DNA from: Acrocarpospora macrocephala
GTDB lineage: Bacteria; Actinomycetota; Actinomycetes; Streptosporangiales; Streptosporangiaceae
NCBI RefSeq assembly: GCF_009687865.1
Contig: NZ_BLAE01000030.1
Location: 62,001 to 126,000, forward strand
Reading direction: 5' to 3'
Length of the DNA stretch: 64,000 bases
Position 1 is the first letter of the stretch; every line of letters begins with the position of its first letter. Under the pieces are notes generated by a model. That model was given only the letters and a program-made list of their open reading frames with translations. It made no database searches and was not told the DNA's origin. This document shows, in pieces, positions 1 through 64,000 of this stretch. A program made the translations under genes and the position numbers.

Positions 1-2
1 TG

Positions 3-1358
3 CTCGCGGCGGTGGCCGGGGTGATGCTGAGCCCCATCGCCGGTCTGGACGCCAAGGCGCTGACGTTGCTGGTGGTGCCCGTCTTCGCCGCCGCCCTGAT
101 CGCCAGGTTCACCTCCTTCGGGGTGGCGGTCGCGGCCGGTCTCGGTCTCGGCATGGTGGAGTCGGCGCTGCAGCTGGTCACCGATGCCGAGGGCGCCTGG
201 TACACCTGGCTCTGGACCGGTCCCGGGCGCTCCCAGGCGCTCCCCGCGCTGGTGGTCATCATCGCGATGATCTTCTCTGGCCGCCTGCTGCCCGCCAGGG
301 GCGAGGTGGTCCGGGGCCGCCTCCCGATCAGCCCTCCCCCGCGTTACCGGGTGGCCGGGCCGATCATCGCCCTGGCGGCGGGCCTGGCGTTCATCTTCTC
401 CGTCCGCCCCTCCTGGCTGTCGGCCGGGGTGGTGACCCTCGCCGGAGTCATGATCGCCCTGTCGGCGGTGCTGGTGACCGGGTTCATCGGCCAGATCTCC
501 CTGGCCCAGGTCGCCTTCGCCGGGACCGGCGGCATGCTGACGGCCCTGCTCTCCAGCGCCGGCCTGCCGTTCTTGCTGGTGCTCCCGCTCAGCGGCTTGG
601 TCGCCGCCCTGCTGGGGCTGCTGGCAGGCCTGCCCTCGCTCCGGGTTCGCGGGCCGAGCCTGGCGCTGGTGACACTGAGCGCCGCGTACATCTGCCAGGT
701 CGCGGTCTTCTCCGACGGCCGCCTGCTCGGCGGCCAGGGCTACAACCGGGTGGCCTCTCCCGCCCTCTTCGGCCTGGAACTCGGCGGCACCGGGTTCGCC
801 GTGGTCACCCTGGTGATCGTCATCGTGACGGGCAGCCTGGTCGCGGCGCTGCGGGTCTCCACGTTCGGCAGGCGCGCCCTGGCCGTACGGGAGAACGAGG
901 CCGCGGCCGCCGCGGCGGGCATCGACATCAAGCGGTTCAAGCTGGCCGCCTTCACCCTGTCGGCGTTCGTGGCCGGCGTCGGCGGCTCCCTGCTGGGCTA
1001 CCAGGCGAACGTCTTCGCCTTCGAACGGTTCACGATCTTCGAGTCGCTGCACGTGATCGCCATGGCCTACATCGGCGGCATCGGCATGGTCAGCGGCGCC
1101 CTGTTCGCCGGTCTCGGCGCCAGCGGAGGCCTGTTCTCCCAGCTGCTCGCGACCTGGGGGGCCGACTCCTACCAGCTGGTCATCGCCGGTGGCGCCCTGC
1201 TGCTGGCCGTCCAGCTGCACCCCGACGGCATGGCCGCCACCCTGCACACCATCCGGGAACGCCGGGGCCGGCGCTCCTCGCCCGCCCCCGCCGCCGCACC
1301 CCCCGACGACGGCAAGGACCGGTCCGCACCGGCCGAGCCGTCGGTACCAGTGAAATGA
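3..1358 (+). CDS. branched-chain amino acid-type ABC transporter permease (LivH-LivM fusion), 5' cut by window edge
   Basis: Inner-membrane channel subunit of a Liv-type importer. The frame is open to the left edge, so the start lies outside the window. The first ~90 residues are hydrophobic and resemble the end of a LivH permease. After a basic linker (about residues 95-115) a LivM-like permease follows, with TM segments and the GQISLAQ-type motif (near residue 160) and EAAAAAAGI-type loop usual for LivM. The last ~35 residues are polar and proline-rich, without known function. The genes that follow encode the binding protein and both ATPases in the same direction, so this is one transport operon. 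LivHM fusion is inferred from the hydrophobic N-terminal part; the LivM half is clear. Confidence 0.85.
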   Translation, partial: LAAVAGVMLSPIAGLDAKALTLLVVPVFAAALIARFTSFGVAVAAGLGLGMVESALQLVTDAEGAWYTWLWTGPGRSQALPALVVIIAMIFSGRLLPARGEVVRGRLPISPPPRYRVAGPIIALAAGLAFIFSVRPSWLSAGVVTLAGVMIALSAVLVTGFIGQISLAQVAFAGTGGMLTALLSSAGLPFLLVLPLSGLVAALLGLLAGLPSLRVRGPSLALVTLSAAYICQVAVFSDGRLLGGQGYNRVASPALFGLELGGTGFAVVTLVIVIVTGSLVAALRVSTFGRRALAVRENEAAAAAAGIDIKRFKLAAFTLSAFVAGVGGSLLGYQANVFAFERFTIFESLHVIAMAYIGGIGMVSGALFAGLGASGGLFSQLLATWGADSYQLVIAGGALLLAVQLHPDGMAATLHTIRERRGRRSSPAPAAAPPDDGKDRSAPAEPSVPVK

Positions 1359-1374
1359 CAAGGAGCGAAGCCCC

Positions 1375-2637
1375 ATGAGCACGAGAATCCGCCCCAAGGT
1401 CCTCATGGCCGGCACCGCCGTGCTGGCACTCGTCCTGGCCGGGTGTGGCGGTGGGGACTCCGCCGGCACCAGCGCCGGCACCGGCGGTCTCAAAGGCGAC
1501 CCGATCAAGCTCGGGTCCATCCTGACCATCACCAACCCCGCCTGGAGCAACGGTTCGGTGAAGACCGTCAACGAGGCCTGGGCGGCCCACATCAACGGCG
1601 ATCTCGGCGGCATCGGGGGCCGCCCGGTCGTGGTGGAGAGCTGCGACGACCACGGCGACCCGGCCAAGACCTCCCAGTGCCTGAACAACCTGATCGACTC
1701 GGGCGTGGTCGCCCTGGTCAACAACTCCTCGCTGGCCTTCGGCGCCAACGCGCTGCCCGCCATGGAGAAGGCCGGGATCGTCAACATCGGCGGGTGGCCG
1801 GTGACCGCCGACGAGTACCGCAGCCCGTACAACTTCCCGGCCACCCCGGGAGCGGCGGGCTCCTACCCGGGCCTGGCGGTGTACTTCGCCGCCACCGGCG
1901 CCAAGAAGCTCGCGGTCGCCTACAGCAACACCCCCTCCGGGCAGCTGGTCGGCCAGGCCCTGAAGAAGCAGTGGGAGACCCTGGGCGGCACCGGCTACTT
2001 CATGACCGAGTTCGACGCCGCGGCGGCCGACTTCACCCCGACCATCTCCAAGATCGCGAGCGAGCGGCCGGACGCGGTCATCCTGGCCGTCGGCGAGGGG
2101 GCCGCGCCCCGCATGTTCCAGGCGGTCAAGAACACCGGCCTCGCCGCCAAGGTGGGCGTCTCCTCCACCGCGGGCACCCAGAAGGTCTTCCAGGCCGCGG
2201 GCGACGCCGCGGAGGGCATCCTGTACGCCTTCGCCTCGGTCCCGGCCGACTACGACAGCGAGGACGCCAGGACCTACCGCGACGTGCTCAAGAAGTACGC
2301 GCCCGGCCTCGACCTGACCGGCCAGACCGCGGTCGCGGCCTCCTCCATGCAGTACGCCTACGACACCCTCTCCGCCGTCAAGGGAGAGCTCACCAAGGAG
2401 TCGGTGCTGGCCACGCTCCAGGAGGGCAAGCCGTGGAAGGGCCTGCTCACGCACGGCACCGACCCGAAGAACGCCCCGGCCGAGATGCCCCAGGTCACCA
2501 ACCCGTACATGCTCATCCTGGAGTACCGGAACGGGTCGTTCGTCCCGGCCACCATCCAGGATCCGGGGAACCTGTCGCAGTACATCGACATCCAGGGCGA
2601 TCTCGCCTGGATCGCCGGCAACCCGCCGAAGAGCTGA
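1375..2637 (+). CDS. ABC transporter substrate-binding lipoprotein, LivK-like
   Basis: Extracytoplasmic ligand-binding protein of the Liv-type importer, 420 residues. It has a lipoprotein signal peptide: basic start, hydrophobic stretch, then lipobox LAGC with Cys at about residue 24 followed by GGG. The mature part is a periplasmic-binding-protein type I fold (ABC substrate-binding Peripla_BP_6 family), as in receptors for branched-chain amino acids, amides or aromatic acids. The start is supported by AAGGAG at 1360-1365. It lies 16 bp after the permease. The ligand cannot be read from sequence; the downstream acyl-CoA genes suggest a carboxylic acid. Confidence 0.9.
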   Translation: MSTRIRPKVLMAGTAVLALVLAGCGGGDSAGTSAGTGGLKGDPIKLGSILTITNPAWSNGSVKTVNEAWAAHINGDLGGIGGRPVVVESCDDHGDPAKTSQCLNNLIDSGVVALVNNSSLAFGANALPAMEKAGIVNIGGWPVTADEYRSPYNFPATPGAAGSYPGLAVYFAATGAKKLAVAYSNTPSGQLVGQALKKQWETLGGTGYFMTEFDAAAADFTPTISKIASERPDAVILAVGEGAAPRMFQAVKNTGLAAKVGVSSTAGTQKVFQAAGDAAEGILYAFASVPADYDSEDARTYRDVLKKYAPGLDLTGQTAVAASSMQYAYDTLSAVKGELTKESVLATLQEGKPWKGLLTHGTDPKNAPAEMPQVTNPYMLILEYRNGSFVPATIQDPGNLSQYIDIQGDLAWIAGNPPKS

Positions 2638-2647
2638 GGGACCGGGG

Positions 2648-3346
2648 ATGAGCCTGCTCGAACTCGACCGGGTGACCGTCCGCTACGGCGGGGTCACCGC
2701 GGTGGACTCGGTCGGTTTCGCGGTCGAGTCCGGCACCCTGATGGGCCTCATCGGCCCCAACGGCGCCGGGAAGACCACCATGATCGACGCCATCACCGGG
2801 ATGGCGCGCTGCTCCGGGGACATCCGGCTGGCGGGCGAGAGCATCGCCTCCTGGCCGGCGTACCGGCGGAGCCGGGCGGGCATCGTCCGCACCTTCCAGT
2901 CGCTGGAGCTGTTCATGGAGCTCACCGTCCGGGAGAACCTGCAGACCTACGCCCGGGGCCGGCAGGCCGACCCGGTCGCGTCCGCGCTGGAGCGGATGGA
3001 CGTCGCCTGGACGGCGGACCGGTACCCGGCGGAGCTGTCCACCGGCACGGCCCGGCTGGTCTCGGTCGCGCGCGCCCTGGCGGCCGCCCCCCGGCTGCTC
3101 CTGCTGGACGAACCGGCCGCCGGGCTCGACGCCGGGGAGTCGCGGCGGTTCGGCGCCAAGCTGAGGCGGCTGGTCGACAGCGGGGTGACGACCATCCTGC
3201 TGGTGGACCACGACGTCGATCTCATCATGAACGTCTGCGACGACATCCAGGTGCTCGACTTCGGCAAGAAGATCGCCTCGGGGCCGCCCTCGGCCGTCCG
3301 GGCGGACCCCGAGGTCGCCCGCGCCTACCTGGGAGGCACGGCATGA
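2648..3346 (+). CDS. ABC transporter ATP-binding protein, LivG-like
   Basis: Cytoplasmic ATPase that drives the Liv-type importer. Walker A is GPNGAGKTT at about residue 36 and Walker B is LLLLDEPAAG at about residue 156. The ABC signature is unusual: where LivG proteins have LSGGQ/LAYG-type sequence this one reads LSTGTARL (about residue 135), keeping only the second glycine. A conserved H-loop (LVDHD) follows. It starts 11 bp after the binding-protein stop and overlaps the next ATPase by 4 bp (ATGA). Confidence 0.88.
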   Translation: MSLLELDRVTVRYGGVTAVDSVGFAVESGTLMGLIGPNGAGKTTMIDAITGMARCSGDIRLAGESIASWPAYRRSRAGIVRTFQSLELFMELTVRENLQTYARGRQADPVASALERMDVAWTADRYPAELSTGTARLVSVARALAAAPRLLLLDEPAAGLDAGESRRFGAKLRRLVDSGVTTILLVDHDVDLIMNVCDDIQVLDFGKKIASGPPSAVRADPEVARAYLGGTA

Positions 3347-4035
3347 CCGCCGTTCTGGAGATCTCCGGGCTGCACGCGGGCTACGGCAGGATCGGGGTGC
3401 TGCAGGATGTCGGCGTCACCGTCGCGGCCGGGGAGATCGTCAGCCTGCTCGGCCCCAACGGAGCGGGCAAGACCACCACCCTGCTGGCCTGCTCAGGCAT
3501 GGCGCGGGTGTCCGGCGGCGACATCCGGCTGGATGGGCGGTCGCTGCTGCGGCTCAGCCCGCACGCCATCGCCAGGAAACGCCTGGCGCACATCCCCGAG
3601 GACCGCTCGCTGTTCCCCTCGCTGACGATCGACGAGCATCTGCGGCTGTGCGCCAAGCCGGGCGGCCTCGACGTGCTGGAGCTGTTCCCCGAGCTGAAGA
3701 AGCGGCGTAACCGGAAGGCCGGGGTGCTCTCCGGGGGCGAGCAGCAGATGCTGGCCCTGGGGCGGGCGCTGTGCGCCGGCCCGCGGGTGCTGCTGGTGGA
3801 CGAGATGTCCATGGGCCTCGCCCCGGTGATCGTGGAGCGGCTGTTCTCCACCCTGCGCGAGATCGCGGCCTCCAGCGGGCTCGCGGTGCTGATGGTGGAG
3901 CAGCATGTGCACCTGGCGTTGAAGTACGCCCAGCGTGGCTACGTGCTGGGGGGCGGCCGCGTGCGTACGGAGGGCACGGCAGGGGAACTGGCGGAACGCT
4001 GGCCGGAGATCGAGTCCTCCTATCTCGGCCGGTGA
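3343..4035 (+). CDS. ABC transporter ATP-binding protein, LivF-like
   Basis: Second ATPase of the Liv-type importer, 230 residues, the usual LivF length. Walker A GPNGAGKTT (about residue 35), canonical signature LSGGEQQML (about residue 130) and Walker B VLLVDEMSMGLAP (about residue 150) are all intact, unlike its partner LivG. It is translationally coupled to LivG by an ATGA overlap and is the last gene of the operon, directly followed by a strong hairpin terminator. Confidence 0.9.
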   Translation: MTAVLEISGLHAGYGRIGVLQDVGVTVAAGEIVSLLGPNGAGKTTTLLACSGMARVSGGDIRLDGRSLLRLSPHAIARKRLAHIPEDRSLFPSLTIDEHLRLCAKPGGLDVLELFPELKKRRNRKAGVLSGGEQQMLALGRALCAGPRVLLVDEMSMGLAPVIVERLFSTLREIAASSGLAVLMVEQHVHLALKYAQRGYVLGGGRVRTEGTAGELAERWPEIESSYLGR

Positions 4036-4061
4036 GGGGAGACGCCGTCCGGCGTCTCCCC
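4036..4061. terminator. bidirectional hairpin terminator
   Basis: A perfect 11-bp stem (GGGGAGACGCC / GGCGTCTCCCC) with a 4-nt GTCC loop lies between the convergent livF-like gene and the FAD oxidoreductase gene. There is no long T tract, as is usual in actinomycetes. Confidence 0.85.
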
Positions 4062-4069
4062 TTCCGTTC

Positions 4070-5686
4070 TCAGGTGAGGTGGCGGCCCGCCAGGTAGGCG
4101 AAGACCATGGCCGGGCCGAGGGTGCCGCCCGCGCCGCCGTACGTCATGCCGAACGGGGAGGCCATCACGTTGCCCGCCGCGTACAGCCCTTCGATGACCT
4201 GGCCGTCCAGGTCGAGCACCCGGGCGTCCGGGTCCACCCGGGGGCCGCCCTTGGTGCCCAGCGCCCCGCTGGCCACCGGGATGGCGTAATAGGGAGGCTC
4301 GTCGATGGGCCCGAGCGTGCCGCGCACCTCCCGCTTGTACGCCGGGTCGCCCCACCAGCGGTCGTGGGCGCTCTCCCCCCGGCGGTAGTCGGGGTCGGCG
4401 CCCTTCGCCACGTTCTCGTTCCAGCGCCGCACGGTCGCCTCGAACTCCCCGGCGGGCACCCCGACCTCCTCGGCGAGCTCCTTCAGGGTGGCGAAACCCT
4501 TGAGCCAGGCCGGCGGCTCCTCGCCCGGCGGGTGGTTGCCCACCGTGCCGTAGGCCCGCAGGTAGCCCTGGTCGAAGATCAGCCAGGAGGGCAGGTTGGC
4601 GTAGTCGAAAGAGGTCACGTCCTCCACGTGGAAGGCGCCGCCGAAGGCGTTGTAGTTGGCGGCCTCGTTGGTGAAGCGGCGGCCCCGCCTGTTGATCATG
4701 ATCGAGCGGGGGCGGGTGCGGTCGGCCGTGATCATCGCGCGGTTCATCGGGTTGATGCCCTCGGGCAGGTCGGCGGCCGGGATCCACCAGGCCTCCCGCA
4801 TGTTGCCGAGCATCGCCCCGGCCTTCATGGCCATGTAGAGGCCGTCGCCGGTGTTGGTCTTCATGGAGACCGGATGGGTGAGCGGGCCGCGCAGGAACGC
4901 CCGCTTGTACTCCTCGTTCCACTCGAACCCGCCGGTGGCCAGGACGACGCCGCGCTCGGCGCGGACGACACGGGCGCCCGCGGGGGTGTCGAAGCGCACC
5001 CCCGCGACCCTGCCGTCCTCGACGACCAGCTCGCGGGCGCGGTGCTCCAGGCGCGGCTCCACCCCGGCGTCCAGGAGCGCCTTCAGCAGGCGGCCGATCA
5101 GGGCCTGCCCTCGGCCGCGCTCGTCCCGGATCGCGCGCCGGGCGAGCTCCGCCGCCGACGGCGGCCGGGGCACGGCCGCTCCCAGCGGGGTCTCGCTCAT
5201 GGTCAGGTGCTCGTTCGGATAGTACGGGGTGCGGGTGACCCGGCCCTGCCACTCCCCCAGCTCATCGAACGGGAACAGGGGGCACTCGATGGTGCGCCCG
5301 CCCTCCGGCTTGCCCCCCGGATGCTCGGGATGGTAGTCGGGGAAGTCCGGGACGGCGTAGAACGCGGTGCCCGCCTCCGAGTCGAGGAAGCGCACCATCT
5401 CGGGGCCCGCCTTGAGGTAGGCGCGGATCAAGCGCTCCTCCAGCAGGTCCCTGGACAGGGACATGATGTACTCGAACGCCTCTTCCTCGCTGTCCTGGAC
5501 GGATATCGCCGCCTGGTGGGGGTTGCCGGGAATCCACACATGCCCGCCGGACCAGGCGGCGGTCCCTCCGATCTCGTGGGCCTTCTCGAACAGGCCGACC
5601 CGGGCGCCGCGCCTGGCCGCGGTGACGGCAGCGGTCAGGCCCGCTGCTCCCGTGCCAAGCACGACCACATCGAACCGATCGGTCAT
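4070..5686 (-). CDS. FAD-dependent oxidoreductase, 3-ketosteroid-delta1-dehydrogenase/fumarate-reductase flavoprotein family
   Basis: Flavoprotein expected to carry out an alpha,beta-dehydrogenation or the reverse reduction on a ketone or acid, 538 residues. The N-terminal dinucleotide motif VVLGTGAAGLTAA (residues ~8-20) and the GGTAAWSGGHVWIPGN segment (~40-55) are typical of KstD-like FAD_binding_2 proteins. A second FAD contact, TKGGPRVDPDARVLD, lies near residue 465 and the C-terminal AAGNVMASPFG motif is present. It reads toward the Liv operon and is divergent from the ThDP-enzyme gene. The exact substrate is unknown; steroid specificity is not established by sequence. Confidence 0.85.
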   Translation of the reverse strand: MTDRFDVVVLGTGAAGLTAAVTAARRGARVGLFEKAHEIGGTAAWSGGHVWIPGNPHQAAISVQDSEEEAFEYIMSLSRDLLEERLIRAYLKAGPEMVRFLDSEAGTAFYAVPDFPDYHPEHPGGKPEGGRTIECPLFPFDELGEWQGRVTRTPYYPNEHLTMSETPLGAAVPRPPSAAELARRAIRDERGRGQALIGRLLKALLDAGVEPRLEHRARELVVEDGRVAGVRFDTPAGARVVRAERGVVLATGGFEWNEEYKRAFLRGPLTHPVSMKTNTGDGLYMAMKAGAMLGNMREAWWIPAADLPEGINPMNRAMITADRTRPRSIMINRRGRRFTNEAANYNAFGGAFHVEDVTSFDYANLPSWLIFDQGYLRAYGTVGNHPPGEEPPAWLKGFATLKELAEEVGVPAGEFEATVRRWNENVAKGADPDYRRGESAHDRWWGDPAYKREVRGTLGPIDEPPYYAIPVASGALGTKGGPRVDPDARVLDLDGQVIEGLYAAGNVMASPFGMTYGGAGGTLGPAMVFAYLAGRHLT

Positions 5687-5736
5687 CTCGGCTCCTCTCC
5701 TCAGGATCTCGCTCCTGAAAGTACTAAACCTATCTG

Positions 5737-5747
5737 TTGACGTACAA
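5737..5747. promoter_or_regulatory. candidate MerR-type operator between divergent genes
   Basis: TTGACGTACAA is a near-palindrome centred in the 110-bp intergenic region between the FAD oxidoreductase and the ThDP enzyme. It shares TTGACGT with the reverse complement of the element at 7426-7441. LiuR-type MerR regulators of acyl-CoA genes bind TTGACGT/ACGTAA-like palindromes, so the MerR protein encoded at 9199 is a plausible binder. This is an inference. Confidence 0.4.
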
Positions 5748-5796
5748 GGGAAGATTTGGCAGGGTGCGAGGAGATCTCACTAGGTAGGGAGCTCCG

Positions 5797-7419
5797 ATGT
5801 TGTTCCATGAGGCGATCGCTCGCGCCCTCGCTGACCAGGGCGTGACCACGGTCTTCGGCGTCCTGGGCGACGCCAACCTGTACATGATGGACAGCTTCGA
5901 GCGGGCGGCCGGGGGCCGCTACCTTTCCTGCTCCAACGAGGCCGGGGCCGTGCTCGCCGCCAACGGGTACGCCCGCACCTCGGGCGGGCTCGGCGTCGCC
6001 ACGGTGACCCACGGCCCCGCGCTGACCAACACCGTCACCGCGCTGGTGGAGAGCGTGAAGGACCACACGCCCATCCTGCTCATCGCCGGGGACACCGCCG
6101 TGGTGGACAGGGAGAACTTCCAGAACATCTCCCAGCGGGACGTGGTGCTGCCGACCGGCGCGGGGTTCGAGCAGGTCCGCTCCCCCGAGACCGTGGTGGA
6201 GGATCTGGCCGTGGCGATCCGTCGCGCCCTCCTGGAACGGCGGCCGATCGTGCTCAACGTCCCGGTGGAGTTCCAGTGGCGGGAGGCCGCCTACCGCACG
6301 GTCGCGCCCAAGTACGTCGAGCCGCAGGCCGTCGCCCCCGCCGAGGCCGCCCTGGACGCCGCGGTCGGCATCATCGCCAACGCCGACCGGCCCGTGGTGC
6401 TGGCCGGCCAGGGCGCGGCCACCCCGCAGGCCAGGGCGGCCCTGCTCCGGCTGGCCCAGCGCGTCGGCGCCCCGGTCGCCACCACGCTGCGCGGCAAGGA
6501 CCTGTTCCGCGGCGAGCGCTTCGACCTCGGCATCTGCGGCACGCTCGCGCACGAGGTCGCCCTGGACGCCATCGCCCGGAGCGACTGCCTGATCGCCTTC
6601 GGGGCCTCGCTCAACAAGTGGACCACCGCGGAGGGTTCGCTGCTGGCGGGCAAGCAGGTCGTCCACGTGGACCTGGACCGGGACGCCATCAACCGGTTCT
6701 CGCCCGTCGCCGAGGGGGTCGTCGGGGACGCCGCCACGGTGGCGGACACCATCGTCGGCTGGCTGGACGAGGCAGGGGTCAAGGCCACCGGCTTCGCCTC
6801 GGCGGAGCTGGCCAAGCGCCTGGCGGACCGCCGCGACGACGCCTTCGCCGACCGCTCCACCGGGGAGACCGTCGACATCAGGACCGCCATGCTCAGGATC
6901 GAGCGGGCCTTCCCCGCCGACCGCAACCTGGTCTTCGACGGCGGCCGGTTCATCTTCAGCGCCTTCACCCTGCTGCACTGCCCCGAACCCGCCGCGTACG
7001 TGCACACGGTGAACTTCGGCTCGATCGGCCTGGGCATGGGCAACGCCATCGGCGCCTGCTTCGGCGCGCCCGGCCGGCCCACCCTGCTGGTCACCGGCGA
7101 CGGCGGCTTCATGCTCGGCGGCCTGGCCGAGTTCGCCACCGCCGTACGGCACGGCGCCGACCTGGTGGTCGCGCTGTTCAACGACTCCGCGTACGGCGCG
7201 GAGCACGTCCAGTTCCGCGGCAGGAACCTGGACCCGGCCATCTCCACCTTCCAATGGCCCGAGTTCGGCGCGGTCGCCACGGCACTGGGCGGCCGCGGCT
7301 TCACCGTGCGGAACCTGCCCCAGCTCGACGAGGCCCTGGCCGCGATCGAGACCAGGGACCGCCCCATCCTGATCGACATCAAGATCGACCCGGACCAGGT
7401 CCCCGCCCCAGGCCACTGA
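5797..7419 (+). CDS. thiamine-diphosphate-dependent enzyme, acetolactate synthase/benzoylformate decarboxylase-like
   Basis: Cytosolic ThDP enzyme of 540 residues that should decarboxylate a 2-oxo acid or ligate/cleave at a C-C bond. The three domains of the family are visible: the PYR domain with the catalytic Glu in SNEAGAVLAANGYAR (about residue 48), a central domain (residues ~180-330), and the PP domain with the ThDP-Mg motif GDGGFMLGG ending in FNDSAYG (about residues 435-465). An RBS (GGGAG) precedes the start. It heads an operon with MaoC and acyl-CoA dehydrogenase genes. No acetolactate regulatory subunit is nearby, which argues against a role in branched-chain amino acid synthesis. 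Confidence 0.85.
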   Translation: MLFHEAIARALADQGVTTVFGVLGDANLYMMDSFERAAGGRYLSCSNEAGAVLAANGYARTSGGLGVATVTHGPALTNTVTALVESVKDHTPILLIAGDTAVVDRENFQNISQRDVVLPTGAGFEQVRSPETVVEDLAVAIRRALLERRPIVLNVPVEFQWREAAYRTVAPKYVEPQAVAPAEAALDAAVGIIANADRPVVLAGQGAATPQARAALLRLAQRVGAPVATTLRGKDLFRGERFDLGICGTLAHEVALDAIARSDCLIAFGASLNKWTTAEGSLLAGKQVVHVDLDRDAINRFSPVAEGVVGDAATVADTIVGWLDEAGVKATGFASAELAKRLADRRDDAFADRSTGETVDIRTAMLRIERAFPADRNLVFDGGRFIFSAFTLLHCPEPAAYVHTVNFGSIGLGMGNAIGACFGAPGRPTLLVTGDGGFMLGGLAEFATAVRHGADLVVALFNDSAYGAEHVQFRGRNLDPAISTFQWPEFGAVATALGGRGFTVRNLPQLDEALAAIETRDRPILIDIKIDPDQVPAPGH

Positions 7420-7425
7420 TTTATA

Positions 7426-7441
7426 TAACGTTCAACGTCAA
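7426..7441. promoter_or_regulatory. imperfect palindrome before the MaoC gene, candidate MerR operator
   Basis: TAACGTTCAACGTCAA contains inverted arms ACGTT and AACGT separated by one base and sits in an AT-rich island (TTATATAAC...GTTAATTAAC) between the ThDP enzyme and MaoC genes. It resembles LiuR-type MerR boxes. The island may also be an internal promoter for the MaoC-acyl-CoA dehydrogenase pair. Confidence 0.45.
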
Positions 7442-7474
7442 GTGTTAATTAACTCGACCATCTCAGGGGACAGC

Positions 7475-7921
7475 ATGTTCGACCTGTACTACGACGAACT
7501 CGCGGTCGGGGACAGGCACGTGTACACCGGAATCACCATCACCGAGACACACGTGGTGAACTTCGCCGGGGTGACCGGCGACCACTTCGGCCTGCACATG
7601 GACGCCGAGTACGCCAGAACCACGCCGTTCAAGCAGCGCATCGCCCACGGCCTGCTGGTGCTGTCCTGCGGCGCCGGGCTGATCCCGCTCCTGCCGGGCA
7701 GGGTCATCGCCTTCCTCGGCATGGAGGAGGTCAGGTTCCTGGCCCCCTGCTTCTTCGGGGACACCGTCCACCCCGTGATGGAAGTGCTCGGCAAGAAGGA
7801 CAAGGCGCCGGGCGGGGTGGTGACGATCAAGGAAGACATCCTCAACCAGCGCGACGAGACGGTCATCTCCGCCCGGATCAACATCTGGGCCGGGGCCGCC
7901 CCTCAGCCAGGCCGGAGCTGA
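7475..7921 (+). CDS. MaoC-like hydratase/dehydratase (hotdog fold)
   Basis: Likely (R)-specific enoyl-CoA hydratase-type protein of 148 residues. The hydratase-2 motif with catalytic Asp and His is visible as FAGVTGDHFGLHMD (about residues 29-42), followed by RIAHGLLVLS (~55-65). I chose the ATG at 7475 because AGGGGA lies just upstream and the homologous region begins there; the upstream in-frame ATG at 7442 lies in the AT-rich regulatory island. The next gene begins 3 bp after the stop, so hydration and acyl-CoA dehydrogenation are probably coupled. Confidence 0.85.
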   Translation: MFDLYYDELAVGDRHVYTGITITETHVVNFAGVTGDHFGLHMDAEYARTTPFKQRIAHGLLVLSCGAGLIPLLPGRVIAFLGMEEVRFLAPCFFGDTVHPVMEVLGKKDKAPGGVVTIKEDILNQRDETVISARINIWAGAAPQPGRS

Positions 7922-7923
7922 CG

Positions 7924-9072
7924 ATGGAACGCCTCCTCTTCGACGCCGATCACCACGCCTTCCGGGAGTCGGTGGGCCAGTTCATCAGCCGCCACGTCGT
8001 ATCCGAGTACGACCGCTGGGAAGCCGAGGGCCTGGTCGACCGGGAGCTGTGGCGGCTCGCCGGAGAGTCCGGCTATCTCGGCATGTCCGTGGACGCCGGG
8101 TACGGCGGCGGCGGAGAGCCGGACTTCCGGTACAACGCCGTGCTGGTGGAGGAGTTCGCGCGCGCCGGGTTCGCCTCGCTCAGCTCGGGTTTCGGCCTGC
8201 ACAACGACGTCGTCACGCCGTACCTGACCGAGCTCAGCGCCGAGGAGCAGCGGCGGCGCTGGCTGCCCGGCTTCTGCTCCGGAGAGATCGTCACCGCGAT
8301 CGCGATGACCGAGCCCGGCGCGGGCAGCGACCTGAAGGCCGTGCGCACCACCGCGGTCCGCGACGGCGACTGCTACGTCGTCAACGGCACCAAGACGTTC
8401 ATCACCAACGGCATCCACGCCGACCTCGTGATCGTCGTGGCCAGAACCGACCCGTCGGCCGGGGCGCGCGGCCTCAGCCTCCTGGTCGTCGAGCGGGGCA
8501 CGCCCGGCTTCCGCCGCGGCCGGAAGCTCGCCAAGGCGGGCATGCACGCCCAGGACACCGCCGAGCTGATCTTCGAGAACGTCCGGGTACCCGCGGCGAA
8601 CCTGCTCGGCGCGGAGAACGCGGGCTTCGGCTATCTGATGCGCAACCTGCCGCAGGAGCGGCTGTCGATCGCGGTCGTCGCCGTCGCCGCCGCGCGGGGC
8701 GCCTTCGACTCGACGGTGCGCTACTGCCATGAGCGCGAGGCGTTCGGCCAGAAGATCGGCAGCTTCCAGCACAGCCGGTTCAAGCTCGCGGAGATGGCGA
8801 CCGAGATCGAGCTGGCCCAGGTGTACGTGGACCGCGCGATCCTCGACCTCAACGCGGGAACCCTCAGCGCGGTGGACGCAGCCAAGGCCAAGTGGTGGAC
8901 CACCGAACTGATGACCCGCACCGCCGACATGTGCCTGCAACTGCACGGCGGCTACGGCTACATGGACGAGTATCCGATCTCCCGCGTCTGGCGCGACGCC
9001 CGGGTTCACACCATTTTCGGCGGGACCACGGAGATCATGAAAGAGATCATCGGCCGGGATCTCGGCTTCTGA
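7924..9072 (+). CDS. acyl-CoA dehydrogenase
   Basis: FAD enzyme that introduces a 2,3-double bond into an acyl-CoA, 382 residues, the full family length. Signature 1 reads AMTEPGAGSDL (about residue 125) with the substrate/FAD region NGTKTFITNG (~155). Signature 2 includes QLHGGYGYMDEYPISR (~340) and ends IFGGTTEIMKEIIGR. The EGT catalytic position of medium-chain enzymes is GGT here, as in long-chain/isovaleryl-type members that carry the base on another helix. It follows MaoC by 3 bp. Confidence 0.92.
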   Translation: MERLLFDADHHAFRESVGQFISRHVVSEYDRWEAEGLVDRELWRLAGESGYLGMSVDAGYGGGGEPDFRYNAVLVEEFARAGFASLSSGFGLHNDVVTPYLTELSAEEQRRRWLPGFCSGEIVTAIAMTEPGAGSDLKAVRTTAVRDGDCYVVNGTKTFITNGIHADLVIVVARTDPSAGARGLSLLVVERGTPGFRRGRKLAKAGMHAQDTAELIFENVRVPAANLLGAENAGFGYLMRNLPQERLSIAVVAVAAARGAFDSTVRYCHEREAFGQKIGSFQHSRFKLAEMATEIELAQVYVDRAILDLNAGTLSAVDAAKAKWWTTELMTRTADMCLQLHGGYGYMDEYPISRVWRDARVHTIFGGTTEIMKEIIGRDLGF

Positions 9073-9152
9073 CATCGCTTCTGACATCGTGGGATCCAGC
9101 CACCGGCCCAGCTTGGCGTTCCCGGGCCGACGAGCATGTTCCCGATGCTAAA

Positions 9153-9171
9153 CTTAACGATACCCGTTAAG
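9153..9171. promoter_or_regulatory. inverted repeat upstream of the MerR gene
   Basis: CTTAACG-ATACC-CGTTAAG is a perfect 7-bp inverted repeat with a 5-bp spacer, 27 bp before the proposed MerR start. It is well placed for autoregulation by the encoded regulator. Confidence 0.6.
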
Positions 9172-9198
9172 TATGAGATCGCACCAGAAAGGGGCCCG

Positions 9199-9717
9199 AT
9201 GGCCAGCAGCACCTCCTCCCGCGGGAAGGCGTCCTCGCCCTCCAGCCCGAAGCCGGAGGCCGGAGCGCCTGCGGACGAACACGGCGAGGAAGAGCTGCTC
9301 AGCATCGGCGAACTGGCCAAACGCGCGCGGGTCTCCCCTCGCACCATCCGCTACTACGAGGAACTCGGCATCCTGCCCGTGCCCGTGCGCACGGCGGGCG
9401 GAACGCGCCGCTACCCCCGGGCGTACATCTTCTACGTCGAGGGCGCGCTGCTGCTCAAGGACATGGGCTTCACCCTGGAGGAGATCGGCGACCTCGGCCG
9501 CTGGGCGCTGGATCGCACCAGCGTGGCGTCCAGGCGCACCCAGGCCCTCCTGCAGGGCAAGGTGGCGCTGCTGGAGCACCGCATCCGCGTCCTCAACCGC
9601 CTGCACGATCTGATCGTGGAGGCGACCCGCGGCGGCCGCTCCAGGAAACCCCGCCCCGCGCCGGAACTCCTCCGCCTCCTCGGCGAGGAAGCCCAGTCCC
9701 CGAACACCGAGCACTGA
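9199..9717 (+). CDS. MerR family transcriptional regulator
   Basis: DNA-binding regulator, 172 residues. After a disordered Ser/Pro-rich N-terminus (~35 residues) the MerR winged helix reads SIGELAKRARVSPRTIRYYEELGILP, followed by RRYPRAYIFYVEGALLLKDMGF and a C-terminal dimerisation helix. No Cys or ligand motif for metals is seen. The start at 9199 has AAAGGGG upstream; the in-frame start at 9136 would run through the inverted repeat. Placed last in the acyl-CoA cluster, it is the likely local activator or repressor. Confidence 0.88.
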   Translation: MASSTSSRGKASSPSSPKPEAGAPADEHGEEELLSIGELAKRARVSPRTIRYYEELGILPVPVRTAGGTRRYPRAYIFYVEGALLLKDMGFTLEEIGDLGRWALDRTSVASRRTQALLQGKVALLEHRIRVLNRLHDLIVEATRGGRSRKPRPAPELLRLLGEEAQSPNTEH

Positions 9718-10000
9718 CCGTTTTACGGCTCCGCCTCCCCACCCCGACCCCCGCCCAGCTCCCCCTCTCCCCCGGCGCTCCTCGCCGCCACCCGCGTGCC
9801 GCCGTCACGCCTTACGTCATTGACGTCATCAGGGCCCGCCTCCGAACTCTTCGCGGCCCCTAGCCCACTCCGGCCGCGACCCGGTGGGTTTTAACGCGCC
9901 TGCAACGCGAGTTAATGCAGTGACAAAACAGGAACGTTCTACTTGGTGCAGTTTCGTGAGCTTTATGTGGCTTGCGTTACTTTTGCGCGAAAGGAACGTT
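9718..10000. other. intergenic region with tandem 9-bp boxes
   Basis: This 283-bp gap has no convincing gene. It contains TTACGTCAT immediately followed by TGACGTCAT (9812-9829), a tandem pair of near-identical boxes with a TGACGTCA palindrome. It also has two copies of GGAACGTT (9931 area and just before the start at 10001). The boxes could be operator sites for the secreted hydrolase. Confidence 0.4.
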
Positions 10001-12355
10001 ATGAGGCTTTCTAGGGCTGCGCTGTGGCGTGGTCTGGCCGCCGTGCTCGTCGCGGTGGTGGCGGGGGCCGTGTCGCTCCCGCTCCCCGCGGCCGCCGACA
10101 CCTGGTCGGTCGTACCGGTCGACGGCGGATATCAGGTGACGTTACGCCTGGATGAACCATTACCGGTGCGGGACGCCGCGCCGGAACTGGCGGTCAACGG
10201 GCAGTCGCTCGGTTACGCCACCGAGAGCGACGAGGGCCGGACGCTCACCCTGCTGACCTCCGACCCGCGGGCGGGCGAGGCCAGGAGCGTCCAGGTCGCA
10301 TGGAACGGCGTCGTCGAATCCAGGGTCACCGCCAAGGCGATCTACATCCCGCCGGCGGACCCGCAACCGTCGACGATCGCCACCGACCCGGGCGTGCCCG
10401 GGCCGTACCAGGTCGAGGAGAGCAGCTACGACCTGGGTGAGACCGCGATCAGCTTGGAAGGGCTCGGCGGCCGGCTGGGCGAGCTGCGCGCCGAGGTCTA
10501 CCTGCCGAAGGGCGCGATCGGACGCCGCCCGCTGGTGCTCTTCCTGCACGGCAGGCACTCGGCCTGCTACGACCCGATCACCCGGCGGACCAGCAACAAC
10601 GCCTGGCCGTGCCCGGCCGGGCAGCAGCCGATCGAGAGCTTCAAGGGCTATAAGGGCCCGGCCGACGCGCTGGCCAGCCACGGCTACGCGGTCGTGTCGG
10701 TGAGCGCCAACGCGGTCAACGCCTTCGACGCCAACTTCTCCGAGGACCGGGGCGCGCTGGCCCGCAGCGAGGTCGTCATGCGCCACCTCGACCTGCTCGA
10801 CGCCGCCGAGAGCGGCACGGGCGACCCCCAGCTGGTGTCGTTGTTCAAGGGCCGGATCGACCTGGACAACGTCGGCCTGATGGGGCACTCGCGCGGCGGC
10901 GAGGGCGTCGCCAAGGCCGTGCTCGTGAACGCCGGCCGGGCCAAGCCGTACGGCATCCGCGCGGTGCTGCCGCTCGCGCCGACCGACTTCGCCCGCGCCT
11001 CCCTGCCGGGCATCCCGACCGCGACGATCCTGCCGTACTGCGACGGCGACGTCTCCAACCAGCAGGGCCAGCACTTCTACGACGACTCGCTGTACGCCGT
11101 CCCCCACGACACCGCGTTCCGGTCGGCGCTGATGGTGATGGGCACCGACCACAACTTCTTCAACACCGAGTGGACGCCCGGCGTGGCGACCGCCCCGGCC
11201 TCCGACGACTGGTCCAACAACAACGACCCGGTCTGCGGCAACCGGGCGGAGTCCCGGCTGAGCGCGACCGAGCAGTACGCGGTCGGCACCGCCCTCATCG
11301 CCGGGTTCTTCCGGCTCGTCCAGGGCCAGGAGACCGCGCTGCTGCCGCTGTTCGACGGCAGCGGCAAGACCGTCGCCTCGACCGGCCGCGCCGTCGTGCA
11401 CACCGTCGCCCAGACTCCGGCCGCCAGCCGGATCGACGTGGCCACCTTCGCCGGGTCCTCCCCCGCCGTCGTGTCGGGCGCGGCCACGGGCACGCTGTGC
11501 GCGAGCATGCTCGACCGGTCGCCGCAGAGCGGGCTGCCGTCCTGCGCGACCAGGCTGACCACCTCGCAGGCGCCGTCCTGGACGCCCGCGACCTACCTGC
11601 CCAACGCCGTCGCCACCTCGGTGCTGCGGTTCGCCTGGCAGGACACCTCAGGGAAGCTGACCGTGCCCCTTTCCGCGCGGAACATCTCCAAGGCGGAACT
11701 GCTCACCTTCCGGGTGGCCCGGGACGAGAACGTCGCGGCGTCCGCCCCGCTCGACATGAACATCACCCTCGTCGACGGGCGCGACCGGAGCGTCACCGTG
11801 CCGGTGTCCTCGCTCAGCCCCGCGCTGACCGCGCTGCCCGGCGCCGCCTCCCCGCTGCCGAAGACCTGGCTGCGGACCGTACGGATGCCGCTGTCCGGTC
11901 TCAGCGGCATCGACAAGAAGGACATCAAGGAGGTGACGCTCACCGGGGCGTCCGACACCGGCGGCGTCTACCTGGCGGATCTGTCCTTCACCCGGTTCCG
12001 GGTCGGCGAGGAGAGCATCGCGGACCTGCCGCAGGTGTCGGTCGGCGACCTGACCGTCCTCGAAGGGAACGGTCCCGGCGAGGCACGGATCCCGGTGACC
12101 CTGTCCCGGCCGTCGGACGCGCCGGTGACGGTGACCGTCCAGGCGCTCGCCACCGGGACCGGCCCGGTCATCACGCAGGTCGCGGCCACCGTGACGATCC
12201 CGGCCGGGCAGACCGGCGGCGTCTTCACCGTGCCGCTGGCCGGCAACACGGTCAAGGCGACCGCCGCCCAGTCCTACCAGGTGATCGCGGGCGTCTCGGC
12301 GAACGCGACCATCGGCGACGGCTTCGCCCGCCTGGTCGTCACCGACGACGACTGA
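10001..12355 (+). CDS. secreted alpha/beta hydrolase with C-terminal Calx-beta-like domain
   Basis: Extracellular hydrolase, 784 residues. A signal peptide (residues ~1-35) ends with an Ala-x-Ala site before DTWSV. The hydrolase core shows the oxyanion strand LVLFLHGRHSAC (~170), the nucleophile elbow MGHSRGGEG (~295), an Asp-containing ILPYCDGDV (~345) and a His in GTDHNFFNTEW (~385). The final ~105 residues resemble a Calx-beta repeat (VLEGNGPGEARIPVTLSRPSD...). AAGGAAC precedes the ATG at 10001; a longer reading from 9884 lacks this and would bury the signal peptide. The substrate, ester or polymer, cannot be told. It is monocistronic, with a hairpin after the stop. Confidence 0.8.
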   Translation: MRLSRAALWRGLAAVLVAVVAGAVSLPLPAAADTWSVVPVDGGYQVTLRLDEPLPVRDAAPELAVNGQSLGYATESDEGRTLTLLTSDPRAGEARSVQVAWNGVVESRVTAKAIYIPPADPQPSTIATDPGVPGPYQVEESSYDLGETAISLEGLGGRLGELRAEVYLPKGAIGRRPLVLFLHGRHSACYDPITRRTSNNAWPCPAGQQPIESFKGYKGPADALASHGYAVVSVSANAVNAFDANFSEDRGALARSEVVMRHLDLLDAAESGTGDPQLVSLFKGRIDLDNVGLMGHSRGGEGVAKAVLVNAGRAKPYGIRAVLPLAPTDFARASLPGIPTATILPYCDGDVSNQQGQHFYDDSLYAVPHDTAFRSALMVMGTDHNFFNTEWTPGVATAPASDDWSNNNDPVCGNRAESRLSATEQYAVGTALIAGFFRLVQGQETALLPLFDGSGKTVASTGRAVVHTVAQTPAASRIDVATFAGSSPAVVSGAATGTLCASMLDRSPQSGLPSCATRLTTSQAPSWTPATYLPNAVATSVLRFAWQDTSGKLTVPLSARNISKAELLTFRVARDENVAASAPLDMNITLVDGRDRSVTVPVSSLSPALTALPGAASPLPKTWLRTVRMPLSGLSGIDKKDIKEVTLTGASDTGGVYLADLSFTRFRVGEESIADLPQVSVGDLTVLEGNGPGEARIPVTLSRPSDAPVTVTVQALATGTGPVITQVAATVTIPAGQTGGVFTVPLAGNTVKATAAQSYQVIAGVSANATIGDGFARLVVTDDD

Positions 12356-12371
12356 GTCCTCGCAGGTCTCT

Positions 12372-12409
12372 CAGGGTGGGGATCCCGCGGACCCGGGCAC
12401 CCCACCCTG
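12372..12409 (+). terminator. hairpin terminator after the secreted hydrolase gene
   Basis: A perfect 10-bp inverted repeat CAGGGTGGGG / CCCCACCCTG with an 18-nt loop starts 17 bp after the stop codon. Confidence 0.75.
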
Positions 12410-12459
12410 GGAGCTGCTCCCATCCAACCGCCGCTACGGTAAGTCCCGCCCCCAGACTG

Positions 12460-12475
12460 TCAACATGGATGTAGA
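12460..12475. promoter_or_regulatory. TetR-type half-conserved operator upstream of the TetR gene
   Basis: TCAAC-ATGGAT-GTAGA matches the TCAAC-N6-GTTGA palindrome found perfectly at 13277, 15935 and 18901, with one mismatch in the right arm. It shares flanks TGTCAAC and GA-TT. It lies 88 bp before the TetR start, consistent with autoregulation. Confidence 0.5.
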
Positions 12476-12563
12476 TTCGTACGAGCGGGCCCGCGCCCTG
12501 GCCCGGTACGCCCGCTGACCAGCACGTCTCAATCGGCTACGGTGAAGGGTTACGATCTCGGAC

Positions 12564-13208
12564 ATGGCGAAGAGTGGGATCGGCAAGCGCCGGATGGCGG
12601 CGCTGCGGGACGGCGGCGAGGGCTACGCGCAGCGTCGTAACGAGATCATCGCTGCCGGCGCGGAGGTGTTCAGGGAGCGTGGGTACGAGGCGTCCAGCCT
12701 GCGTGACGTCGCCGCGCGGCTCGGCACCGACCGGGCCTCCCTCTACTACTACGTGGCCAGCAAGAACGAGCTGTTCCAGCTGGTCACGCAGCAGGCCGTC
12801 GAGCAGGTTGTGTCGGCCGCCGAGTCGGTGGCGGCCGAGCCCGCGGACGCGGTGACCCGGCTGCGGAAGCTGATCGTGACCACGGTGCAGAAGTACGACG
12901 AGCATTATCCGTACATGTTCGTCTACATCCAGGAGGACATGAACCGCATCCACTCCGAGTCCCTGGACGAGGTCTGGGCGCGCACCATGCTGCAGCTGGG
13001 CCGCCGGTTCGAGAACGCCCTGCTCACGATCCTGAATCAGGGCGTGGCGGACGGGGTCTTCGACATCACCCACAAGCACATCGCGATGAACTCCATCATC
13101 GGCTCGATCAACTGGACGCATCGCTGGTTCAAGCCCAGCGGGCAGCTCAGCGGCGAGCAGCTCGGCGCGCACCTGTCCAGCATGATCATCTCAGGGCTCG
13201 CGAAGTAG
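12564..13208 (+). CDS. TetR family transcriptional regulator
   Basis: Repressor-type regulator of 214 residues. The N-terminal HTH reads IIAAGAEVFRERGYEASSLRDVAARLGTD with RASLYYYVASKNELF (about residues 28-75), typical of TetR proteins of the KstR/acyl-CoA-responsive kind. The C-terminal ligand domain is unspecific at sequence level. It is convergent with the OB-fold gene of the leftward operon. The palindromes TCAAC-N6-GTTGA in the adjacent cluster are the likely binding sites, with a CoA thioester the likely ligand; both points are inferred. Confidence 0.9.
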   Translation: MAKSGIGKRRMAALRDGGEGYAQRRNEIIAAGAEVFRERGYEASSLRDVAARLGTDRASLYYYVASKNELFQLVTQQAVEQVVSAAESVAAEPADAVTRLRKLIVTTVQKYDEHYPYMFVYIQEDMNRIHSESLDEVWARTMLQLGRRFENALLTILNQGVADGVFDITHKHIAMNSIIGSINWTHRWFKPSGQLSGEQLGAHLSSMIISGLAK

Positions 13209-13217
13209 CCGCTCCAG

Positions 13218-13254
13218 GCGTGCCCGCCCGGCGGACCCCGGGCGGGGCGCACGC
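13218..13254. terminator. hairpin between convergent TetR and OB-fold genes
   Basis: CCCGCCCGG / CCGGGCGGG (9 bp, loop CGGACC) extended by outer arms GCGTG / CACGC with a small bulge. It is positioned between two convergent stop codons. Confidence 0.7.
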
Positions 13255-13276
13255 TATGGCCTGACAACCAAGGGTG

Positions 13277-13292
13277 TCAACTAGTGCGTTGA
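13277..13292. promoter_or_regulatory. perfect TCAAC-N6-GTTGA palindrome at a convergent gene end
   Basis: TCAAC-TAGTGC-GTTGA is an exact copy of the cluster palindrome but overlaps the stop codon of the OB-fold gene, where no promoter is expected. It could be an auxiliary site for looping or chance; location argues for caution. Confidence 0.35.
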
Positions 13293-13753
13293 TTGACGGG
13301 TACGAAGTGGAAATCGGTGATGCGGCCCTGCGGGTCACCGGCGAAGACGACCCGGACGCGGGTCTGTTCGAACAGGCGGCGGCCCGCCGCCTCGACGTCG
13401 GACAGGTCGACGCCCCGGACGAAGTTCAAGATCGCGGAGTCGGCGCCGTCCAGGGTGACGAACCCGATGACGAGCGGCGGTTCCGGCAGCCCGGGGAACT
13501 GGGTGGCGATGATGGCGAACGCCTCCACGGTCCCCTCCAGGCCGGCCTCCTCCCAGTCCCCCGTCTCGACGTAACAGGCGTCGCAGTAGGACCGCGCGGG
13601 AATGAGCAGCCGCCGGCAGGACGGGCAGCGCCGCCCCATGATCCGGCGGTTGTCCCGCAGTTCCGCGAAGAACCGGCTGGCCGTCGCACCGGCGAAATAC
13701 CGGTAGTCGAAGTTCCAGTTGCCCGGCAGCACGAGCAGATCATCTGGGTTCAT
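13277..13753 (-). CDS. Zn-ribbon/OB-fold (DUF35) acyl-CoA-binding partner protein
   Basis: Small partner of thiolase-fold enzymes, 158 residues. The zinc ribbon CPSCRRLLIPARSYCDAC (two CxxC knuckles, about residues 43-60) precedes an OB-fold (residues ~65-150), the standard DUF35 architecture. In steroid side-chain degradation DUF35 domains bind thiolase-fold aldolases such as Ltp2. Here the start codon overlaps the stop of the thiolase-like gene (ATGA), which strongly suggests a protein complex. Confidence 0.88.
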   Translation of the reverse strand: MNPDDLLVLPGNWNFDYRYFAGATASRFFAELRDNRRIMGRRCPSCRRLLIPARSYCDACYVETGDWEEAGLEGTVEAFAIIATQFPGLPEPPLVIGFVTLDGADSAILNFVRGVDLSDVEAAGRRLFEQTRVRVVFAGDPQGRITDFHFVPVNQRTS

Positions 13754-14913
13754 GGCAGCTCACTCCCGAGCAGGACGACCGTGGAGAACTGGGTGGCGCC
13801 CCCCTGCCCGGTGGCGAGCGCGAGCCGCGCGTCCGGCACCTGGCGCGCGCCCGCCCGCCCCCGGACCTGCAGCGCCGCCTCGGCGACGCGGATCAGGGCG
13901 GTGGCCGAGACGGGGTTGGCGGCCTGGGCGCCGCCGGAGGGATTGATGGCGATGGGCACGCGCCCGGCGATGACGTCCTCGACGAACCGGCGGTTACCGT
14001 CGATGTCGCTCAGGCCGAGGGCGGGATAGGCCATGGCCTCGATGATCGCGAAAGGCGCCTGGAGTTCGAGCACGTCGACCTGGGCGAGCGGATCGGTGAT
14101 CCCGGCCTCCCGGTAGGCGCGATCGGCGGCGCGGCGCAACGGCACCATCTCGATGAGGCTGCCCTCCGGCCGCCGCATGCGGTCCCCCATCGCGTAGGTG
14201 TCGCTGTACGCGCCGGTCCCCCTGATCCACGCCGTCGACCGCGAGCGCGCCAGCTCGCCGCGCGCCACGATCACGGCGCACGCGCCTTCCGAGATCGGGC
14301 ACGCCTCGTAGCGGCGGATCGGCCAGGCCAGCACCGGCGAGTCCAGCACGTCCTGGACGCTGCGCGCCTTCGCGCCGACCACCAGCGGGTTCAGCGTGGC
14401 CTGGGTGAAGTTCCGCGCGGCGATACCCGCCCAGTGCTCCCCGGCGAAGCCGTCCCGCCGCATCAGCATGGTGGCGCGCAGGGCCGCCATGGTGATGGTG
14501 GTGAGCACGAAGTCCTTCTCGTAGACGGGGTCGAAGATGGTGTTGAAGATGCTCTGCGCGGTGGTGGCCTGTCCCATCCGCTCCAGCGCCACCACCAGGA
14601 CCACGTCACCGCGCCCGGCCTCGATCCACGTCTTGGCCGCCAGCAGCGCCGAAGAGCCCGTGGCGCCACCCGTGTTGATCCGGAAGTACGGTTTCCCCGG
14701 CAAAGCGATGGCCGCCTTGTCGATGTCGGCGATCCCGCTCAGCGCGTCGGGGGCGACCCCGCCGATCACGCAGTCGATCGCGTCCGGCCCGACGCCGGCG
14801 TCCGCCAGCGCCTCGGTGACCGCGATCCTGACCAGCTCCCCGGCCGACAGCCCGGGATTTCGTTTCCGGTACGGCGTCTGGCCGACGCCGATGATGCCCA
14901 GCGGATCGCTCAT
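13750..14913 (-). CDS. thiolase-fold protein, lipid-transfer/Ltp2-like, without classical thiolase residues
   Basis: Thiolase superfamily member of 387 residues starting IIGVGQTPYRKR. The usual nucleophile segment (CASG) reads INTGGATGSSAL, with glycine for cysteine. The usual GHPxG loop reads AANPVSATAL, with no histidine, and the C-terminal CxG region reads GQGGATQ. The three catalytic residues of biosynthetic or degradative thiolases are therefore missing. Thiolase-fold aldolases (Ltp2 type) that cleave hydroxyacyl-CoA without these residues are a good alternative. It overlaps its OB-fold partner and the second thiolase-like gene by 4 bp each. The start is the ATG at 14913; a much longer upstream reading in the same frame is not a gene. 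Confidence 0.82.
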   Translation of the reverse strand: MSDPLGIIGVGQTPYRKRNPGLSAGELVRIAVTEALADAGVGPDAIDCVIGGVAPDALSGIADIDKAAIALPGKPYFRINTGGATGSSALLAAKTWIEAGRGDVVLVVALERMGQATTAQSIFNTIFDPVYEKDFVLTTITMAALRATMLMRRDGFAGEHWAGIAARNFTQATLNPLVVGAKARSVQDVLDSPVLAWPIRRYEACPISEGACAVIVARGELARSRSTAWIRGTGAYSDTYAMGDRMRRPEGSLIEMVPLRRAADRAYREAGITDPLAQVDVLELQAPFAIIEAMAYPALGLSDIDGNRRFVEDVIAGRVPIAINPSGGAQAANPVSATALIRVAEAALQVRGRAGARQVPDARLALATGQGGATQFSTVVLLGSELP

Positions 14914-15944
14914 GGCTCCTCGATGATCACTGCCGTGGTGGTCTGCGACGCGACGGCCGAGCCCGCCACGACCAGGGCTTTCCCTGGCCGCCGCCGGACC
15001 GCCTCGACGAACCGCAGGAGGCCGCCGCACGGATGGCAGTCGCCCGCCGCCGCGCCGCCGGAGGGGTTCACCCAGGTCCCGGCGGCGTACCCGGCCAGGC
15101 CGGTGCCCGGCTCGGCGAGCCCGGCCGCCTCCAGTTGCAGCACCTCGTCGAAGAGGGTGGGCCCGCCGAGTTCGACGAGGTCCAGCTGGTGCGCGCGCAG
15201 TCCCGACCGGGCGAGCGCGGCGGCGACGGCGGCCCGCGCCCCCGGCAGGGCCGCCAGCGTGCGCTCCCCCAGCCGCGCGGGTTCGGTGCCGTGCCCGACA
15301 CCGGTGATGCGCGGGCCCGCGCCGGTGCCGAGCACGACGGCGGCGGCCACGTCGGCCGGCACGCCCATCTCCTCGGGCCGGAGCGGGTAGACGGGCGGCC
15401 GGGCTCCGGCCGCCGGAGCCCGGCGCGGGTTCGCGGCGGCCCGCTCCTGGCGCGCCGCGGCCGCGGCCTCCCGGCCGCGGGCGGAGTGTTCGCGCAGGTA
15501 GGCGGCGGCGCGAAGGGCCGAGACCACCGTTTCCGAGAGCGCCAGCGGCTGTTCGGTGAAGGGGTCGAAGGCGGCCCGGGACGACCGCTCGACGTCGCCT
15601 TCCCCGGGCCGGCCCCACGCGGCGACCACGACCCTGGCGGCCTCTCCCGCCTGGATCCGCGCCGCCGCCAGCGAGATCGCCACCAGGCCGTCCTCGGACA
15701 CGCGGATCTCGTCCCGCAGGTACGCCCCGGCCGCCGGCCCGGTGATCATGCTCGACAGCGAGCGCCCATCGATCAGGTCGTGCGCGGCGATCACGATCCC
15801 GTCGATGTCGTCCATCGTGCATCGGGCGTCCGCCAGCGCCTCCGACACCACCGCGAAGATGACCTCCGGCAGGGACAGCCGCGCGTCGGAGCGGGTCATG
15901 CGGGCAGCCACTCCGTCGACGCTCACCCACTGTTTCAACACCAT
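14910..15944 (-). CDS. second thiolase-fold protein
   Basis: Thiolase-like protein of 344 residues (329 if the ATG at 15899 is used). The N-terminal half (LPEVIFAVVSEALADARCTMDDIDG-like layout) and the C-terminal NPSGGAAAGDCHPCGG motif, which keeps the HP of the usual GHP loop, are visible. No cysteine is found at the nucleophile position (DGLVAISLAAARI). A central Ala/Arg-rich stretch (~150-190) is likely a loop. The ATG at 15944 lies inside a TetR-type palindrome, while the ATG at 15899 has GGAGTGG upstream and may be the true start. Coupled by ATGA to the downstream thiolase-like gene, it is probably a heteromeric partner. Confidence 0.75.
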   Translation of the reverse strand: MVLKQWVSVDGVAARMTRSDARLSLPEVIFAVVSEALADARCTMDDIDGIVIAAHDLIDGRSLSSMITGPAAGAYLRDEIRVSEDGLVAISLAAARIQAGEAARVVVAAWGRPGEGDVERSSRAAFDPFTEQPLALSETVVSALRAAAYLREHSARGREAAAAARQERAAANPRRAPAAGARPPVYPLRPEEMGVPADVAAAVVLGTGAGPRITGVGHGTEPARLGERTLAALPGARAAVAAALARSGLRAHQLDLVELGGPTLFDEVLQLEAAGLAEPGTGLAGYAAGTWVNPSGGAAAGDCHPCGGLLRFVEAVRRRPGKALVVAGSAVASQTTTAVIIEEP

Positions 15945-15950
15945 AGTTGA
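15935..15950. promoter_or_regulatory. TetR-type operator TCAAC-N6-GTTGA before the thiolase-like genes
   Basis: TCAAC-ACCATA-GTTGA is a perfect 5+5 inverted repeat between the metallo-hydrolase stop (15954) and the second thiolase-like gene. It suggests an internal regulated promoter for the thiolase-thiolase-DUF35 set. Confidence 0.65.
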
Positions 15951-15953
15951 TTC

Positions 15954-16976
15954 TCAACCCAGCCGATATTTCGGGACTTGTTCCTCGTCGGCGAGCAACG
16001 TTCCCTCGGCCACGAGGTAGGCCAGATGGGCGCTGGTCTCGAACACGGCGAGCGTCGAATTGAAGTCGTCGAGTTCGGCGAACTCGCGCCGGTGCCGGGT
16101 CCAGGGCAGCTCGGCCGCCACCTCCGCGACCGTCGCCGCGCCCAGCCGCGCCACGGCGTCCGCGCTCTGCTCGAGCCGCCGCCGGTGGTGCTCGGCCAGC
16201 TCGTCGATGCGGGCGTGCGCGCCCATGCCGGCGGGCCCGTGCGCGGGCAGCAGGCGCAGGTCGGGCAGTTTCCTGAGCCGGGCGAGGGAGCGCAGGAACG
16301 CCACCAGCGGCTGCGGCCGGGGCACCGCCTCGAACCCGATCGAGGGGGTGATGTGCGGAAGTATCTGGTCCCCGCTGAACAGCAGCCCGTCGCTCTCCGA
16401 CAGCACCATGATGTGCCCCTCGGTGTGCCCGGGGGTCTCCAGCACGCGGAACTCCCGCCCGCCGATCTCGATGCCGCCCTCGGCGAGCCATTCGTCGGGC
16501 GCCTCCCAGCCCTCCGCGACCGGATCCACGTCCGCGTCTCCCCTGGCCATGTACGCGGCCAGGTGCGGGGCCCCCGCGCGGCGCAGCAGCTCGCACTGGT
16601 GGCGATGCCGGGGACCCGCGCCGGCCAGCCACTCCAGGGAGTCCCGCTCGCCGCGCCCCACCAGCACGGGTGTGCCGTGCTCGGCGCGCAGCCAGACCGC
16701 CAGCGTGTAGTGGTCGATGTGCGCGTGGGTGACGATCACCCGGGTGACGTCCGCGCAGGTGTGGCCGATGGAGTTCAGCGACTTCTCCAGCACCTGATGG
16801 GCTTCCGGGATGGCCCATCCGCCGTCCACCAGCGCGACCCCGGCGCCGTCCTGGATGGCGTAGACGTTCACCGCGCGCAGGCTGTCGCCGGGCATCGGCA
16901 ACGGCAGCCGGTGGATGCCCGGGGCTATCTCGTACGCGCCCTCCCGGGTCCACTCCCCGACACCGGCCCGGGTCAC
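15954..16976 (-). CDS. metallo-beta-lactamase-fold hydrolase
   Basis: Dinuclear metal hydrolase of 340 residues, probably acting on a lactone or thioester. Metal ligands are visible: THAHIDHY (about residue 81), GHTEGH (~170), a SGDQ aspartate (~185) and the distal PAHGP (~250). The GTG start at 16976 overlaps the upstream monooxygenase stop (GTGA). Lying directly after a Baeyer-Villiger-type monooxygenase, it is well placed to open the lactone formed; that is inferred from order, not shown by sequence. Confidence 0.82.
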   Translation of the reverse strand: MTRAGVGEWTREGAYEIAPGIHRLPLPMPGDSLRAVNVYAIQDGAGVALVDGGWAIPEAHQVLEKSLNSIGHTCADVTRVIVTHAHIDHYTLAVWLRAEHGTPVLVGRGERDSLEWLAGAGPRHRHQCELLRRAGAPHLAAYMARGDADVDPVAEGWEAPDEWLAEGGIEIGGREFRVLETPGHTEGHIMVLSESDGLLFSGDQILPHITPSIGFEAVPRPQPLVAFLRSLARLRKLPDLRLLPAHGPAGMGAHARIDELAEHHRRRLEQSADAVARLGAATVAEVAAELPWTRHRREFAELDDFNSTLAVFETSAHLAYLVAEGTLLADEEQVPKYRLG

Positions 16977-18793
16977 GACCGAACCCCGCCGGCGTCGTAG
17001 GAGGTCGACGGCAGATCGGCCTCGGCGCGGGAGATGCCCGCCAGATCCGCCTTGATCTGCAAGGCCAGGAACCGCGAGTACATCCGGCAGTCGAGCAGCG
17101 AACCTCCCGTGATCCAAAAGTTCTCCTGCGCGGTGCGCTGCCACATGTTGCGCATGATGTAGTTCTGGTCGAACCCCCAGACGGGTCCCACCTTGTCCGC
17201 GACCTCGTCGCCCAGCATGCGGCGGATGCCGTCCTGCTGGTTCTCGTAGCCCGTCGCCAGGACGACCAGGTCGAAGGGGCGCGGCTCGCCGTCCTTCATG
17301 AGCAGCCCGGACTCCGCGAACCGGTCGTAGTCGTCGGCGTGCACGAACCCGATCTCGCCGGCGGCGATCAGCTCCGAGCAGCCCACGTTGATGTAGTAGC
17401 CGCCGCCCCGGCGCAGGAAGAGCATGTGGAAGCCGGTGTCGTCGGGCCCGAAGTCGAGCCGGAAGCCGACCCGGCGCAGGCCGTCGAGCAGCTCCCGGTC
17501 CAGCTCGCAGGTCTTCTTGGTCAGCCACTGGTAGGTGTTCCGCAGCACCGGGAAGGGGATCGCCGCGGTCACCAGGTCGACGTCGTCGGCGGGCGGGCCC
17601 TCGGAGTAGACCGCGTAGACCAGGGTCCCGCTCGGCACCAGGCTCACCACGCAGGTGGGGCTGCGCTGCATGATCGTCACTTGGGCGCCGTTGGCGTGCA
17701 GGTCCTGGGCCACGTCGTGGCCGCTGTTGCCGGTCCCGATCACCAGCGCCTTCCGGCCCGCGTACGCGACGCCGCTGCGGAACTCGCTGGAGTGCAGCAC
17801 CGTCCCGGCGAAGTCCGCCAGGCCCGGCAGCGCGGGCCGCCTCGGCACGCTGCTGGTCCCGCCGGTGGCGAGCACCAGGTGGATGGCGCGCACCTCGCGG
17901 ACGGCGCCGTCCCCGCGCCTGAGCCGGGCCGTCCAGGTGCGGGCGGCCGGATCGTAGCGAGCGTCCAGGAACTCGGTGGAGGTCCAGACGTCCAGCTCCA
18001 TGAACTCGGCGTAGCCCTCCAGCCAGCCGGCCAGCTTGTCCTTGGGCACGAAAGCCGGCCAGGTCTCGGGAAACGGCAGGTACGGCAGGCTGTTGGCCCA
18101 CACCTCGTTGTGCAGCGTGAGCGAGTGATACCGGTTGCGCCAGTTGTCCCCGACCCGCTCGTTCTTCTCCACGAGCAGGGTGCGCACGCCCAGCTGGACC
18201 AGGCGCGCGCCCAGGGTCAGCCCGGCCTGACCGGCACCGACCACGAGCACGTCCGCCGACCCGTCTGCCAGCTCCCGCGACTTGCGGCGTTCGTCGAGCC
18301 AGTTCTCGCCGGAGAAGTTGCGCGAGTACCGCAGGCCCGTGGGCCGCCGTGCGCCGATCCGCTCCTCGAAGCCGGTCAGCTCCTGGAGCGTGGTCAGCAG
18401 GATCCAGGCGCGCGGCTCGCGGGGGTCGCCCGGGTCGTACAGCAGCCGGACGAAGCCGGTGCCGCCGCCGATCGCCGTGTCGAAGTCGAAGTACGCCTCG
18501 ATGACCGACCTGGTGGAACGCCGTACCAGCCGCGGCGGCGTACGGCCTTCGGCGGCCCGCACCCGGCTCGGCCTGGCCTCCGCGACGGTGGCCTTGACCG
18601 CCTCCGCGATGGCCTCCTTGCCGCCGAATGTCCGGTAGCTCCAGGTGAAGGCGAGGATGTCCTTCCAGTACCCCTCGGCGTCAAAGAGGTCAACGACCTC
18701 GTTTACCGCGTGGCACTCAAGTGCGTCACCGAACCGCGCCAACCAGGCCAGGAAGATCCCTTCGACGTCCTCGGCACCCTCGGTCCGGCTCAT
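16973..18793 (-). CDS. flavin-containing monooxygenase (Baeyer-Villiger-like) with N-terminal NTF2-like domain
   Basis: NADPH/FAD monooxygenase, 606 residues, about 150 longer than simple FMOs because of an N-terminal SnoaL/NTF2-like segment (residues ~10-150). FAD motif VVGAGQAGL at ~183, fingerprint FAGTVLHSSEF (FxGxxxHSxxF) at ~328 and NADPH motif VIGTGNSGHD at ~352 are all intact. It probably inserts oxygen into a ketone or oxidises a heteroatom. It is the first gene of the leftward operon, divergent from the cyclase-led operon, with two TetR-type palindromes between them. Confidence 0.88.
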   Translation of the reverse strand: MSRTEGAEDVEGIFLAWLARFGDALECHAVNEVVDLFDAEGYWKDILAFTWSYRTFGGKEAIAEAVKATVAEARPSRVRAAEGRTPPRLVRRSTRSVIEAYFDFDTAIGGGTGFVRLLYDPGDPREPRAWILLTTLQELTGFEERIGARRPTGLRYSRNFSGENWLDERRKSRELADGSADVLVVGAGQAGLTLGARLVQLGVRTLLVEKNERVGDNWRNRYHSLTLHNEVWANSLPYLPFPETWPAFVPKDKLAGWLEGYAEFMELDVWTSTEFLDARYDPAARTWTARLRRGDGAVREVRAIHLVLATGGTSSVPRRPALPGLADFAGTVLHSSEFRSGVAYAGRKALVIGTGNSGHDVAQDLHANGAQVTIMQRSPTCVVSLVPSGTLVYAVYSEGPPADDVDLVTAAIPFPVLRNTYQWLTKKTCELDRELLDGLRRVGFRLDFGPDDTGFHMLFLRRGGGYYINVGCSELIAAGEIGFVHADDYDRFAESGLLMKDGEPRPFDLVVLATGYENQQDGIRRMLGDEVADKVGPVWGFDQNYIMRNMWQRTAQENFWITGGSLLDCRMYSRFLALQIKADLAGISRAEADLPSTSYDAGGVRS

Positions 18794-18856
18794 CTACAGG
18801 CCCCTTCTCGCATCCAGCAGGTCAGGGCGCCATTCAACTCGACCTCGCCCGCATCG

Positions 18857-18872
18857 TCAACACTCATGTTTA
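18857..18872. promoter_or_regulatory. TetR-type operator, divergent promoter, copy 1
   Basis: TCAAC-ACTCAT-GTTTA matches the cluster palindrome with one mismatch. It lies 64 bp upstream of the monooxygenase start and 44 bp (about four helical turns) from the perfect copy at 18901. Confidence 0.6.
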
Positions 18873-18900
18873 CGACACCCTAGACCACTGTCTTATCGTG

Positions 18901-18916
18901 TCAACGACAATGTTGA
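18901..18916. promoter_or_regulatory. TetR-type operator, divergent promoter, copy 2
   Basis: TCAAC-GACAAT-GTTGA is perfect, extended to GTCAAC/GTTGAC. It overlaps the first possible ATG of the cyclase gene (18910), which would allow direct block of transcription or initiation. Confidence 0.7.
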
Positions 18917-19815
18917 CGAAAGCCGTGGCAACCCGGTTCTATGGGCTCGTGAGTACTCGTGAGCCCGTGACGTCCTGGGGCCGGTGGGGCGCCGACGACG
19001 AGCTGGGCGCCATGAACCAGGTGGCGGCCGAGCAGGTGCTGGCCGGCCTGGCCGAGGCGGTGACCGGCCGGGTCGTCTCCTTGGCCACGCCGATCAGGAA
19101 CAACCAGGGCTTCGGGCTCGTCGGGCGCCGGCCCGCCGCCCACTACATGGTGCGCAGCGGCGCCGACTACGCCGCCGGGCTGCCCGAGCGGGCGGGGTTC
19201 GGCTACGCCGACGACGTCATCGCCATGCCCACCCAGGGCGCCACCCATGTCGACGCGCTCGCCCACGTGTGGCGGGACCACACGATGTACAACGGCTTCT
19301 CCGCACGCGAGGTCACCGGCCGCGGCGCGCGCCGCCTGGGCATCGACAAGATGCCCCCGCTCGTGACGCGCGGCGTCGTCGTCGACGCGAGCGCGCACCG
19401 CGAACCCGTGCGCGCCGAGCGACTCCAGCAGCTCCTCCACGCCCAGGACGTGCGGCTGCGACCGGGCGACGCCCTGCTCGTCCGGACCGGCTGGCTCGCC
19501 GCCGCCCTGCGCGGCGACGCCGACGGCACCCGCTGGCCCGGCCTGCACCCCGACTGCGGCGACCTGCTGGCCGGCGCCGGAATCACGCTGATCGGCGCCG
19601 ACAATCCGGGAGTCGAGGCGTTCCCCTCCCCCGACCCGGCCTGCCAGGTGCCGCTGCACGTCCAGCTCCTGCGTGACCACGGGATCTACTTCAGCGAGCT
19701 GATGGCGCTGGACGAGCTCTGCGCCGCCCGGCGGCCCACCTTCCTGTTCGTCCTCGCGCCGCTGCCGCTGGTGGGCGCGGTCGGCAGCCCGGTGAGCCCG
19801 GTCGCCGTCCTATGA
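18910..19815 (+). CDS. cyclase family protein (kynurenine-formamidase-like metal hydrolase)
   Basis: Metal-dependent hydrolase of 301 residues in the cyclase family, which includes formamidases and isatin or lactone hydrolases. The metal motif TQGATHVDALAHVW (HxxDxxxH, about residue 110) is intact, with NPGVEAFPSPD and a Glu-containing LMALDEL near the end. The start is uncertain: ATG 18910 lies inside an operator and lacks an RBS, and GTG codons at 18949 and 18967 are alternatives. It leads the rightward operon of acyl-CoA genes; ring opening is a likely role. Confidence 0.8.
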   Translation: MLTKAVATRFYGLVSTREPVTSWGRWGADDELGAMNQVAAEQVLAGLAEAVTGRVVSLATPIRNNQGFGLVGRRPAAHYMVRSGADYAAGLPERAGFGYADDVIAMPTQGATHVDALAHVWRDHTMYNGFSAREVTGRGARRLGIDKMPPLVTRGVVVDASAHREPVRAERLQQLLHAQDVRLRPGDALLVRTGWLAAALRGDADGTRWPGLHPDCGDLLAGAGITLIGADNPGVEAFPSPDPACQVPLHVQLLRDHGIYFSELMALDELCAARRPTFLFVLAPLPLVGAVGSPVSPVAVL

Positions 19816-19840
19816 GAAAGCCACGCAAGGAGAGATCACG

Positions 19841-20968
19841 ATGATCGACGTCAGGACCGCCGTGCGCCGCGCGGCGGCCGAGGAGCTGCGCGCCCGGGTC
19901 CGGGCGTTCGCCGAGCGGGAGATGGCGAGCTCGGGTGCGGACGCGCACTGTGACGCGTGGATGACCTCGTACTCGGCCGAGTTCAGCCGGGCGCTGGGAG
20001 CGCGCGGCTGGGCCGGCATGACCATCCCCGCCGAGTACGGCGGCCCGGGCCGTACCAGCATGGAGCGGTATGTCGTGATCGAGGAGTTGCTCGCGGCGGG
20101 AGCGCCGGTCGCCCTGCACTGGTTCGCCGACCGGCAGGTCGGGCCCGCGCTGCTCCGGCACGGATCGCCCGCGCAACGGCGGCGCTACCTGCCCGGCATC
20201 GCGCGCGGGGAGTGTTACTTCGCCATCGGCATGTCGGAGCCGGACAGCGGCTCTGACCTGGCCGCCGTACGGACCCGGGCGCGCCGGGACGGCGGGGGCT
20301 GGCGGCTCGAGGGCGCCAAGACCTGGAGCAGCCACGCCCACCTGGCGCACCACATGCTCGTGCTCGCGCGTACCGACCCCGCCGAGGACCGGCGCGCGGG
20401 CCTGTCCCAGTTCCTGGTCGACCTGCGGCTGGACGGCGTCCAGATCCGGCCGATCACCACGCAGGACGGGCGGCGCCACTTCAACGAGGTCGTCTTCGAC
20501 GGCGTCCGGCTCGACGACGGCTGCCTGCTCGGCACGCGCGGCCAGGGCTGGAGCCAGGTCATGGCGGAACTCGCCCTTGAGCGAAGCGGGCCGGAACGGT
20601 TCCTGTCCACCATGCCGCTCCTGCGCTGCCTGCTGCGCCGGACCGAGGCGAGACCGAAGGAGCTCGGCGTGCTGCTGGCCGAACTGCGCAGCATCCGCGC
20701 GATGTCCCAGAGCGTCGCCGAAGCGCTCGGCCGCGGGGAGACGCCCACGGTCGCGGCGGCCGTGGTCAAGGACCTCGGCACCCGGTTCGAGGGCAAGGTG
20801 GTGGAGCTGGCGCGTGACCTGCTGCCGGTCGTGCCGGACCTGGCCTCCGGCGACGAGTACGCCCGGCTGCTCGCCGAGGCCGTCGTGCACTCCCCTGACC
20901 GTACCCTCCGCGGCGGCACGAACGAGATCCTGCGCGGGATCGTGGCCAGGACGGCGGCGGGCGCGTGA
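19841..20968 (+). CDS. acyl-CoA dehydrogenase, subunit 1 of an adjacent pair
   Basis: FAD acyl-CoA dehydrogenase of 375 residues with the AKTWSSHAH substrate loop, the GMSEPDSGSDL signature (~130) and the terminal LRGGTNEILRGI. The position of the usual catalytic Glu (EGT) reads GGT. The RBS AAGGAG lies 10 bp before the ATG. It overlaps the next dehydrogenase gene by 4 bp, the arrangement of the heteromeric steroid side-chain dehydrogenases (ChsE type), so a mixed tetramer is likely. Confidence 0.88.
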   Translation: MIDVRTAVRRAAAEELRARVRAFAEREMASSGADAHCDAWMTSYSAEFSRALGARGWAGMTIPAEYGGPGRTSMERYVVIEELLAAGAPVALHWFADRQVGPALLRHGSPAQRRRYLPGIARGECYFAIGMSEPDSGSDLAAVRTRARRDGGGWRLEGAKTWSSHAHLAHHMLVLARTDPAEDRRAGLSQFLVDLRLDGVQIRPITTQDGRRHFNEVVFDGVRLDDGCLLGTRGQGWSQVMAELALERSGPERFLSTMPLLRCLLRRTEARPKELGVLLAELRSIRAMSQSVAEALGRGETPTVAAAVVKDLGTRFEGKVVELARDLLPVVPDLASGDEYARLLAEAVVHSPDRTLRGGTNEILRGIVARTAAGA

Positions 20969-21972
20969 GCGGCGAGATCGCGGACGCCATCGCGGCGATC
21001 CTGCGGAATTTCCCGCAGGGGAGCGCGGACGGATCCTGGGACGAGACGCTCGGGCGGGCCGCCACCGACGCGCTCCGGGACGGCGACTGGCTGGACGTGA
21101 GCCTCCCGGACCTGGGCGATCTGGCCGACGCGGTCGCGGTGGCCGCCGCCGTCACGGCCCACGGCTGGCCGTCGCCGGTCCCGGACCTGCTCCTGATCAC
21201 CAACAGCGCGCTCGCGGCCGTGGGCGTCCCGCGCTCGCATCGGTGCCCGATAGTCGTACCGGGTCCCGGCAGGCTCGACGGGACAGGCCGCGTGACGGCG
21301 GCGGCCGAGCACGTCGCCTGGGCGCCGTGGGCCGACCAGCTCCTGGTGGTCGCGCAGGATCCCAGAGGCCGCCCGACATTGGTCGCCGTCGACCCCGGAC
21401 AGGCGGAACTCCGGCCCGGGCATACCCTCCACGGCTCGCCGTGGGCGCACGTCCGGCTCGAGAACGCCGCCGCCGAATACCTCGGGACCGCCACCGACGA
21501 CCTGGCCGAGTTCGTCACCACCGCGGGGGCCCTCGCGCGCAGCGCGCAGTCGCTGGCGGCGCTGGAGCGCGTGCGCGCCCTGTCGGTGGAGCACGTGCGG
21601 ACGCGCGTGCAGTTCGGCCGCCCGCTCGCCGCCTTCCAGGCCGTGCAGCAGCATCTGGCCGCCCTGATCGGGGAGGTCGCCGCCGCCGAGGCGGCGGTCG
21701 CGCAGGCGCTGGGGGACGTCCGCGACATCAGGGAGCTGGTCGGCGATCCACGCCTGTCCACCGCGAAGATCCGCACCTCGGCGGCGGCCACCGAGGCGGC
21801 CCGCCTGGCCCACCAGTTGCACGGAGCCATCGGCATCGCCCGGGAACACGAGCTGCACCGGCACACGCTGGCCCTGCTGACCTGGCGCGAGGAGTTCGGC
21901 AACGAACGATTCTGGGGAGGCAGGCTGGCAGCGAGCGCCGGCCCGGACCTGTGGGCCTGGCTGACCGGATGA
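20965..21972 (+). CDS. acyl-CoA dehydrogenase-like protein, subunit 2
   Basis: Shorter and divergent dehydrogenase family member, 335 residues, starting with GTG in a GTGA overlap. The C-terminal helical domain is recognisable (SLAALERVRALSVEHVRTRVQFGRPLAAFQAVQQ, about 185-220; LHGAIGIAREHELHRHTL, ~280). The N-terminal and middle domains are short, and the EPGxGSD signature is absent. Such partners supply half of the flavin or substrate site in alpha2beta2 dehydrogenases. It is coupled to the hydratase gene downstream. Confidence 0.8.
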   Translation: MSGEIADAIAAILRNFPQGSADGSWDETLGRAATDALRDGDWLDVSLPDLGDLADAVAVAAAVTAHGWPSPVPDLLLITNSALAAVGVPRSHRCPIVVPGPGRLDGTGRVTAAAEHVAWAPWADQLLVVAQDPRGRPTLVAVDPGQAELRPGHTLHGSPWAHVRLENAAAEYLGTATDDLAEFVTTAGALARSAQSLAALERVRALSVEHVRTRVQFGRPLAAFQAVQQHLAALIGEVAAAEAAVAQALGDVRDIRELVGDPRLSTAKIRTSAAATEAARLAHQLHGAIGIAREHELHRHTLALLTWREEFGNERFWGGRLAASAGPDLWAWLTG

Positions 21973-21986
21973 ACAAGGATGCACCC

Positions 21987-22751
21987 ATGTGGGATTTTGT
22001 GACAATCGACCGCCATCACCCCGTCGCGGTCCTGACCCTCAACGACCCGGGCCGCCGCAACATCCTCTCCTCGGCGATGGTGCGCGAGCTGGGCGAGGCG
22101 CTGGACGAGATCGAGGCCGACCCGGCCGTGCGCGCCCTGGTCGTCACCGGGGCGGGCCCCGCGTTCTGCGCCGGTGCGGAGCTGGCGACGCTCGAACGCG
22201 CGGCCGAGGGCGACTTCGGTCTCATCCGCGAGGTCTACGGCGGATTCCTGCGTGTCCTGCACTCGCCGCTGCCGACCATCGCGGCCGTGAACGGACCCGC
22301 CGTCGGCGCGGGCTTCAATCTCGCGCTCGCCTGCGACATCCGCCTGGCCGCCCACTCTGCGCGGTTCGTCTGCCGTTTCGCCGAGCTCGGCATCTTCCCC
22401 GGCGGCGGCCACACCTGGCTGCTGACCCGGGCCATCGGCCACCAGCACGCGGTCAAATCCCTCCTTTTCGGCGAGACCTGGGACGGGGCCGGAGCCCACC
22501 GCATCGGGCTGGTCACCGATGTCCTCCCCGACGGGGAGGTCGTCGGCGCGGCCGTCGCGATGGGTGACACGCTGAAGGGGCTTGAGCCGGAGTACGTCCG
22601 CCGGCTCATCGAAACGCTCCGGACGGCCCCGGGGATCACCGGCCACGCGGAGGCGCTGGAGCTGGAGGCCGGGCATCAGGAGTGGTCGACCGGGCGCCCC
22701 GCCTTCCTCGCCGGGCTCGCACGGATCAAGGACTCCATGACGGCGCGCTGA
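21987..22751 (+). CDS. enoyl-CoA hydratase/isomerase family protein
   Basis: Crotonase-fold enzyme of 254 residues that hydrates or isomerises enoyl-CoA. The oxyanion-hole segments CAGAELATLER (~55) and NGPAVGAGFNLALACDIRLAA (~100) are clear, with ELGIFPGGGHTWLL (~130) at the position of the catalytic acids; Gly-Gly there replaces the second Glu of typical hydratases. The ATG at 21987 has AAGGA at 7-nt spacing; an alternative ATG at 21969 overlaps the previous stop. Confidence 0.88.
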   Translation: MWDFVTIDRHHPVAVLTLNDPGRRNILSSAMVRELGEALDEIEADPAVRALVVTGAGPAFCAGAELATLERAAEGDFGLIREVYGGFLRVLHSPLPTIAAVNGPAVGAGFNLALACDIRLAAHSARFVCRFAELGIFPGGGHTWLLTRAIGHQHAVKSLLFGETWDGAGAHRIGLVTDVLPDGEVVGAAVAMGDTLKGLEPEYVRRLIETLRTAPGITGHAEALELEAGHQEWSTGRPAFLAGLARIKDSMTAR

Positions 22752-23501
22752 TCAACTGGCGTGGTGGGAGGTCGCGGCGGCGAGGACATTGCCGACCTGG
22801 TCGGCCAGGCTCACCGCGGCGAGGCGGGCCTGGCGGGACGGCCTGGTGCCGGGGGCGGGACGGAGCAGGTAACGGCCGTAGCAGTAGTCGTCGCCGACGA
22901 CGGGCAGTTCGATCTCGCGGTCGGGCAGGCCGTGCCGCTCCACGTCCAGGCGCCGGTGACCCAGCACGATGGTGCCGTCCTCTTCCATGCGCGGGAGGCC
23001 CCCCTGCGGGGGCCCGTACTCGAAGTGGCAGCGGCGGAGATACAGGATCTGCGTGAGATGACGCGCGACCCGGTCGATCACCTCGCTCGGCGCGGCGGCG
23101 GTCTGGGCCAGCATGGCGACCTCGTGGACGCGGGCGAGGTAGTCGGCGTCGGTGATGGCGAGCACCTTGACGCGGCGGGCTTTGACCGCCAGCTGGGAGG
23201 TCATCAGCCCGACGATGACCAGCAGGGCGGCGGTCTGCAGGTCGACTGATCGGAGAATGGCGAACTGCTCGTACGGCTGAGTGAAGAGAAACGCGAACCA
23301 GACAGCGGATGAGAGCGCCGCGATCGCTCCGGCGAAACGGTTCCCCAGGGCGGCGACGGCGACCACGACCACGACCAGGAGGAGGGCTACATTCGCGGTC
23401 GAGACCGTTGCCCGCGACGGAATTATCACCGCCGCCACGGTAAGGGGACCCAGCACCGCAGCGCCAATCGCGACAACGTCCCTGATGGTCACGATACGCA
23501 T
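22752..23501 (-). CDS. membrane protein with KdpD-like DUF4118 domain, no kinase domain
   Basis: Integral membrane protein of ~249 residues. Four hydrophobic helices (about residues 5-110) match the DUF4118 module of KdpD-type sensor kinases. They are followed by a coiled helix (VHEVAMLAQTAAAP) and a GAF-like segment (~140-240). No His-kinase or ATPase domain follows. The third of three ATG codons (23501) is best spaced from AAAGGGG; 23507 and 23561 are also in frame. It is convergent with the hydratase gene, with no space between stops. Possibly an orphan sensor or partner of a kinase elsewhere. Confidence 0.72.
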   Translation of the reverse strand: MRIVTIRDVVAIGAAVLGPLTVAAVIIPSRATVSTANVALLLVVVVVAVAALGNRFAGAIAALSSAVWFAFLFTQPYEQFAILRSVDLQTAALLVIVGLMTSQLAVKARRVKVLAITDADYLARVHEVAMLAQTAAAPSEVIDRVARHLTQILYLRRCHFEYGPPQGGLPRMEEDGTIVLGHRRLDVERHGLPDREIELPVVGDDYCYGRYLLRPAPGTRPSRQARLAAVSLADQVGNVLAAATSHHAS

Positions 23502-23637
23502 CATCATCACCCCTTTGGTGCCGTCGGGCACGGCAAGAAGCGCAACGCCCCGGCACGCCAAGCGGTAGAAAGATATCCTTTTTATGAATTTATCACATTT
23601 ATCGCCTTGAATCCTTTTTAAGGGTCATGCAAAGGAG

Positions 23638-25161
23638 TTAGAGGAGGTCAAAATATTCGCGTTGCTCCCAATCCGAGACCTCATCAAGGTAGCGATTGTA
23701 TTCAGCGCGTTTTAAGTGCACGTACCAGTCGACGACTTCGTCGCCGAGAACGCGGCGGAAGAGCGGGCTGGTGTCCAGAGCGTGGAGCGCGTCACCGAGG
23801 GTGCGGGGGAGCCTGGTGGCATCGTCGCGGTACGGGGACTCGGTGGGGGCGCCGGGAGACAGGCCGTGGTCCATCCCGTCCAGGCCGGTGATGAGCTGGG
23901 ACAGGATGTACAAGTACGGGTTCGCGCCGGGTTCGCCGGAGCGGTTCTCCAGGTGCGCGTTCGGGTCGCCGGGTGCGCCGACGGCTCTGACCATGGCGCC
24001 TTTGTTGTCCAGGCCCCACAGCACGCGGTCGGGGGCCAGCGAGTACGGCTGGTACCGCTTGTAGCCGTTCACAGTCGGTGTCGTGAACGCGGCGGCGGCC
24101 TCGGCGTGGGCGAGGAGCCCGCCCAGATAGGAGAGACCCTGGGGAGAGAGCACGCTGCCGGGATCGGCGGACGCGAACAGGGGCGCGCCGGTGACGGCGT
24201 CGCGGAGGGACTGGTGCAGGTGCCAGCCGGTGGAGGCGGTGTCGGCGCCGCGCGGGCGGGACATGAAGGTCGCGTGCAGGCCGAGGCGGTGGCAGATCTG
24301 CTTGAGCGCCATCCGGCAGAGGATCACCTGGTCGGCGACGGCGGACGCGTCCCCGGCGTCCAGGGTCACCTCGAACTGGCTGGGGCCGAATTCCAGCTCG
24401 ATCGACCGGAGCGGCAGGTCCAGCCGGGTGAGCCCGCGGTGGATCTCGGCGACCAGGTCGTCGGCCTCGTCCAGGGTGTCGACGCGGAGCAGCTGGGAAC
24501 CGGGGGTGATCGGCCGGACGGCGGGCGCGGCCCCCGGACTGCCGGGACGGCCGACCCGGGCCGGGTGCATCGCGTCGTCGACCCGGGCGAACACGTGGAA
24601 CTCCAGCTCGGGTCCGACGGTCATCGACAAGCCCCGCTCGGCCAGCCCGGCCAGCTGCCGCCGGAGCAGGCCGCGAGTGCAGTACGGTACGGCTCCGCCG
24701 TCCGGAAACCGCAGGTCGGCCAGGATCATCCCGCTCCGCGCCGACCACGGGAGCACCCGGAAGGTGGTCGGGTCGGGCACCAAGACGACGTCCCCGGCCC
24801 CCGAGAACCCCCGGTACCCGCCGAGGCTGAGTGCGTCGAAGACGGCGTACGAGGACTTGCCCGAGGTGTCCTTCAGCAGCAGCGAGGAGGGCACGGTCAG
24901 CCCGGATCCGAGCACGCCGGGCAGCGCCGCCCTGGTGATCGACTTGCCGCGGAGCACGCCGTGCTGGTCCACGAAGCAGACCCGGACGAGTTCGATCCCG
25001 AGCTCGTCGACGACCCGGCGCAGCTGGGCGGCGCTCGCGTACTGCTCCTCCGTCCACAGCCCGTGCCGTTCCACGAAACCGCCCCGTTCTGCGGCCGGCA
25101 TGGGCCGGGCGCCGTACCCGCCGCCGCCTTCGGCGACCGGCCGCTCGTCGGCGTTACGCAT
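23638..25161 (-). CDS. glutamine synthetase-like gamma-glutamylamide ligase
   Basis: ATP-dependent ligase of 507 residues in the glutamine synthetase superfamily, expected to join glutamate to an amine. The beta-grasp domain (~30-130) contains RVCFVDQHGVLRGK. The catalytic domain has GPELEFHVF (ExE metal site, ~190), ELEFGPSQFEVTL (~270), the TGWHLHQSL metal histidine (~320) and RSGEPGANPY (~415). The C-terminus lacks the NLY adenylylation motif. It overlaps the Rieske oxygenase gene by 8 bp. Known relatives beside Rieske oxygenases make gamma-glutamylanilide (TdnQ/AtdA1); others act on isopropylamine or polyamines (IpuC, PuuA). Substrate unknown. Confidence 0.85.
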   Translation of the reverse strand: MRNADERPVAEGGGGYGARPMPAAERGGFVERHGLWTEEQYASAAQLRRVVDELGIELVRVCFVDQHGVLRGKSITRAALPGVLGSGLTVPSSLLLKDTSGKSSYAVFDALSLGGYRGFSGAGDVVLVPDPTTFRVLPWSARSGMILADLRFPDGGAVPYCTRGLLRRQLAGLAERGLSMTVGPELEFHVFARVDDAMHPARVGRPGSPGAAPAVRPITPGSQLLRVDTLDEADDLVAEIHRGLTRLDLPLRSIELEFGPSQFEVTLDAGDASAVADQVILCRMALKQICHRLGLHATFMSRPRGADTASTGWHLHQSLRDAVTGAPLFASADPGSVLSPQGLSYLGGLLAHAEAAAAFTTPTVNGYKRYQPYSLAPDRVLWGLDNKGAMVRAVGAPGDPNAHLENRSGEPGANPYLYILSQLITGLDGMDHGLSPGAPTESPYRDDATRLPRTLGDALHALDTSPLFRRVLGDEVVDWYVHLKRAEYNRYLDEVSDWEQREYFDLL

Positions 25162-26479
25162 CGGCCACGCCCTCGTGCGCCCACGGGGAGGCCGCGCGCC
25201 GCTTGGCGTCGTGCTCCGGCCAGCGTTCCGCCCAGCCGCCGGTGGGGCTGATCATGTCCACCGCGATCGGTCCGGTCAGCCGCCGGGCGCTCGGCGCGTC
25301 GAGCGGCTGGGCGGGGAGCGGGTTCCCCGCCTCGAACGCCTCCAGCGCCCGGAGCAGCAGGCGGCGGTTGGCGGTCACCGCGCGGTCCGACACGCCGAGC
25401 CGCTCCACCGTGCGGTCCTGGATGCGGCCCATGCTCTCCACCGCCCACTGGTCGTGCACGTTGATGTCCAGGCCCATCCCGGTGTAGGTGAGGTCGCGCT
25501 GCTCGGCGGGGTCGAAGCCCCAGTCGTTGGCGCGGTTCCTGATCGGCCGGTAGTCGGGCAGGGTGACCTCGGCGAGCCGCTGGGCGAGCAGGGTCTCCTT
25601 GTCGGTCCGCTCGGCGAAGTCGTAGAAGATCATGTACCAGTAGTGGTTCTCGTCGTCGATCGGGACGTGCCACTGGGTGAAGACCTTGCTGTTGCCGAAC
25701 GGGACCACGAAGGCGTTCGGGAAGAGCAGGTTGGTGATCCGGACGTGCTTGATCTCCTCGGTGAGCTGCCGGAGGGCGAAGACCCGCAGCCCGTGTTCCG
25801 CCTGCTCGACCTCGATGTCGGGCCGGTAGTGGTCGCCGACCAGCTTGGAGAGCTTCTGCCCGGTGCCGGCCACCACCTCGCTGAACTGCTGCCCGTACAC
25901 GTCGCGGGGGTCCTCCCCCACGAAGCGGTGCAGGAACGAGACGTGGCTCGGGTCGATGCCGCCTTCGACGCCCTGCAGCCAGTTGCACTCCCAGAGGCCC
26001 TTGAACGCGAAGGTGTACTCCTCCGGCGCGGTGAAGCAGTCGTAGGCGGGCAACGGGGGCGGGTCGCCGGCGCCGAGGTAGGCGAAGACGATGCCGTTCC
26101 GCTCCTCGCACGGGTAGCTCCGGATCCGGATCTTGTCGGCGAACGTGCTGTGCGGCGGCTCGGCGGGCTGTTCCAGGCAGCGGCCGTCGGGGCCGTAGAG
26201 CCAGCCGTGGTAGAGGCAGCGCAGGCCGCCGTTCTCCAGCCGCCCGTACGACAGGTCCACGCCGCGGTGCGCGCAGTATCTGCTGACCAGGGCCCAGCCG
26301 TGGTCGTCGCGGCGGAAGAGGACGAGGTCCTCCCCCATCAGCTTGACGGCCTTGACCGGCCGCTCCGCCGTCAGTTCCGACACGAGCGCGGCGGGTTGCC
26401 AGTAGGAGCGCATCAGCTGTCCCAGCGGCGTGCCCGGCCCGGTGCGGGTGAGCTTCTCGTTGTCCTCGCGCTTCAGCAC
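25154..26479 (-). CDS. Rieske non-heme iron oxygenase, phthalate-dioxygenase/VanA-like
   Basis: Oxygenase component of 441 residues. The Rieske cluster motif CAHRG...CLYHGW (CxH, CxxH) lies at residues ~67-90. The mononuclear iron site is in EGGIDPSHVSFLHRF (~170-184), with Asp-x2-His-x4-His. Enzymes of this group hydroxylate or demethylate aromatic or N-methyl substrates. The start is GTG at 26479 with AAAGGA six bases upstream; a far longer reading in the same frame overlaps the amine oxidase gene. No ferredoxin or reductase gene is found in the window, so electron supply must come from elsewhere. Confidence 0.88.
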   Translation of the reverse strand: MLKREDNEKLTRTGPGTPLGQLMRSYWQPAALVSELTAERPVKAVKLMGEDLVLFRRDDHGWALVSRYCAHRGVDLSYGRLENGGLRCLYHGWLYGPDGRCLEQPAEPPHSTFADKIRIRSYPCEERNGIVFAYLGAGDPPPLPAYDCFTAPEEYTFAFKGLWECNWLQGVEGGIDPSHVSFLHRFVGEDPRDVYGQQFSEVVAGTGQKLSKLVGDHYRPDIEVEQAEHGLRVFALRQLTEEIKHVRITNLLFPNAFVVPFGNSKVFTQWHVPIDDENHYWYMIFYDFAERTDKETLLAQRLAEVTLPDYRPIRNRANDWGFDPAEQRDLTYTGMGLDINVHDQWAVESMGRIQDRTVERLGVSDRAVTANRRLLLRALEAFEAGNPLPAQPLDAPSARRLTGPIAVDMISPTGGWAERWPEHDAKRRAASPWAHEGVADA

Positions 26480-26490
26480 GGCCGATCCTT

Positions 26491-28458
26491 TCAGCTCGGG
26501 GAGCAGCAGCTCGGGGCCTGGTCGCCCGGCGTCGCGTGGCCGGTCTTCCTGGCCGGGGCCGGGATGTCCATCGCCGGGTTGCGGTCGAAGAACCCGTCGG
26601 GCTCCAGGATCATCCGCAGCGTGTCGACCGGCATGACCGGCCACTGCTCGGGGCGGGGGTAGTGGTGGCTGCCGAGGACCGGCCAGAGCACCAGCTCGAC
26701 CCCGTCCAGCGAGCGGTCCTGCCGCTGCCACACGTGCACGCCGTCCTCGCCTGGCTCGGCGTGGTTCGGGTACTGGCCGCCGACGAAACGCTCCGCCGGG
26801 TCGTACGGCGTCGCCCACAGGTGCCGGTGCACGAACGGGGCCCGGCGGGCCATCACCGAGTCCGGGCGGCCGAACGGGCGGGCCGTGCCCTGCAGGGTCA
26901 GCCGGTAGGCGGTCGGCTCGCCGTACCGGTTGGTGGCGGTGGCGCTCTCGACGCGCCAGTGCCGGGCGGTGGCCGGGTCGGTGCTGCGGGCCGCCTCGGA
27001 CTCGCGGCGGATGGGGGTCCGGACGTGGCGGACGGCGTTGCCGTACGGGTCCAGCGCGGGGTCGGGCTCGCCCTCCGCGTGCGCCTCCACCAGGCGGTTG
27101 AGCGGGCCGTCGATCGCGGTGTCCAGGCGGAGGCCGAAGTAGTGCTGGTGGGTGGGCACCTGGACGTGGTCGGCGACGCGCCTGCCGTACCTGACCTCCT
27201 CGTCGGCCTCGACGCCTGAGGCGGACAGCATGCCGGTCAGCTTGACCTCCAGCTCGATCCTGCCGTCCTGGTAGAGCGACCAGTAGAAGCCGTAGTCGTA
27301 GTTGGCGACCGTCTGGAAGTTGGACACGATCAGCCGGCGGCTGCGGCGGACCTGGCCCACCCCGCGCCGCAGGTCGTTGTGCTTCCAGAGGATGCTGTCG
27401 TCCTCCTCGTGCATGCAGATGGCGTTGCGGATCGTCACCGCCTCGCCGGCGCCGCCCAGGTAGGCCGCGTCGAAGTAGCGGATCAGGCCGAGGCAGTCGC
27501 AGCCGAGTTCGAGCGAGTTGGTGAGCGGCCCGGCGCCGTACTCGCCCCAGTCGAAGAAGTTCTTCCGGTACTGGGTGGAGTTGGGGTCGAGGTACGGCAC
27601 GTACATCTCGTTGCAGGAGGCCCGGCGGAGCACCGAGCGGCCGAGGAACTCCAGGTCGTGCAGGACCAGGCCCTCGCGGTGGGTGAAGCCGATCCGGAAC
27701 CGCCAGCCCTGCCACTCGACGAGGTGGCCGGTGACGGTGAAGCTGGGCCCCTCCGGCTGGACCACGTCGAGGGGGCGCAGGCCGGGGCGGTCCGGCCCGA
27801 AACCGCCGGGCTCCAGCGGGCCCGCCTCGGGGGACATCGGGACGACCCCGTGGTCCTCGACCTCGATGACCTCCATGGTGTGCATGTCGATGATCGGCAC
27901 CACGCCCTGGACCGGGCGGACGTAGCCGTTGTCGCCCTCGTCGACGCGGTGCCAGACGGTGCCCCAGGTCAGCCGGCGGCCGGCGTACCGCTCGGGCTCG
28001 AAGCCGCCCATCGACTCGGCGTCGATCATGACGAGGGACACGTCGTGGATGCCGCGCCTGGCCAGCGCCGCCTGGAACAGCGGGCTCTCCCGGCAGGCCC
28101 GCGCGGCCGAGCGGGCCTCGTCGGAGGTGATGCCGGGGCGGCGGTGGTCGACCGGGCGCCACTCGGCGCACCGGGGGGCGTCGTCCAGGACGACGTCGAC
28201 CTCCCAGGCGGCGGGGGCGTCGTGATCGATGACGACGACGGTCAGCCGCCGCACGGTCGCGGGCACCGCACCGGCCACGGCGGCGCGGGCCGCGGCCTCG
28301 TCCAGGTAGGCGCCCCAGAATCCGGCCCGCGCGCCGAGCCGGCCGTCCGCCCGGATCAGCGCCACCGCCCGCTCGATCTCCGCTGGGGTGAGCGGGTCGA
28401 AGGGGTGCCGCTCGCCGTGCGACGGCTCAGCAACGGACAAATGCAGCATTTCAGTCAT
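26491..28458 (-). CDS. copper-containing primary amine oxidase (TPQ type)
   Basis: Quinoprotein of 655 residues that oxidises primary amines to aldehydes with release of ammonia and hydrogen peroxide. The cofactor motif VANYDYGFYW (N-Y-D, about residue 386) contains the tyrosine that becomes topaquinone. The upstream catalytic Asp region DAAYLGGAG is at ~325 and copper-ligand HQHYFG at ~438. The length is normal for the family. It is the first gene of an operon with the Rieske oxygenase and the gamma-glutamylamide ligase. A paired GGATCC operator lies immediately before its start codon. Confidence 0.93.
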   Translation of the reverse strand: MTEMLHLSVAEPSHGERHPFDPLTPAEIERAVALIRADGRLGARAGFWGAYLDEAAARAAVAGAVPATVRRLTVVVIDHDAPAAWEVDVVLDDAPRCAEWRPVDHRRPGITSDEARSAARACRESPLFQAALARRGIHDVSLVMIDAESMGGFEPERYAGRRLTWGTVWHRVDEGDNGYVRPVQGVVPIIDMHTMEVIEVEDHGVVPMSPEAGPLEPGGFGPDRPGLRPLDVVQPEGPSFTVTGHLVEWQGWRFRIGFTHREGLVLHDLEFLGRSVLRRASCNEMYVPYLDPNSTQYRKNFFDWGEYGAGPLTNSLELGCDCLGLIRYFDAAYLGGAGEAVTIRNAICMHEEDDSILWKHNDLRRGVGQVRRSRRLIVSNFQTVANYDYGFYWSLYQDGRIELEVKLTGMLSASGVEADEEVRYGRRVADHVQVPTHQHYFGLRLDTAIDGPLNRLVEAHAEGEPDPALDPYGNAVRHVRTPIRRESEAARSTDPATARHWRVESATATNRYGEPTAYRLTLQGTARPFGRPDSVMARRAPFVHRHLWATPYDPAERFVGGQYPNHAEPGEDGVHVWQRQDRSLDGVELVLWPVLGSHHYPRPEQWPVMPVDTLRMILEPDGFFDRNPAMDIPAPARKTGHATPGDQAPSCCSPS

Positions 28459-28462
28459 GTTG

Positions 28463-28489
28463 GGATCCTATCGCCCTTATTATGGATCC
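28463..28489. promoter_or_regulatory. GntR-type paired operator A (amine oxidase operon)
   Basis: Two GGATCC boxes (28463-28468 and 28484-28489), starts exactly 21 bp apart, in the divergent region between the amine oxidase gene and the GntR gene. Flanks TTGGGATCCTA and TATGGATCCAGA match the boxes at the other loci. Confidence 0.8.
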
Positions 28490-28589
28490 AGATAGTCATC
28501 GTGGGACCGAACAAGGTCGCTCAAGTTGCCACCGCGTTCGCGATCGCGGAATGATTCGCTTGCCAGCGTCGACCCAACCTCGCGAAATT

Positions 28590-28595
28590 GGATCC
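28590..28595. promoter_or_regulatory. GntR-type single operator B (upstream of the GntR gene)
   Basis: AAATTGGATCCATCG contains the full-strength half motif TTGGATCCA, 66 bp before the GTG start of the GntR gene. No second box is found 21 bp away on either side, so this may be a weaker autoregulatory site. Confidence 0.6.
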
Positions 28596-28660
28596 ATCGT
28601 TGGGACGCGAATCGATCGCTGTCGTGCCCCGTCCCACCCGCAGGTGAAAGGTCTCCTTCC

Positions 28661-29374
28661 GTGGACTCCGACGCGACTTCCCTGGACCGAAGCGCCCTGG
28701 TCGACGAGACGGCCAGCGCGATCCGGGCCCGCATCATGTCGGGAGAGATCCCGATCGGCGCCCAGCTCAGGCAGGCGGAGCTGGCCGCGCAGCTGGGCAT
28801 CAGCCGCACCCCGATCCGGGAGGCGCTCCGCCAGCTCCAGGCCGGCGGGCTCATCGAGGTGCTGCCCCGCCGGGGGGCCGTGGTCCGCGTGCCCTCCCCC
28901 TGGGAGGTGCGGGAGGCGTACGAGGTGCGCGCGGAGCTGGAGGGCCTGGCCTGCGAGCGGGCGGTCCGCCGGGTGACCAGGACGCTGCTCGCCGAGCTCC
29001 GCGGGACCAACGACGTGCTCCGCGCCAACGAGCGCCCGCCGGCCCCGCCCGGGCCGGGGGCGCCGGTGTCGCCCACCACGATCGCCAACGACCGCTTCCA
29101 CACCCTGATCCACGAGATGGCCGGGAACGAGCGGCTGGCCAGGACCATCCGGGACATCAACGAAGCCTTCCCGCGGAACGTCTCGGCCCTCGTGCTCCAG
29201 GACGACCCGCGCCACCGGGCGGACAACCTGGCCGAACACGAGCGGATCGTCGCCGCGCTCGAAGCCGAGGACGCCAAGCTGGCCCGCCGCGAGATGCGCG
29301 ACCACGTGCTGGCCGCCGGGGAGCAGCTCGCCCGCTGGTACGAGCGCAGGACGGCGACGGTGTTCCGCGGCTGA
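28661..29374 (+). CDS. GntR family regulator, FadR/FCD subfamily
   Basis: Regulator of 237 residues. The winged helix is LVDETASAIRARIMSGEIPIG to LAAQLGISRTPIREALRQLQAGGLIEVLPRRG (residues ~12-70). The all-helical FCD ligand domain follows, with the metal-binding pattern Asp (NDRFHTLIHEMAG), His (HTLIHE) and AEHERIVAALE, DHV. GTG 28661 is chosen because the HTH begins soon after and GAAAGG lies upstream. It sits in the middle of the regulon and is divergent from the amine oxidase. It is the best candidate for binding the 21-bp-phased GGATCC pairs; this needs direct test. Confidence 0.9.
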   Translation: MDSDATSLDRSALVDETASAIRARIMSGEIPIGAQLRQAELAAQLGISRTPIREALRQLQAGGLIEVLPRRGAVVRVPSPWEVREAYEVRAELEGLACERAVRRVTRTLLAELRGTNDVLRANERPPAPPGPGAPVSPTTIANDRFHTLIHEMAGNERLARTIRDINEAFPRNVSALVLQDDPRHRADNLAEHERIVAALEAEDAKLARREMRDHVLAAGEQLARWYERRTATVFRG

Positions 29375-29407
29375 CCAGGCCGTGCGGCCGCGGCGCACCG
29401 GCATCGG

Positions 29408-31795
29408 TCACCGCTCCCGGCGCAGCATCCGCGCGGGATCGAGGAAGTCCAGGTCAGGCCGGGGCACCCGGTACGCGAGGTCGGCCAGCGCCGCCCCGAT
29501 GGCCGGGCCGAACTTGAACCCGTGCCCGGAGCAGGCCGCCGCGACCAGCACCTGCGGGGTCTCCGGCAGCGGGCCGACCGCGAACCGGTTGCCCGGCGCC
29601 ATCGTGTACCGGCAGGCCAGGTCCGCCTCGACGGCGCCGTCGGCGGTGGGCAGGAAACGGGCGGCCAGCGCCCGCAGCGTGGCCCGCTCCGTCTCGGTCA
29701 CCGGGCCGGGAACGGTAGCCGGGTCGTCGTCGGGGCCCAGGTCCAGGCCGATCTTGACCGCGCGGCCGCCGATGGCCGGGATGCCGTACAGCAGGCCGAC
29801 GTCCGGGACGTCCACGGAGAAGCTGCCCAGGGCGGGCGGCGCGAGCGTGGAGGTGACCGACGACCCCACGTGGATGTTGACGATCCGGATCACGCGCAGC
29901 ACGTCCGCGAACGCCGGGATCAGCGACCCGGTCCACGGTCCGGCGCAGACCACCAGGCGGGCGGCCCGCACGGGGCCGTGCGGGGTGCGCACCACCACGC
30001 CGTCGCCGTCCGGGGCCCAGTCCAGCACGGGGGTCCCGTCGTGCCGCCGCACGCCGTGCCCGCGGCCGAGTTCGGCCAGGGCCGCCAGCGCGCCCGAGGC
30101 GTCGATCACCCCCGCGTCGGGGTCGTGCACCGCGACGTACTCCTCCCCCAGCGCGAGACCGGGGAAGATCTCGGCCGCTCGCGCGCCGTCGACCAGGGTG
30201 CAGCCCGGCCCGCGCAGCCCGCCCGCTCCCCCGCCCGCCGGCCGGGCGTAGAGCCCGCCGGTACGCGTGACCAGGGCGCGCCCGGCCTCCGCCTCCAGCG
30301 CCGCCCAGCCCAGGTAGGCCCGGTCGACCAGGTCGTCCCAGACCGGCGACGGGTAGGCCCGGCGGATCATCCTGGTCGGCCCGTGTGAGGAGCCGCGCCC
30401 GTGCCCGGCCGCGAACTGCTCCAGGTGGAGGACACGATCGCCGCGCGCCGCGAGCTGCCAGGCGGCGGACGAACCGTGCACCCCCGCGCCGATCACGATC
30501 GTGTCCACGTGCTCGGACAGCAGGGCGGGCGCGGATACCGGCCGCTCACCCGGCAGCGGCGCTCCGGCTCTCCTGGGGGACACCCGGGGAGACAGCGCGT
30601 CGACCAGGGCGGCGATGTCGTCGGAGTCGTTGTAGACGTGCACCGACGCCCGGACCACCCCCGGCAGGCCACGGCGGCCCAGGTCCCACTGGCCGTGCGC
30701 GGCCGGGACCGAGACCACGTGCAGCCCGGCGACGCGGAGCGCGCGGGCCGTCCTGGCCGGCGTCTCGCCGTCGCGTACGAAGGTCACGATGCCGCCGCCG
30801 GCCGCGGGCGGGTCGACGACCCGGACGCCGGGGACGGCGGCGAGCGCGGCGCGCAGCTCCGCGCCGAGGGCGGCGATGTGCCGGTGGGTCGCGTCGGCCC
30901 CGGTCGCGTGGAGTTCTTCGAGCGCCGCCGTGAGGCCGAGGCGGAGGGCGTGCGAGTACTCCCAGGTCTCGAACCGGCGCGCGCCGGGGACCAGCCCGTA
31001 CTCGTCGTCGGCCGTCCAGCTGGCGCCCCGCACGTCGGGCGCGGGCGGCCGGAGCTCCGCGCCGAGCACCGGGTCGAGCCAGAGCAGCCCGGTGCCGCGC
31101 GGCCCGCGGAGGAACTTGCGGCCGGTGCCGACGAGCAGCGCGCACCCGATCTCGGTGACGTCCACCGGAAGCTGGCCGAGCGACTGGGTGGCGTCGAGCA
31201 GGTAGGGCACGCCGGCGGCGCGGGCGAGCTCGCCGATCGCCGCCGCGGGCTCGATCAGCCCGGACGACGTCGGCACGTGGGCGGCGGTGACCAGGGCGGC
31301 GGGCGTGCGCAGGGCGGCCCGCAGCGCGCCGAGATCCACCGCGCCGGTCTCGTCGGCGCCGATCACCTCGACCACGACCCCGTACCTGCGGCGCAGCTCG
31401 AACAGGTGCAGGGCCGAGCTGACGTAGGTCGACGAGGTCGCCACCACGCGGTCGCCAGGACCGAGGCGCAGCCCGTCGACGGCGCGGTGCCAGGCCACCG
31501 TGGCGCTCTCGGTGAAGGCCACGTCCTCGGCGCGGCCGCCGATGAGCCGCGCGGCCAGCCCGTACGCCTGCTCGGCCCGCGGGCGGACCGCCTCGGCGGC
31601 CTCGTAGCCGCCGATCCGCGCCTCCAGCCGGAGATGGTCGACGACGGTCTCCAGGACGGCCGCGCTGGGCAGCGCCGCCCCGGCGGCGTTGAGATGGCGG
31701 GCGTGCCCGGTCCCGGGGGTCGCGGCCCGGGCGGCGGCGACCAGCGAGCCGGTGGCCGCCGCGACCGGAGCCGCCCCGTCGAGTTGCGTCGTCAC
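29408..31795 (-). CDS. fusion of class V PLP aminotransferase and FAD-dependent amine oxidase (sarcosine-oxidase-like)
   Basis: One uninterrupted frame of 795 residues joins two enzymes. Residues ~1-405 are a class V aminotransferase (isopenicillin-N epimerase/cysteine desulfurase family) with LDATQSLGQLPVD and the PLP lysine in GTGRKFLRGPRG (~228). Residues ~425-790 are a DAO-type flavoprotein: VIGAGVHGSSAAWQLA at ~430, covalent-flavin family GSSHGPTRMIRRAY at ~460, and C-terminal CSGHGFKFGPAIG containing the Cys that holds FAD in monomeric sarcosine/N-methyltryptophan oxidases. No credible RBS plus start occurs at the junction. The GTG start overlaps the aldehyde dehydrogenase stop (GTGA). 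A channelled oxidation and PLP step on an amino compound is inferred. Confidence 0.85.
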   Translation of the reverse strand: MTTQLDGAAPVAAATGSLVAAARAATPGTGHARHLNAAGAALPSAAVLETVVDHLRLEARIGGYEAAEAVRPRAEQAYGLAARLIGGRAEDVAFTESATVAWHRAVDGLRLGPGDRVVATSSTYVSSALHLFELRRRYGVVVEVIGADETGAVDLGALRAALRTPAALVTAAHVPTSSGLIEPAAAIGELARAAGVPYLLDATQSLGQLPVDVTEIGCALLVGTGRKFLRGPRGTGLLWLDPVLGAELRPPAPDVRGASWTADDEYGLVPGARRFETWEYSHALRLGLTAALEELHATGADATHRHIAALGAELRAALAAVPGVRVVDPPAAGGGIVTFVRDGETPARTARALRVAGLHVVSVPAAHGQWDLGRRGLPGVVRASVHVYNDSDDIAALVDALSPRVSPRRAGAPLPGERPVSAPALLSEHVDTIVIGAGVHGSSAAWQLAARGDRVLHLEQFAAGHGRGSSHGPTRMIRRAYPSPVWDDLVDRAYLGWAALEAEAGRALVTRTGGLYARPAGGGAGGLRGPGCTLVDGARAAEIFPGLALGEEYVAVHDPDAGVIDASGALAALAELGRGHGVRRHDGTPVLDWAPDGDGVVVRTPHGPVRAARLVVCAGPWTGSLIPAFADVLRVIRIVNIHVGSSVTSTLAPPALGSFSVDVPDVGLLYGIPAIGGRAVKIGLDLGPDDDPATVPGPVTETERATLRALAARFLPTADGAVEADLACRYTMAPGNRFAVGPLPETPQVLVAAACSGHGFKFGPAIGAALADLAYRVPRPDLDFLDPARMLRRER

Positions 31796-33267
31796 AGCGC
31801 CACCACGACGCTCTTGCGCTCGCAGAAGCCGTGCAGCGCCTCGTCGCCCAGGTCCCGGCCGAGCCCGGAGTCCCGCACCCCGCCGAACGGCAGGGCGGGG
31901 TCGAAGATGTTGTAGGTGTTGATCCACACCGTCCCGACGTGCAGTTCCCTGGCCATCCGGTGCGCCCGCGCGACGTCGCGGGTCCAGACCCCGGCGGCGA
32001 GGCCGTAGTCGGAGTCGTTGGCGATGGCGACCGCGTCGGCCTCGTCGGCGAACGGGATGACCCCGACCACCGGGCCGAAGATCTCCTCCCGGGCGATCCG
32101 CATGTCGTTGCGCACCCCGGTGAAGAGGGTGGGTTCCACGAAGAATCCGGGCCGGTCGGGCACGCCGCCCCCGTAGGCCAGAGTGGCGCCCTCAGCCACC
32201 CCCGCCTCGATGTAGGACAGCACCCGGCCGCGCTGCTCCTCCGACACCAGCGGGCCGACCGTGATCCCGCCGGCCAGCCCGTCGCCCACCGGCACCTTGG
32301 CGACGGCGGCGGCCAGCCGCTCGTGCATCTCGCCGAGGATCGACTCCTGCACCAGCAACCGGCTCCCGGCCGTGCACATCTGCCCCGAGTGCCCGAAGGA
32401 CGCCCGCATCGCGGTGACCACCGCCGCGTCCAGGTCGGCGTCGGCGAACACGATGTTCGGGCTCTTGCCGCCGAGTTCCAGGGTCAGCCGGGTGATGGAC
32501 GGCGCCGCCGCGGCCATCACCAGCCGCCCGACCTCGGTCGACCCGGTGAAGGACACCTTGGCCACGCCGGGGTGGGCGGCGAGCGCGGCACCCGCCTCGC
32601 CGTCGCCGGTGAGCACGTTGAGCACCCCGTCGGGCAGCCCCGCCTCGGCGCAGACAGCGGCGAGCCTGAGCATGGTGAGCGGCGTCTGCTCGGCGGGCTT
32701 CACCACGACCGGGCAGCCCGCGGCCAGGGCCGGGGCCAGCTTGAAGCAGGCGGTCATGATCGGGAAGTTCCACGGCAGGATCAGCGCGGCCACCCCGACC
32801 GGTTCCAGCACCGTGTACGCGTGGTGCGGGGCGCCGTTGCCGTCGATCGGGATCACCGCCCCGGTCAGCCGCCCGGGGGCGCCCGCGAAGTGCCGGAAGG
32901 TCCGCGCGCCCGCCGCGACGTCGGCCCGGGACCGCTCGATCGGCTTGCCGTTGTCCCGGGTCTCCAGCACCGCGAGTTCCTCGGCGGCGGCCTCGATCAG
33001 CTCGGCCACCCGGTGCAGCACGCGGGTGCGCTCCAGCGGCGGCAGACCGCGCCAGCGCGCGTCGGCGTGCGCCTGGGCCGCCGCGGCGACCGCCGCGTCG
33101 ACGTCGGCGGCGGTCGCCTGGGCGACCCGGCTGAGCAGGGCGCCGGACGCGGGATCGACGACGTCGATCCGGTCCCGGTCGCCCGGGGGAATCCACACCC
33201 CGCCGACGAGGAACGGCTCCTCGTCGCGGAGCGGGACCAACCTGCCGTCGGCTGCGGTCGTGCTCAT
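31792..33267 (-). CDS. NAD(P)-dependent aldehyde dehydrogenase
   Basis: Oxidises an aldehyde, such as that produced by the amine oxidase, to a carboxylate; 491 residues. Conserved features: ILPWNFPIM (~155), KPAEQTPLT (~180), GSTEVGR (~235), the catalytic Glu in LELGGKSPNIV (~257), Cys in GQMCTAGSR (~292) and EEIFGPVVGVI (~390). I start at ATG 33267 (GGGGG upstream). The in-frame ATG at 33309 would translate through the paired operator C. It leads an operon with the PLP-FAD fusion gene. Confidence 0.93.
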   Translation of the reverse strand: MSTTAADGRLVPLRDEEPFLVGGVWIPPGDRDRIDVVDPASGALLSRVAQATAADVDAAVAAAAQAHADARWRGLPPLERTRVLHRVAELIEAAAEELAVLETRDNGKPIERSRADVAAGARTFRHFAGAPGRLTGAVIPIDGNGAPHHAYTVLEPVGVAALILPWNFPIMTACFKLAPALAAGCPVVVKPAEQTPLTMLRLAAVCAEAGLPDGVLNVLTGDGEAGAALAAHPGVAKVSFTGSTEVGRLVMAAAAPSITRLTLELGGKSPNIVFADADLDAAVVTAMRASFGHSGQMCTAGSRLLVQESILGEMHERLAAAVAKVPVGDGLAGGITVGPLVSEEQRGRVLSYIEAGVAEGATLAYGGGVPDRPGFFVEPTLFTGVRNDMRIAREEIFGPVVGVIPFADEADAVAIANDSDYGLAAGVWTRDVARAHRMARELHVGTVWINTYNIFDPALPFGGVRDSGLGRDLGDEALHGFCERKSVVVAL

Positions 33268-33293
33268 GTACGTCGTGCCCCCAATGCCGAAAG

Positions 33294-33320
33294 GGATCCT
33301 AGTTTTCATCGCTTGGATCC
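33294..33320. promoter_or_regulatory. GntR-type paired operator C (aldehyde dehydrogenase operon)
   Basis: GGATCC at 33294-33299 and TTGGATCCAATAATA with GGATCC at 33315-33320, 21 bp apart. The extended half TTGGATCCAATAAT is identical to that at operator G. Confidence 0.8.
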
Positions 33321-33378
33321 AATAATACGATTTGATCGTGTTTTTGTGCCAAGGGGGTCCTTTGATGACCCACCACGG

Positions 33379-34398
33379 TTACGGCCGGTTCAACAGGCGG
33401 CGCGGGTTCTCGATGAGGATGCGTTCGACGACCTTCGGGTCCCCGCCCGCCAGCCGGGTGATCCCCGGGCCGATCCGCCGGAACAGGTGGTCGTAGCCGA
33501 ACCCGCCGTTGTGCTTGAGGTTGGCCTGCGCCCACACGTCGGCCCCGATGACCAGCCGGTCCGCGAAACCCTCGGAGAGCAGCCAGGCCACCATCTCGAA
33601 CCGTTCCGCGTCGGTGGGGTTGCGCTGGGCGGGGTCGCCGTACAGGAAGTCCGAGCCGAAGGTGTCGTAGGCGAGCGTCGCCCCGGCCTGCGCGACCTCC
33701 CGGTGGTAGCCGGGGTCGAAGTACTCGTCGAGGTGGCCGATGACCACCCGCGACGGGTCCATCCCCTCCTCGACCAGCGCCTCCAGCACCGGGATGGCGG
33801 GTCTGCCGCGGAACGAGAGGTGGACGTAGACGGCGGCGCCGGTCTCCGCGCCGGCCCGGCCGGCCGCGCGGAGCACCTTCCACTCGCCGTCGGTCACCGG
33901 CCAGCTCGTGCCGATCTCACCGAGCAGCGCCGGGCGGATGCCGGTGCCGCCGATGCCGTGCCGCAGCTCGTCCAGGAGCATCTCGGTGACGCCGTCCACA
34001 CCGGCGGCGCGCACCCGGGCGGGGTGGGTCTGCTCCACGTAGAACCCGCCGCCCACGCAGACGTGCACGCCGCTGCGGCGGGAGATGTCCGGCAGTTCGG
34101 CGAGCCGCCGCCCCATGCCCTCCAAAGTCAGCTCGACGACGGCGCTCGCGCCCGCCGCCCGCGCGTCCGCCAGCTCCCGCACCGCCACGTCCGGATCGTG
34201 CAGCACCAGGTTCTCCGGGATGGACAAGGCGTTCCACCGCAGGTAGCCGAGGAGTTCCGGGCCGATCGGCACCCCGGGCGGGGGTTCCTCGGCGCTCGGC
34301 CTGCTCCACACCCGCAGGTCGCTGAGCAGGTGCTCGTGCATCGAGGTCGGCCCGAGCTCGGCGGGCTCGATCGGCCCGAGAACGGTGTGAATGGGCAT
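33379..34398 (-). CDS. phosphotriesterase-family metal hydrolase 1
   Basis: Amidohydrolase-superfamily barrel of 339 residues in the phosphotriesterase/lactonase group. Ligands are intact: HxH in SMHEHLL (~20), Glu in LLGEIGTS (~150), His in VYVHLSF (~180), His in VIGHLDEY (~210) and Asp in VIGADVWA (~275). Such proteins hydrolyse lactones, amides or phosphoesters. ATG 34398 has GGGAG upstream and sits 10 bp after the YtcJ-like amidohydrolase gene. It is one of three homologues in this region. Confidence 0.86.
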   Translation of the reverse strand: MPIHTVLGPIEPAELGPTSMHEHLLSDLRVWSRPSAEEPPPGVPIGPELLGYLRWNALSIPENLVLHDPDVAVRELADARAAGASAVVELTLEGMGRRLAELPDISRRSGVHVCVGGGFYVEQTHPARVRAAGVDGVTEMLLDELRHGIGGTGIRPALLGEIGTSWPVTDGEWKVLRAAGRAGAETGAAVYVHLSFRGRPAIPVLEALVEEGMDPSRVVIGHLDEYFDPGYHREVAQAGATLAYDTFGSDFLYGDPAQRNPTDAERFEMVAWLLSEGFADRLVIGADVWAQANLKHNGGFGYDHLFRRIGPGITRLAGGDPKVVERILIENPRRLLNRP

Positions 34399-34408
34399 GT
34401 CTCTCCCG

Positions 34409-35998
34409 TCATCCGGCGTATACGGTCTGGCCGCCGACAACGGTCCTGAGCACCTGGATGTCGCCGGCCCGCTCGTCCTCGGTCTCCACCGGATCGGCGT
34501 CGAGCTCCACCCAGTCGGCGAGCGCGCCCGGCGCGAGCCACCCGCGTTCCCCGTCGGCGAAGCAGTACCTGGCGGCGTCCACGGTGTACATGCGGAGCGC
34601 CTCCTCGGCGGTGATCGCCTGCTCGGGCCCGAGCGGGGCGTCGAGGCCGCGGACCCGCCTGGTCCTGGCCTGCCACATGCCGAACAGCGGCGACATCGGG
34701 AAGTCCGGGCCGTCGGAGCCGCCCGCCACCGTCACCCCGGCGTCGAGCCAGTCCCGCAGCGGCGCCGTGCCGGCGGCCGGTTCCCCGAACCGGGCGGCGA
34801 TCCCGGACGCCACCCGCCACTGCATGGACGGCTGGGTGGAGAGCAGCACGCCGAGCCGCCCGGCCAGCGCCATGCTCTCCGCCGACGGCCAGAGGTAGCA
34901 GTGCATGATCGAGAACCGCAGGTCGCGGATGGGCCACTCCGCGTCCGCCCGCTCGAACGCCGCCAGGGCGACCCGGACCGCCTCGTCCCCGACGGCGTGC
35001 ACCGCCATCGACCACCCCTCTCGGGCGCAGAACCGGACGAGTTCCTCGAAGGTCTCCGACCCGCAGGTCTGGTTGCCGTGGTATCCGTCGGTGCCCGGCC
35101 AGGGCCGGGAGAGCAGCGCCGTGCCGAAGCCGCCGGTGCCGTCCAGGTAGACCTTGAGCGGCCCCAGCTTGAACAGCTCGTCGCCGAACCCCGTCCGCAC
35201 CCCGAGCCCGCCGAGCCCGCGCAGGAACCGCCCGGGCGGCACGTCGGTGTCGGCCAGCGGCATGCCCATGGTCCGCAGGGTGAGCCGTCCGGTCCGCCAG
35301 GCGTCCTGGTAGACGGCCATCTCGTGGGGGAACAGGCCGGGCTCGCTCGCCCCGGTGACGCCCAGCGAGTGCAGGTGCCGCTGCGCCTCGTCCAGGGCGG
35401 CCGCCAGTTCCGCCGCCGAGGGCGGCGGGATCAGCGAGAAGACCAGGTCCGCGGCCGGGCGCTCGACCAGGACGCCGGTCGGCTCGCCGTCCGGCGTCCG
35501 CTCGATCCGCCCGCCGGGCGGATCGGGGGTGGCGCGGCCGATCCCGGCGCGGCGCATCGCCTCGCTGTTCACGATCGCGTCGTGGGTGCGCCGGTCCAGG
35601 TAGAGGGCGACCCCCGGGGAGACCGGGTCCAGGTCGGCCGCGGTGGGCAGCCGGCCCTCGGCGAGATCCTCCTCGTGGAAGTGGGCCCCCACCACGACCC
35701 AGTCGTGGCCGGGGTTGGCCGCGAGCCAGTCCCGGATCCGGTCGACCACCTCGGCCACCGACCCCGCCTCCGAGATGGTCAGCCGCCGGCGTTCGAGTCC
35801 GGCGGTGAGCACATGGACGTGGGAGTCGATGAAGCCGGGGAGCACGGGCCCGGCCGCCCGGTGGACGGGGACGTGCGCGCCCGCCAGGGCGCGCACGTCG
35901 GCCAGGTCGCCCGTGGCGGCGATCCGGTCGCCGACCACGAGCATGGCCTCGGCCAGCGGCCGCGCGGGATCCATGGTCCGGATGCGCCCGGCGACCAC
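34409..35998 (-). CDS. YtcJ-like amidohydrolase
   Basis: Metal-dependent amidohydrolase family 3 enzyme, ~529 residues. Motifs: FIDSHVHVL (~45), KVYLDGTGG (~265), MAVHAVGDEAV (~305), IMHCYLW (~340) and the metal Asp in VAGGSDGPDFP (~410). The family includes N-substituted formamide deformylase (NfdA), which fits its neighbours. The start is uncertain: GTG 35998 avoids a long overlap with the upstream gene, while TTG 36034 or GTG 36067 would add 12-23 residues. The stub at 43.6 kb shares its N-terminal (VAGxxxTxDPARPxAxAM) and C-terminal (VLRTxVGGxTVY) sequences. Confidence 0.83.
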   Translation of the reverse strand: MVAGRIRTMDPARPLAEAMLVVGDRIAATGDLADVRALAGAHVPVHRAAGPVLPGFIDSHVHVLTAGLERRRLTISEAGSVAEVVDRIRDWLAANPGHDWVVVGAHFHEEDLAEGRLPTAADLDPVSPGVALYLDRRTHDAIVNSEAMRRAGIGRATPDPPGGRIERTPDGEPTGVLVERPAADLVFSLIPPPSAAELAAALDEAQRHLHSLGVTGASEPGLFPHEMAVYQDAWRTGRLTLRTMGMPLADTDVPPGRFLRGLGGLGVRTGFGDELFKLGPLKVYLDGTGGFGTALLSRPWPGTDGYHGNQTCGSETFEELVRFCAREGWSMAVHAVGDEAVRVALAAFERADAEWPIRDLRFSIMHCYLWPSAESMALAGRLGVLLSTQPSMQWRVASGIAARFGEPAAGTAPLRDWLDAGVTVAGGSDGPDFPMSPLFGMWQARTRRVRGLDAPLGPEQAITAEEALRMYTVDAARYCFADGERGWLAPGALADWVELDADPVETEDERAGDIQVLRTVVGGQTVYAG

Positions 35999-36023
35999 GG
36001 TCGCCGGGCCGGCCGGATCCGGG

Positions 36024-37160
36024 CTACTGGGCAAGCCAGCCCGTGTACCAGGCGAGGAGTGCGTCACGCTGCTCCGCCCGCGCCCGGGAGTTCTGCCAGA
36101 CGATCTTGTCGTGGGAGGGGGAGCTGACGATGTTGGCAAGGGTCTCCTCGGTCATGTGCTGGAACGCGTCGGGGTTGCCGGGGCCGTAGCCGGTCAGCTT
36201 CGCGAACTCGGCCTGCCGCTTCGGGTCGCTCATCCACTCCGCGAGCGCGAAGATGTTGTCCGGGTTCGGCGCCTTGGCGGGGGTGACCATCACGTTCGGC
36301 GCGACGACCGCCTGGTTCCAGGAGACGGTGACGTCCTGGCCGCCGTTGCGGAGCGCGGCGTACTGGCCGCTCGGGCCGAGGGCGACCGCGGCGGTCCCGG
36401 AGGCGATCAGCTGCTGGATCTCCGGGTAGGCGTTGTAGAAGACCATGTTCGGGCGCAGCTCGTTCAGCTTCTTGGTGCACCGGTCGAGGTCGAGCGGGTA
36501 GAGCTGGTCGGCGGCGACGCCGTCGGCGAGCAGCGCGACCTCGCAGGTGCTGTCGTAGCTGCCGGGGGTGCCGGGCCAGGCCCGCTTGCCGGGGAACTTT
36601 TTGACGTCCCAGAAGTCGGCCCAGGTCTGCGGGCCGCCGTTGGGGAAGGTGCTGGTCAGGTAGCCCTGAGCGTGGCCGACCAGGAAGGTGCCCCACGCCT
36701 TGTCCCTGATGTCCTCCGGCAGCTGCTGGTCCAGGGTGGCGCCGGCGGGCCGGGAGAGGATGTTGTCCTTGTACCGGTAGGCGTAGTCGAGGCCGACGTG
36801 CATGGCGTCGTAGTCGCCCGCGCCGCCGTTGAGCATGGTGTCGGCGAGCGCGTCCTCCTCGACGGTGGAGACCACCTCCACCCCGGTGTCGCCGGTGAAC
36901 CCGTCGAAGTAGGTCGTCTGGCGGGCCTTGTTGGTGGGGCCGCCGAAGTCGGCCCAGACGATCCTGCCGGACAGCTTCTGTCCGCCGGACGGGGCGGCCG
37001 TGCCGGACGGGGCGCTCGTGGTGGACTCGGTGCCGCCACCGCAGGCGCTCAGCGCGAGCGCGGCGGTGAGGGACAGCGCCACCGCGGAGAACAGGCGGCG
37101 GGTGGACCGTGAGGGAAGGGGACGCGGGGGAAGGGGACGGAGCGGCGCTGGAGCGGACAT
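36024..37160 (-). CDS. ABC transporter substrate-binding lipoprotein, PotD/spermidine-putrescine type
   Basis: Extracytoplasmic receptor of 378 residues. A long basic N-region is followed by a hydrophobic stretch and lipobox LSAC (Cys ~41). The mature chain is a SBP_bac_8/PotD-type protein (IVWADFGGPTNKARQ, TWADFWDVKKFPGKRAWP). No permease or ATPase gene is adjacent; the matching PotBCA genes lie at 47.3-50.1 kb and share the operator type. It heads an operon with the YtcJ-like and phosphotriesterase-like genes. The ligand is likely an amine or amide, from family and context. Confidence 0.88.
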   Translation of the reverse strand: MSAPAPLRPLPPRPLPSRSTRRLFSAVALSLTAALALSACGGGTESTTSAPSGTAAPSGGQKLSGRIVWADFGGPTNKARQTTYFDGFTGDTGVEVVSTVEEDALADTMLNGGAGDYDAMHVGLDYAYRYKDNILSRPAGATLDQQLPEDIRDKAWGTFLVGHAQGYLTSTFPNGGPQTWADFWDVKKFPGKRAWPGTPGSYDSTCEVALLADGVAADQLYPLDLDRCTKKLNELRPNMVFYNAYPEIQQLIASGTAAVALGPSGQYAALRNGGQDVTVSWNQAVVAPNVMVTPAKAPNPDNIFALAEWMSDPKRQAEFAKLTGYGPGNPDAFQHMTEETLANIVSSPSHDKIVWQNSRARAEQRDALLAWYTGWLAQ

Positions 37161-37216
37161 AGGCTTCGAGCCTCCAAGTCGGGACGCTGCGGTGTCGCAG
37201 ATACCTCGAGGATCGT

Positions 37217-37243
37217 GGATTCACTTTGAGGTGTCTTGGATCC
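37217..37243. promoter_or_regulatory. GntR-type paired operator D (binding-protein operon)
   Basis: GTGGATTCAC (box 37217-37222) and TTGGATCCAAT (box 37238-37243), 21 bp apart, 57 bp before the binding-protein start. A further perfect palindrome GGATGCATCC is at 37258-37267. Confidence 0.8.
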
Positions 37244-37296
37244 AATGTAAGTGCCTAGGATGCATCCGTAGGTTAAGGACAGGTATCGGATTTCGG

Positions 37297-39531
37297 TCAC
37301 CCGGGCTCGTCGAGTACCGGGGCCCCCGAGGCGAACCTGCGGACGACGTTGCCGAGCAGCCGGCTGACATCGCCGTCGAGCTCGCGGAGCGCCCCCGCGA
37401 ACGCGATGGACCCGGCCGAGAAGACCGCTCCCCCACCGGCCCGGGGAACGAGCACCAGGTCCGCGTGGACCCGCGGATTCCGTCCACCGCCCAGCACCCG
37501 GCTGGTCATGTTGAAGTTCTCCCTGGCCTCCAGCATGTCGTCGTCGTGCCCGACCGAGGTCGCGAGCACGATCGCCTCGGCCGCGGTGCCCAGCGGCGGG
37601 GCGGCCGAGTCGATCTCCAGCCCGGCCGCGCCGCCCGACACGCCGTCGGCGCCGAAATCCCGGGCGCGGACGCCGTCGAACACCCAGTCGGTGGCGGGGT
37701 CGTGGGCGACCCGGCGGTACGGCGCCCCCGAGCCCGGATTGCCCGCCGCGACGAACCCGACCCCGAAGGTCTTCTGCGGCGCCCGGCCGCGGAACCGCCA
37801 GATGCCGCCCTGCTGGCCGGTGAACCCCAGGTGGTACTCGCCGGGCTCGGCCAGCCAGGCCTGGGTGCCGCCCCACCGCCGGACCTCGATCACCTGCTCG
37901 TCCTGCGGATCGACCCCGGTCACCCAGTACATGCCGTTGCCGCCGAGGTAGCAGAGCCGCCCGCCGGTGGCGGCGTACTCCTCGTAGGCGGCCAGCATCT
38001 CCAGGGTCGGGTATTCCGGATGCGTCCCGGTGAGGACGACCGGGTACCCGGCGAGCAGGCCGGCGCCCTCGCGGTGCAGGTCCCGGTCGGTGGCGACGTC
38101 GAACGGGATGCCCGAGCGGTCGAGCCAGTCGACCAGCTGCATGTCCCCGGTGAACTGCCAGACCGGCGCGTTGTGGTCGTAGGCGCGTTCGCGCAGCGTG
38201 AGCAGCGGGCGCCGCCAGCTGGAGTAGCAGACGCCGGTGCCGTCGGCGTGCGCCTCGTACAGGGAGTAGCCGAGCTCGCGGTGGGCGTCCCGGAAGAGCT
38301 CGAAGTCGTCGAGGGCCGGGACCTGCTGGGTCCACACCTGGGTGCGCGGGCTGTCCACCCCGACGTGGTCGTTGCCGTAGGCGAGGTAGCTGTTGGTGGG
38401 CAGGACGAGCAGCACCCGGGCCGGCCGCGCGTCCCCGGCCGGGCGGACGAACACCGGCACCGTGTCGGCGGCGCCGTCGGTGTCGGTCAGCTCCAGCGCG
38501 TACACGCCGCTGGGCAGGCCGGACGGCAGGCGGAGCACGGCCGGATCCCGCCAGCCGCAGTCGGTCATGTCGTCCCGGTGGAAGTGGATCGCGGCGTACT
38601 GTGCGGGAGCGAACCGGAAGTCGGTGACGTCTCCCGTCCACCCGGACGCGGTCACCGCGCGCTGCGGGTGGTGCACGGCCGTCCCGTGCCGCCCGTACGG
38701 CCCGGCGTCCACGACCTGACCGGTACGGCTGACGCCCCCGGGCCCGATGCCCGCCGCCAGATCCCAGGCGGCGACGACGTCCGGATGCCCGGCGAGCGTG
38801 GCACGGTCACCGCGCGCTCCCGCCCGCCCGACGACCACCGGGTTCTCGACCCGCCCGTCGTAACGCTCGTCCCCCTCGCCGCTCTCCGCCCGCCGCCCCC
38901 AGCGCAGCGGGACGCCCCGCGGGGGAAGCGGATCCCCGGGCAGCCGGGTCTCCGCCCGGGCCGGAGCGCTGCGGGGCAGCACCACCCGGTCGGCCTCGAA
39001 CGTGCCGCACGCGGCGACCTCCAGCTCGACGGCCGCTCCCGCGGCGCCGCCGATCGAGGCGCGCAGCTCGTACCAGCACCCGGACACCAGCGGCGCCCCG
39101 GCGACCAGCTCGGCCACGCCCGCCGCCGTGCCCACCACGAGCCGGGCCCGCCCGTCGGCGGCCAGGCCGAGCGTCCACCCCGCCGTGCCGTCCCAATGCG
39201 CGAGCACCGCCTGGGCGTCCGCGCCCGGCCGGGTCGGCATCACCGCGACGGCCACGGTCAGCCCGTCGGGCCCGGCCGAGGGGAACCCGTCGACCCGTAC
39301 GGACGAGCCTGCGATCGTCTCCTGGACGACCCCCGGACGGGTGATCGGAGCGACCCCGGGCACCGGAGCGACCCGGCGGCGCACTCCCGCGCTCGGGATC
39401 GACAGCGCGAGCAGGCGGACCAGCCGGGCGCTCCACTCGGCCGCGGGCGTGCTCACGTAGCAGGTCACGTCGTCGCCCGGCCGGTAGGAGATCCGGTCGG
39501 TGTACCCCATCACCCCGGGACGCCCGCTCAC
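37297..39531 (-). CDS. N,N-dimethylformamidase-like large subunit
   Basis: Large subunit of a DMFase-type amidohydrolase, 744 residues (the known protein has ~760). N-terminal lectin-like beta domains (~1-240) precede an alpha/beta core. Family hallmarks visible are DRISYRPGDDVTCYVS at the start, PTNSYLAYGND (~380) and LTGTHPEYPTLEML (~504), then YLGGNGMYWVT. Known DMFase holds a mononuclear iron through two Tyr and one Glu; the Tyr of YLAYGN and the Glu of HPEY are the likely equivalents. The GTG start overlaps the small-subunit stop. The true substrate may be another formamide or a bulkier amide. Confidence 0.85.
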   Translation of the reverse strand: MSGRPGVMGYTDRISYRPGDDVTCYVSTPAAEWSARLVRLLALSIPSAGVRRRVAPVPGVAPITRPGVVQETIAGSSVRVDGFPSAGPDGLTVAVAVMPTRPGADAQAVLAHWDGTAGWTLGLAADGRARLVVGTAAGVAELVAGAPLVSGCWYELRASIGGAAGAAVELEVAACGTFEADRVVLPRSAPARAETRLPGDPLPPRGVPLRWGRRAESGEGDERYDGRVENPVVVGRAGARGDRATLAGHPDVVAAWDLAAGIGPGGVSRTGQVVDAGPYGRHGTAVHHPQRAVTASGWTGDVTDFRFAPAQYAAIHFHRDDMTDCGWRDPAVLRLPSGLPSGVYALELTDTDGAADTVPVFVRPAGDARPARVLLVLPTNSYLAYGNDHVGVDSPRTQVWTQQVPALDDFELFRDAHRELGYSLYEAHADGTGVCYSSWRRPLLTLRERAYDHNAPVWQFTGDMQLVDWLDRSGIPFDVATDRDLHREGAGLLAGYPVVLTGTHPEYPTLEMLAAYEEYAATGGRLCYLGGNGMYWVTGVDPQDEQVIEVRRWGGTQAWLAEPGEYHLGFTGQQGGIWRFRGRAPQKTFGVGFVAAGNPGSGAPYRRVAHDPATDWVFDGVRARDFGADGVSGGAAGLEIDSAAPPLGTAAEAIVLATSVGHDDDMLEARENFNMTSRVLGGGRNPRVHADLVLVPRAGGGAVFSAGSIAFAGALRELDGDVSRLLGNVVRRFASGAPVLDEPG

Positions 39532-39860
39532 GGCAGCAGCCCGTAGTCCCGCAGCCTGCGCAGCAGCACCGCGTGCTCGGCCTCCCGGCGGGTGGCGTGC
39601 CGGTCCGCGCCGTCCGGGGCCGGGGGCGCGCCGCGGACCGTGGCGCGGCGGACGACCGCGAAGCCGTCCGGCGTGCGCAGCACCGCGTACCGCGGCAGCT
39701 CGGGGTCGGGGTTGCGGCGCAGGAAGTCCAGCACCTCGACCAGCGCGGCGGACTGCCCGCCGCGCGGTGGATGGGCGCGTGCCTCGGCCAGCAGCGCGGG
39801 GGTGACGAGGGCGCGGATCCGGTTGCCGCGGATGAACTCGTCCTGGATGCTCAGGCCCAT
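39528..39860 (-). CDS. N,N-dimethylformamidase-like small subunit
   Basis: Small protein of 110 residues (known DMFase small subunits have ~130) rich in charged residues: RGNRIRALVTPALLAEARAH, then LVEVLDFLRRNPDPELPRYAVLRTPDGFAVVR. It is joined to the large-subunit gene by a GTGA overlap, as expected for an alpha/beta enzyme. ATG 39860 is supported by GGGGAG upstream; an upstream in-frame start at 39938 would run through operator E. The subunit assignment rests on size, order and general resemblance. Confidence 0.75.
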   Translation of the reverse strand: MGLSIQDEFIRGNRIRALVTPALLAEARAHPPRGGQSAALVEVLDFLRRNPDPELPRYAVLRTPDGFAVVRRATVRGAPPAPDGADRHATRREAEHAVLLRRLRDYGLLP

Positions 39861-39889
39861 GCCGGCTCCCCTCAAGAAATGAACATTCT

Positions 39890-39916
39890 GGATCCTAGCA
39901 AGATGATTTAGGATCC
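39890..39916. promoter_or_regulatory. GntR-type paired operator E (DMFase-like genes / cysteine hydrolase, divergent)
   Basis: TCTGGATCCTAG (box 39890-39895) and TTAGGATCCAGA (box 39911-39916), 21 bp apart, in the 89-bp gap between the divergent small-subunit gene and the isochorismatase-family gene. The outer flanks TCTGGATCCTA/TAGGATCCAGA are themselves mirror images, making the whole element a large palindrome. Confidence 0.85.
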
Positions 39917-39949
39917 AGATCTGACGTCTGACCCCCAAGGAGCCGGAGC

Positions 39950-40558
39950 ATGGAGATCATCGGAAACGCCGTCCTCATCGTGGTCGACATCCAGGGCGGC
40001 GGGGTGCCCGAGGCGGAGTCCCGCACCGAGATCCCGCACATGGGCGGCCGGTCCGAACGTGTCGCGCGGGTCGAGAACCTGATCGGCGACTGCCGCGCCA
40101 AGGGTGTCCCCGTCGTCTTCATCCAGGAGGTCCACAAGCCGTCACTGGTCGACATCGGGCGCGAGCTGGACGGCGTGGAGGGGCCACACTGCGTCGAGGG
40201 CTGGCCGGAGACCGAGCTGGCGCCGCACATCCGGCCGCGGCCCGAGGAGTTCCTGATCCGCAAGCGCCGCTACTCGGCGTTCTTCGGCACCGAGCTGGAG
40301 ATCGTGCTCAAAGCGTACCGCGCCCAGACCGTGCTGCTGATCGGCGGGTTGACCGACGTCTGCATCCACTACACGGCGGTGGACGCGCACCAGCACGACT
40401 ACCACGTCAAGGTGCTGACCGACTGCGTGGGCGGCTCCTCGCAGCGCGCCCACGACGCCGCCCTGGAGGCCGTCCGGTACCTCCAGCGCGACGCGCTGGT
40501 GACCAGCGAGGAGGTGACGGCGTGGCTCGACGCCCGTGAACCGGTTGCGGAACTCTAA
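39950..40558 (+). CDS. isochorismatase-family cysteine hydrolase
   Basis: Amide or imide-type hydrolase of 202 residues. The catalytic triad of the cysteine hydrolases is visible: Asp in VLIVVDIQGG (~13), Lys in LIRKRRYSAFFGT (~105) and Cys in GLTDVCIHYTAVDAHQHDY (~145), with the cis-peptide GG before it. Nicotinamidase, carbamoylsarcosine amidase and biuret hydrolase share this pattern. RBS AAGGAG lies at 39937. It is controlled with the DMFase-like genes through operator E. Confidence 0.9.
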   Translation: MEIIGNAVLIVVDIQGGGVPEAESRTEIPHMGGRSERVARVENLIGDCRAKGVPVVFIQEVHKPSLVDIGRELDGVEGPHCVEGWPETELAPHIRPRPEEFLIRKRRYSAFFGTELEIVLKAYRAQTVLLIGGLTDVCIHYTAVDAHQHDYHVKVLTDCVGGSSQRAHDAALEAVRYLQRDALVTSEEVTAWLDAREPVAEL

Positions 40559-41811
40559 GGGGCAGGAGGCCGGGCACGCAGGCCGTGCCCCGGCTCGGCC
40601 GCCAGCACGCCCAGCCCGGCCACCGCCAGGGCGGCGGCGGCCACGAACGCCGACCACTCCCCCCACCAGCCGGACAGCACGCCCCCGAGGAACGATCCCC
40701 CGGCCAGGCCGACGGCGATGTACGCGTTGAAGAAGCCGAGCCCGGTGGCACGCAGGCTCGACGGCAGCCGCTCTGTGGCGATCATGGTGAGGGACGGGAA
40801 CAGCGGGGCGAACCCGGCGCCGAGCACCACCGCACCCACGGCCGCCATCGCGAACGACCCCGCCGCCGCGACCACCAGCAGACCCGCGGCCACGCAGCTC
40901 AGCGCCAGCGCCGCCGACCGCCGGGCGCCGATCCGGTCCGGCAGCCCGCCGACCGCCAGCCGGGCCAGCACCACCGAGGCCGCGAAGACGGTGAACACGC
41001 TCGCCCCGCCGAACACGCCGTCCGGCCGGATCCCCCGGGACTCCAGGTGCAGCACCAGGTAGGTGAGCAGCACGCCCTCGGTCGCCCAGACCAGGCCCGC
41101 GACCACCCCGGCCCGCGTCACCGACCGCACCGCGACCCGCCAGCCGGGCGCGCCCGGTACGCCGTCGGTGGGACCCGCCGCGCCACCGGCCAGGTTCTCC
41201 CCCGTCACCACCGCGGTCTCCTCCGGCGGGAACCCGTCCGCCCGGTGGCGGACGACCAGGGCGGCGGCCACGGAACCCAGCTGCAGCGCCCCGCAGACCA
41301 GCCACACCGCGCCGAACCCGGCGAGATGGAAGGTGTTCTCGCCGACCACGGGGCCGAGGGCGAGCCCGATCCACACGCCGAGGCCGAACACCCCCAGCGC
41401 CTGCCCGCGCCGCTCGGGGGCGACGATCGCGAGCACCCAGGCCATCAGCGCCGTCGCGATCACCGAACCGCCGGCGCCGAAGAGCACCCGGCCCGCGGCC
41501 ACGCCGGGGACGGTGGCCGACACGAGCAGGAACAGCACGCCGGCGGAGCCGAGCAGGCCGCTGGCCACCGAGACCACGCGGTAGCCGTACCGGTCGGCCA
41601 GCACGCCGGCGAACGGCTGGACCACGAGCGACGCGATCGGGGAGAGCCCCACCAGCGATCCGACCAGGGCGGGTCCGCCGCCGAGCACCTCCACCACGTA
41701 GCGTGGCAGCACGGGCGCCGTGGTGCTGTACGCGACGTTGCTGAGCGCGGACGAAACGAAGATCAGCCAGAACGCGGGCGTGGCGAAGCGCGGTGCGCCA
41801 CCCCGCCTCAT
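40555..41811 (-). CDS. MFS transporter
   Basis: Twelve-helix major facilitator of 418 residues. The loop 2-3 signature is GVLADRYGYRVV (~70) and the matching loop 8-9 motif is VGGLPDRIGARRSA (~290). The stop codon overlaps that of the convergent cysteine hydrolase gene by 4 bp. It could export a product or toxic intermediate; direction and substrate are unknown. Confidence 0.88.
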   Translation of the reverse strand: MRRGGAPRFATPAFWLIFVSSALSNVAYSTTAPVLPRYVVEVLGGGPALVGSLVGLSPIASLVVQPFAGVLADRYGYRVVSVASGLLGSAGVLFLLVSATVPGVAAGRVLFGAGGSVIATALMAWVLAIVAPERRGQALGVFGLGVWIGLALGPVVGENTFHLAGFGAVWLVCGALQLGSVAAALVVRHRADGFPPEETAVVTGENLAGGAAGPTDGVPGAPGWRVAVRSVTRAGVVAGLVWATEGVLLTYLVLHLESRGIRPDGVFGGASVFTVFAASVVLARLAVGGLPDRIGARRSAALALSCVAAGLLVVAAAGSFAMAAVGAVVLGAGFAPLFPSLTMIATERLPSSLRATGLGFFNAYIAVGLAGGSFLGGVLSGWWGEWSAFVAAAALAVAGLGVLAAEPGHGLRARPPAP

Positions 41812-41944
41812 CCGCGGCGGTCCGGGACCCGATCGGGCTCGTACGCGTTCTCGGAGCCGCGAAGCGCGACGATTGTATCCATGTGTCGATTATCAACACA
41901 TTTTTGAGATGTTCATCCAATTCTGGCGTGATTCTCCGCATACT

Positions 41945-41971
41945 GAATCCATGAGTACGACGATCGGATCC
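41945..41971. promoter_or_regulatory. GntR-type paired operator F (spanning the start of the gamma-glutamyltransferase-like gene)
   Basis: GAATCC (41945-41950) and GGATCC (41966-41971), 21 bp apart. The first box abuts the ATG at 41951 and the second lies in the coding sequence (codons for GSK). Binding here would block RNA polymerase progress or require a start further upstream. Confidence 0.65.
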
Positions 41972-43636
41972 AAAGTCGCCCTCGCAGCCCCACATCGCGC
42001 GGCCGTCGCCGCCGGGCGGCACGCGGTGGCCGCAGGCGGCAACGCGCTCGACGCCGCCCTCGCCGCCGCCACCGCCCTGACCGTCGTCTACCCGCACCAG
42101 TGCGCGCTCGGTGGCGACCTGGTGGCGCTGGTCCGCCGGCCAGGACCGGACGGCCCGGGGACGGCGGCCGGGTCGGCCGCCGGCTCGGGCCCCGGGTCGG
42201 CCATCGTCTCGGCCGTCGTGTCGGCCGGAGCCGCGCCCGCCGCCCTCACCCCGGCCGTCCTCCCCGGCCCCGCCATGCCGCGCCAGGGCCCGCACACCGT
42301 CACCGTCCCCGGTGTCGTCGCCGGCTGGCAGGCGCTGGCGGGCCTCGGCGCCCGGCTCCCCCTGAGCCATCCGCTCCGGTACGCCCAAGGGCTGGCCGAG
42401 CGGGGATCCACCGTCACGGCCGGGCTGCGGCGCGCGCTCGGCAGCCGGGCCGAGGCCGTGCTCGCCGATCCCGGCCTGCGCGCCCTCTTCGCCCCGGACG
42501 GCGACCTGCCGGCAACCGGCACACGGTTCACCCAGCCCGCCCTCGCCCGCACGCTCGCGCACCTCGCCGACGACCCGGCGAGCTTCTACCACGGCGAGAT
42601 CGCCGAACGCCTGGTCGCCGGGCTCCGCGCCGCCGGCGGCCTGCACACCGCGGCCGACTTCGCCGCCCACCACGCGGAGGTCGTCCCCGCACTCGCCACC
42701 CGGCTCGGCCAGGACACCTGGTGGGCCGCCCCGCCCCCGACTGCGGGCCCCCTCCTGCTCGGCGTGGCGGCCGCGGCCTCCGGCGACGCCGCCCGACCCG
42801 ACGCCGCCCGACCCGACGCCGCCCGACCCGACGCCGCCCTGTCCGACGCCGCCCTGTCCGACGCCGCCCTGCTCGACGCCTGCCTGCGGGCCGTCCAGGT
42901 ACGCGTCCGCCACCTCGGCGACCCGCGCACGGCACCGGTGGACATCCCGGCGATCCTGGCCCTCGACCTCCAGTCCCCGAACGGTCAGTCCCCGGACGCT
43001 CCCGGCCCGGCGGCCCCCTGGTCCGAGCCACCCGCCCGAGGGGACACCGTGGCGGTTTCCGCGAGCGACGACTCGGGGCTCTCGGTGGTGCTGATCCAGA
43101 GCGTCTTCCAGACCTTCGGCGCGGGCCTGCTCGAACCCGGGACCGGCATCGTCCTGCACAACCGCGGCGCGGCCTTCAGCCTCGACCCGGCCAGCCCGGC
43201 CCGGCTGACCCCCGGCTCCCGGCCGCCGCACACGCTCTGCCCGCTGATCGTCGACTCCCCTGCCGGGGTGCTCGCGATCGGCTGCCAGGGCGGGCGCGCC
43301 CAGCCGTGGATCCTGGCCCAGATCGCCCCCGTCCTGCTCGCCGACCCGGAACAGGATCCCGCCGATGTGCTCGCCCGGCCGCGCTGGGTCGTCGGCGACG
43401 TCGACCTCGGGCACGACCGCACCACCCTGGTCGCCGAACCCGGCCTCGCCGCCGTACTCGCCGCGGCGCGATCCAGGGACCTGCCGGTCGACGAACGCGC
43501 CGGCCCGGAAGACATCGCCGGGCACGTCCAGCTCACCCGCCGCCGGGTGGCGCCCGACGGCACGACCCGGCTCGACGCCGCGAGCGACCCCCGTGCCGAC
43601 GGCGCGGGCGAGCTGCTCGGGGAGGACCGCCGATGA
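41951..43636 (+). CDS. gamma-glutamyltransferase-like Ntn hydrolase
   Basis: 561-residue member of the gamma-glutamyltranspeptidase family, which hydrolyses or transfers gamma-glutamyl amides after self-cleavage. N-terminal ALAAPHRAAVAAGRHAVAAGGNALDAALAAA and GGDLVALV are family-typical. The small subunit would start at the Thr in ARGDTVAVSASDD (~360), with the later QGGRAQPWILAQ. The sequence is divergent: the TTHxSV motif is not conserved, and no signal peptide is seen, so a cytosolic role is likely. It could release the product of the gamma-glutamylamide ligase. Residues ~279-308 are a 15-bp tandem repeat. Confidence 0.78.
   Translation: MSTTIGSKVALAAPHRAAVAAGRHAVAAGGNALDAALAAATALTVVYPHQCALGGDLVALVRRPGPDGPGTAAGSAAGSGPGSAIVSAVVSAGAAPAALTPAVLPGPAMPRQGPHTVTVPGVVAGWQALAGLGARLPLSHPLRYAQGLAERGSTVTAGLRRALGSRAEAVLADPGLRALFAPDGDLPATGTRFTQPALARTLAHLADDPASFYHGEIAERLVAGLRAAGGLHTAADFAAHHAEVVPALATRLGQDTWWAAPPPTAGPLLLGVAAAASGDAARPDAARPDAARPDAALSDAALSDAALLDACLRAVQVRVRHLGDPRTAPVDIPAILALDLQSPNGQSPDAPGPAAPWSEPPARGDTVAVSASDDSGLSVVLIQSVFQTFGAGLLEPGTGIVLHNRGAAFSLDPASPARLTPGSRPPHTLCPLIVDSPAGVLAIGCQGGRAQPWILAQIAPVLLADPEQDPADVLARPRWVVGDVDLGHDRTTLVAEPGLAAVLAAARSRDLPVDERAGPEDIAGHVQLTRRRVAPDGTTRLDAASDPRADGAGELLGEDRR
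42785..42874 (+). repeat. six 15-bp tandem repeats within the gamma-glutamyltransferase-like gene
   Basis: Six in-frame units encode DAARP (three), DAALS (two) and DAALL. The copies are nearly identical at DNA level, so the array is probably recent and could vary in number among strains. It lies just before the presumed autoprocessing region. Confidence 0.85.
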
Positions 43637-43892
43637 CGGCCCAGCCGCCGGTGATCGTGGCCGGGCACCTAGTCACGACGGATCCCGCCCGGCCGGTCGC
43701 GCAGGCCATGGCCGTGGCGATCACCGGGCACGTCCAGCTCACCCGCCGCCTGGTGGCGCCCGACGGGACGACCCGGCTCGACGCCGCGAGCGGCCCCCGT
43801 GCCGACGGCGCGGGCGAGCTGCTCGGGGAGGACCGCCGATGACGGCCCAGCCGCCGGTGATCGTGGCCGGGCACCTAGTCACGACGGATCCC
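43514..43892 (+). repeat. 206-bp tandem duplication (173-bp copies with 33-bp unique spacer)
   Basis: Copy 1 (43514-43686) and copy 2 (43720-43892) differ at only four positions by eye. Each copy holds the last ~40 codons of the gamma-glutamyltransferase-like gene, the ATGA junction, and the first 18 codons of the amidohydrolase stub. The period of 206 bp (3n-1) preserves the ATGA restart in both copies. Confidence 0.9.
43633..43842 (+). pseudogene. amidohydrolase N-terminal stub fused to duplicated gamma-glutamyltransferase tail
   Basis: A 69-codon frame begins MTAQPPVIVAGHLVTTDPAR and continues PVAQAMAVA. This matches the N-terminus of the YtcJ-like enzyme at 34.4-36.0 kb (VVAGRIRTMDPARPLAEAM). 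It then runs into the duplicated C-terminal sequence of the gamma-glutamyltransferase-like protein (GHVQLTRR...GELLGEDRR) and stops. It is a product of the tandem duplication and not a plausible enzyme. Confidence 0.75.
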
Positions 43893-44033
43893 CTGTCCCC
43901 CGCGGCGTCCTGCGTGCGGGCCTGCTGGATCGCCGTCGGCCGCGGCCCCACCACCCTCCCCGCCGACGAGTTGCGTTCGGTACGCGTGCTCCGCACCTAC
44001 GTCGGCGGCTGGACCGTCTACCGGGAGTCATGA
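43839..44033 (+). pseudogene. amidohydrolase remnant retaining only both ends
   Basis: A 64-codon frame starts with the same MTAQPPVIVAGHLVTTDP and, after a short unrelated stretch, ends RSVRVLRTYVGGWTVYRES, close to the C-terminus of the intact YtcJ-like protein (IQVLRTVVGGQTVYAG). About 450 internal codons, including all metal sites, are missing. The original operon was probably gamma-glutamyltransferase, amidohydrolase, amidase. Confidence 0.78.
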
Positions 44034-44034
44034 C

Positions 44035-45474
44035 ATGACCACTTCCTCCGACGCGCTCCACCGCTGGCCGGCCCGCGCCCTCGCGGCGGCCATCAGGGAG
44101 CGGCGCGTCTCCGCCGTGGAGGTGATGCGCGCCCACCTCGACCGCATCGACCAGCTCAACGATTCACTCAACGCGATCGTCTCGCCGCTGCCACGGGGGA
44201 CGGCGCTGGCGATGGCCGAAGAGGCGGACCGCGCGGTCGCCCGTGGGGACGAGCTGGGCCCGCTGCACGGGCTGCCCACCGCGGTGAAGGACCTCGTCGA
44301 CGTGGCCGGCCTGCCGACCGTCCATGGCTCCGCCGTCCACGCGGACGCCCCGCCCGCGGAACACGACAGCGTCCTCGCCGAACGCCTCCGCGGCGCCGGG
44401 GCGCTCATCATCGGCAAGACCAACACCCCTGAGATGGGCCTCGGCACCCTGACCTTCAACCCGGTGTTCGGCATCACCCGCAACCCGTGGGACCTCACCC
44501 GGCACGCCGGGGGCAGCAGCGGCGGGGCCGCGGCGGCCGTGGCCAGCGGGATGCTGCCGATCGCGGACGGCTCCGACAGCGGCGGCAGCATCCGCTACCC
44601 GGCGGCGTTCTGCAACGTGGTCGGCCTGCGCCCGACCCCGGGGGCGGTGCCGAGCGGCCGTCCCGGCAACGCCTGGAGCCCGCACGGGGTGCTCGGCCCG
44701 ATGGCCCGCGACTCGGCCGACGCGGCCCTGCTGCTGAGCGGGATCGCGGGGCACGACCCCCGGTGGCCGCTGTCGTGGATCCAGGATCCGTACGGCCTGG
44801 CCCGGCTGGACGAGCTCGACCTGCGCGGGCTCCGGCTGGCCTGGAGCGCCGACGTCGGCGGTCTGCCGATCGACCCGGAGATCCGCGCCGCGCACGCGCG
44901 GGCCCGAGCCGCCCTCGAGTCCGCCGGCGCGGCCGTCGTGGACCGCGAACCGGACTTCTCCCACGCCGACCGGGCCTGGGAGACGATCGAGATGTTCGAG
45001 TTCTTCTCCTACGGCCACGAGCGGGTCGACGCGCTGTCCGAGGCCGGGAACTACCGCGAGGACTTCCTGCGCAACGTGGAGCAGGGCCGCGCGACCAGCG
45101 CGCGCGCTCTCGCCGAGGCGTTCGCCCGCCGTACCGACCTGTTCCGGGACACCGCCCGCCTGCTGGCGGACGTGGACGCGCTGGTGCTGCCCGCGACCCC
45201 GGTGCCCCCTCCCCCCGCGGAGCTGGAGTGGGTGCCCGAGATCGACGGGGTGCGCTTCGACCGCTACTTCCGCTGGCAGCTGGTCGCGAACCGGATCACG
45301 GCGACCGGCCATCCCGCCCTCGTCACCCCGGGCGGCTTCACCGAGGGAGGGCTGCCCGTGGGCCTCCAGGTGGTCGGCCCGTCGCGCGGCGACGCCCGGC
45401 TCCTGGCGATGGGCGCGGCTATCGAGACGGCGCTCGGCCTCGTCGGCAGGGCGCCGGCCGCTATTCCCGGCTGA
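44035..45474 (+). CDS. amidase (amidase-signature family)
   Basis: Ser-cisSer-Lys amidase of 479 residues. The Lys is in TAVKDLVDVAG (~84), the cis-Ser in HAGGSSGGAAAAVASGMLP (~160) and the nucleophile in ADGSDSGGSIRYPAAFCNVVGLRP (~185). It lacks any GatB/GatC neighbours, so a catabolic amide hydrolase is more likely than a tRNA amidotransferase. It starts 1 bp after the amidohydrolase remnant and is presumably transcribed from operator F. Confidence 0.9.
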   Translation: MTTSSDALHRWPARALAAAIRERRVSAVEVMRAHLDRIDQLNDSLNAIVSPLPRGTALAMAEEADRAVARGDELGPLHGLPTAVKDLVDVAGLPTVHGSAVHADAPPAEHDSVLAERLRGAGALIIGKTNTPEMGLGTLTFNPVFGITRNPWDLTRHAGGSSGGAAAAVASGMLPIADGSDSGGSIRYPAAFCNVVGLRPTPGAVPSGRPGNAWSPHGVLGPMARDSADAALLLSGIAGHDPRWPLSWIQDPYGLARLDELDLRGLRLAWSADVGGLPIDPEIRAAHARARAALESAGAAVVDREPDFSHADRAWETIEMFEFFSYGHERVDALSEAGNYREDFLRNVEQGRATSARALAEAFARRTDLFRDTARLLADVDALVLPATPVPPPPAELEWVPEIDGVRFDRYFRWQLVANRITATGHPALVTPGGFTEGGLPVGLQVVGPSRGDARLLAMGAAIETALGLVGRAPAAIPG

Positions 45475-45484
45475 ACCCGCGAAG

Positions 45485-46513
45485 TCAGCCGCCGAACAGC
45501 GCCCGCCGGGGATTGTCCACGGTGAACTTGCGGATCAGGCCGGGGTCGAGGCCGCGTGCCACGGCCAGCGGGAAGAAGTCGGTGAACAGGAAGGCGTAGC
45601 CGGGGCCGCCCTTGATGTGCAGGTGCGAGCGGGCGCAGACGTCCTGGGAGAGGAGGATCCGGTCCTCGTGTCCGGCGTCGACCAGCTGGAGCAGGTAGGA
45701 GATGCGCCGCTCCAGCTCCGGCATGACCAGGTGCCCGCCGATCCGGCAGGTCATCAGGCAGTCGTACTGGACGAAGACGCCCCGGCGGGCGAGTTCGAGC
45801 GAATAGCGGATGTGCTTGACCGTGTCGGCGTGCCCGATGACGATCCGCTCCGGCGGCACGCCCTCCTCGGTCAGGATGTCGAGCTGGGCCAGGCCGACGG
45901 GGTGGGTCGGCGCGTGCGTGCTGATCATGACGCCGGTCTCCCGCGCGGCCCGGCCCGCGGCGCGGAAGGAGCGCTCCTCGGCCGTGGTGACGTAGGCGTG
46001 GTCGGCGGCGATCTCGCCCAGGAAGCCCGCGCGCACCCCGGTGCCCGGGATCTCGTCGACGAGGTCGCGGATCAGGAAGTCCGCGAGCCGGTTGGTCGGG
46101 GTGCTCTCGAACCACTGTCTGTGCAGGTAGCTGTCGTGGTAGTGGCCGGTGCCGAGCACCACGGTGAGCCCGACGGTCTCGGCCATCGCCTTGGTGGCCA
46201 GCACGTTGGCGGGCGACCGCGAGCCGGTGACCGGGTCCTGGTGCGGGCTGATCGCCGGGCCGTCCTCCTCGCCCCAGAAGAGCGGCGCGGCGAGTTCGCT
46301 CAGCTCGCCGTTGGTGACGTCGAGGATGGTGGTCCCGCCGGCGTCGGCGTATCGGCGCAGTTCGGCTTCCTGCTCCTCCCAGACGTTGAGCAGGCCGTCC
46401 CTGGGGGCGGTCCGCAGCATGTTGATGAAGACGTGCTCGTGCGGCAGGGTCACGCCGAGTTCGGCGGGGGCGATCGGCCCCGTCACGCTGTTGACGCTGG
46501 TGAGCGCAGCCAT
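45485..46513 (-). CDS. phosphotriesterase-family metal hydrolase 2
   Basis: Barrel hydrolase of 342 residues related to the proteins at 33.4 and 50.1 kb. All ligands are present: HxH in LPHEHVF (~25), Glu in FLGEIAADH (~160), His in ISTHAPTHP (~193), His in VIGHADTV (~222) and Asp in LLSQDVCARS (~280). The ATG has GGAGG 6 bases upstream. It is convergent with the amidase and divergent from the RidA gene, with paired operator G between. Confidence 0.87.
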   Translation of the reverse strand: MAALTSVNSVTGPIAPAELGVTLPHEHVFINMLRTAPRDGLLNVWEEQEAELRRYADAGGTTILDVTNGELSELAAPLFWGEEDGPAISPHQDPVTGSRSPANVLATKAMAETVGLTVVLGTGHYHDSYLHRQWFESTPTNRLADFLIRDLVDEIPGTGVRAGFLGEIAADHAYVTTAEERSFRAAGRAARETGVMISTHAPTHPVGLAQLDILTEEGVPPERIVIGHADTVKHIRYSLELARRGVFVQYDCLMTCRIGGHLVMPELERRISYLLQLVDAGHEDRILLSQDVCARSHLHIKGGPGYAFLFTDFFPLAVARGLDPGLIRKFTVDNPRRALFGG

Positions 46514-46580
46514 GCGATACCTCCGGTCGGGCTGAGAATGGGGTGGCGCGGGGGCTTGGCTGCCAAAGAGTCCGAATTAT

Positions 46581-46607
46581 GGATTCCCAATCGCCAACTT
46601 GGGATCC
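46581..46607. promoter_or_regulatory. GntR-type paired operator G (phosphotriesterase 2 / RidA, divergent)
   Basis: TATGGATTCCCAAT (box 46581-46586) and TTGGGATCCAATAATA (box 46602-46607), 21 bp apart, in the gap between the divergent genes. Confidence 0.82.
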
Positions 46608-46643
46608 AATAATAGAGGTTCCGTCCACTTTCGGAGGAGTGCT

Positions 46644-47141
46644 GTGACCGATTCGACCCCAGAGCAGCGGGCGGCCGAGCTCGGGCTCGCCATCCCCGAC
46701 TACGCCGACCCGCCGTACGGCCGGCGCTACGGCAACGTGAAGGCGTTCCACCGGTCCGGGCGCCTGGTCCTGCTCGGCGGGATCACCGCGGAGTCACGGG
46801 ACGGCGAACGCCTCCATCCGGGCGTGCTCGGCGCCGACCTGACCGTCGAGCAGGGCTACGCCGCCGCCCGGCAGGCGGCCGTCAACTGCCTCGGCATGGT
46901 CAGGTACGCCATCGGCTCCCTGGACGAGGTGACCGCCATCCCCCGGGTCCAGGTGTTCGTCGCCGCCGTGCCGGAGTTCGAGGAGCACCACCTGGTCGCG
47001 GCCGGCATGTCCGATCTGTTCCTGGAGGTGTTCGGCCCCGAGATCGGCACGACCGCCCGTGCCACCATGGGCGTGACCGGCCTCTCCCGGCGCAACTCCG
47101 TCGAACTGTGGCCGACCTTCGAGAGCCGGGACGCGGTGTGA
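46644..47141 (+). CDS. RidA/YjgF-family protein
   Basis: 165-residue member of the Rid family, which hydrolyses reactive enamine/imine intermediates or acts in amine catabolism. It is longer than classic RidA (~130) at the N-terminus. Conserved elements are RSGRLVLLGGITAESRDG (~35-50), NCLGMVRYAIGSLDEVTAIPRVQVFV (~85-110) and an atypical C-terminal GVTGLSRRNSVELWPTFE, where canonical RidA has an RxxLP arginine-glutamate site. GTG 46644 is chosen for GGAGGA at proper spacing. Its placement beside amine oxidases fits imine detoxification. Confidence 0.85.
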   Translation: MTDSTPEQRAAELGLAIPDYADPPYGRRYGNVKAFHRSGRLVLLGGITAESRDGERLHPGVLGADLTVEQGYAAARQAAVNCLGMVRYAIGSLDEVTAIPRVQVFVAAVPEFEEHHLVAAGMSDLFLEVFGPEIGTTARATMGVTGLSRRNSVELWPTFESRDAV

Positions 47142-47186
47142 CGAGGCCGAGCTGTAACACGGCCGATACGCACGCCCAGTAGCTTC

Positions 47187-47213
47187 GGATCCGACATCCA
47201 TGTTTTTGGATCC
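47187..47213. promoter_or_regulatory. GntR-type paired operator H (PotBCA operon)
   Basis: TTCGGATCCGAC (box 47187-47192) and TTTGGATCCCCAATCAT (box 47208-47213), 21 bp apart, 34 bp before the leader-like ORF and permease genes. Confidence 0.82.
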
Positions 47214-47246
47214 CCAATCATCGTGACTCGCGAAGGAGAACGCGTA

Positions 47247-47297
47247 GTGACCCCACCCCGCAAGCGATCACACGCGACGCCCGGCGGGTCGCGGTGA
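47247..47297 (+). CDS. leader-like 16-residue ORF coupled to the permease gene
   Basis: A GTG codon with a strong AAGGAG RBS (47232-47237) opens a 16-codon basic peptide (MTPPRKRSHATPGGSR) whose stop overlaps the GTG start of the permease (GTGA). The permease has no good RBS of its own, so ribosomes probably arrive by coupling from this ORF. It may be only a translational entry device. Confidence 0.5.
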   Translation: MTPPRKRSHATPGGSR

Positions 47298-48181
47298 GCA
47301 CCACGACCGGCGAACTCGCTCCCCCGGAGCGTGCCGCCCCGGCAGACCGGCACGAACCGGGGCGTAACCGCGCGGAGGCCCGCTGGCTGCTCTGGCCGCC
47401 GCTGGCCTTCTTCGTGGTCGCCCTCGGGGTGCCGCTGGCCGCCCTGGTCATCCGGGCCCTCGACAACGAGACCGGGGACAACAGCTTCGCCGCCGCCCTG
47501 ACGATGCCCGTCTTCCTGGACTCGCTGGCCCGGACCGTGGTGATGGCGCTCGTCGTCACCGCGCTGACCGTCCTGCTCGGCACCGTCTACGCGACCGCCG
47601 TCGCCGTCTCACCGGGCTGGCTGAAGTTTCTGCTCGTCGCGGCGCTGCTGCTCTCGCTGTGGACCTCGATCATGGTCAGGACCTTCGGCTGGATGCTGCT
47701 CGAACTGCCGCGCGGCGCGATCTTCTGGCTCGGCGACCTGCTCGGGCTGATGGACGAGCCGCTCGGGGTCTACCAGACGGCCCTCGCCATGTATCCCGCG
47801 ATGGTCGCGGTGATGCTGCCGTTCGCCGTGCTCCCCATCGCCTCCGCCCTCGCCGCCATCGACCGCGAGCAGCTCAACGCCGCCGCGGTCTTCGGCTCAG
47901 GACCGCTGCTCACCTTCCGCGCCGTGATCCGCCCCGCCATCACCCCCGCGATGATCAGCGGCGGCGTCCTCGTCTTCGTCATGGCGCTCGGCTTCTACGT
48001 CACCCCGCTGCTGCTCGGCGGCCCTACCAACATGACCGTCTCGGGCATCATCTCCGGCCAGCTGCGCACCGCCGGCCGCCCCGACCTCGGCGCCGCGATG
48101 AGCATCCTGCTGGTCGGCGGCACCATCGCGATCTACCTGGTCGCCGACCGCCTGTTCAAGGTCAGCGAGAAGTGGGGCTGA
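47294..48181 (+). CDS. ABC transporter permease, PotB-like
   Basis: First inner-membrane subunit of the spermidine/putrescine-type importer, 295 residues, with six predicted TM segments. The EAA loop that contacts the ATPase reads QLNAAAVFGSGPLLTFRAVI (~195). It is translationally coupled to the short ORF before it and followed after 4 bp by the second permease. Its binding protein is most likely the PotD-like lipoprotein at 36.0 kb. Confidence 0.9.
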   Translation: MSTTTGELAPPERAAPADRHEPGRNRAEARWLLWPPLAFFVVALGVPLAALVIRALDNETGDNSFAAALTMPVFLDSLARTVVMALVVTALTVLLGTVYATAVAVSPGWLKFLLVAALLLSLWTSIMVRTFGWMLLELPRGAIFWLGDLLGLMDEPLGVYQTALAMYPAMVAVMLPFAVLPIASALAAIDREQLNAAAVFGSGPLLTFRAVIRPAITPAMISGGVLVFVMALGFYVTPLLLGGPTNMTVSGIISGQLRTAGRPDLGAAMSILLVGGTIAIYLVADRLFKVSEKWG

Positions 48182-48185
48182 CCCG

Positions 48186-49028
48186 ATGACCGACCGTTCG
48201 CTGCTCCGCGCCATCGGCTGGTACCGGGCGCCTGTCATCGCCGTCGGGCTGCTGGCGAGCCTGCTGTTCTTCGTCCCGTTCCTGGTGGTCGTCGCCACCT
48301 CGTGGACGTCCGGCTCGTTCATCCTCTTCCCGCCGACCGGGTTCTCCCTCCAGTGGTACGAGACGGTGCTCACCGACCGCCAGTGGCTGAACTCGTTCTG
48401 GCTGTCGATCGTGGTGGCGGTGATCGCCACGGCGGCCGCCGTGGTGCTCGGCACCCTCGGCGCGCTCGGCCTCACCCGGGTCCGCTCCCGCGCGCTCCAG
48501 CGGTGGGTGCGCACCCTGTTCATCGCGCCGATCGCGCTGCCCCCCATCGCGTACGCGGTCGGGCTCTGGTCGGTCGACCGGCAGCTGCCGTTCCTCGACG
48601 ACACCCTGGTCAGCCTGGTGCTCGGGGAGACCCTGCTCGCGGTGCCGTACGTGTTCGCGCTGGTGTCGAGCGCGCTCGCGGGCGGCGATCCGTCGCTGCG
48701 GCCGGCGGCGAGCACCCTCGGCGCGTCCTGGCCCATGATCCTCTGGCGGATCGAGCTGCCGCCGCTGCTGCCCAGCATCCTCGGCGGCACCCTGTTCGCC
48801 TTCACCGTCGTGTTCGACGAGGTCGTCCTCTCCGTGCTGCTCCTGCCCCCGGGCACCCAGACCCTGCCCCTGAAGATGTTCACGGCCTCCCAGGAGGCGT
48901 TCTCCCCCGAGCTCACCGCGGCCTCGACGATGGTCTCGCTGCTGGCCATCGTCGTCCTCGGCGGCGCCCAGCTCGTCTCCAACCGGCGCAACCGAGCCGC
49001 ACGGCTCCGGCGAAAGGCATCGGCATGA
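48186..49028 (+). CDS. ABC transporter permease, PotC-like
   Basis: Second permease, 280 residues, six TM segments. The EAA-type loop is RPAASTLGASWPMILWRIEL (~178). An Arg-rich tail ends the protein. It overlaps the ATPase gene by 4 bp (ATGA). Confidence 0.9.
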   Translation: MTDRSLLRAIGWYRAPVIAVGLLASLLFFVPFLVVVATSWTSGSFILFPPTGFSLQWYETVLTDRQWLNSFWLSIVVAVIATAAAVVLGTLGALGLTRVRSRALQRWVRTLFIAPIALPPIAYAVGLWSVDRQLPFLDDTLVSLVLGETLLAVPYVFALVSSALAGGDPSLRPAASTLGASWPMILWRIELPPLLPSILGGTLFAFTVVFDEVVLSVLLLPPGTQTLPLKMFTASQEAFSPELTAASTMVSLLAIVVLGGAQLVSNRRNRAARLRRKASA

Positions 49029-50086
49029 CCGTCGCGCTCTCCGTCCAGGACGTTCACGTCACCCTCGGCCAGAACCACGTGCTCAAAGGCGTCAGCCTCG
49101 ACGCCCGGCCCGGCGAGTTCGTCACCCTGCTCGGCGCGAGCGGCAGCGGCAAGTCGACGCTGCTCAACGTCATCGCCGGCCTGCAGGGCATCGACCGGGG
49201 CCACGTCGCGTTCGACGGGACCAACGTGGAGAAACGCCCGCCGCGCAAACGCGGCGTCGGAGTCGTCTTCCAGTCCTACGCGCTCTTCCCGCACATGACG
49301 GTCGGCGAGAACGTCGCCTTCCCGCTGCGCGCCGCCCGCCGCCCCGCCGCGGAACGGGCCAGGGTCGCCCGCGAGATGCTCGAACTGGTCCAGCTCGGCG
49401 AGCTGATCGACCGGCGGCCCGCCCAGCTCTCGGGCGGCCAGCGGCAGCGCGTCGCGCTGGCCCGCGCCCTCGCCGCCAGCCCCGGCATCCTCCTGCTCGA
49501 CGAGCCGATGGCCGCGCTCGACAAGCAGCTCCGCGAGCAGATGCAGGTGGAGGTGACCCGCATCCAGCGGCAGGTGGGCATCACCACGGTCTCGGTCACC
49601 CACGACCAGGCCGAGGCGATGACCATGTCGGACCGGGTGGCCGTGATGCGGGACGGCCGTTTCGTCCAGATCGACACGCCGGAGAACATCTACCGCAAAC
49701 CGGCCACCGAGTACGTCGCCCGCTTCGTCGGCGAGGCCAACCTGTTCCCCGCGCGCGGCGGCGAGCTACTCCCGGACGGCGTCACCGACGGCCGCACCGG
49801 CACCGCCGTCATCCGCCCCGAAGACCTGCGGGTCCTGACCGGCACGGAACCGGCCGGCGCGTGGTCGGTCTCCGGGGTGGTACGGCTGCTCAGCTTCCAG
49901 GGCTCGCGGTTCCGGCTCGAGGTCGAAAGCGACACCGGCCGGCGCGTCGTGTGCTCGCTGCCCCCGCAGACGGACGCCGCCACCCTCCTGGACGGCACCC
50001 GGGTCCGGCTCGGCTGCGCCCACCCCGACCGGGTGCACGTCATCGCCGCGACGGCGGACGACGCGCAGGAACTGGTCGTCGCGTGA
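49025..50086 (+). CDS. ABC transporter ATP-binding protein, PotA-like
   Basis: ATPase of the importer, 353 residues. Walker A GASGSGKST (~40), Q-loop VVFQSYALFPHM (~80), signature LSGGQRQRV (~138), Walker B ILLLDEPMAALD (~158) and H-loop SVTHDQAEA (~195) are intact. A C-terminal TOBE domain (~280-350) is present. It is coupled by a GTGA overlap to the third phosphotriesterase-family gene, so transport and that protein are co-expressed. Confidence 0.92.
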   Translation: MTVALSVQDVHVTLGQNHVLKGVSLDARPGEFVTLLGASGSGKSTLLNVIAGLQGIDRGHVAFDGTNVEKRPPRKRGVGVVFQSYALFPHMTVGENVAFPLRAARRPAAERARVAREMLELVQLGELIDRRPAQLSGGQRQRVALARALAASPGILLLDEPMAALDKQLREQMQVEVTRIQRQVGITTVSVTHDQAEAMTMSDRVAVMRDGRFVQIDTPENIYRKPATEYVARFVGEANLFPARGGELLPDGVTDGRTGTAVIRPEDLRVLTGTEPAGAWSVSGVVRLLSFQGSRFRLEVESDTGRRVVCSLPPQTDAATLLDGTRVRLGCAHPDRVHVIAATADDAQELVVA

Positions 50087-51093
50087 TCGAGACAGTGCTC
50101 GGGCCCGTTCCCGCCGAAGCGCTCGGCCCGGTCGACATGCACGAGCATCTGCTCCTGGACGCGAGCGGCCTGCGCCGGGACGGGGTGGCCGAGCCGGCGC
50201 CGGTGCACGCGGACGTACGCCCGGAGGTGCTCGGCTACCTGCGCTGGAACGCGCTCGCCCTGGCCGACAACCTGCGGCTGGACTGCGCGGACACCGCGGT
50301 CGAGGAGCTCGTCCTGGCCCGCGCCGCCGGTGTCGGCACCGTCGTCGAGGCCACCAGCGTCGGCCTGGGACCCGGGCACGACCGCCTGCCGGAGCTCGCC
50401 CGCCGCTCGGGGGTCCACGTCGTGGCCGCGTACGGGATCTACCTGTCCTCGGTGCTGCCCGGATGGGCCGCGGCGCTCGACGAGACCGCGCTCGAGGAAC
50501 ACCTGACCGGCGCCCTGGAGGACCACGTCCCGGGCACCGGCTACCGCGCGGGCCTCCTCGGCATCATGGGCACCACCGGCACCGTCACCGGCGTCGAACG
50601 CGCCCGGCTCCGCGCCGCGGCCCGGGCGGCGGCCAGGACCGGCGCCGCCGTCACCGTCCGGCTCGACCCGGTCAGCCGATCCGGAGTCGACGTCGTCGAA
50701 CTCCTCACCGGGCAGGGGACGGCGGCGGACAAGGTGCTCTTCACCAACTGCGACGAGTTCCTGGACGCGCCGTACCTCGCCGAGCTGTCCGCCGCCGGAG
50801 CGACACTCGAAATGTGCTTCGGCACCGAATTCCAGCACCTCGGCCGGCTGGAGAATCCATCGGACCGGGAACGGCTGGACTTCCTCGTGCGCTTCCTCGA
50901 CGCGTACCCGGCGTCCCGGTGGGTGATCGGCGGATCCACCTGGACCAAGATCCAGCTCACCCGCTACGGCGGCGGCGGGCTGGCCCATCCGCTCGGCCGG
51001 ATGGTGCCCGAACTCGCCCGCCGCGGCGTCCCGGCGGAGACGATCGCCGCCATGACGGTACGGGAGCCCGCCCGGCTGCTCGACCGATCCTGA
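50083..51093 (+). CDS. phosphotriesterase-family protein 3 with lost metal ligands
   Basis: 336 residues, homologous over its full length to the proteins at 33.4 and 45.5 kb. The N-terminal HxH (VDMHEHLLLD, ~20) is kept. The Glu position reads LLGIMGTTG, the next His reads VTVRLDP, the second His reads LFTNCDEF and the Asp reads VIGGSTWT. Four of the metal-binding positions seen in its paralogues are replaced. The frame is intact and coupled to the importer ATPase, so it is probably expressed as a non-catalytic or altered-function protein. Its stop adjoins that of the convergent kinase gene. Confidence 0.85.
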   Translation: MIETVLGPVPAEALGPVDMHEHLLLDASGLRRDGVAEPAPVHADVRPEVLGYLRWNALALADNLRLDCADTAVEELVLARAAGVGTVVEATSVGLGPGHDRLPELARRSGVHVVAAYGIYLSSVLPGWAAALDETALEEHLTGALEDHVPGTGYRAGLLGIMGTTGTVTGVERARLRAAARAAARTGAAVTVRLDPVSRSGVDVVELLTGQGTAADKVLFTNCDEFLDAPYLAELSAAGATLEMCFGTEFQHLGRLENPSDRERLDFLVRFLDAYPASRWVIGGSTWTKIQLTRYGGGGLAHPLGRMVPELARRGVPAETIAAMTVREPARLLDRS

Positions 51094-53391
51094 CTAGGAC
51101 AGCGGGAGGCGGAGCACGAAGCGGGCGCCGTGTGCGGGCGCCGCTTCGACGTGGAGGGTGCCGTGGTGGGCGTGGGCGATGTCCCGGGAGATGGCCAGGC
51201 CGAGGCCGGAACCGCCTTGGTTGCGGCTGCGGGCCGTGTCCAGGCGGGCGAAGCGCTCGAAGATATGGTCGCGTTCGGCCTCCGGCACCCCTGGGCCGTC
51301 GTCGGTGACGGTGAGTTCGGCCCGGTCGCCGGCGCGCTGGACGGCCACGGTGACGCCGCTGGCGGCGTGGCGGTGGGCGTTGTCGAGCAGGTTGTGCAGC
51401 AGGCGGACGATCTGGATGGGTACGGCGTCGACCATCACCCCATCCCGCAGGTCCAGCCGGGTGGGATGGCCGTCGCCGGTGCGGCGGGCGGTCTCGGTCT
51501 CGGCCAGCCGGGCCAGGTCGATGCGCTCCAGCGCGCTGGCCGGCATGACCCCGATCTTGGCCAGCAGGAGCAGGTCGGTGACGAGGGCCTGCAACCGGTC
51601 CACATCCCCCAGCGCGTGCACGAGCAGCTCGCCCAGGTCAGTCTCGCCGGGATGGAGCTGGGCTTCCTCCAGCTGGGCGCGTAGCCCGGCCAGGGGGGTG
51701 CGCAGTTCGTGGGAGGCGTCGGTGGTGAAGCGCCGCTGGCTCTCCAGCGACTGCTTCAACGACTCGGCGGCGCGTTCCAGCTCCAGCGACATCGTGTGCT
51801 CGCGGGTGTAGCGGCGGGCGTTGTCCATGCACACCGCCGCGCGGCTGACCAGTTCGGCGGCCAAGGTCACGTCGTCGTCCTCGAACGCGCCGGTGTGCTG
51901 GGCGCGGTAGAAGCTGACCACCCCGAGGGTGACGCCGCGGGCCTGCATCGGCACCGCGAGGAGCGAGTGCACGCCCTGCCCGCACACCTTCTGGCCGCGC
52001 TCGGGATCCTGTGCCATCCAGCCGAACACGGTTTCCAGCGCCGGTTCGAGCACCGGCTGCCCGGTGGCCAGGCAGCGCGCGTGCGGGGTGGACGGCAGCG
52101 GGTGGATGAGCGCGCCGATCCCGTACAGGTAGGACCCCGGCCGGACGGCGGCCAGGGCGATGCGGAACAGCCCGGCGCCCTGGGCGGACGGCTCGCGGCC
52201 GCGCAGCACCCAGGCGGGCACGTCGACGGCGGCGTAGTCGGCGAACCGCGGGACCGCGATCTCGGTGAGTTCCTCGGCGGTCCTGGTCACCTCCAGGGTG
52301 GTGCCGATCCGCGCCCCGGCCTCGCACAGCAGGCCGAGCCGTTCCCGTGCCTGCAAGGCCAGCCGCCCGATGCCCGGCTCGCTCACGGCCAGCAGCCACC
52401 CCTCGGTAGCGGCCAGGGGGGCGCAGACGGTGGGAGTGGCTGCTTTCAGCACGGCAGCGGGTGCCGACCGGCCGATCAGCGCCGACGACCCGGCTCTGGG
52501 CTCGCCGGACGCCACGTGCCCGGCCGGGCTGCCGTCGATGACGGCCTCCACGGCGATGCCGCTCGCCCCGGCGAGATCGTCGACGGAACGGCTGCGCAGC
52601 GTGGCGGCCCGGCCCCCCGACAGCTGCACCATCGCCACGCCCACATGGCCGATGGAGATCAACTCCGTGGCCTTCTCCAGCAGGCGCAGCCGATCGTGCG
52701 TGGGCAGCAGGTCGACGGGTACGACACCCGCCCGATGCGTGGCGTCGAGGAACGCCCGCAGCAGCGCACGCTCCCGTTCGGACGTCTGTTCGAACAGGCG
52801 TCGTTCGATGCGGACCGCCGCCTCCGTGACCAGGCCGAGCATCGCCGGGTCGGCGTCCCGGTCCAGGCACGTCAGATCCAGTACGCCCATGATGCGGCCG
52901 CTGATCGGGTCGCGAATGGGGGCACCGGCGCACGCCAGCAGCCGCAGGGATTCCGCGAAATGCTCCCGCCCCCGGATGAGGGCCGGACGACGCTCGACCA
53001 GCGCGGTGCCGGTGCCGTTGGTGCCGATGATCTGCTCGGAGCACCCGAAGCCGGGCAGGGCCGGGAGGTCGTCGAGCAATCTGAGGATTTCCGGTTCCCC
53101 GGCGCGGCGCTGCAGGATCCTCGCCTTCTCGTCGAAGAGGAGCGCGCTGACCTTGACGCCGGAGAGCTGGGATTCGAGCTGATCGAGCACGGGCCGGGCG
53201 GCGCGGACGAGCCTGCCGTCCATGTCGACGTCCCGGTGGTACACGTAGGGCGCGCGCTCAGGGGAAAGGCCCAGGCTCCGGCACCGCTGCCATGACGTCA
53301 GCACCCGTTTGCGCACGCCACTCTCAACGGTTTCGTCGGCGAAGAAGCGCTCACGAGCAACGGCGATGTCTGCTTCGTCGACAGCCGCCAT
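51094..53391 (-). CDS. GAF-domain sensor histidine kinase with AcoR-like N-terminus
   Basis: Sensor kinase of 765 residues without TM segments. The N-terminal ~240 residues (VLTSWQRCRSLGL, FGCSEQIIGTNGTGTAL, PIRDPISGRIMGVLDLT) are the input module of AcoR/DhaR-type regulators. A linker and a second GAF domain follow (~340-540), then HisKA with the phospho-acceptor in DASHELRTPL (~560). The HATPase has LLHNLLDNAHRHA, DDGPGVP, ERFARLD and GGSGLGLAI. ATG 53391 has AGGGGG upstream. No response regulator gene is adjacent, so it is an orphan kinase here. Confidence 0.88.
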   Translation of the reverse strand: MAAVDEADIAVARERFFADETVESGVRKRVLTSWQRCRSLGLSPERAPYVYHRDVDMDGRLVRAARPVLDQLESQLSGVKVSALLFDEKARILQRRAGEPEILRLLDDLPALPGFGCSEQIIGTNGTGTALVERRPALIRGREHFAESLRLLACAGAPIRDPISGRIMGVLDLTCLDRDADPAMLGLVTEAAVRIERRLFEQTSERERALLRAFLDATHRAGVVPVDLLPTHDRLRLLEKATELISIGHVGVAMVQLSGGRAATLRSRSVDDLAGASGIAVEAVIDGSPAGHVASGEPRAGSSALIGRSAPAAVLKAATPTVCAPLAATEGWLLAVSEPGIGRLALQARERLGLLCEAGARIGTTLEVTRTAEELTEIAVPRFADYAAVDVPAWVLRGREPSAQGAGLFRIALAAVRPGSYLYGIGALIHPLPSTPHARCLATGQPVLEPALETVFGWMAQDPERGQKVCGQGVHSLLAVPMQARGVTLGVVSFYRAQHTGAFEDDDVTLAAELVSRAAVCMDNARRYTREHTMSLELERAAESLKQSLESQRRFTTDASHELRTPLAGLRAQLEEAQLHPGETDLGELLVHALGDVDRLQALVTDLLLLAKIGVMPASALERIDLARLAETETARRTGDGHPTRLDLRDGVMVDAVPIQIVRLLHNLLDNAHRHAASGVTVAVQRAGDRAELTVTDDGPGVPEAERDHIFERFARLDTARSRNQGGSGLGLAISRDIAHAHHGTLHVEAAPAHGARFVLRLPLS

Positions 53392-53525
53392 TGACGGTTT
53401 CCCCCTGAGAGTTGCCACCTATACCACTGTGCGCACCCAATTCCAATGCTTCTGCCCAAAACTGTTAAATATTCTGTTGATTTCGACAGCTTGGTCCGGT
53501 TGGCCGTCGTATTAAAGTCGCGGGC

Positions 53526-54413
53526 ATGCAGAACTGGAGCCGCGATCAAGACGTTCATGATGTTGTGGGCGCTCACCTGCCCGGCTATCGGATCGGATCG
53601 GTGGCGCTCCTCGGCGAGGGGGAGGACAACGTCGCGTACGAGGTCAACGGTGAGTTGATCGTGCGCTTCGCCAAGGAGTCCGATCCGGTGGAGCGGGCCA
53701 CGCGAGTGACGGATGAGGCGCGCCTCCTCTCGGCCGTGGCTGGGATTTCCCCGCTGCCCGTGCCCGAGCCGAGTTTCACGGTCGCGGAACTAGGCTGCCT
53801 GGCCTACTTCAAACTGCCCGGCCTGCCCCTGATCGACGTGCCCGCGGCGCAACGATCGGCCGACGGCATCGCGGGCGCGCTAGGCGAGTTACTCGGCGCG
53901 CTGCATCATCTTCCAGCCGAGCGCATGTCTGACCTGGTATCCACTGATGACCAGCCGAAACAGTTATGGCTGAGCGAGGCCGTGGACACTTACTCCGTGG
54001 TCGTAGAGAGAATACCGACAGCGCATCGCCCCGTTGTCGAGGCCTTCCTTGACTCGCCGCCACCTGCCGACGAATACGCACAGGTGTTCTCCCACAACGA
54101 CCTGGGAATCGAACACGTTCTCGTCGACCCCGCCACCTGGACGGTGACCGGCGTCATCGACTGGAGCGACGCCGCGATCGTCGATCCGGCCTATGACTTC
54201 GGCCTCCTCTACCGCGACCTCGGCCCAGCGGCCTTACACCAGGCACTGAAGTCCTACCGAAGCGACATCCACGACGTGGACGCGATCAACGCGCGCGCGG
54301 TCTTCTACGCCAGGTGCAGCGTCCTGGAGGACATGGCCTACGGGATCGAGACCGGACAGGAGAAGTATCTCGAAAAGAGCCTCACCGCACTGAAGTGGCT
54401 GTACCCGGCGTAG
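53526..54413 (+). CDS. aminoglycoside phosphotransferase-family (APH/choline-kinase-like) protein
   Basis: Kinase-fold protein of 295 residues. It has an N-lobe lysine region (LIVRFAKES, ~45), the catalytic loop FSHNDLGIEHVLVD (Brenner motif HxDxxxxN-like, ~192) and the metal Asp in GVIDWSDAAIVDP (~212). Family members phosphorylate aminoglycosides, macrolides, choline or small metabolites; resistance is not implied. It is divergent from the kinase gene and closed by a strong terminator. Confidence 0.85.
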   Translation: MQNWSRDQDVHDVVGAHLPGYRIGSVALLGEGEDNVAYEVNGELIVRFAKESDPVERATRVTDEARLLSAVAGISPLPVPEPSFTVAELGCLAYFKLPGLPLIDVPAAQRSADGIAGALGELLGALHHLPAERMSDLVSTDDQPKQLWLSEAVDTYSVVVERIPTAHRPVVEAFLDSPPPADEYAQVFSHNDLGIEHVLVDPATWTVTGVIDWSDAAIVDPAYDFGLLYRDLGPAALHQALKSYRSDIHDVDAINARAVFYARCSVLEDMAYGIETGQEKYLEKSLTALKWLYPA

Positions 54414-54415
54414 TC

Positions 54416-54443
54416 GGCTCCCGGCCGGGTGCGGCCGGGAGCC
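54416..54443. terminator. bidirectional hairpin terminator
   Basis: A perfect 12-bp stem GGCTCCCGGCCG / CGGCCGGGAGCC with a 4-nt GGTG loop between the convergent phosphotransferase and EF-G-like genes. Confidence 0.88.
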
Positions 54444-54449
54444 ATCGTT

Positions 54450-56507
54450 CTATCGGGCTGTCGAAGGTACGGCCGGGGCAGGGGCGTACCCGGCGGGCCG
54501 GGTGGTGAAGGCGCCCCGGCCCTGGGTTCGGCTGCGGAGCCGGGTCGCGTACCCGAACAGGCCGGCCAGGGGCACCGTCGCGGTGATCACCACGGTGTCG
54601 GCCCTGACGGCCGAGTCGGAGACGCGGCCGCGCCGGGCGGACAGGTCACCCAGCACGCCGCCGACGGCGTCCGCGGGGACGGTGACCAGCACCTCGGCCA
54701 TCGGCTCCAGGAGCACCATCAGGCTGGCCCGCAGCGCCTCCCGCAGCGCGAGGCGGCCGGCGACGCGGAACGCCAGTTCCGAGGAGTCCTTCGGATGGGT
54801 GGCCCCGTCGGTGAGCGTGACCCGCACGCCCGTCACCGGGTGACCGCCCAAGGGCCCCTCGGCCAGGGCGTCCCGGCAACCGGCCTCCACCGCTCCCACG
54901 TACTCCCGTGGCACCCGACCGCCCACGACGGCCGAGTGGAACACGAAATCCGCCCCGGGGGCCGGCTCCACGTCGAGGACGACGTGGGCGAACTGACCTG
55001 CCCCTCCGTCCTGCTTGACGTGCCGGTACAGCAACCCGGACACCCCACGGGCGACCGTCTCCCGGTAGGCCACCCTCGGCCGGCCGACGCTGACGTCCAG
55101 CCCGTGATCGCGACGGACCTTCTCCACCGCCACCTCCAGATGCAGTTCCCCCATCCCGGACAGCACCGTCTGACCGGTCTCCCGATCGGCCCGGACCGCC
55201 AGCGAGGGATCTTCCTCGACCAGCCGGGCCAGCGCGGACCCGAACCTGTCGGCGTCGATCCTGCGGCGGGCTTCGACCGCCACGGAGACCACCCGATCGG
55301 CCACCGCGGCCGATTCGAACAGGAGCGGCGCGGCGGGGTCGCACAGGCTGGCCCCGGCGGCGGCCGACTTCAGCCCGGCCACCGCGACGATGTCCCCGGC
55401 CACCGCGACCGCCACCTCCGTGTGCCGGTCGGCCCGCACCCGCAGGATCCGGCCGATCCGCTCGGTACGGCGAGCACCCACGTCAAGCACCGTGTCCCCC
55501 CGCCGGACCGTCCCCGAATACACCCGCAGGTAGGTCAGCCGCCCCGAGGCAGTCGAGTTCACCTTGAAGACGAGCCCGGCGAACGGCGCCTCCGGGTCGG
55601 CGGCCCGCTCCCCCGTCTCGCCGTCCAGCGTGCCCCGCACCGGCGGCACGTCCAGCGGCGACGGCAGGTAGGCCCCGATGGCGTCCAGCAGCGGTTCGAT
55701 CCCGCGGTTGCGGTAGGCGGAACCGCACAGCACCACCACGCCCTCACCGGAACAGGTCAGGTCGCGCAGCGCGGCCGTCAGCGTCGGGGCGGAGATGGCC
55801 GACTCCGCGCAGAACTCCTCCAGCGCGAGCGGATGCCGTTCGGCCACCGCCTCCTGGAGCAGCCGGGCGCGCCGGCGCGCCTCGTCCAGGAGCGCCTCGG
55901 GCACGGGGCCTTCGACGACCGTGTCGTCGCCGTCCGACCAGATCAGGGATCGCATCCGCACCAGGTCCACCACTCCGGTGAACCCGGCCTCCCGGCCGAT
56001 GGGCAGCTGGATCACCAGCGGGGTCGCGTGCAGTCGAACGCGGATCGACTCGGCCACCGCGTCGACGTCGGCGCCGGGCCGGTCCAGCTTGTTGACGAAG
56101 GCGATCCGCGGCACGCCGTACCGGTCGGCCTGGCGCCACACCGACTCGGTCTGCGGTTCGACTCCGGCGACCCCGTCGAACACGACGACCGCGCCGTCGA
56201 GCACCCGCAGGGAGCGCTCCACCTCATGGGAGAAGTCGACGTGGCCCGGGGTGTCGATCAGGTTGATCTGGCGACCGTCCCAGGCGCAGCTCACCGCCGC
56301 GGCGAAGATGGTGATCCCGCGGTCGCGCTCCTGCGGATCGAAGTCGGTGACGGTCGTGCCGTCGTGGACCTCGCCGCGTTTGTAGGTGACGCCGGTGGCG
56401 TACAGGATCCGTTCGGTGACGGTCGTCTTGCCGGCGTCGACGTGGGCGAGGATGCCGAGATTGCGAACGCCGGCCAGCGTCTCGTTCAGGTTGGTACGCA
56501 TGCCCAT
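54450..56507 (-). CDS. elongation factor G paralogue (EF-G2 / ribosomal-protection-like GTPase)
   Basis: Translational GTPase of 685 residues with five EF-G domains. G1 AHVDAGKTT (~22), switch ERDRGITI (~60), G3 DTPGHVDF (~85), G4 NKLDRPGAD (~140), domain IV GRPRVAYRETV (~480) and domain V (~600-680) are present. The gene is not next to rpsL/rpsG/tuf, so it is a secondary EF-G. It resembles EF-G2 and Tet-type ribosomal protection factors in having G1 DAGKTT. Residues that define Tet proteins (long C-terminal helix) are not obvious. Function could be ribosome rescue or antibiotic tolerance. Confidence 0.85.
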   Translation of the reverse strand: MGMRTNLNETLAGVRNLGILAHVDAGKTTVTERILYATGVTYKRGEVHDGTTVTDFDPQERDRGITIFAAAVSCAWDGRQINLIDTPGHVDFSHEVERSLRVLDGAVVVFDGVAGVEPQTESVWRQADRYGVPRIAFVNKLDRPGADVDAVAESIRVRLHATPLVIQLPIGREAGFTGVVDLVRMRSLIWSDGDDTVVEGPVPEALLDEARRRARLLQEAVAERHPLALEEFCAESAISAPTLTAALRDLTCSGEGVVVLCGSAYRNRGIEPLLDAIGAYLPSPLDVPPVRGTLDGETGERAADPEAPFAGLVFKVNSTASGRLTYLRVYSGTVRRGDTVLDVGARRTERIGRILRVRADRHTEVAVAVAGDIVAVAGLKSAAAGASLCDPAAPLLFESAAVADRVVSVAVEARRRIDADRFGSALARLVEEDPSLAVRADRETGQTVLSGMGELHLEVAVEKVRRDHGLDVSVGRPRVAYRETVARGVSGLLYRHVKQDGGAGQFAHVVLDVEPAPGADFVFHSAVVGGRVPREYVGAVEAGCRDALAEGPLGGHPVTGVRVTLTDGATHPKDSSELAFRVAGRLALREALRASLMVLLEPMAEVLVTVPADAVGGVLGDLSARRGRVSDSAVRADTVVITATVPLAGLFGYATRLRSRTQGRGAFTTRPAGYAPAPAVPSTAR

Positions 56508-56565
56508 GGGCCCTTCGATGATCCAGAAAAGGACAGCGCGAATCCCGGACGAAACAGGGACAGGG

Positions 56566-56682
56566 TCAGCTGTTCGCCGCGGACGTCCAGCGCGGGCCGC
56601 GCAGCCGGCGCCGGGACGGCGAAGACACCAGGATCACCTCGTACCGTGACGAGGGAACGACGACGGCGACGCGCTGACGCAT
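56566..56682 (-). CDS. 38-residue ORF upstream of the EF-G paralogue, leader-peptide candidate
   Basis: ATG 56682 is preceded by a strong purine-rich RBS (GGAGGGGAGG). It encodes a basic, Ser/Arg-rich peptide starting MRQRVAVVVPSSRYEVILVS, with a 58-bp gap to the EF-G start. No homologue is recognised. Short leader ORFs with strong RBS before ribosomal-protection genes often work by attenuation, so this is a candidate; it may also be an unrelated small protein. Confidence 0.45.
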   Translation of the reverse strand: MRQRVAVVVPSSRYEVILVSSPSRRRLRGPRWTSAANS

Positions 56683-56857
56683 GGCCGCCTCCCCTCCATC
56701 ACCAAGGCCCGCGCCGCGGGCGCGGCGCTCAATTCGCGGCGAGCCTACCGAAACGGCCGCCTGCGGCAAACAGATTTAACGAGCCATCACAGGCCGCACT
56801 CGTGCCCGAGGATTGGCCAGGATGCGCATCACGAGGTGGCCGCACCGCACTAGACGC

Positions 56858-56869
56858 GAGAGCGCTCTC
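56858..56869. promoter_or_regulatory. LacI/CebR-like palindromic operator upstream of the lectin gene
   Basis: GAGAGCGCTCTC is a perfect 12-bp palindrome close to the CebR box (TGGGAGCGCTCCCA) used by LacI-family sugar regulators in actinomycetes. It lies 108 bp before the lectin start. The rest of 56683-56977 shows no gene on either strand that I can support. Confidence 0.55.
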
Positions 56870-56977
56870 AGCAAAAGCGCGCGAGGTTCCGTCCAGTTGA
56901 GTAGGAGTCGACTCACGCCACACCGGGCGGGCTCCCCGGATCCTGGAAAAAATCCCACCAGCTCTTGGGAGCTCAAG

Positions 56978-57505
56978 ATGGATCGTTCCACCGTACTCAA
57001 ACTCTCCGTGGCCGCGCTGGCGCTGGGCCTGACCGCGATCGCGGCTCCGGCGCAGGCCGCCGCCGACACCAGGCAGGTGATGCTCGTCAACGTCGAGACC
57101 GGCAAGTGCCTCACCATCGCGGGCGGGGTCAGCACCGAGAACAACGTCCACGCCGTCCAGTACACCTGCGACACCCACCCCTCCCGCCGCTGGACGCTGA
57201 GGTCGGGCGTCGGCGGCGGCCTGCGCGTCAAGAACGTCCAGACCGGCAAGTGCCTGACCATCGCGGGTGGCGTCAGCAAGGCGAACAACGTCACGGCCCT
57301 GCAGTACAACTGTGACACCCACCGGTCGCGGTCGTGGACCCTCACCGAGGACGGCACGACCGGCAACTACTGGATCAAGAATGTCGGGACCGGCAAGTGC
57401 GTGACCATCGCCGGTGGCGTCAGCAAGGCGAACAACGTCGAAGCGCTGCAGTACACCTGCGACAGCCACCCCTCCCGCCGCTGGCACCTCGTCTACGTGA
57501 CGTGA
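56978..57505 (+). CDS. secreted ricin-type beta-trefoil lectin-like protein
   Basis: Secreted carbohydrate-binding protein of 175 residues. A Sec signal peptide (residues ~1-30, AIAAPAQAAADT) is followed by only a beta-trefoil made of three near-identical units. Each contains GKCLTIAGGVS or GKCVTIAGGVS, NNVxALQY, CDxHxSRxW (W of the QxW motif), with one conserved disulphide pair per unit. No catalytic domain is attached. ATG 56978 has GGGAG upstream; an in-frame start at 56813 would place 55 extra residues before the signal peptide. Confidence 0.88.
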   Translation: MDRSTVLKLSVAALALGLTAIAAPAQAAADTRQVMLVNVETGKCLTIAGGVSTENNVHAVQYTCDTHPSRRWTLRSGVGGGLRVKNVQTGKCLTIAGGVSKANNVTALQYNCDTHRSRSWTLTEDGTTGNYWIKNVGTGKCVTIAGGVSKANNVEALQYTCDSHPSRRWHLVYVT

Positions 57506-57520
57506 GCTAACGCTCTCCCG

Positions 57521-57550
57521 GCGGATCGTCACCAGCCGGTGGCGATCCGC
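57521..57550. terminator. bidirectional hairpin terminator
   Basis: GCGGATCGTCACC / GGTGGCGATCCGC, a 13-bp stem with one G-T pair and an AGCC loop, between the convergent lectin and stress-protein genes. Confidence 0.82.
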
Positions 57551-57562
57551 TCGCGGATCCGG

Positions 57563-58399
57563 TCAGGGTGCGATCCGGACGACCGCCACCGGGCAGGGGG
57601 CGTGGTGCAGCATGGCCTGGCTGACGGAGCCGAGGAGCATGCCCGCCAGGACCCCGTGCCCGTGCGAGCCGACGACGAGCAGGTCCGCGCCGTCGGCCGC
57701 GTGCCGCAGGGCGTCGACCGGGTGCCCGTGCACGACGTCCATCGACACCCGCACGTCCGGGCTGGTCTCCCGCCATCCGGCCAGGACCTCGGCCAGCGCC
57801 CGCCGGCTGCCCTCGGGCTCGCCGTCGACGTCGGGCCGCAGGAGGTCGTGCCAGTCCCAGGCCAGCACGGCGCGCAGGCCGGCGCCGCGCAGGGCCGCCT
57901 CCTTGAAGGCGAACTCCAGGACGGCGGACTGGGCGTCCGAGCCGTCCACGCCGACGACGATCTCCGGCCGGGGCGGCGACTGCCGCTTGCGGACCACGAC
58001 CACGTCGCACGCCGCGTGACCGGCCACGCCGTACGCCACGGAGCCGATCAGCTTGCCGCGCAGGGCACCCAGCCCGGAGTCCCCGACGACCAGCAGATCG
58101 GCGTGGCGCGACTCCTCGATGAGGGCCAGCCGGGCGTCGCCGCCCGCCAGCTTCGTGTCGACGTTCACCTTCGCCTCGGCGCGCCGCGCCGCCGCGGCGG
58201 CCTCGGCGAGCGCGGCGTTCCCGCCGTCCCGCATCCAGGCCCCGACTCCGCTGTACGGCCCCGCGGCCCCCCGATCGAGGCACCAGGCGGGCACCGCGCT
58301 CACCACCCGGAGCGGCACGTCACGCAGCACGGCTTCGTGCGCCGCCCACTCCACCGCCTCCACACCGGCCCGCATGCCGTCCACTCCGGCGACGATCAC
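57563..58399 (-). CDS. universal stress protein with two UspA domains
   Basis: 278 residues forming tandem Usp domains: residues ~1-140 and ~145-278. The ATP-binding pattern GxxGxG(9)GS/T is seen in the first as VVGDSGLGALRGKLIGSVAYGV and in the second as VVGSHGHGVLAGMLLGSVSQAM; both copies look ATP-competent. Such proteins are commonly DosR-type hypoxia genes next to nitroreductases, as here. Confidence 0.9.
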   Translation of the reverse strand: MIVAGVDGMRAGVEAVEWAAHEAVLRDVPLRVVSAVPAWCLDRGAAGPYSGVGAWMRDGGNAALAEAAAAARRAEAKVNVDTKLAGGDARLALIEESRHADLLVVGDSGLGALRGKLIGSVAYGVAGHAACDVVVVRKRQSPPRPEIVVGVDGSDAQSAVLEFAFKEAALRGAGLRAVLAWDWHDLLRPDVDGEPEGSRRALAEVLAGWRETSPDVRVSMDVVHGHPVDALRHAADGADLLVVGSHGHGVLAGMLLGSVSQAMLHHAPCPVAVVRIAP

Positions 58400-58491
58400 G
58401 ATGTCCTCCCGCTGGGTCTACGCCTGCCTTCATGATCGCCGATCGGCGCTCGGAAGGGCAGGGCCGATGGACCCGAGATGGGCAGGACCTC

Positions 58492-59478
58492 CTACCCGGG
58501 GCTGCCGCCCTCGTCGAGAACGTCCGCCAGCGGGCGCCGGACCCCCCGGGTCCTCGTGGTGGGATAGCCCAGCCGCATCACCATCTGCGGGAACTCCCCC
58601 GAGCAGAGCCGCGCCCGGATGAAGTCCCGCAGCTGCGGGTGTTCCAGCGCCTGGGTGTGGAAGGCGGCGGCCACCCCCGCGGCCGCGGCGTGCAGGAGCA
58701 CCGCCTGGAGCGCCTGCCCGGCCCGCAGCCAATCCGCGCGCGTGTCGCTCCTGGTGGTCAGCAGCGCCACCACCCCGGTGTCCGTGGCCATGGGCTGATC
58801 ATCCGGGTTGCCCCAGCCCTGCCCGCGCGCGTAGTCGCGCTGGGCGAAATGCGGATGTGTCCGGCGGGCCTGCTGCGGATAGGCGTCGGCGGGCACGCCG
58901 TCGCGATACTTGCTTCCCGGTGGCCGCCCCCAGCGGATCATCTCCAGGCTGAAGTCCCGATCCTGGGCCTGAACCTCCTGAGCCGCCGTGGTGAGCGCCG
59001 CGACAATCCGGATCGCCGCCTCCGCCCCGACGGGAGTCAGCCGGGCGCCTTCCCGTTCCGCCTCCCCCACCAGCGCGTCCAGCAGGTGCTCCGGCACTCG
59101 CCGGCCGGAGAAGCCCGCCCGATGGGTACGCCGCCGGGGGATCTCCGACCGGATCACCTCGGTGTGCTCGTCCACCGCCTCGGCCGGCCCTATCCGTACG
59201 GTGGCCAGCAACGCCGGACGGTCAGGATCGGGGAGCGTCCGCACCAGCGGCTCGAAGCCGAGGGCGCGTATCGCCGTCCTGACGTTGAACAGCGCGGCCC
59301 CGCAGCTCAGCAGGAGTTCCCTGCCCTCCGGATCGGCCGCGCGCAACCGCCGGTCGACATCGGCGCGGAGACTGATCTCGTCCCCGGCGATGGCGAACGA
59401 CCACGGCTGGCTGTTGTGCACCGACGGCGCCCACCCCGCCGCCTCCACCACGGCTTCCAGATCCTCTCGCGTACGCAT
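58492..59478 (-). CDS. nitroreductase-family protein (Acg-like)
   Basis: 328 residues. The nitroreductase FMN region begins AGWAPSVHNSQPWSFAI (~12-28) and the C-terminal half has AGVAAAFHTQALEHPQLRDF and VMRLGYP. The ~330-residue length and DADRRL-type insert are those of the Acg/dormancy-associated group, which appears to sequester flavin. ATG 59478 has GGGAGG upstream. It and the universal stress protein gene are on the same strand, separated by ~90 bp. Confidence 0.83.
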   Translation of the reverse strand: MRTREDLEAVVEAAGWAPSVHNSQPWSFAIAGDEISLRADVDRRLRAADPEGRELLLSCGAALFNVRTAIRALGFEPLVRTLPDPDRPALLATVRIGPAEAVDEHTEVIRSEIPRRRTHRAGFSGRRVPEHLLDALVGEAEREGARLTPVGAEAAIRIVAALTTAAQEVQAQDRDFSLEMIRWGRPPGSKYRDGVPADAYPQQARRTHPHFAQRDYARGQGWGNPDDQPMATDTGVVALLTTRSDTRADWLRAGQALQAVLLHAAAAGVAAAFHTQALEHPQLRDFIRARLCSGEFPQMVMRLGYPTTRTRGVRRPLADVLDEGGSPG

Positions 59479-59596
59479 TCCACGCCACCTCCCTCTCCAG
59501 TCCAATGACCCGTGCGGCACCGGGTAAGGGCCGAAGGTCCCCCATTGGCGGGACGGTGGGCTCCAATAGCCTGCTTGCCGATATATTCTGGAGTGC

Positions 59597-59950
59597 ATGG
59601 GAAGACGGACGATGACGGAGGCGGCGTTCCTCGTTCTCACCGCGCTGGTCGACGAGCCGCGGCATGGCTACGGGATCGTGCGTGAGGTCGAGAAGCTGTC
59701 CACCGGGCGGGTGCGGCTCAAGGTCGGCACGCTGTACGGCGTGCTCGACCGGCTGGCGGCCGACGAGCTGGTGACGCTGGATCGCGAAGAGGTGCAGCAG
59801 GGCCGGCTGCGCCGCTATTACCGGCTGACCGACTCCGGTGCGACGGCGCTGGAGGCGGAAGCCGTACGGCTCGCGGAAAATGTCAGGAGTGCCACGGATC
59901 GGCTCAGCGCCCGCCACCGGCGTGCGATCACGGCGGGAGGAGCGGCATGA
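59597..59950 (+). CDS. PadR family transcriptional regulator
   Basis: 117-residue winged-helix regulator of the PadR-s2 type: AAFLVLTALVDEPRHGYGIVREVE, VRLKVGTLYGVLDRLAADELV and GRLRRYYRLTDSGATALEAE. It is coupled by an ATGA overlap to a membrane protein gene, the usual partner arrangement. Confidence 0.92.
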   Translation: MGRRTMTEAAFLVLTALVDEPRHGYGIVREVEKLSTGRVRLKVGTLYGVLDRLAADELVTLDREEVQQGRLRRYYRLTDSGATALEAEAVRLAENVRSATDRLSARHRRAITAGGAA

Positions 59951-60288
59951 GCCTTCTGGAGGAGAGCTATCGGCGCGTGCTCCGCCTGCTGCCCGCCTCT
60001 TACCGCGCCAAGCGGGAGATCGTGATCGCGGGCCTGGCCTGCGTGGGCGTGCACTGGCACTCCCCCGCACTGCGAACGCCGTCGTGGCCGCTGGCCTTGG
60101 CGATCCTGGCGGCGCTGGTATTGTGCGCCCGGCTCCCCGGTCTCAATTTCGGCGCTGTCGACTCGATCACCCAGACCATGACAGCCGTAGCCCTCGGCCA
60201 GAGCGTCGCCGTCGCCCTGATCGGCCTGGTTCTGGTCGTCCTGGGCACCAGAGCGCTTCTAGCCATTCCGAGGGCCGCCGAGCCCTGA
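59947..60288 (+). CDS. small membrane protein, probably an internally shortened PadR-partner
   Basis: 113 residues. The first ~24 (SLLEESYRRVLRLLPASYRAKRE) match the start of the HAAS-type membrane proteins that follow PadR genes. In those proteins a EEEM... acidic domain and several hundred residues come next. Here the chain jumps straight to two or three hydrophobic helices (~55-105). I infer an in-frame internal deletion that left both ends. It may still be expressed. Confidence 0.65.
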   Translation: MSLLEESYRRVLRLLPASYRAKREIVIAGLACVGVHWHSPALRTPSWPLALAILAALVLCARLPGLNFGAVDSITQTMTAVALGQSVAVALIGLVLVVLGTRALLAIPRAAEP

Positions 60289-60289
60289 T

Positions 60290-61309
60290 CTACCGCTGTG
60301 CGAGCTCTTTCTCAAGGAGATTGGTGATCGGCCACGCGCCGGGAGTGGAGTTGGAGATCACAGTGTGCGTCAGCCGCGTCCGCGGCCGATGAACGCTGCG
60401 GAAGGAGACGCCGGCGTCGTATCCCTCCAGCAGCGCCGTGTCCTGGGATCCTGGCGATTCGGGGAGCCAGAAGCCGAGGCCGTACCGCCTCGACTCTGAC
60501 GGCACGTCGCTGCGCGGCCGCAGCATCTCCGAGACCCAGCTCGACGACACGATTTTTCCGCCGTACAGGGCATGCCAGAAGGAGGTGAAGTCCCGCACGG
60601 TGGAGTAGATCCCGCCGTCGCCGCTGCCCAGCACCGGCAGGTGGAACACGTTGGTCCTGGACACGCCCTCGATGGTCAGGTAGCCGAGAGCGGTGCGCTC
60701 CGGCAGTTCGTCGGAGCGCAGGAAATCGGTGTCGCGCATGCCCGCCGGCTCGCAGACGCGGTGGCGTACCAGGTCGTGGAAGGGCTGGCCGCCGACGCGT
60801 TCAGCGATCAGCGCGAGCACGACGTAGCCGCCGTTGTTGTACGAGAAGCTCTCGCCGGGGGCGAACTTGCTGGGATGCCCGCCAAGCACCGCCAGGTACT
60901 GCTCGGTGGTGGCGAGCTCGTGCACGGGCACCGGCAGCACGTAGTCGGTGATCTCGTGCCCGGCATCTTCGTCGAAGTAGTCGCCGATGCCCGACCGGTG
61001 GGCCAGGAGGTGCTCGACGGTGACGCCGTCGTCGATGAGCGGGAGATCCTCACCGAGCACCGAACGCGCGGTCGTGGACAGATCGAGCACACCCTCCTCG
61101 ATCAGGCTCACCACCACAAGCGCGGTCAACCCTTTCGTGCCACTGGCGATCGCGAACCGCGTGTCCACCGTGTTGGCGATCTTGTGACCCCGGTGGGCCA
61201 GTCCGTACGCCTTGGCGAACTCGCTCTCACCACCCCGATCCACGGACACCACACCGGCGAACCCGGTCGCGTCGGCTATCGAGTCGACCATGTCTTCCAG
61301 CGGGGGCAT
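60290..61309 (-). CDS. serine hydrolase, class C beta-lactamase/penicillin-binding-protein family
   Basis: 339 residues, no signal peptide. The SxxK nucleophile is in FAIASGTKGLTAL (~52), the YxN motif in FSYNNGGYV (~155), and the HxG-like third motif is not clear. Family members are esterases, peptidases or lactamase-like proteins. ATG 61309 has AAAGGA upstream. The stop lies 1 bp from the convergent membrane protein stop. Confidence 0.85.
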   Translation of the reverse strand: MPPLEDMVDSIADATGFAGVVSVDRGGESEFAKAYGLAHRGHKIANTVDTRFAIASGTKGLTALVVVSLIEEGVLDLSTTARSVLGEDLPLIDDGVTVEHLLAHRSGIGDYFDEDAGHEITDYVLPVPVHELATTEQYLAVLGGHPSKFAPGESFSYNNGGYVVLALIAERVGGQPFHDLVRHRVCEPAGMRDTDFLRSDELPERTALGYLTIEGVSRTNVFHLPVLGSGDGGIYSTVRDFTSFWHALYGGKIVSSSWVSEMLRPRSDVPSESRRYGLGFWLPESPGSQDTALLEGYDAGVSFRSVHRPRTRLTHTVISNSTPGAWPITNLLEKELAQR

Positions 61310-61325
61310 GTAAGTCCTTTCAGTA

Positions 61326-61459
61326 CGGCGTCTCGCTGTCCGGGCAGAACCGGCCGTTGCCGGTGGGCCTGGCCGGGACAGTTCGGTACGGATTACCCCA
61401 TCCTGATGGCGGGGGCGCTGGTGTGCTCGGGCATCGCGAACAGCGGACTCAAGGGATGA
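61326..61459 (+). pseudogene. remnant of a MalG-type sugar ABC transporter permease (C-terminal pieces, frameshifted)
   Basis: One frame reads GVSLSGQNRPLPVGLAG, the next frame continues QFGTDYPILMAGALVCS and the terminus GIANSGLKG followed by a stop. These are the consecutive C-terminal landmarks of MalG-type permeases (LPVGLA, TDYPxLMAGALL, GLKG end). A one-base shift separates the first two pieces and ~20 residues are missing before the last. Nothing of the rest of the gene remains. Confidence 0.6.
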
Positions 61460-61460
61460 T

Positions 61461-61649
61461 ATGGAAGTAAACGTCACACCGATCCATCTGCGCGCGGGCG
61501 GCACCAGCCTCGTCGTGGCCAGCGCCGTGCTCCCGCCGTGGCAGCGCGCCGGCGTCACTTTGCCCGGACGGGTGCTCAGGCTCGTCGGCGTCGAAGCGCC
61601 GTCCCTGGACGTCGACCGTTCGGTGCTGCTCCGGGTGGTGGGCGCATAA
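61461..61649 (+). pseudogene. probable GH36 alpha-galactosidase remnant keeping only the two ends
   Basis: A 62-codon frame starts 1 bp after the permease remnant. The beginning (TPIHLRAGGTSLVV) resembles the start of alpha-galactosidases. The end (GVTLPGRVLRLVGVEAPSLD, then VDRSVLLRVVGA) resembles their C-terminal beta domain (LTGxxLxxVGLxxPxLxPxxxxLLH). The ~650 catalytic residues between are absent. The assignment is from remembered family features and is less certain than that of the permease piece. Confidence 0.45.
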
Positions 61650-61650
61650 A

Positions 61651-61677
61651 CAGCCCGCTCAGCCCTTCGAGCGGCTG
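61651..61677 (+). terminator. hairpin after the remnants
   Basis: CAGCCCGCTC / GAGCGGCTG with one bulged C and an 8-nt loop, just after the stop of the second remnant. Confidence 0.5.
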
Positions 61678-61698
61678 CTGTCCCAATTCCACGTTTGA

Positions 61699-61708
61699 CT
61701 TATATAAG
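61699..61708. promoter_or_regulatory. AT-rich palindrome before the SRPBCC gene
   Basis: CTTATATAAG is a perfect 10-bp palindrome in an AT-rich segment (TTGACTTATATAAGCG) 59 bp before the start at 61767; likely a promoter or operator. Confidence 0.4.
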
Positions 61709-61766
61709 CGCACCCTGAAACGATCGGTTCGAGGCGCCGCGGGACAGACGAGTCGAAGGACACCTG

Positions 61767-62384
61767 ATGGATATCGTTGACGAGATCGAGCAGGCGCATC
61801 GCGAGTTGCTCAACGGTGAGCGCAAGGTCATGACGCTGCGGCGGCGCTACGACGCCGAAGTCGAGGACGTGTGGGACGCCTGCACGAACGCCGAGCGGCT
61901 GCGCCGCTGGTTCCTGCCCGTCACCGGGGACCTGCGGCTGGGCGGCACGTACCAGCTCGAGGGCAACGCGGGCGGCGAGATCCTGCGCTGCGAGCCACCC
62001 CGCCTGCTGACGGTCAGCTGGCTGTACGGCGAGGATCCCGGCTTCTCCGAGGTCGAGGTGCGCCTGTCGAGCGAGGGCGACGGCACCCTGTTCGAGCTGC
62101 GCCACACCGCCGACGTGCCGCCGGACATGTGGTCCGGCTACGGCCCCGGCGCCGTCGGCGTGGGCTGGGACCTCGCCCTCCTGGGCCTCAGCCTGCACCT
62201 GTCGGGCGCACCCCAGATCGACGAGAACACCTTCCACCAGACCCCCGAGGGCCGGCGCTTCATCACGGCCAGCAGCCAGGCGTGGGGCCAGGCCTATGCG
62301 GCCGCCGGCGGCCCGCCTGACCAGGTCGCCGCCGCCGTCGCCGGCACCACCGCGTTCTACGCCCCCGAAGAGGAGCAGTCATGA
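61767..62384 (+). CDS. SRPBCC (AHSA1-like) domain protein
   Basis: 205 residues of the START/Bet v1 superfamily, AHSA1 branch: VMTLRRRYDAEVEDVWDACTNAERLRRWFLPVTGDLRLGG at the start and GWDLALLGLSLHL near the end. Ligand unknown; such proteins often bind hydrophobic molecules and sit beside ArsR or VOC genes. AAGGA lies upstream of the ATG. It overlaps the VOC gene by 4 bp. Confidence 0.85.
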   Translation: MDIVDEIEQAHRELLNGERKVMTLRRRYDAEVEDVWDACTNAERLRRWFLPVTGDLRLGGTYQLEGNAGGEILRCEPPRLLTVSWLYGEDPGFSEVEVRLSSEGDGTLFELRHTADVPPDMWSGYGPGAVGVGWDLALLGLSLHLSGAPQIDENTFHQTPEGRRFITASSQAWGQAYAAAGGPPDQVAAAVAGTTAFYAPEEEQS

Positions 62385-62776
62385 CCCAGAAGATCACCAC
62401 TTTCCTGATGTTCCAGAACGGCGACGCCGAGGAGGCCATGACGTTCTACGTCTCCCTCTTCGAGGACGCCAAGGTGGTGAACGTCGCCCACTACGCCCCC
62501 GGCGAGCCCGGGCCGGAAGGCAAGATCAAGCATGCCACCTTCACCCTGGCGGGCCAGGAGTACATGTGCATCGACAGCAGCGGGCACGCCTTCACGTTCA
62601 CGCCGTCGGTCTCGCTCTACGTCGGGTGCGACACCGAGGAGGAGATCGACCGCCTGTACGCGGCACTCGCCGAGGGCGGCCAGGCACTCATGCCGCTGAG
62701 CTCGTACGGCTTCAGCACCAAGTTCGGCTGGGTGAACGACCGCTTCGGCGTCTCCTGGCAGCTCAACCTGCCGTAA
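62381..62776 (+). CDS. VOC-superfamily protein, PhnB/3-demethylubiquinone methyltransferase-like
   Basis: 131 residues: TFLMFQNGDAEEAMTFYVSLFEDAKV at the start, FTLAGQEYMCIDS and FGWVNDRFGVSWQLNLP at the end, the standard PhnB-like VOC fold. Despite the family name it is not expected to be a methyltransferase. It is coupled with the SRPBCC gene (ATGA). Confidence 0.88.
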   Translation: MTQKITTFLMFQNGDAEEAMTFYVSLFEDAKVVNVAHYAPGEPGPEGKIKHATFTLAGQEYMCIDSSGHAFTFTPSVSLYVGCDTEEEIDRLYAALAEGGQALMPLSSYGFSTKFGWVNDRFGVSWQLNLP

Positions 62777-62866
62777 CGGACGTGTTGCCGACGGCTCCAG
62801 CCTCCGGCCGGGCGCCTTCGCGGTCGGCGAACAGCGCGAGCGGGTCGATGTCCTTAAAGTGGGCAC

Positions 62867-63694
62867 GTGACCACTATGCCGCCGGAGCGAGCGCGCCCTT
62901 CCGAGCCAGAGCCCCATCGGCACCGGCAGGTGGCGGAGTCGTTCGGGGTGGACGCCGAACGCTACGACCGCACCCGGCCCCGCTATCCCGACGCCTTGGT
63001 GAACCAGATCGTCGCCGCCAGCCCCGGACCTGACGTTCTCGACGTCGGCTGCGGCACCGGCATAGCGGCCCGGCAGTTCCAGGCGGCCGGCTGCAAGGTG
63101 CTCGGCGTCGAGCCCGACGCGCGAATGGCCGAATTCGCGCGCCGCGGCGGGATCGAGGTCGAGGTGGCGACTTTCGAAGCCTGGGATCCCGCCGGCCGGG
63201 ACTTCGACGCGGTCATCGCCGGTACGGCTTGGCACTGGGTCGACCCGGTCGCCGGACCGGCCAAGGCGGCACAGGTGCTGCGGCCCGGCGGCCGGCTGGC
63301 GGCATTCTGGCACGCGTTCCAGCCTCCGCCCGCCGTGGCGGACGCCTTCGCCGCCGTCTACCAGCGGGTGCTGCCCGACTCGCCGTTCAACCTCCAGTCC
63401 ACGCGGCAAGCCCTGGACATGTATCAGGCGATGTTCACCAAGACCGCCGACACGATCCGGGACGCGGGCGGGTTCAGCGAACCGGAGCAGTGGCGGTTCG
63501 ACTGGGAGCAGCCCTACACCCGGGACGCGTGGCTGGACCAGCTGCCCACTAGCGGCGCTCTCACCCAGATCGCACCGGACAAGCTGGCGGCGGTGCTGGA
63601 GGGCGTCGGCGCCGCCATCGACGCGGTGGGCGGCAGCTTCACGATGAGCTACGCCACGGTGGCGGTCACCGCGGCCCGAACCGGCACCGCCTGA
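62867..63694 (+). CDS. class I SAM-dependent methyltransferase
   Basis: 275 residues. SAM motif I is VLDVGCGTGIAARQF (~58-72), motif II LGVEPDARMAEFA (~80) and the post-motif segment GTAWHWVDP (~125) is typical of methyltransf_11 proteins acting on small molecules. GTG 62867 and ATG 62876 are both possible starts; neither has a clear RBS. Confidence 0.87.
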   Translation: MTTMPPERARPSEPEPHRHRQVAESFGVDAERYDRTRPRYPDALVNQIVAASPGPDVLDVGCGTGIAARQFQAAGCKVLGVEPDARMAEFARRGGIEVEVATFEAWDPAGRDFDAVIAGTAWHWVDPVAGPAKAAQVLRPGGRLAAFWHAFQPPPAVADAFAAVYQRVLPDSPFNLQSTRQALDMYQAMFTKTADTIRDAGGFSEPEQWRFDWEQPYTRDAWLDQLPTSGALTQIAPDKLAAVLEGVGAAIDAVGGSFTMSYATVAVTAARTGTA

Positions 63695-63999
63695 CCCGGC
63701 CTGACCGCTCTCGCGACGCCGTCCACTCGCTTCTTGGCGTGCTCGCTGAAGCGGCCGGCCACCGCTTTCAGGTCCATTTCGAGGCCGTCGGCGAGCAGGG
63801 CGGACAGCTCGCCCGGCCTGGTGGTCCCTCTCGCCAGGACGATCGGGCGGTGCCGGGCGAGTAGCTGGCTCGCGAGCATCATGTAGGCCAGCACCAGATC
63901 GCTGATCAGGTCGGCTTCCAGGGTGTCCCGGTGGTACGCGGCATTGCGGTACTCGTGCATGCGGTCGAGCACCTCGCGCTCCTGGGAGGTCAGCACATC
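63649..63999 (-). CDS. hypothetical protein, possible HEPN-like, cut by the window edge
   Basis: At least 116 residues; the frame is open to the right edge, so the GTG at 63996 may be internal. The segment HEYRNAAYHRDTLEADL contains an RN-x3-H pattern as in HEPN RNases, inside an all-alpha chain (LISDLVLAYMMLASQLL). This could be a HEPN-like domain but no family is recognised with certainty. Its C-terminus overlaps the methyltransferase 3' end by 46 bp, so the exact stop should be treated with care. Confidence 0.5.
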   Translation of the reverse strand, partial: DVLTSQEREVLDRMHEYRNAAYHRDTLEADLISDLVLAYMMLASQLLARHRPIVLARGTTRPGELSALLADGLEMDLKAVAGRFSEHAKKRVDGVARAVRPGQAVPVRAAVTATVA

Positions 64000-64000
64000 G

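What the first reader, a model, noticed from the sequence alone, without database searches (positions are those of the whole stretch)
28463..47213. A dispersed regulon marked by GGATCC box pairs at an invariant 21-bp period
Seven intergenic or start-codon regions (28463/28484, 33294/33315, 37217/37238, 39890/39911, 41945/41966, 46581/46602, 47187/47208) each hold two GGATCC or GGATTC boxes whose start positions differ by exactly 21 bp, two helical turns. The extended half is TTGGATCCAATAAT. All seven control C-N catabolic genes, and a GntR/FCD gene with one further box lies among them. The constant phasing points to two regulator dimers side by side on one face of DNA. I know of no described GntR operator of this exact layout.
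Basis: partly seen in the sequence, partly recalled or inferred. Interest (0 to 1): 0.87.

Follow-up and report, generated by a model that had tools for sequence, protein, structure and literature searches.

The report
Paired operators of a GntR regulon
A soil actinobacterium marks the promoters of a nitrogen-compound breakdown island with pairs of the same short DNA word exactly two helix turns apart, and the same paired marks sit near the same regulator gene in many other actinobacteria, so this looks like a real, apparently undescribed genetic switch.

Summary
All seven box pairs stand at exactly 21 bp, and no other spacing recurs in the window. In the own 12.1-Mb genome the layout clusters in this island, plus one second locus. 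The nearby GntR/FCD gene (28661-29374) has relatives in 74 named actinobacterial loci. 73 of 74 hold at least one 21-bp pair outside called genes; the next best spacing, 22, reaches 15. In the window plus 72 of these loci, 135 intergenic pairs are at 21 bp, 16 at 22, 4 at 20, none at 18-19, 23-26 or 30-33. A scan by pattern alone agrees: 11 of 11 places examined in gntR+ genomes are intergenic, 8 of 28 in gntR- ones. Each box is a full palindrome (wTTGGATCCAAw), so a pair offers sites for two dimers. Facing other genes, a -10-like hexamer lies between the boxes or in the proximal box in 47 of 118 cases, suggesting repression by promoter occlusion. The island (about 23.6-51.1 kb) encodes amine/amide uptake and breakdown. 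Binding, oligomeric state and inducer are not shown. Verdict: new variant of a known kind.

The parts
28463..28489 (.). box pair 1 (GGATCC/GGATCC), between the amine-oxidase gene (-) and gntR (+); TAGGAT overlaps the box next to the amine-oxidase start, predicted leaderless ATG at 28458
33294..33320 (.). box pair 2, upstream of the ALDH and aminotransferase-DAO genes (-)
37217..37243 (.). box pair 3 (GGATTC/GGATCC), upstream of the substrate-binding protein / amidohydrolase / PTE-family genes (-)
39890..39916 (.). box pair 4, between the dimethylformamidase-like genes (-) and an isochorismatase-family amidase (+); TAGGAT at the proximal box in both directions
41945..41971 (.). box pair 5 (GAATCC/GGATCC), between an MFS transporter (-) and a gamma-glutamyltransferase-family gene (+)
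46581..46607 (.). box pair 6 (GGATTC/GGATCC), between a PTE-family gene (-) and a YjgF-family gene (+)
47187..47213 (.). box pair 7, upstream of the ABC permease/permease/ATPase/PTE-family genes (+)
28590..28595 (.). single box (attGGATCCatc) 71 bp before the gntR start, without a recognisable partner at +/-21; possible separate autoregulatory site
   Evidence: single boxes at similar distance in several related loci
28661..29374 (+). GntR/FCD regulator (237 aa), proposed to bind the pairs
   Evidence: Pfam GntR 3.2e-18 and FCD 3.8e-23; relatives in 74 loci; model pLDDT 86
26491..28458 (-). copper amine oxidase (first gene under pair 1)
25154..26479 (-). Rieske oxygenase with LigXa_C domain
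23638..25161 (-). glutamine-synthetase family, best NCBIfam hit gamma-glutamylputrescine synthetase (below its cut-off)
29408..31795 (-). fused class-V aminotransferase-like + DAO flavoprotein
31792..33267 (-). aldehyde dehydrogenase
33379..34398 (-). phosphotriesterase-family (PTE) hydrolase
34409..35998 (-). amidohydrolase (Amidohydro_3)
36024..37082 (-). solute-binding protein, weak PotD-like hit
37297..39510 (-). dimethylformamidase large-subunit-like protein (DMFA2_C)
39528..39860 (-). 110-aa protein before DMFA2_C; small subunit by position (inference)
   Evidence: no family hit
39950..40558 (+). isochorismatase-family amidase
40555..41811 (-). MFS transporter
42026..43636 (+). gamma-glutamyltransferase family
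44035..45474 (+). amidase (no box pair of its own in front)
45485..46513 (-). PTE-family hydrolase
46644..47141 (+). YjgF-family protein
47294..51093 (+). polyamine-type ABC permease, permease, ATPase, then a PTE-family hydrolase

Best explanation
Each pair is one double operator for the island's GntR/FCD protein. Each box is a complete two-fold palindrome, wTTGGATCCAAw, that fits one regulator dimer. Two dimers (or one dimer of dimers) sit exactly two helical turns apart on one face of the DNA and together cover the -10 region, and in part the start point, of catabolic promoters, so RNA polymerase is kept off. A metabolite of the pathway, perhaps a carboxylate bound at the FCD pocket, would release them and switch on the amine/amide uptake and breakdown island. 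Shown here by sequence: the pairs, their fixed spacing, their conservation near this regulator in many actinobacteria, their promoter positions, and the palindromic boxes. Inferred: that this protein binds them, that binding is cooperative, that the effect is repression, and that there is an inducer.
For: (1) 73 of 74 named loci carrying a relative of gntR hold at least one 21-bp pair outside called genes, 43 hold two or more, in 31 of 32 genus-or-higher labels that I assigned from the record titles. At the next best spacing, 22, 15 of 74 do; the median over spacings 8-60 is 1. (2) Window plus L031-L102: 135 intergenic pairs at 21, 16 at 22, 4 at 20; in called genes 5 at 21. Among all 64 palindromic hexamers GGATCC/21 is 75-fold over its other spacings, the next is 11-fold. 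(3) A scan by pattern alone: in the order 4 of 5 gntR+ genomes match against 20 of 292 without; in the class, own genome left out, 2 of 2 against 7 of 293. The fifth gntR+ genome of the order, G222, has pairs with GGATAC, GTATCC or GAATCC boxes (L021/L022). Of the places given to, 11 of 11 distinct ones in gntR+ genomes are intergenic (2 of them in this window), against 8 of 28 in gntR- genomes. (4) In 12 gntR+ genomes 37 of 52 exact pairs lie within 60 kb of gntR (hand tally). (5) The box consensus is symmetric. (6) On strands facing genes other than gntR a -10-like hexamer lies in the spacer (25 of 118) or overlaps the proximal box (22 of 118), against 1 and 2 of 82 other orientations. (7) By Foldseek E-value the model is closest to the VanR-type repressor Atu1419. 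(8) Apart from the GntR protein, no regulator was found among the 20 genes scanned in 26.5-51.1 kb.
Against: No binding or expression data. 71 of 118 gene-facing orientations show neither -10 placement, and the offsets were picked after looking at the data. 6 of 74 gntR relatives lack any pair directly upstream within 450 bp. Pairs facing gntR sit at a median of 121.5 bp from its start (values) and show the -10 placement in only 1 of 38, so autoregulation through the pair is uncertain. L075 has no 21-bp pair by the criterion used. My own gene calls define 'intergenic'; in L047 and L102 less than half the DNA was called as genes. 15 of 52 exact pairs in gntR+ genomes lie elsewhere.
Confidence: 0.74

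Rival explanations
1. The pair is the operator of one preformed tetramer (dimer of dimers), as in Atu1419, rather than of two separate dimers that cooperate on DNA.
For: By E-value the closest folds in the PDB are Atu1419 chains, though their TM-scores (0.56-0.61) are below that of a Brucella GntR structure (0.78); Atu1419 is reported as a tetramer in which each dimer binds a 10-bp palindrome (passages of PMC7797058).
Against: In those passages the DNA-bound palindromes of the Atu1419 tetramer are about 10 nm apart and the operators 190 bp apart, which suits looping and not a 21-bp centre distance (about 7 nm, recalled geometry). Some loci show three boxes at 21-bp steps, which suits dimers added in a row.
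Confidence: 0.25
2. Activator: the bound pair recruits RNA polymerase instead of blocking it.
For: The pairs facing gntR and some targets lie far upstream; at least one FCD regulator, CitO, is an activator (start of abstract in the listing).
Against: Median pair-centre to start codon over all neighbouring genes is 56.5 bp, and -10-like hexamers lie inside the pair on the target strand in 47 of 118 orientations.
Confidence: 0.12
3. Another regulator, not the GntR protein, binds the pairs, and gntR is only one of its targets.
For: gntR is itself among the genes next to pairs, and no binding was tested.
Against: No other regulator among the scanned island genes; in the pattern-only scan every examined place in gntR+ genomes is intergenic, unlike those in gntR- genomes; the box resembles the palindromic sites reported for FCD/VanR proteins (passages).
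Confidence: 0.1
4. Promoter hexamers (-35/-10) of one sigma factor, not a regulator's sites.
For: Fixed spacing is typical of promoters, and TAGGAT in the proximal box looks like a -10.
Against: Both boxes are palindromic with symmetric flanks; TTGGAT to TAGGAT leaves a 15-bp spacer; in 25 of 118 gene-facing orientations the -10-like hexamer lies between the boxes instead, and 37 of 38 gntR-facing orientations have neither.
Confidence: 0.04
5. Chance or a dispersed repeat.
For: GGATCC boxes are frequent in the window; box density in 28-48 kb is twice that of shuffles.
Against: Shuffles and genome scans; the spacers differ between sites, so this is not a copied repeat.
Confidence: 0.01

Closest known systems
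Atu1419 (VanR-type FCD repressor, Agrobacterium fabrum; PMC7797058, PDB 6za3/6z74)
   Same: Best Foldseek hits by E-value; 10-bp palindromic operator; sites at the -10 or between -10 and -35; regulates catabolic genes (passages).
   Different: Its box is ATGTATACAT; its two palindromes are 190 bp apart and looped by a tetramer. Here the boxes are GGATCC-cored and 21 bp apart.
NanR (Escherichia coli; PMC8012715)
   Same: GntR/FCD repressor with several dimers side by side on a repeated, defined-spacing operator; cooperative (passages).
   Different: Operator is (GGTATA)3 repeats; cooperativity needs a 32-residue N-terminal extension. Here the boxes are palindromes, and few, poorly conserved residues precede the first conserved block.
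FadR-subfamily sites with an extra half-site (Suvorova et al. 2015, PMC4494728)
   Same: Palindromic sites with a further box nearby (section 17 read).
   Different: There it is a weaker half-site 7-12 nt from the site centre, and positions -20 and -21 served as the random control. Here it is a full palindrome centred 21 bp away.
HypR (Streptomyces coelicolor FCD regulator; PMC6608401)
   Same: Actinobacterial FCD repressor of catabolic genes; [quoted passage not shown]
   Different: A 14-nt motif, CTNTGC(A/C)ATGTCAC.

Membership tests
GntR superfamily, FCD (FadR/VanR) subfamily | N-terminal GntR winged helix plus C-terminal FCD domain | tested here: met
   Pfam GntR 3.2e-18 and FCD 3.8e-23, both above cut-off; AlphaFold model pLDDT 86 matching FCD structures
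GntR superfamily, FCD (FadR/VanR) subfamily | conserved histidines of the FCD metal/ligand pocket (role recalled) | tested here: met
   H147, H193 and H215 invariant in 37 aligned sequences and conserved at 1.00 in 75; that they bind metal was not tested
VanR branch (six C-terminal helices; recalled definition) | number of C-terminal helices | tested here: inconclusive
   the model lists seven segments after residue 80, two of them parted by one residue; the nearest structures by E-value are VanR-type
FadR-subfamily operator consensus NyGTNxACNy | GT ... AC half-sites in the palindrome | tested here: not met
   the core is GG-AT-CC; 142 of 188 boxes are GGATCC, 36 are GGATAC/GTATCC with one GT/AC half, 10 are GGATTC/GAATCC
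NanR-type repeat operator | GGTATA repeats and a long N-terminal extension | tested here: not met
   palindromic boxes; short, poorly conserved N-terminus
Atu1419-type looping tetramer | tetramer in solution, distant operators | not testable with these tools
   single-chain model only; spacing differs

The most novel reading that the evidence does not exclude
An undescribed actinobacterial regulator family reads an obligatory double palindrome: two complete GGATCC-cored dimer sites locked at exactly two helical turns and used as one unit that straddles the -10 element, including leaderless promoters where the proximal box is itself part of the -10. This would be a way of reading DNA not described for GntR proteins in the papers I could search, and it would govern a conserved amine/amide catabolic island.
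Probability: 0.6. Interest if true: 0.68.

Novelty: new variant of a known kind. Interest (0 to 1): 0.58.

Why it matters
It gives a motif specific enough to mark a regulon in many genera by sequence alone, and a clean test of how GntR dimers cooperate: the intergenic spacing is nearly all-or-none (135 at 21, 16 at 22, 4 at 20, none at 31-32), which suggests direct contact between neighbouring dimers and not mere helical phasing. It also ties Rieske oxygenases, copper amine oxidases, gamma-glutamyl-amine synthetase-like enzymes and amidases into one apparently co-regulated pathway of unknown substrate.

Tried and rejected
Chance: rejected by shuffles and the genome scan. Copied repeat: rejected, spacers differ. 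Sigma-factor promoter: considered, unlikely. Structured RNA: no Rfam match at gathering threshold in 22-52 kb. Is 21-bp pairing general for FCD proteins with GTATAC boxes? A scan of 197 class genomes gave mixed spacings; in the printed places (a partial list, counted by hand) 16 are at 13, 9 at 23 and 8 at 21, so there is no clear peak. A third box at 21 bp is not general, but occurs in Curtobacterium (boxes GGATCC, GTATCC, GGATAC at L059 18272) and in weaker form in others. Window box 28590 has no partner; box 43886 lies in a duplicated stretch. Literature: nine searches found no paper describing this operator; two of them returned no paper at all, and the 12 listed TTGGATCC papers were judged from the listing only and not opened. 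The pathway substrate could not be settled.

Dropped rows: histograms used the window and L031-L102 only (L019-L030 left out); L019, L020, L029 and L030 were left out; near-identical sequences were removed (145 to 94 pairs; 288 to 200 orientations). In one search ties were resolved in favour of spacing 21; searches have no such preference. One search was given 43 loci; L144 and L146 (pair 4 of the window again) and the matched places without a fetched locus were not given to it.
Full report
What was checked. The seven pairs are present at the stated coordinates with box starts exactly 21 bp apart, and 21 is the only spacing up to 60 bp that recurs among the 65 GGATCC/GGATTC/GAATCC boxes of the window. 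In 500 dinucleotide shuffles of 28-48 kb at most 2 pairs shared any spacing, against 7 in the real sequence; that stretch also has twice as many boxes as the shuffles (34 against a mean of 17). In the own genome (12.1 Mb, 166 contigs) GGATYC-N15-GGATCC has 13 distinct places. Six are in this island, one is the AT-rich C92:17542, and six are elsewhere, mostly with GC-rich spacers. GGATCC-N15-GGATTC has 6 more: the 41945 pair, C92:18005 and four elsewhere. At the background rate of 6 per genome the chance of 6 in 18.75 kb is about 9e-16.

Where the pairs lie. By my gene calls all seven are outside genes and in front of start codons on one or both sides. Reading outward from them, the genes covered run from 23.6 to 51.1 kb: copper amine oxidase, Rieske oxygenase and a glutamine-synthetase-family enzyme; aldehyde dehydrogenase and a fused aminotransferase-like/DAO protein; a solute-binding protein, an amidohydrolase and a PTE-family enzyme; dimethylformamidase-like genes; an isochorismatase-family amidase; an MFS transporter; a gamma-glutamyltransferase-family gene; PTE and YjgF; and a polyamine-type ABC transporter. 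The amidase at 44035 has no pair of its own in front; gntR has pair 1 with its centre 185 bp away and a single box at 71 bp. That neighbouring genes form operons is inferred from order and spacing. The only regulator found among the 20 genes scanned between 26.5 and 51.1 kb is the GntR/FCD protein at 28661-29374.

Conservation. A scan of genome contigs with the GntR protein gave 74 loci (51-98% identity), from Acrocarpospora, Nonomuraea, Actinoplanes, Micromonospora, Streptomyces, Pseudonocardia, Rhodococcus, Kineosporia, Jiangella, Microbacterium, Curtobacterium, Rathayibacter, Conexibacter and others. In these loci exact GGATCC pairs occur 78 times at spacing 21, 11 times at 22 and at most 5 times at any other spacing from 7 to 60. 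Counting variants (GGATAC, GTATCC, GGATTC, GAATCC with at least one GGATCC), in the window plus L031-L102 there are 135 intergenic pairs at 21, 16 at 22 and 4 at 20, and none at 18-19, 23-26 or 30-33; 11 at 42 and 9 at 34 are the next. Within called genes there are 5 at 21. Of the 64 palindromic hexamers, GGATCC at 21 is enriched 75-fold over its other spacings, and the next best hexamer 11-fold. 73 of 74 loci have at least one intergenic 21-bp pair and 43 have two or more; L075 has none. The same count at other spacings gives 15 of 74 at 22, 11 at 42, 9 at 34 and a median of 1. In L047 and L102 less than half the DNA was called as genes, so 'intergenic' means little there. Upstream of gntR itself (450 bp) the best pair is at 21 in 61 of 74, at 22 in 6, at 20 in 1, and none is found in 6; ties in that script favour 21. 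150 of 156 pairs (window plus L019-L102, some loci overlapping) lie outside called genes.

A test that does not start from the GntR protein. A stricter pattern (WGGATCC-N-W-N12-WGGATCC) was run over 297 genomes of the order and 296 of the class, and the same groups were searched for the protein. In the order 4 of 5 gntR+ genomes match against 20 of 292 without gntR (Fisher 1.6e-4; 1.6e-3 without the own genome). In the class, own genome left out, 2 of 2 match against 7 of 293 (8e-4). The missing gntR+ genome, G222, carries pairs with GGATAC, GTATCC or GAATCC boxes around its gntR (L021/L022). Of the places given to, 11 of 11 distinct ones in gntR+ genomes are intergenic, two of them in this window, against 8 of 28 in gntR- genomes; these 8 were not studied further. 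In 12 gntR+ genomes the exact pair occurs 52 times in all (reversed control: 1); 37 of the 52 lie within 60 kb of gntR by my tally, 15 do not.

The motif. From 94 non-redundant pairs each box reads wTTGGATCCAAw, with the flanking T and A at 54-63%. Of 188 boxes 142 are GGATCC, 36 GGATAC/GTATCC and 10 GGATTC/GAATCC; the boxes were selected by these five words, so the core frequencies are conditioned on that. Each box is therefore a complete two-fold site of the size reported for an FCD dimer (10-bp ATGTATACAT for Atu1419; passages of PMC7797058), with GG/CC in place of the family's usual GT/AC (passages of PMC4494728). The GGATAC variants carry one half of each kind. Some loci have three boxes in a row at 21 bp, for example Curtobacterium L059 18272. 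Several Microbacteriaceae have a second, 22-bp pair close to the gntR start.

Promoter geometry. Oriented toward a called gene other than gntR, 118 non-redundant sequences show two arrangements. In 25, TANNNT starts 14 bases from the first base of the distal box, inside the spacer, and 14 of those carry TG for an extended -10. In 22, TAGGAT overlaps the proximal box (TG in 13), and in 14 of these an ATG or GTG stands 30-32 bases from the distal box, as a leaderless transcript would need. Such a start codon also occurs by chance: 9 of 38 gntR-facing and 7 of 44 gene-less orientations have one. The remaining 71 of 118 show neither arrangement. Among 82 control orientations (38 facing gntR, 44 facing no gene) the two counts are 1 and 2 (Fisher 7e-6 and 2e-4). 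The offsets were chosen after inspection, so the P values are optimistic; a spacer-shuffle control on 37 single-target pairs gave 13 observed against a mean of 1.4 (maximum 7 in 5000), with 0 on the opposite strand. In the window, pair 1 toward the amine oxidase, pair 2, and pair 4 in both directions are of the TAGGAT kind; the other six orientations toward genes other than gntR show neither. Most simply, the bound pair covers the -10 region and represses.

The regulator. Pfam finds GntR and FCD domains. In NCBIfam no model reaches its cut-off; the best is phnR_burk. Three histidines (147, 193, 215) are invariant in the aligned sequences. The AlphaFold model (pLDDT 86) is closest by Foldseek E-value to Atu1419, then PmiR and a Brucella GntR structure; by TM-score the Brucella structure (0.78) is ahead of Atu1419 (0.56-0.61). 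The N-terminus before the first conserved block is short and variable, unlike NanR, whose cooperative binding uses a 32-residue extension (passages of PMC8012715).

Targets elsewhere. Genes next to pairs fall into clusters that recur: gntR itself (61 loci), a class-V aminotransferase-like enzyme (32), a ferredoxin-domain reductase (22), copper amine oxidase (17), YjgF (13), a solute-binding protein (10), a Rieske oxygenase (10), aldehyde dehydrogenase (7), cupin (5) and others, among 85 sequences searched, some overlapping. The second own-genome locus, C92, has two pairs 463 bp apart around a cupin gene and in front of a GMC oxidoreductase. The common theme is oxidation, glutamylation or hydrolysis of amines and amides; the actual substrate is unknown to me.

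Literature. Seen: section 17 and passages of PMC4494728; passages of PMC7797058, PMC6608401 and PMC8012715; only listings for the rest. Suvorova et al. report weaker half-sites 7-12 nt from site centres and used positions -20 and -21 as the random control, so a full second palindrome at 21 bp is not what that section describes. Nine searches found no report of this operator; most subscription papers and all preprints are missing from the library, so this is not proof of novelty.

Verdict. It is a new variant of a known kind (FCD-GntR repressor) with an unusually strict double operator, conserved across actinobacteria.

Noticed in passing
window 43514-43686 and 43720-43892: A 173-nt stretch at the 3' end of the gamma-glutamyltransferase-family gene is repeated 206 bp downstream at 98% identity; the second copy lies after the gene's predicted end, partly in a small predicted ORF (43633-43842), before the amidase.
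   Followed up: partly
window 29408-31795: Class-V aminotransferase-like and DAO flavoprotein domains are fused here, but are separate neighbouring genes in Microbacterium L074; gene order suggests the same in other relatives.
   Followed up: partly
G000 contig C92 17542-18031 (L028 9543-10032): Second locus of the regulon in the own genome: two 21-bp pairs around a cupin gene, upstream of a GMC oxidoreductase, with an amidohydrolase further on.
   Followed up: partly
L059 18272, L061 18247, L063 12198, L071 18096, L081 18085: Curtobacterium loci with three boxes in a row at 21-bp steps.
   Followed up: no
L061, L063, L067, L068, L071, L073 about 55-84 bp before gntR: An exact box pair at 22 bp, close to the gntR start, in Curtobacterium and Rathayibacter.
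   Followed up: no
window 53565-54413, 54450-56507, 60290-61309: Beyond the island: a phosphotransferase (APH family), an elongation-factor-G-like protein and a beta-lactamase-family protein by Pfam.
   Followed up: no
G412:C1:538240 and G457:C1:4819936: GTATAC pairs at 21 bp with similar spacers in two genomes of one genus, perhaps a double operator of another FCD regulator.
   Followed up: no
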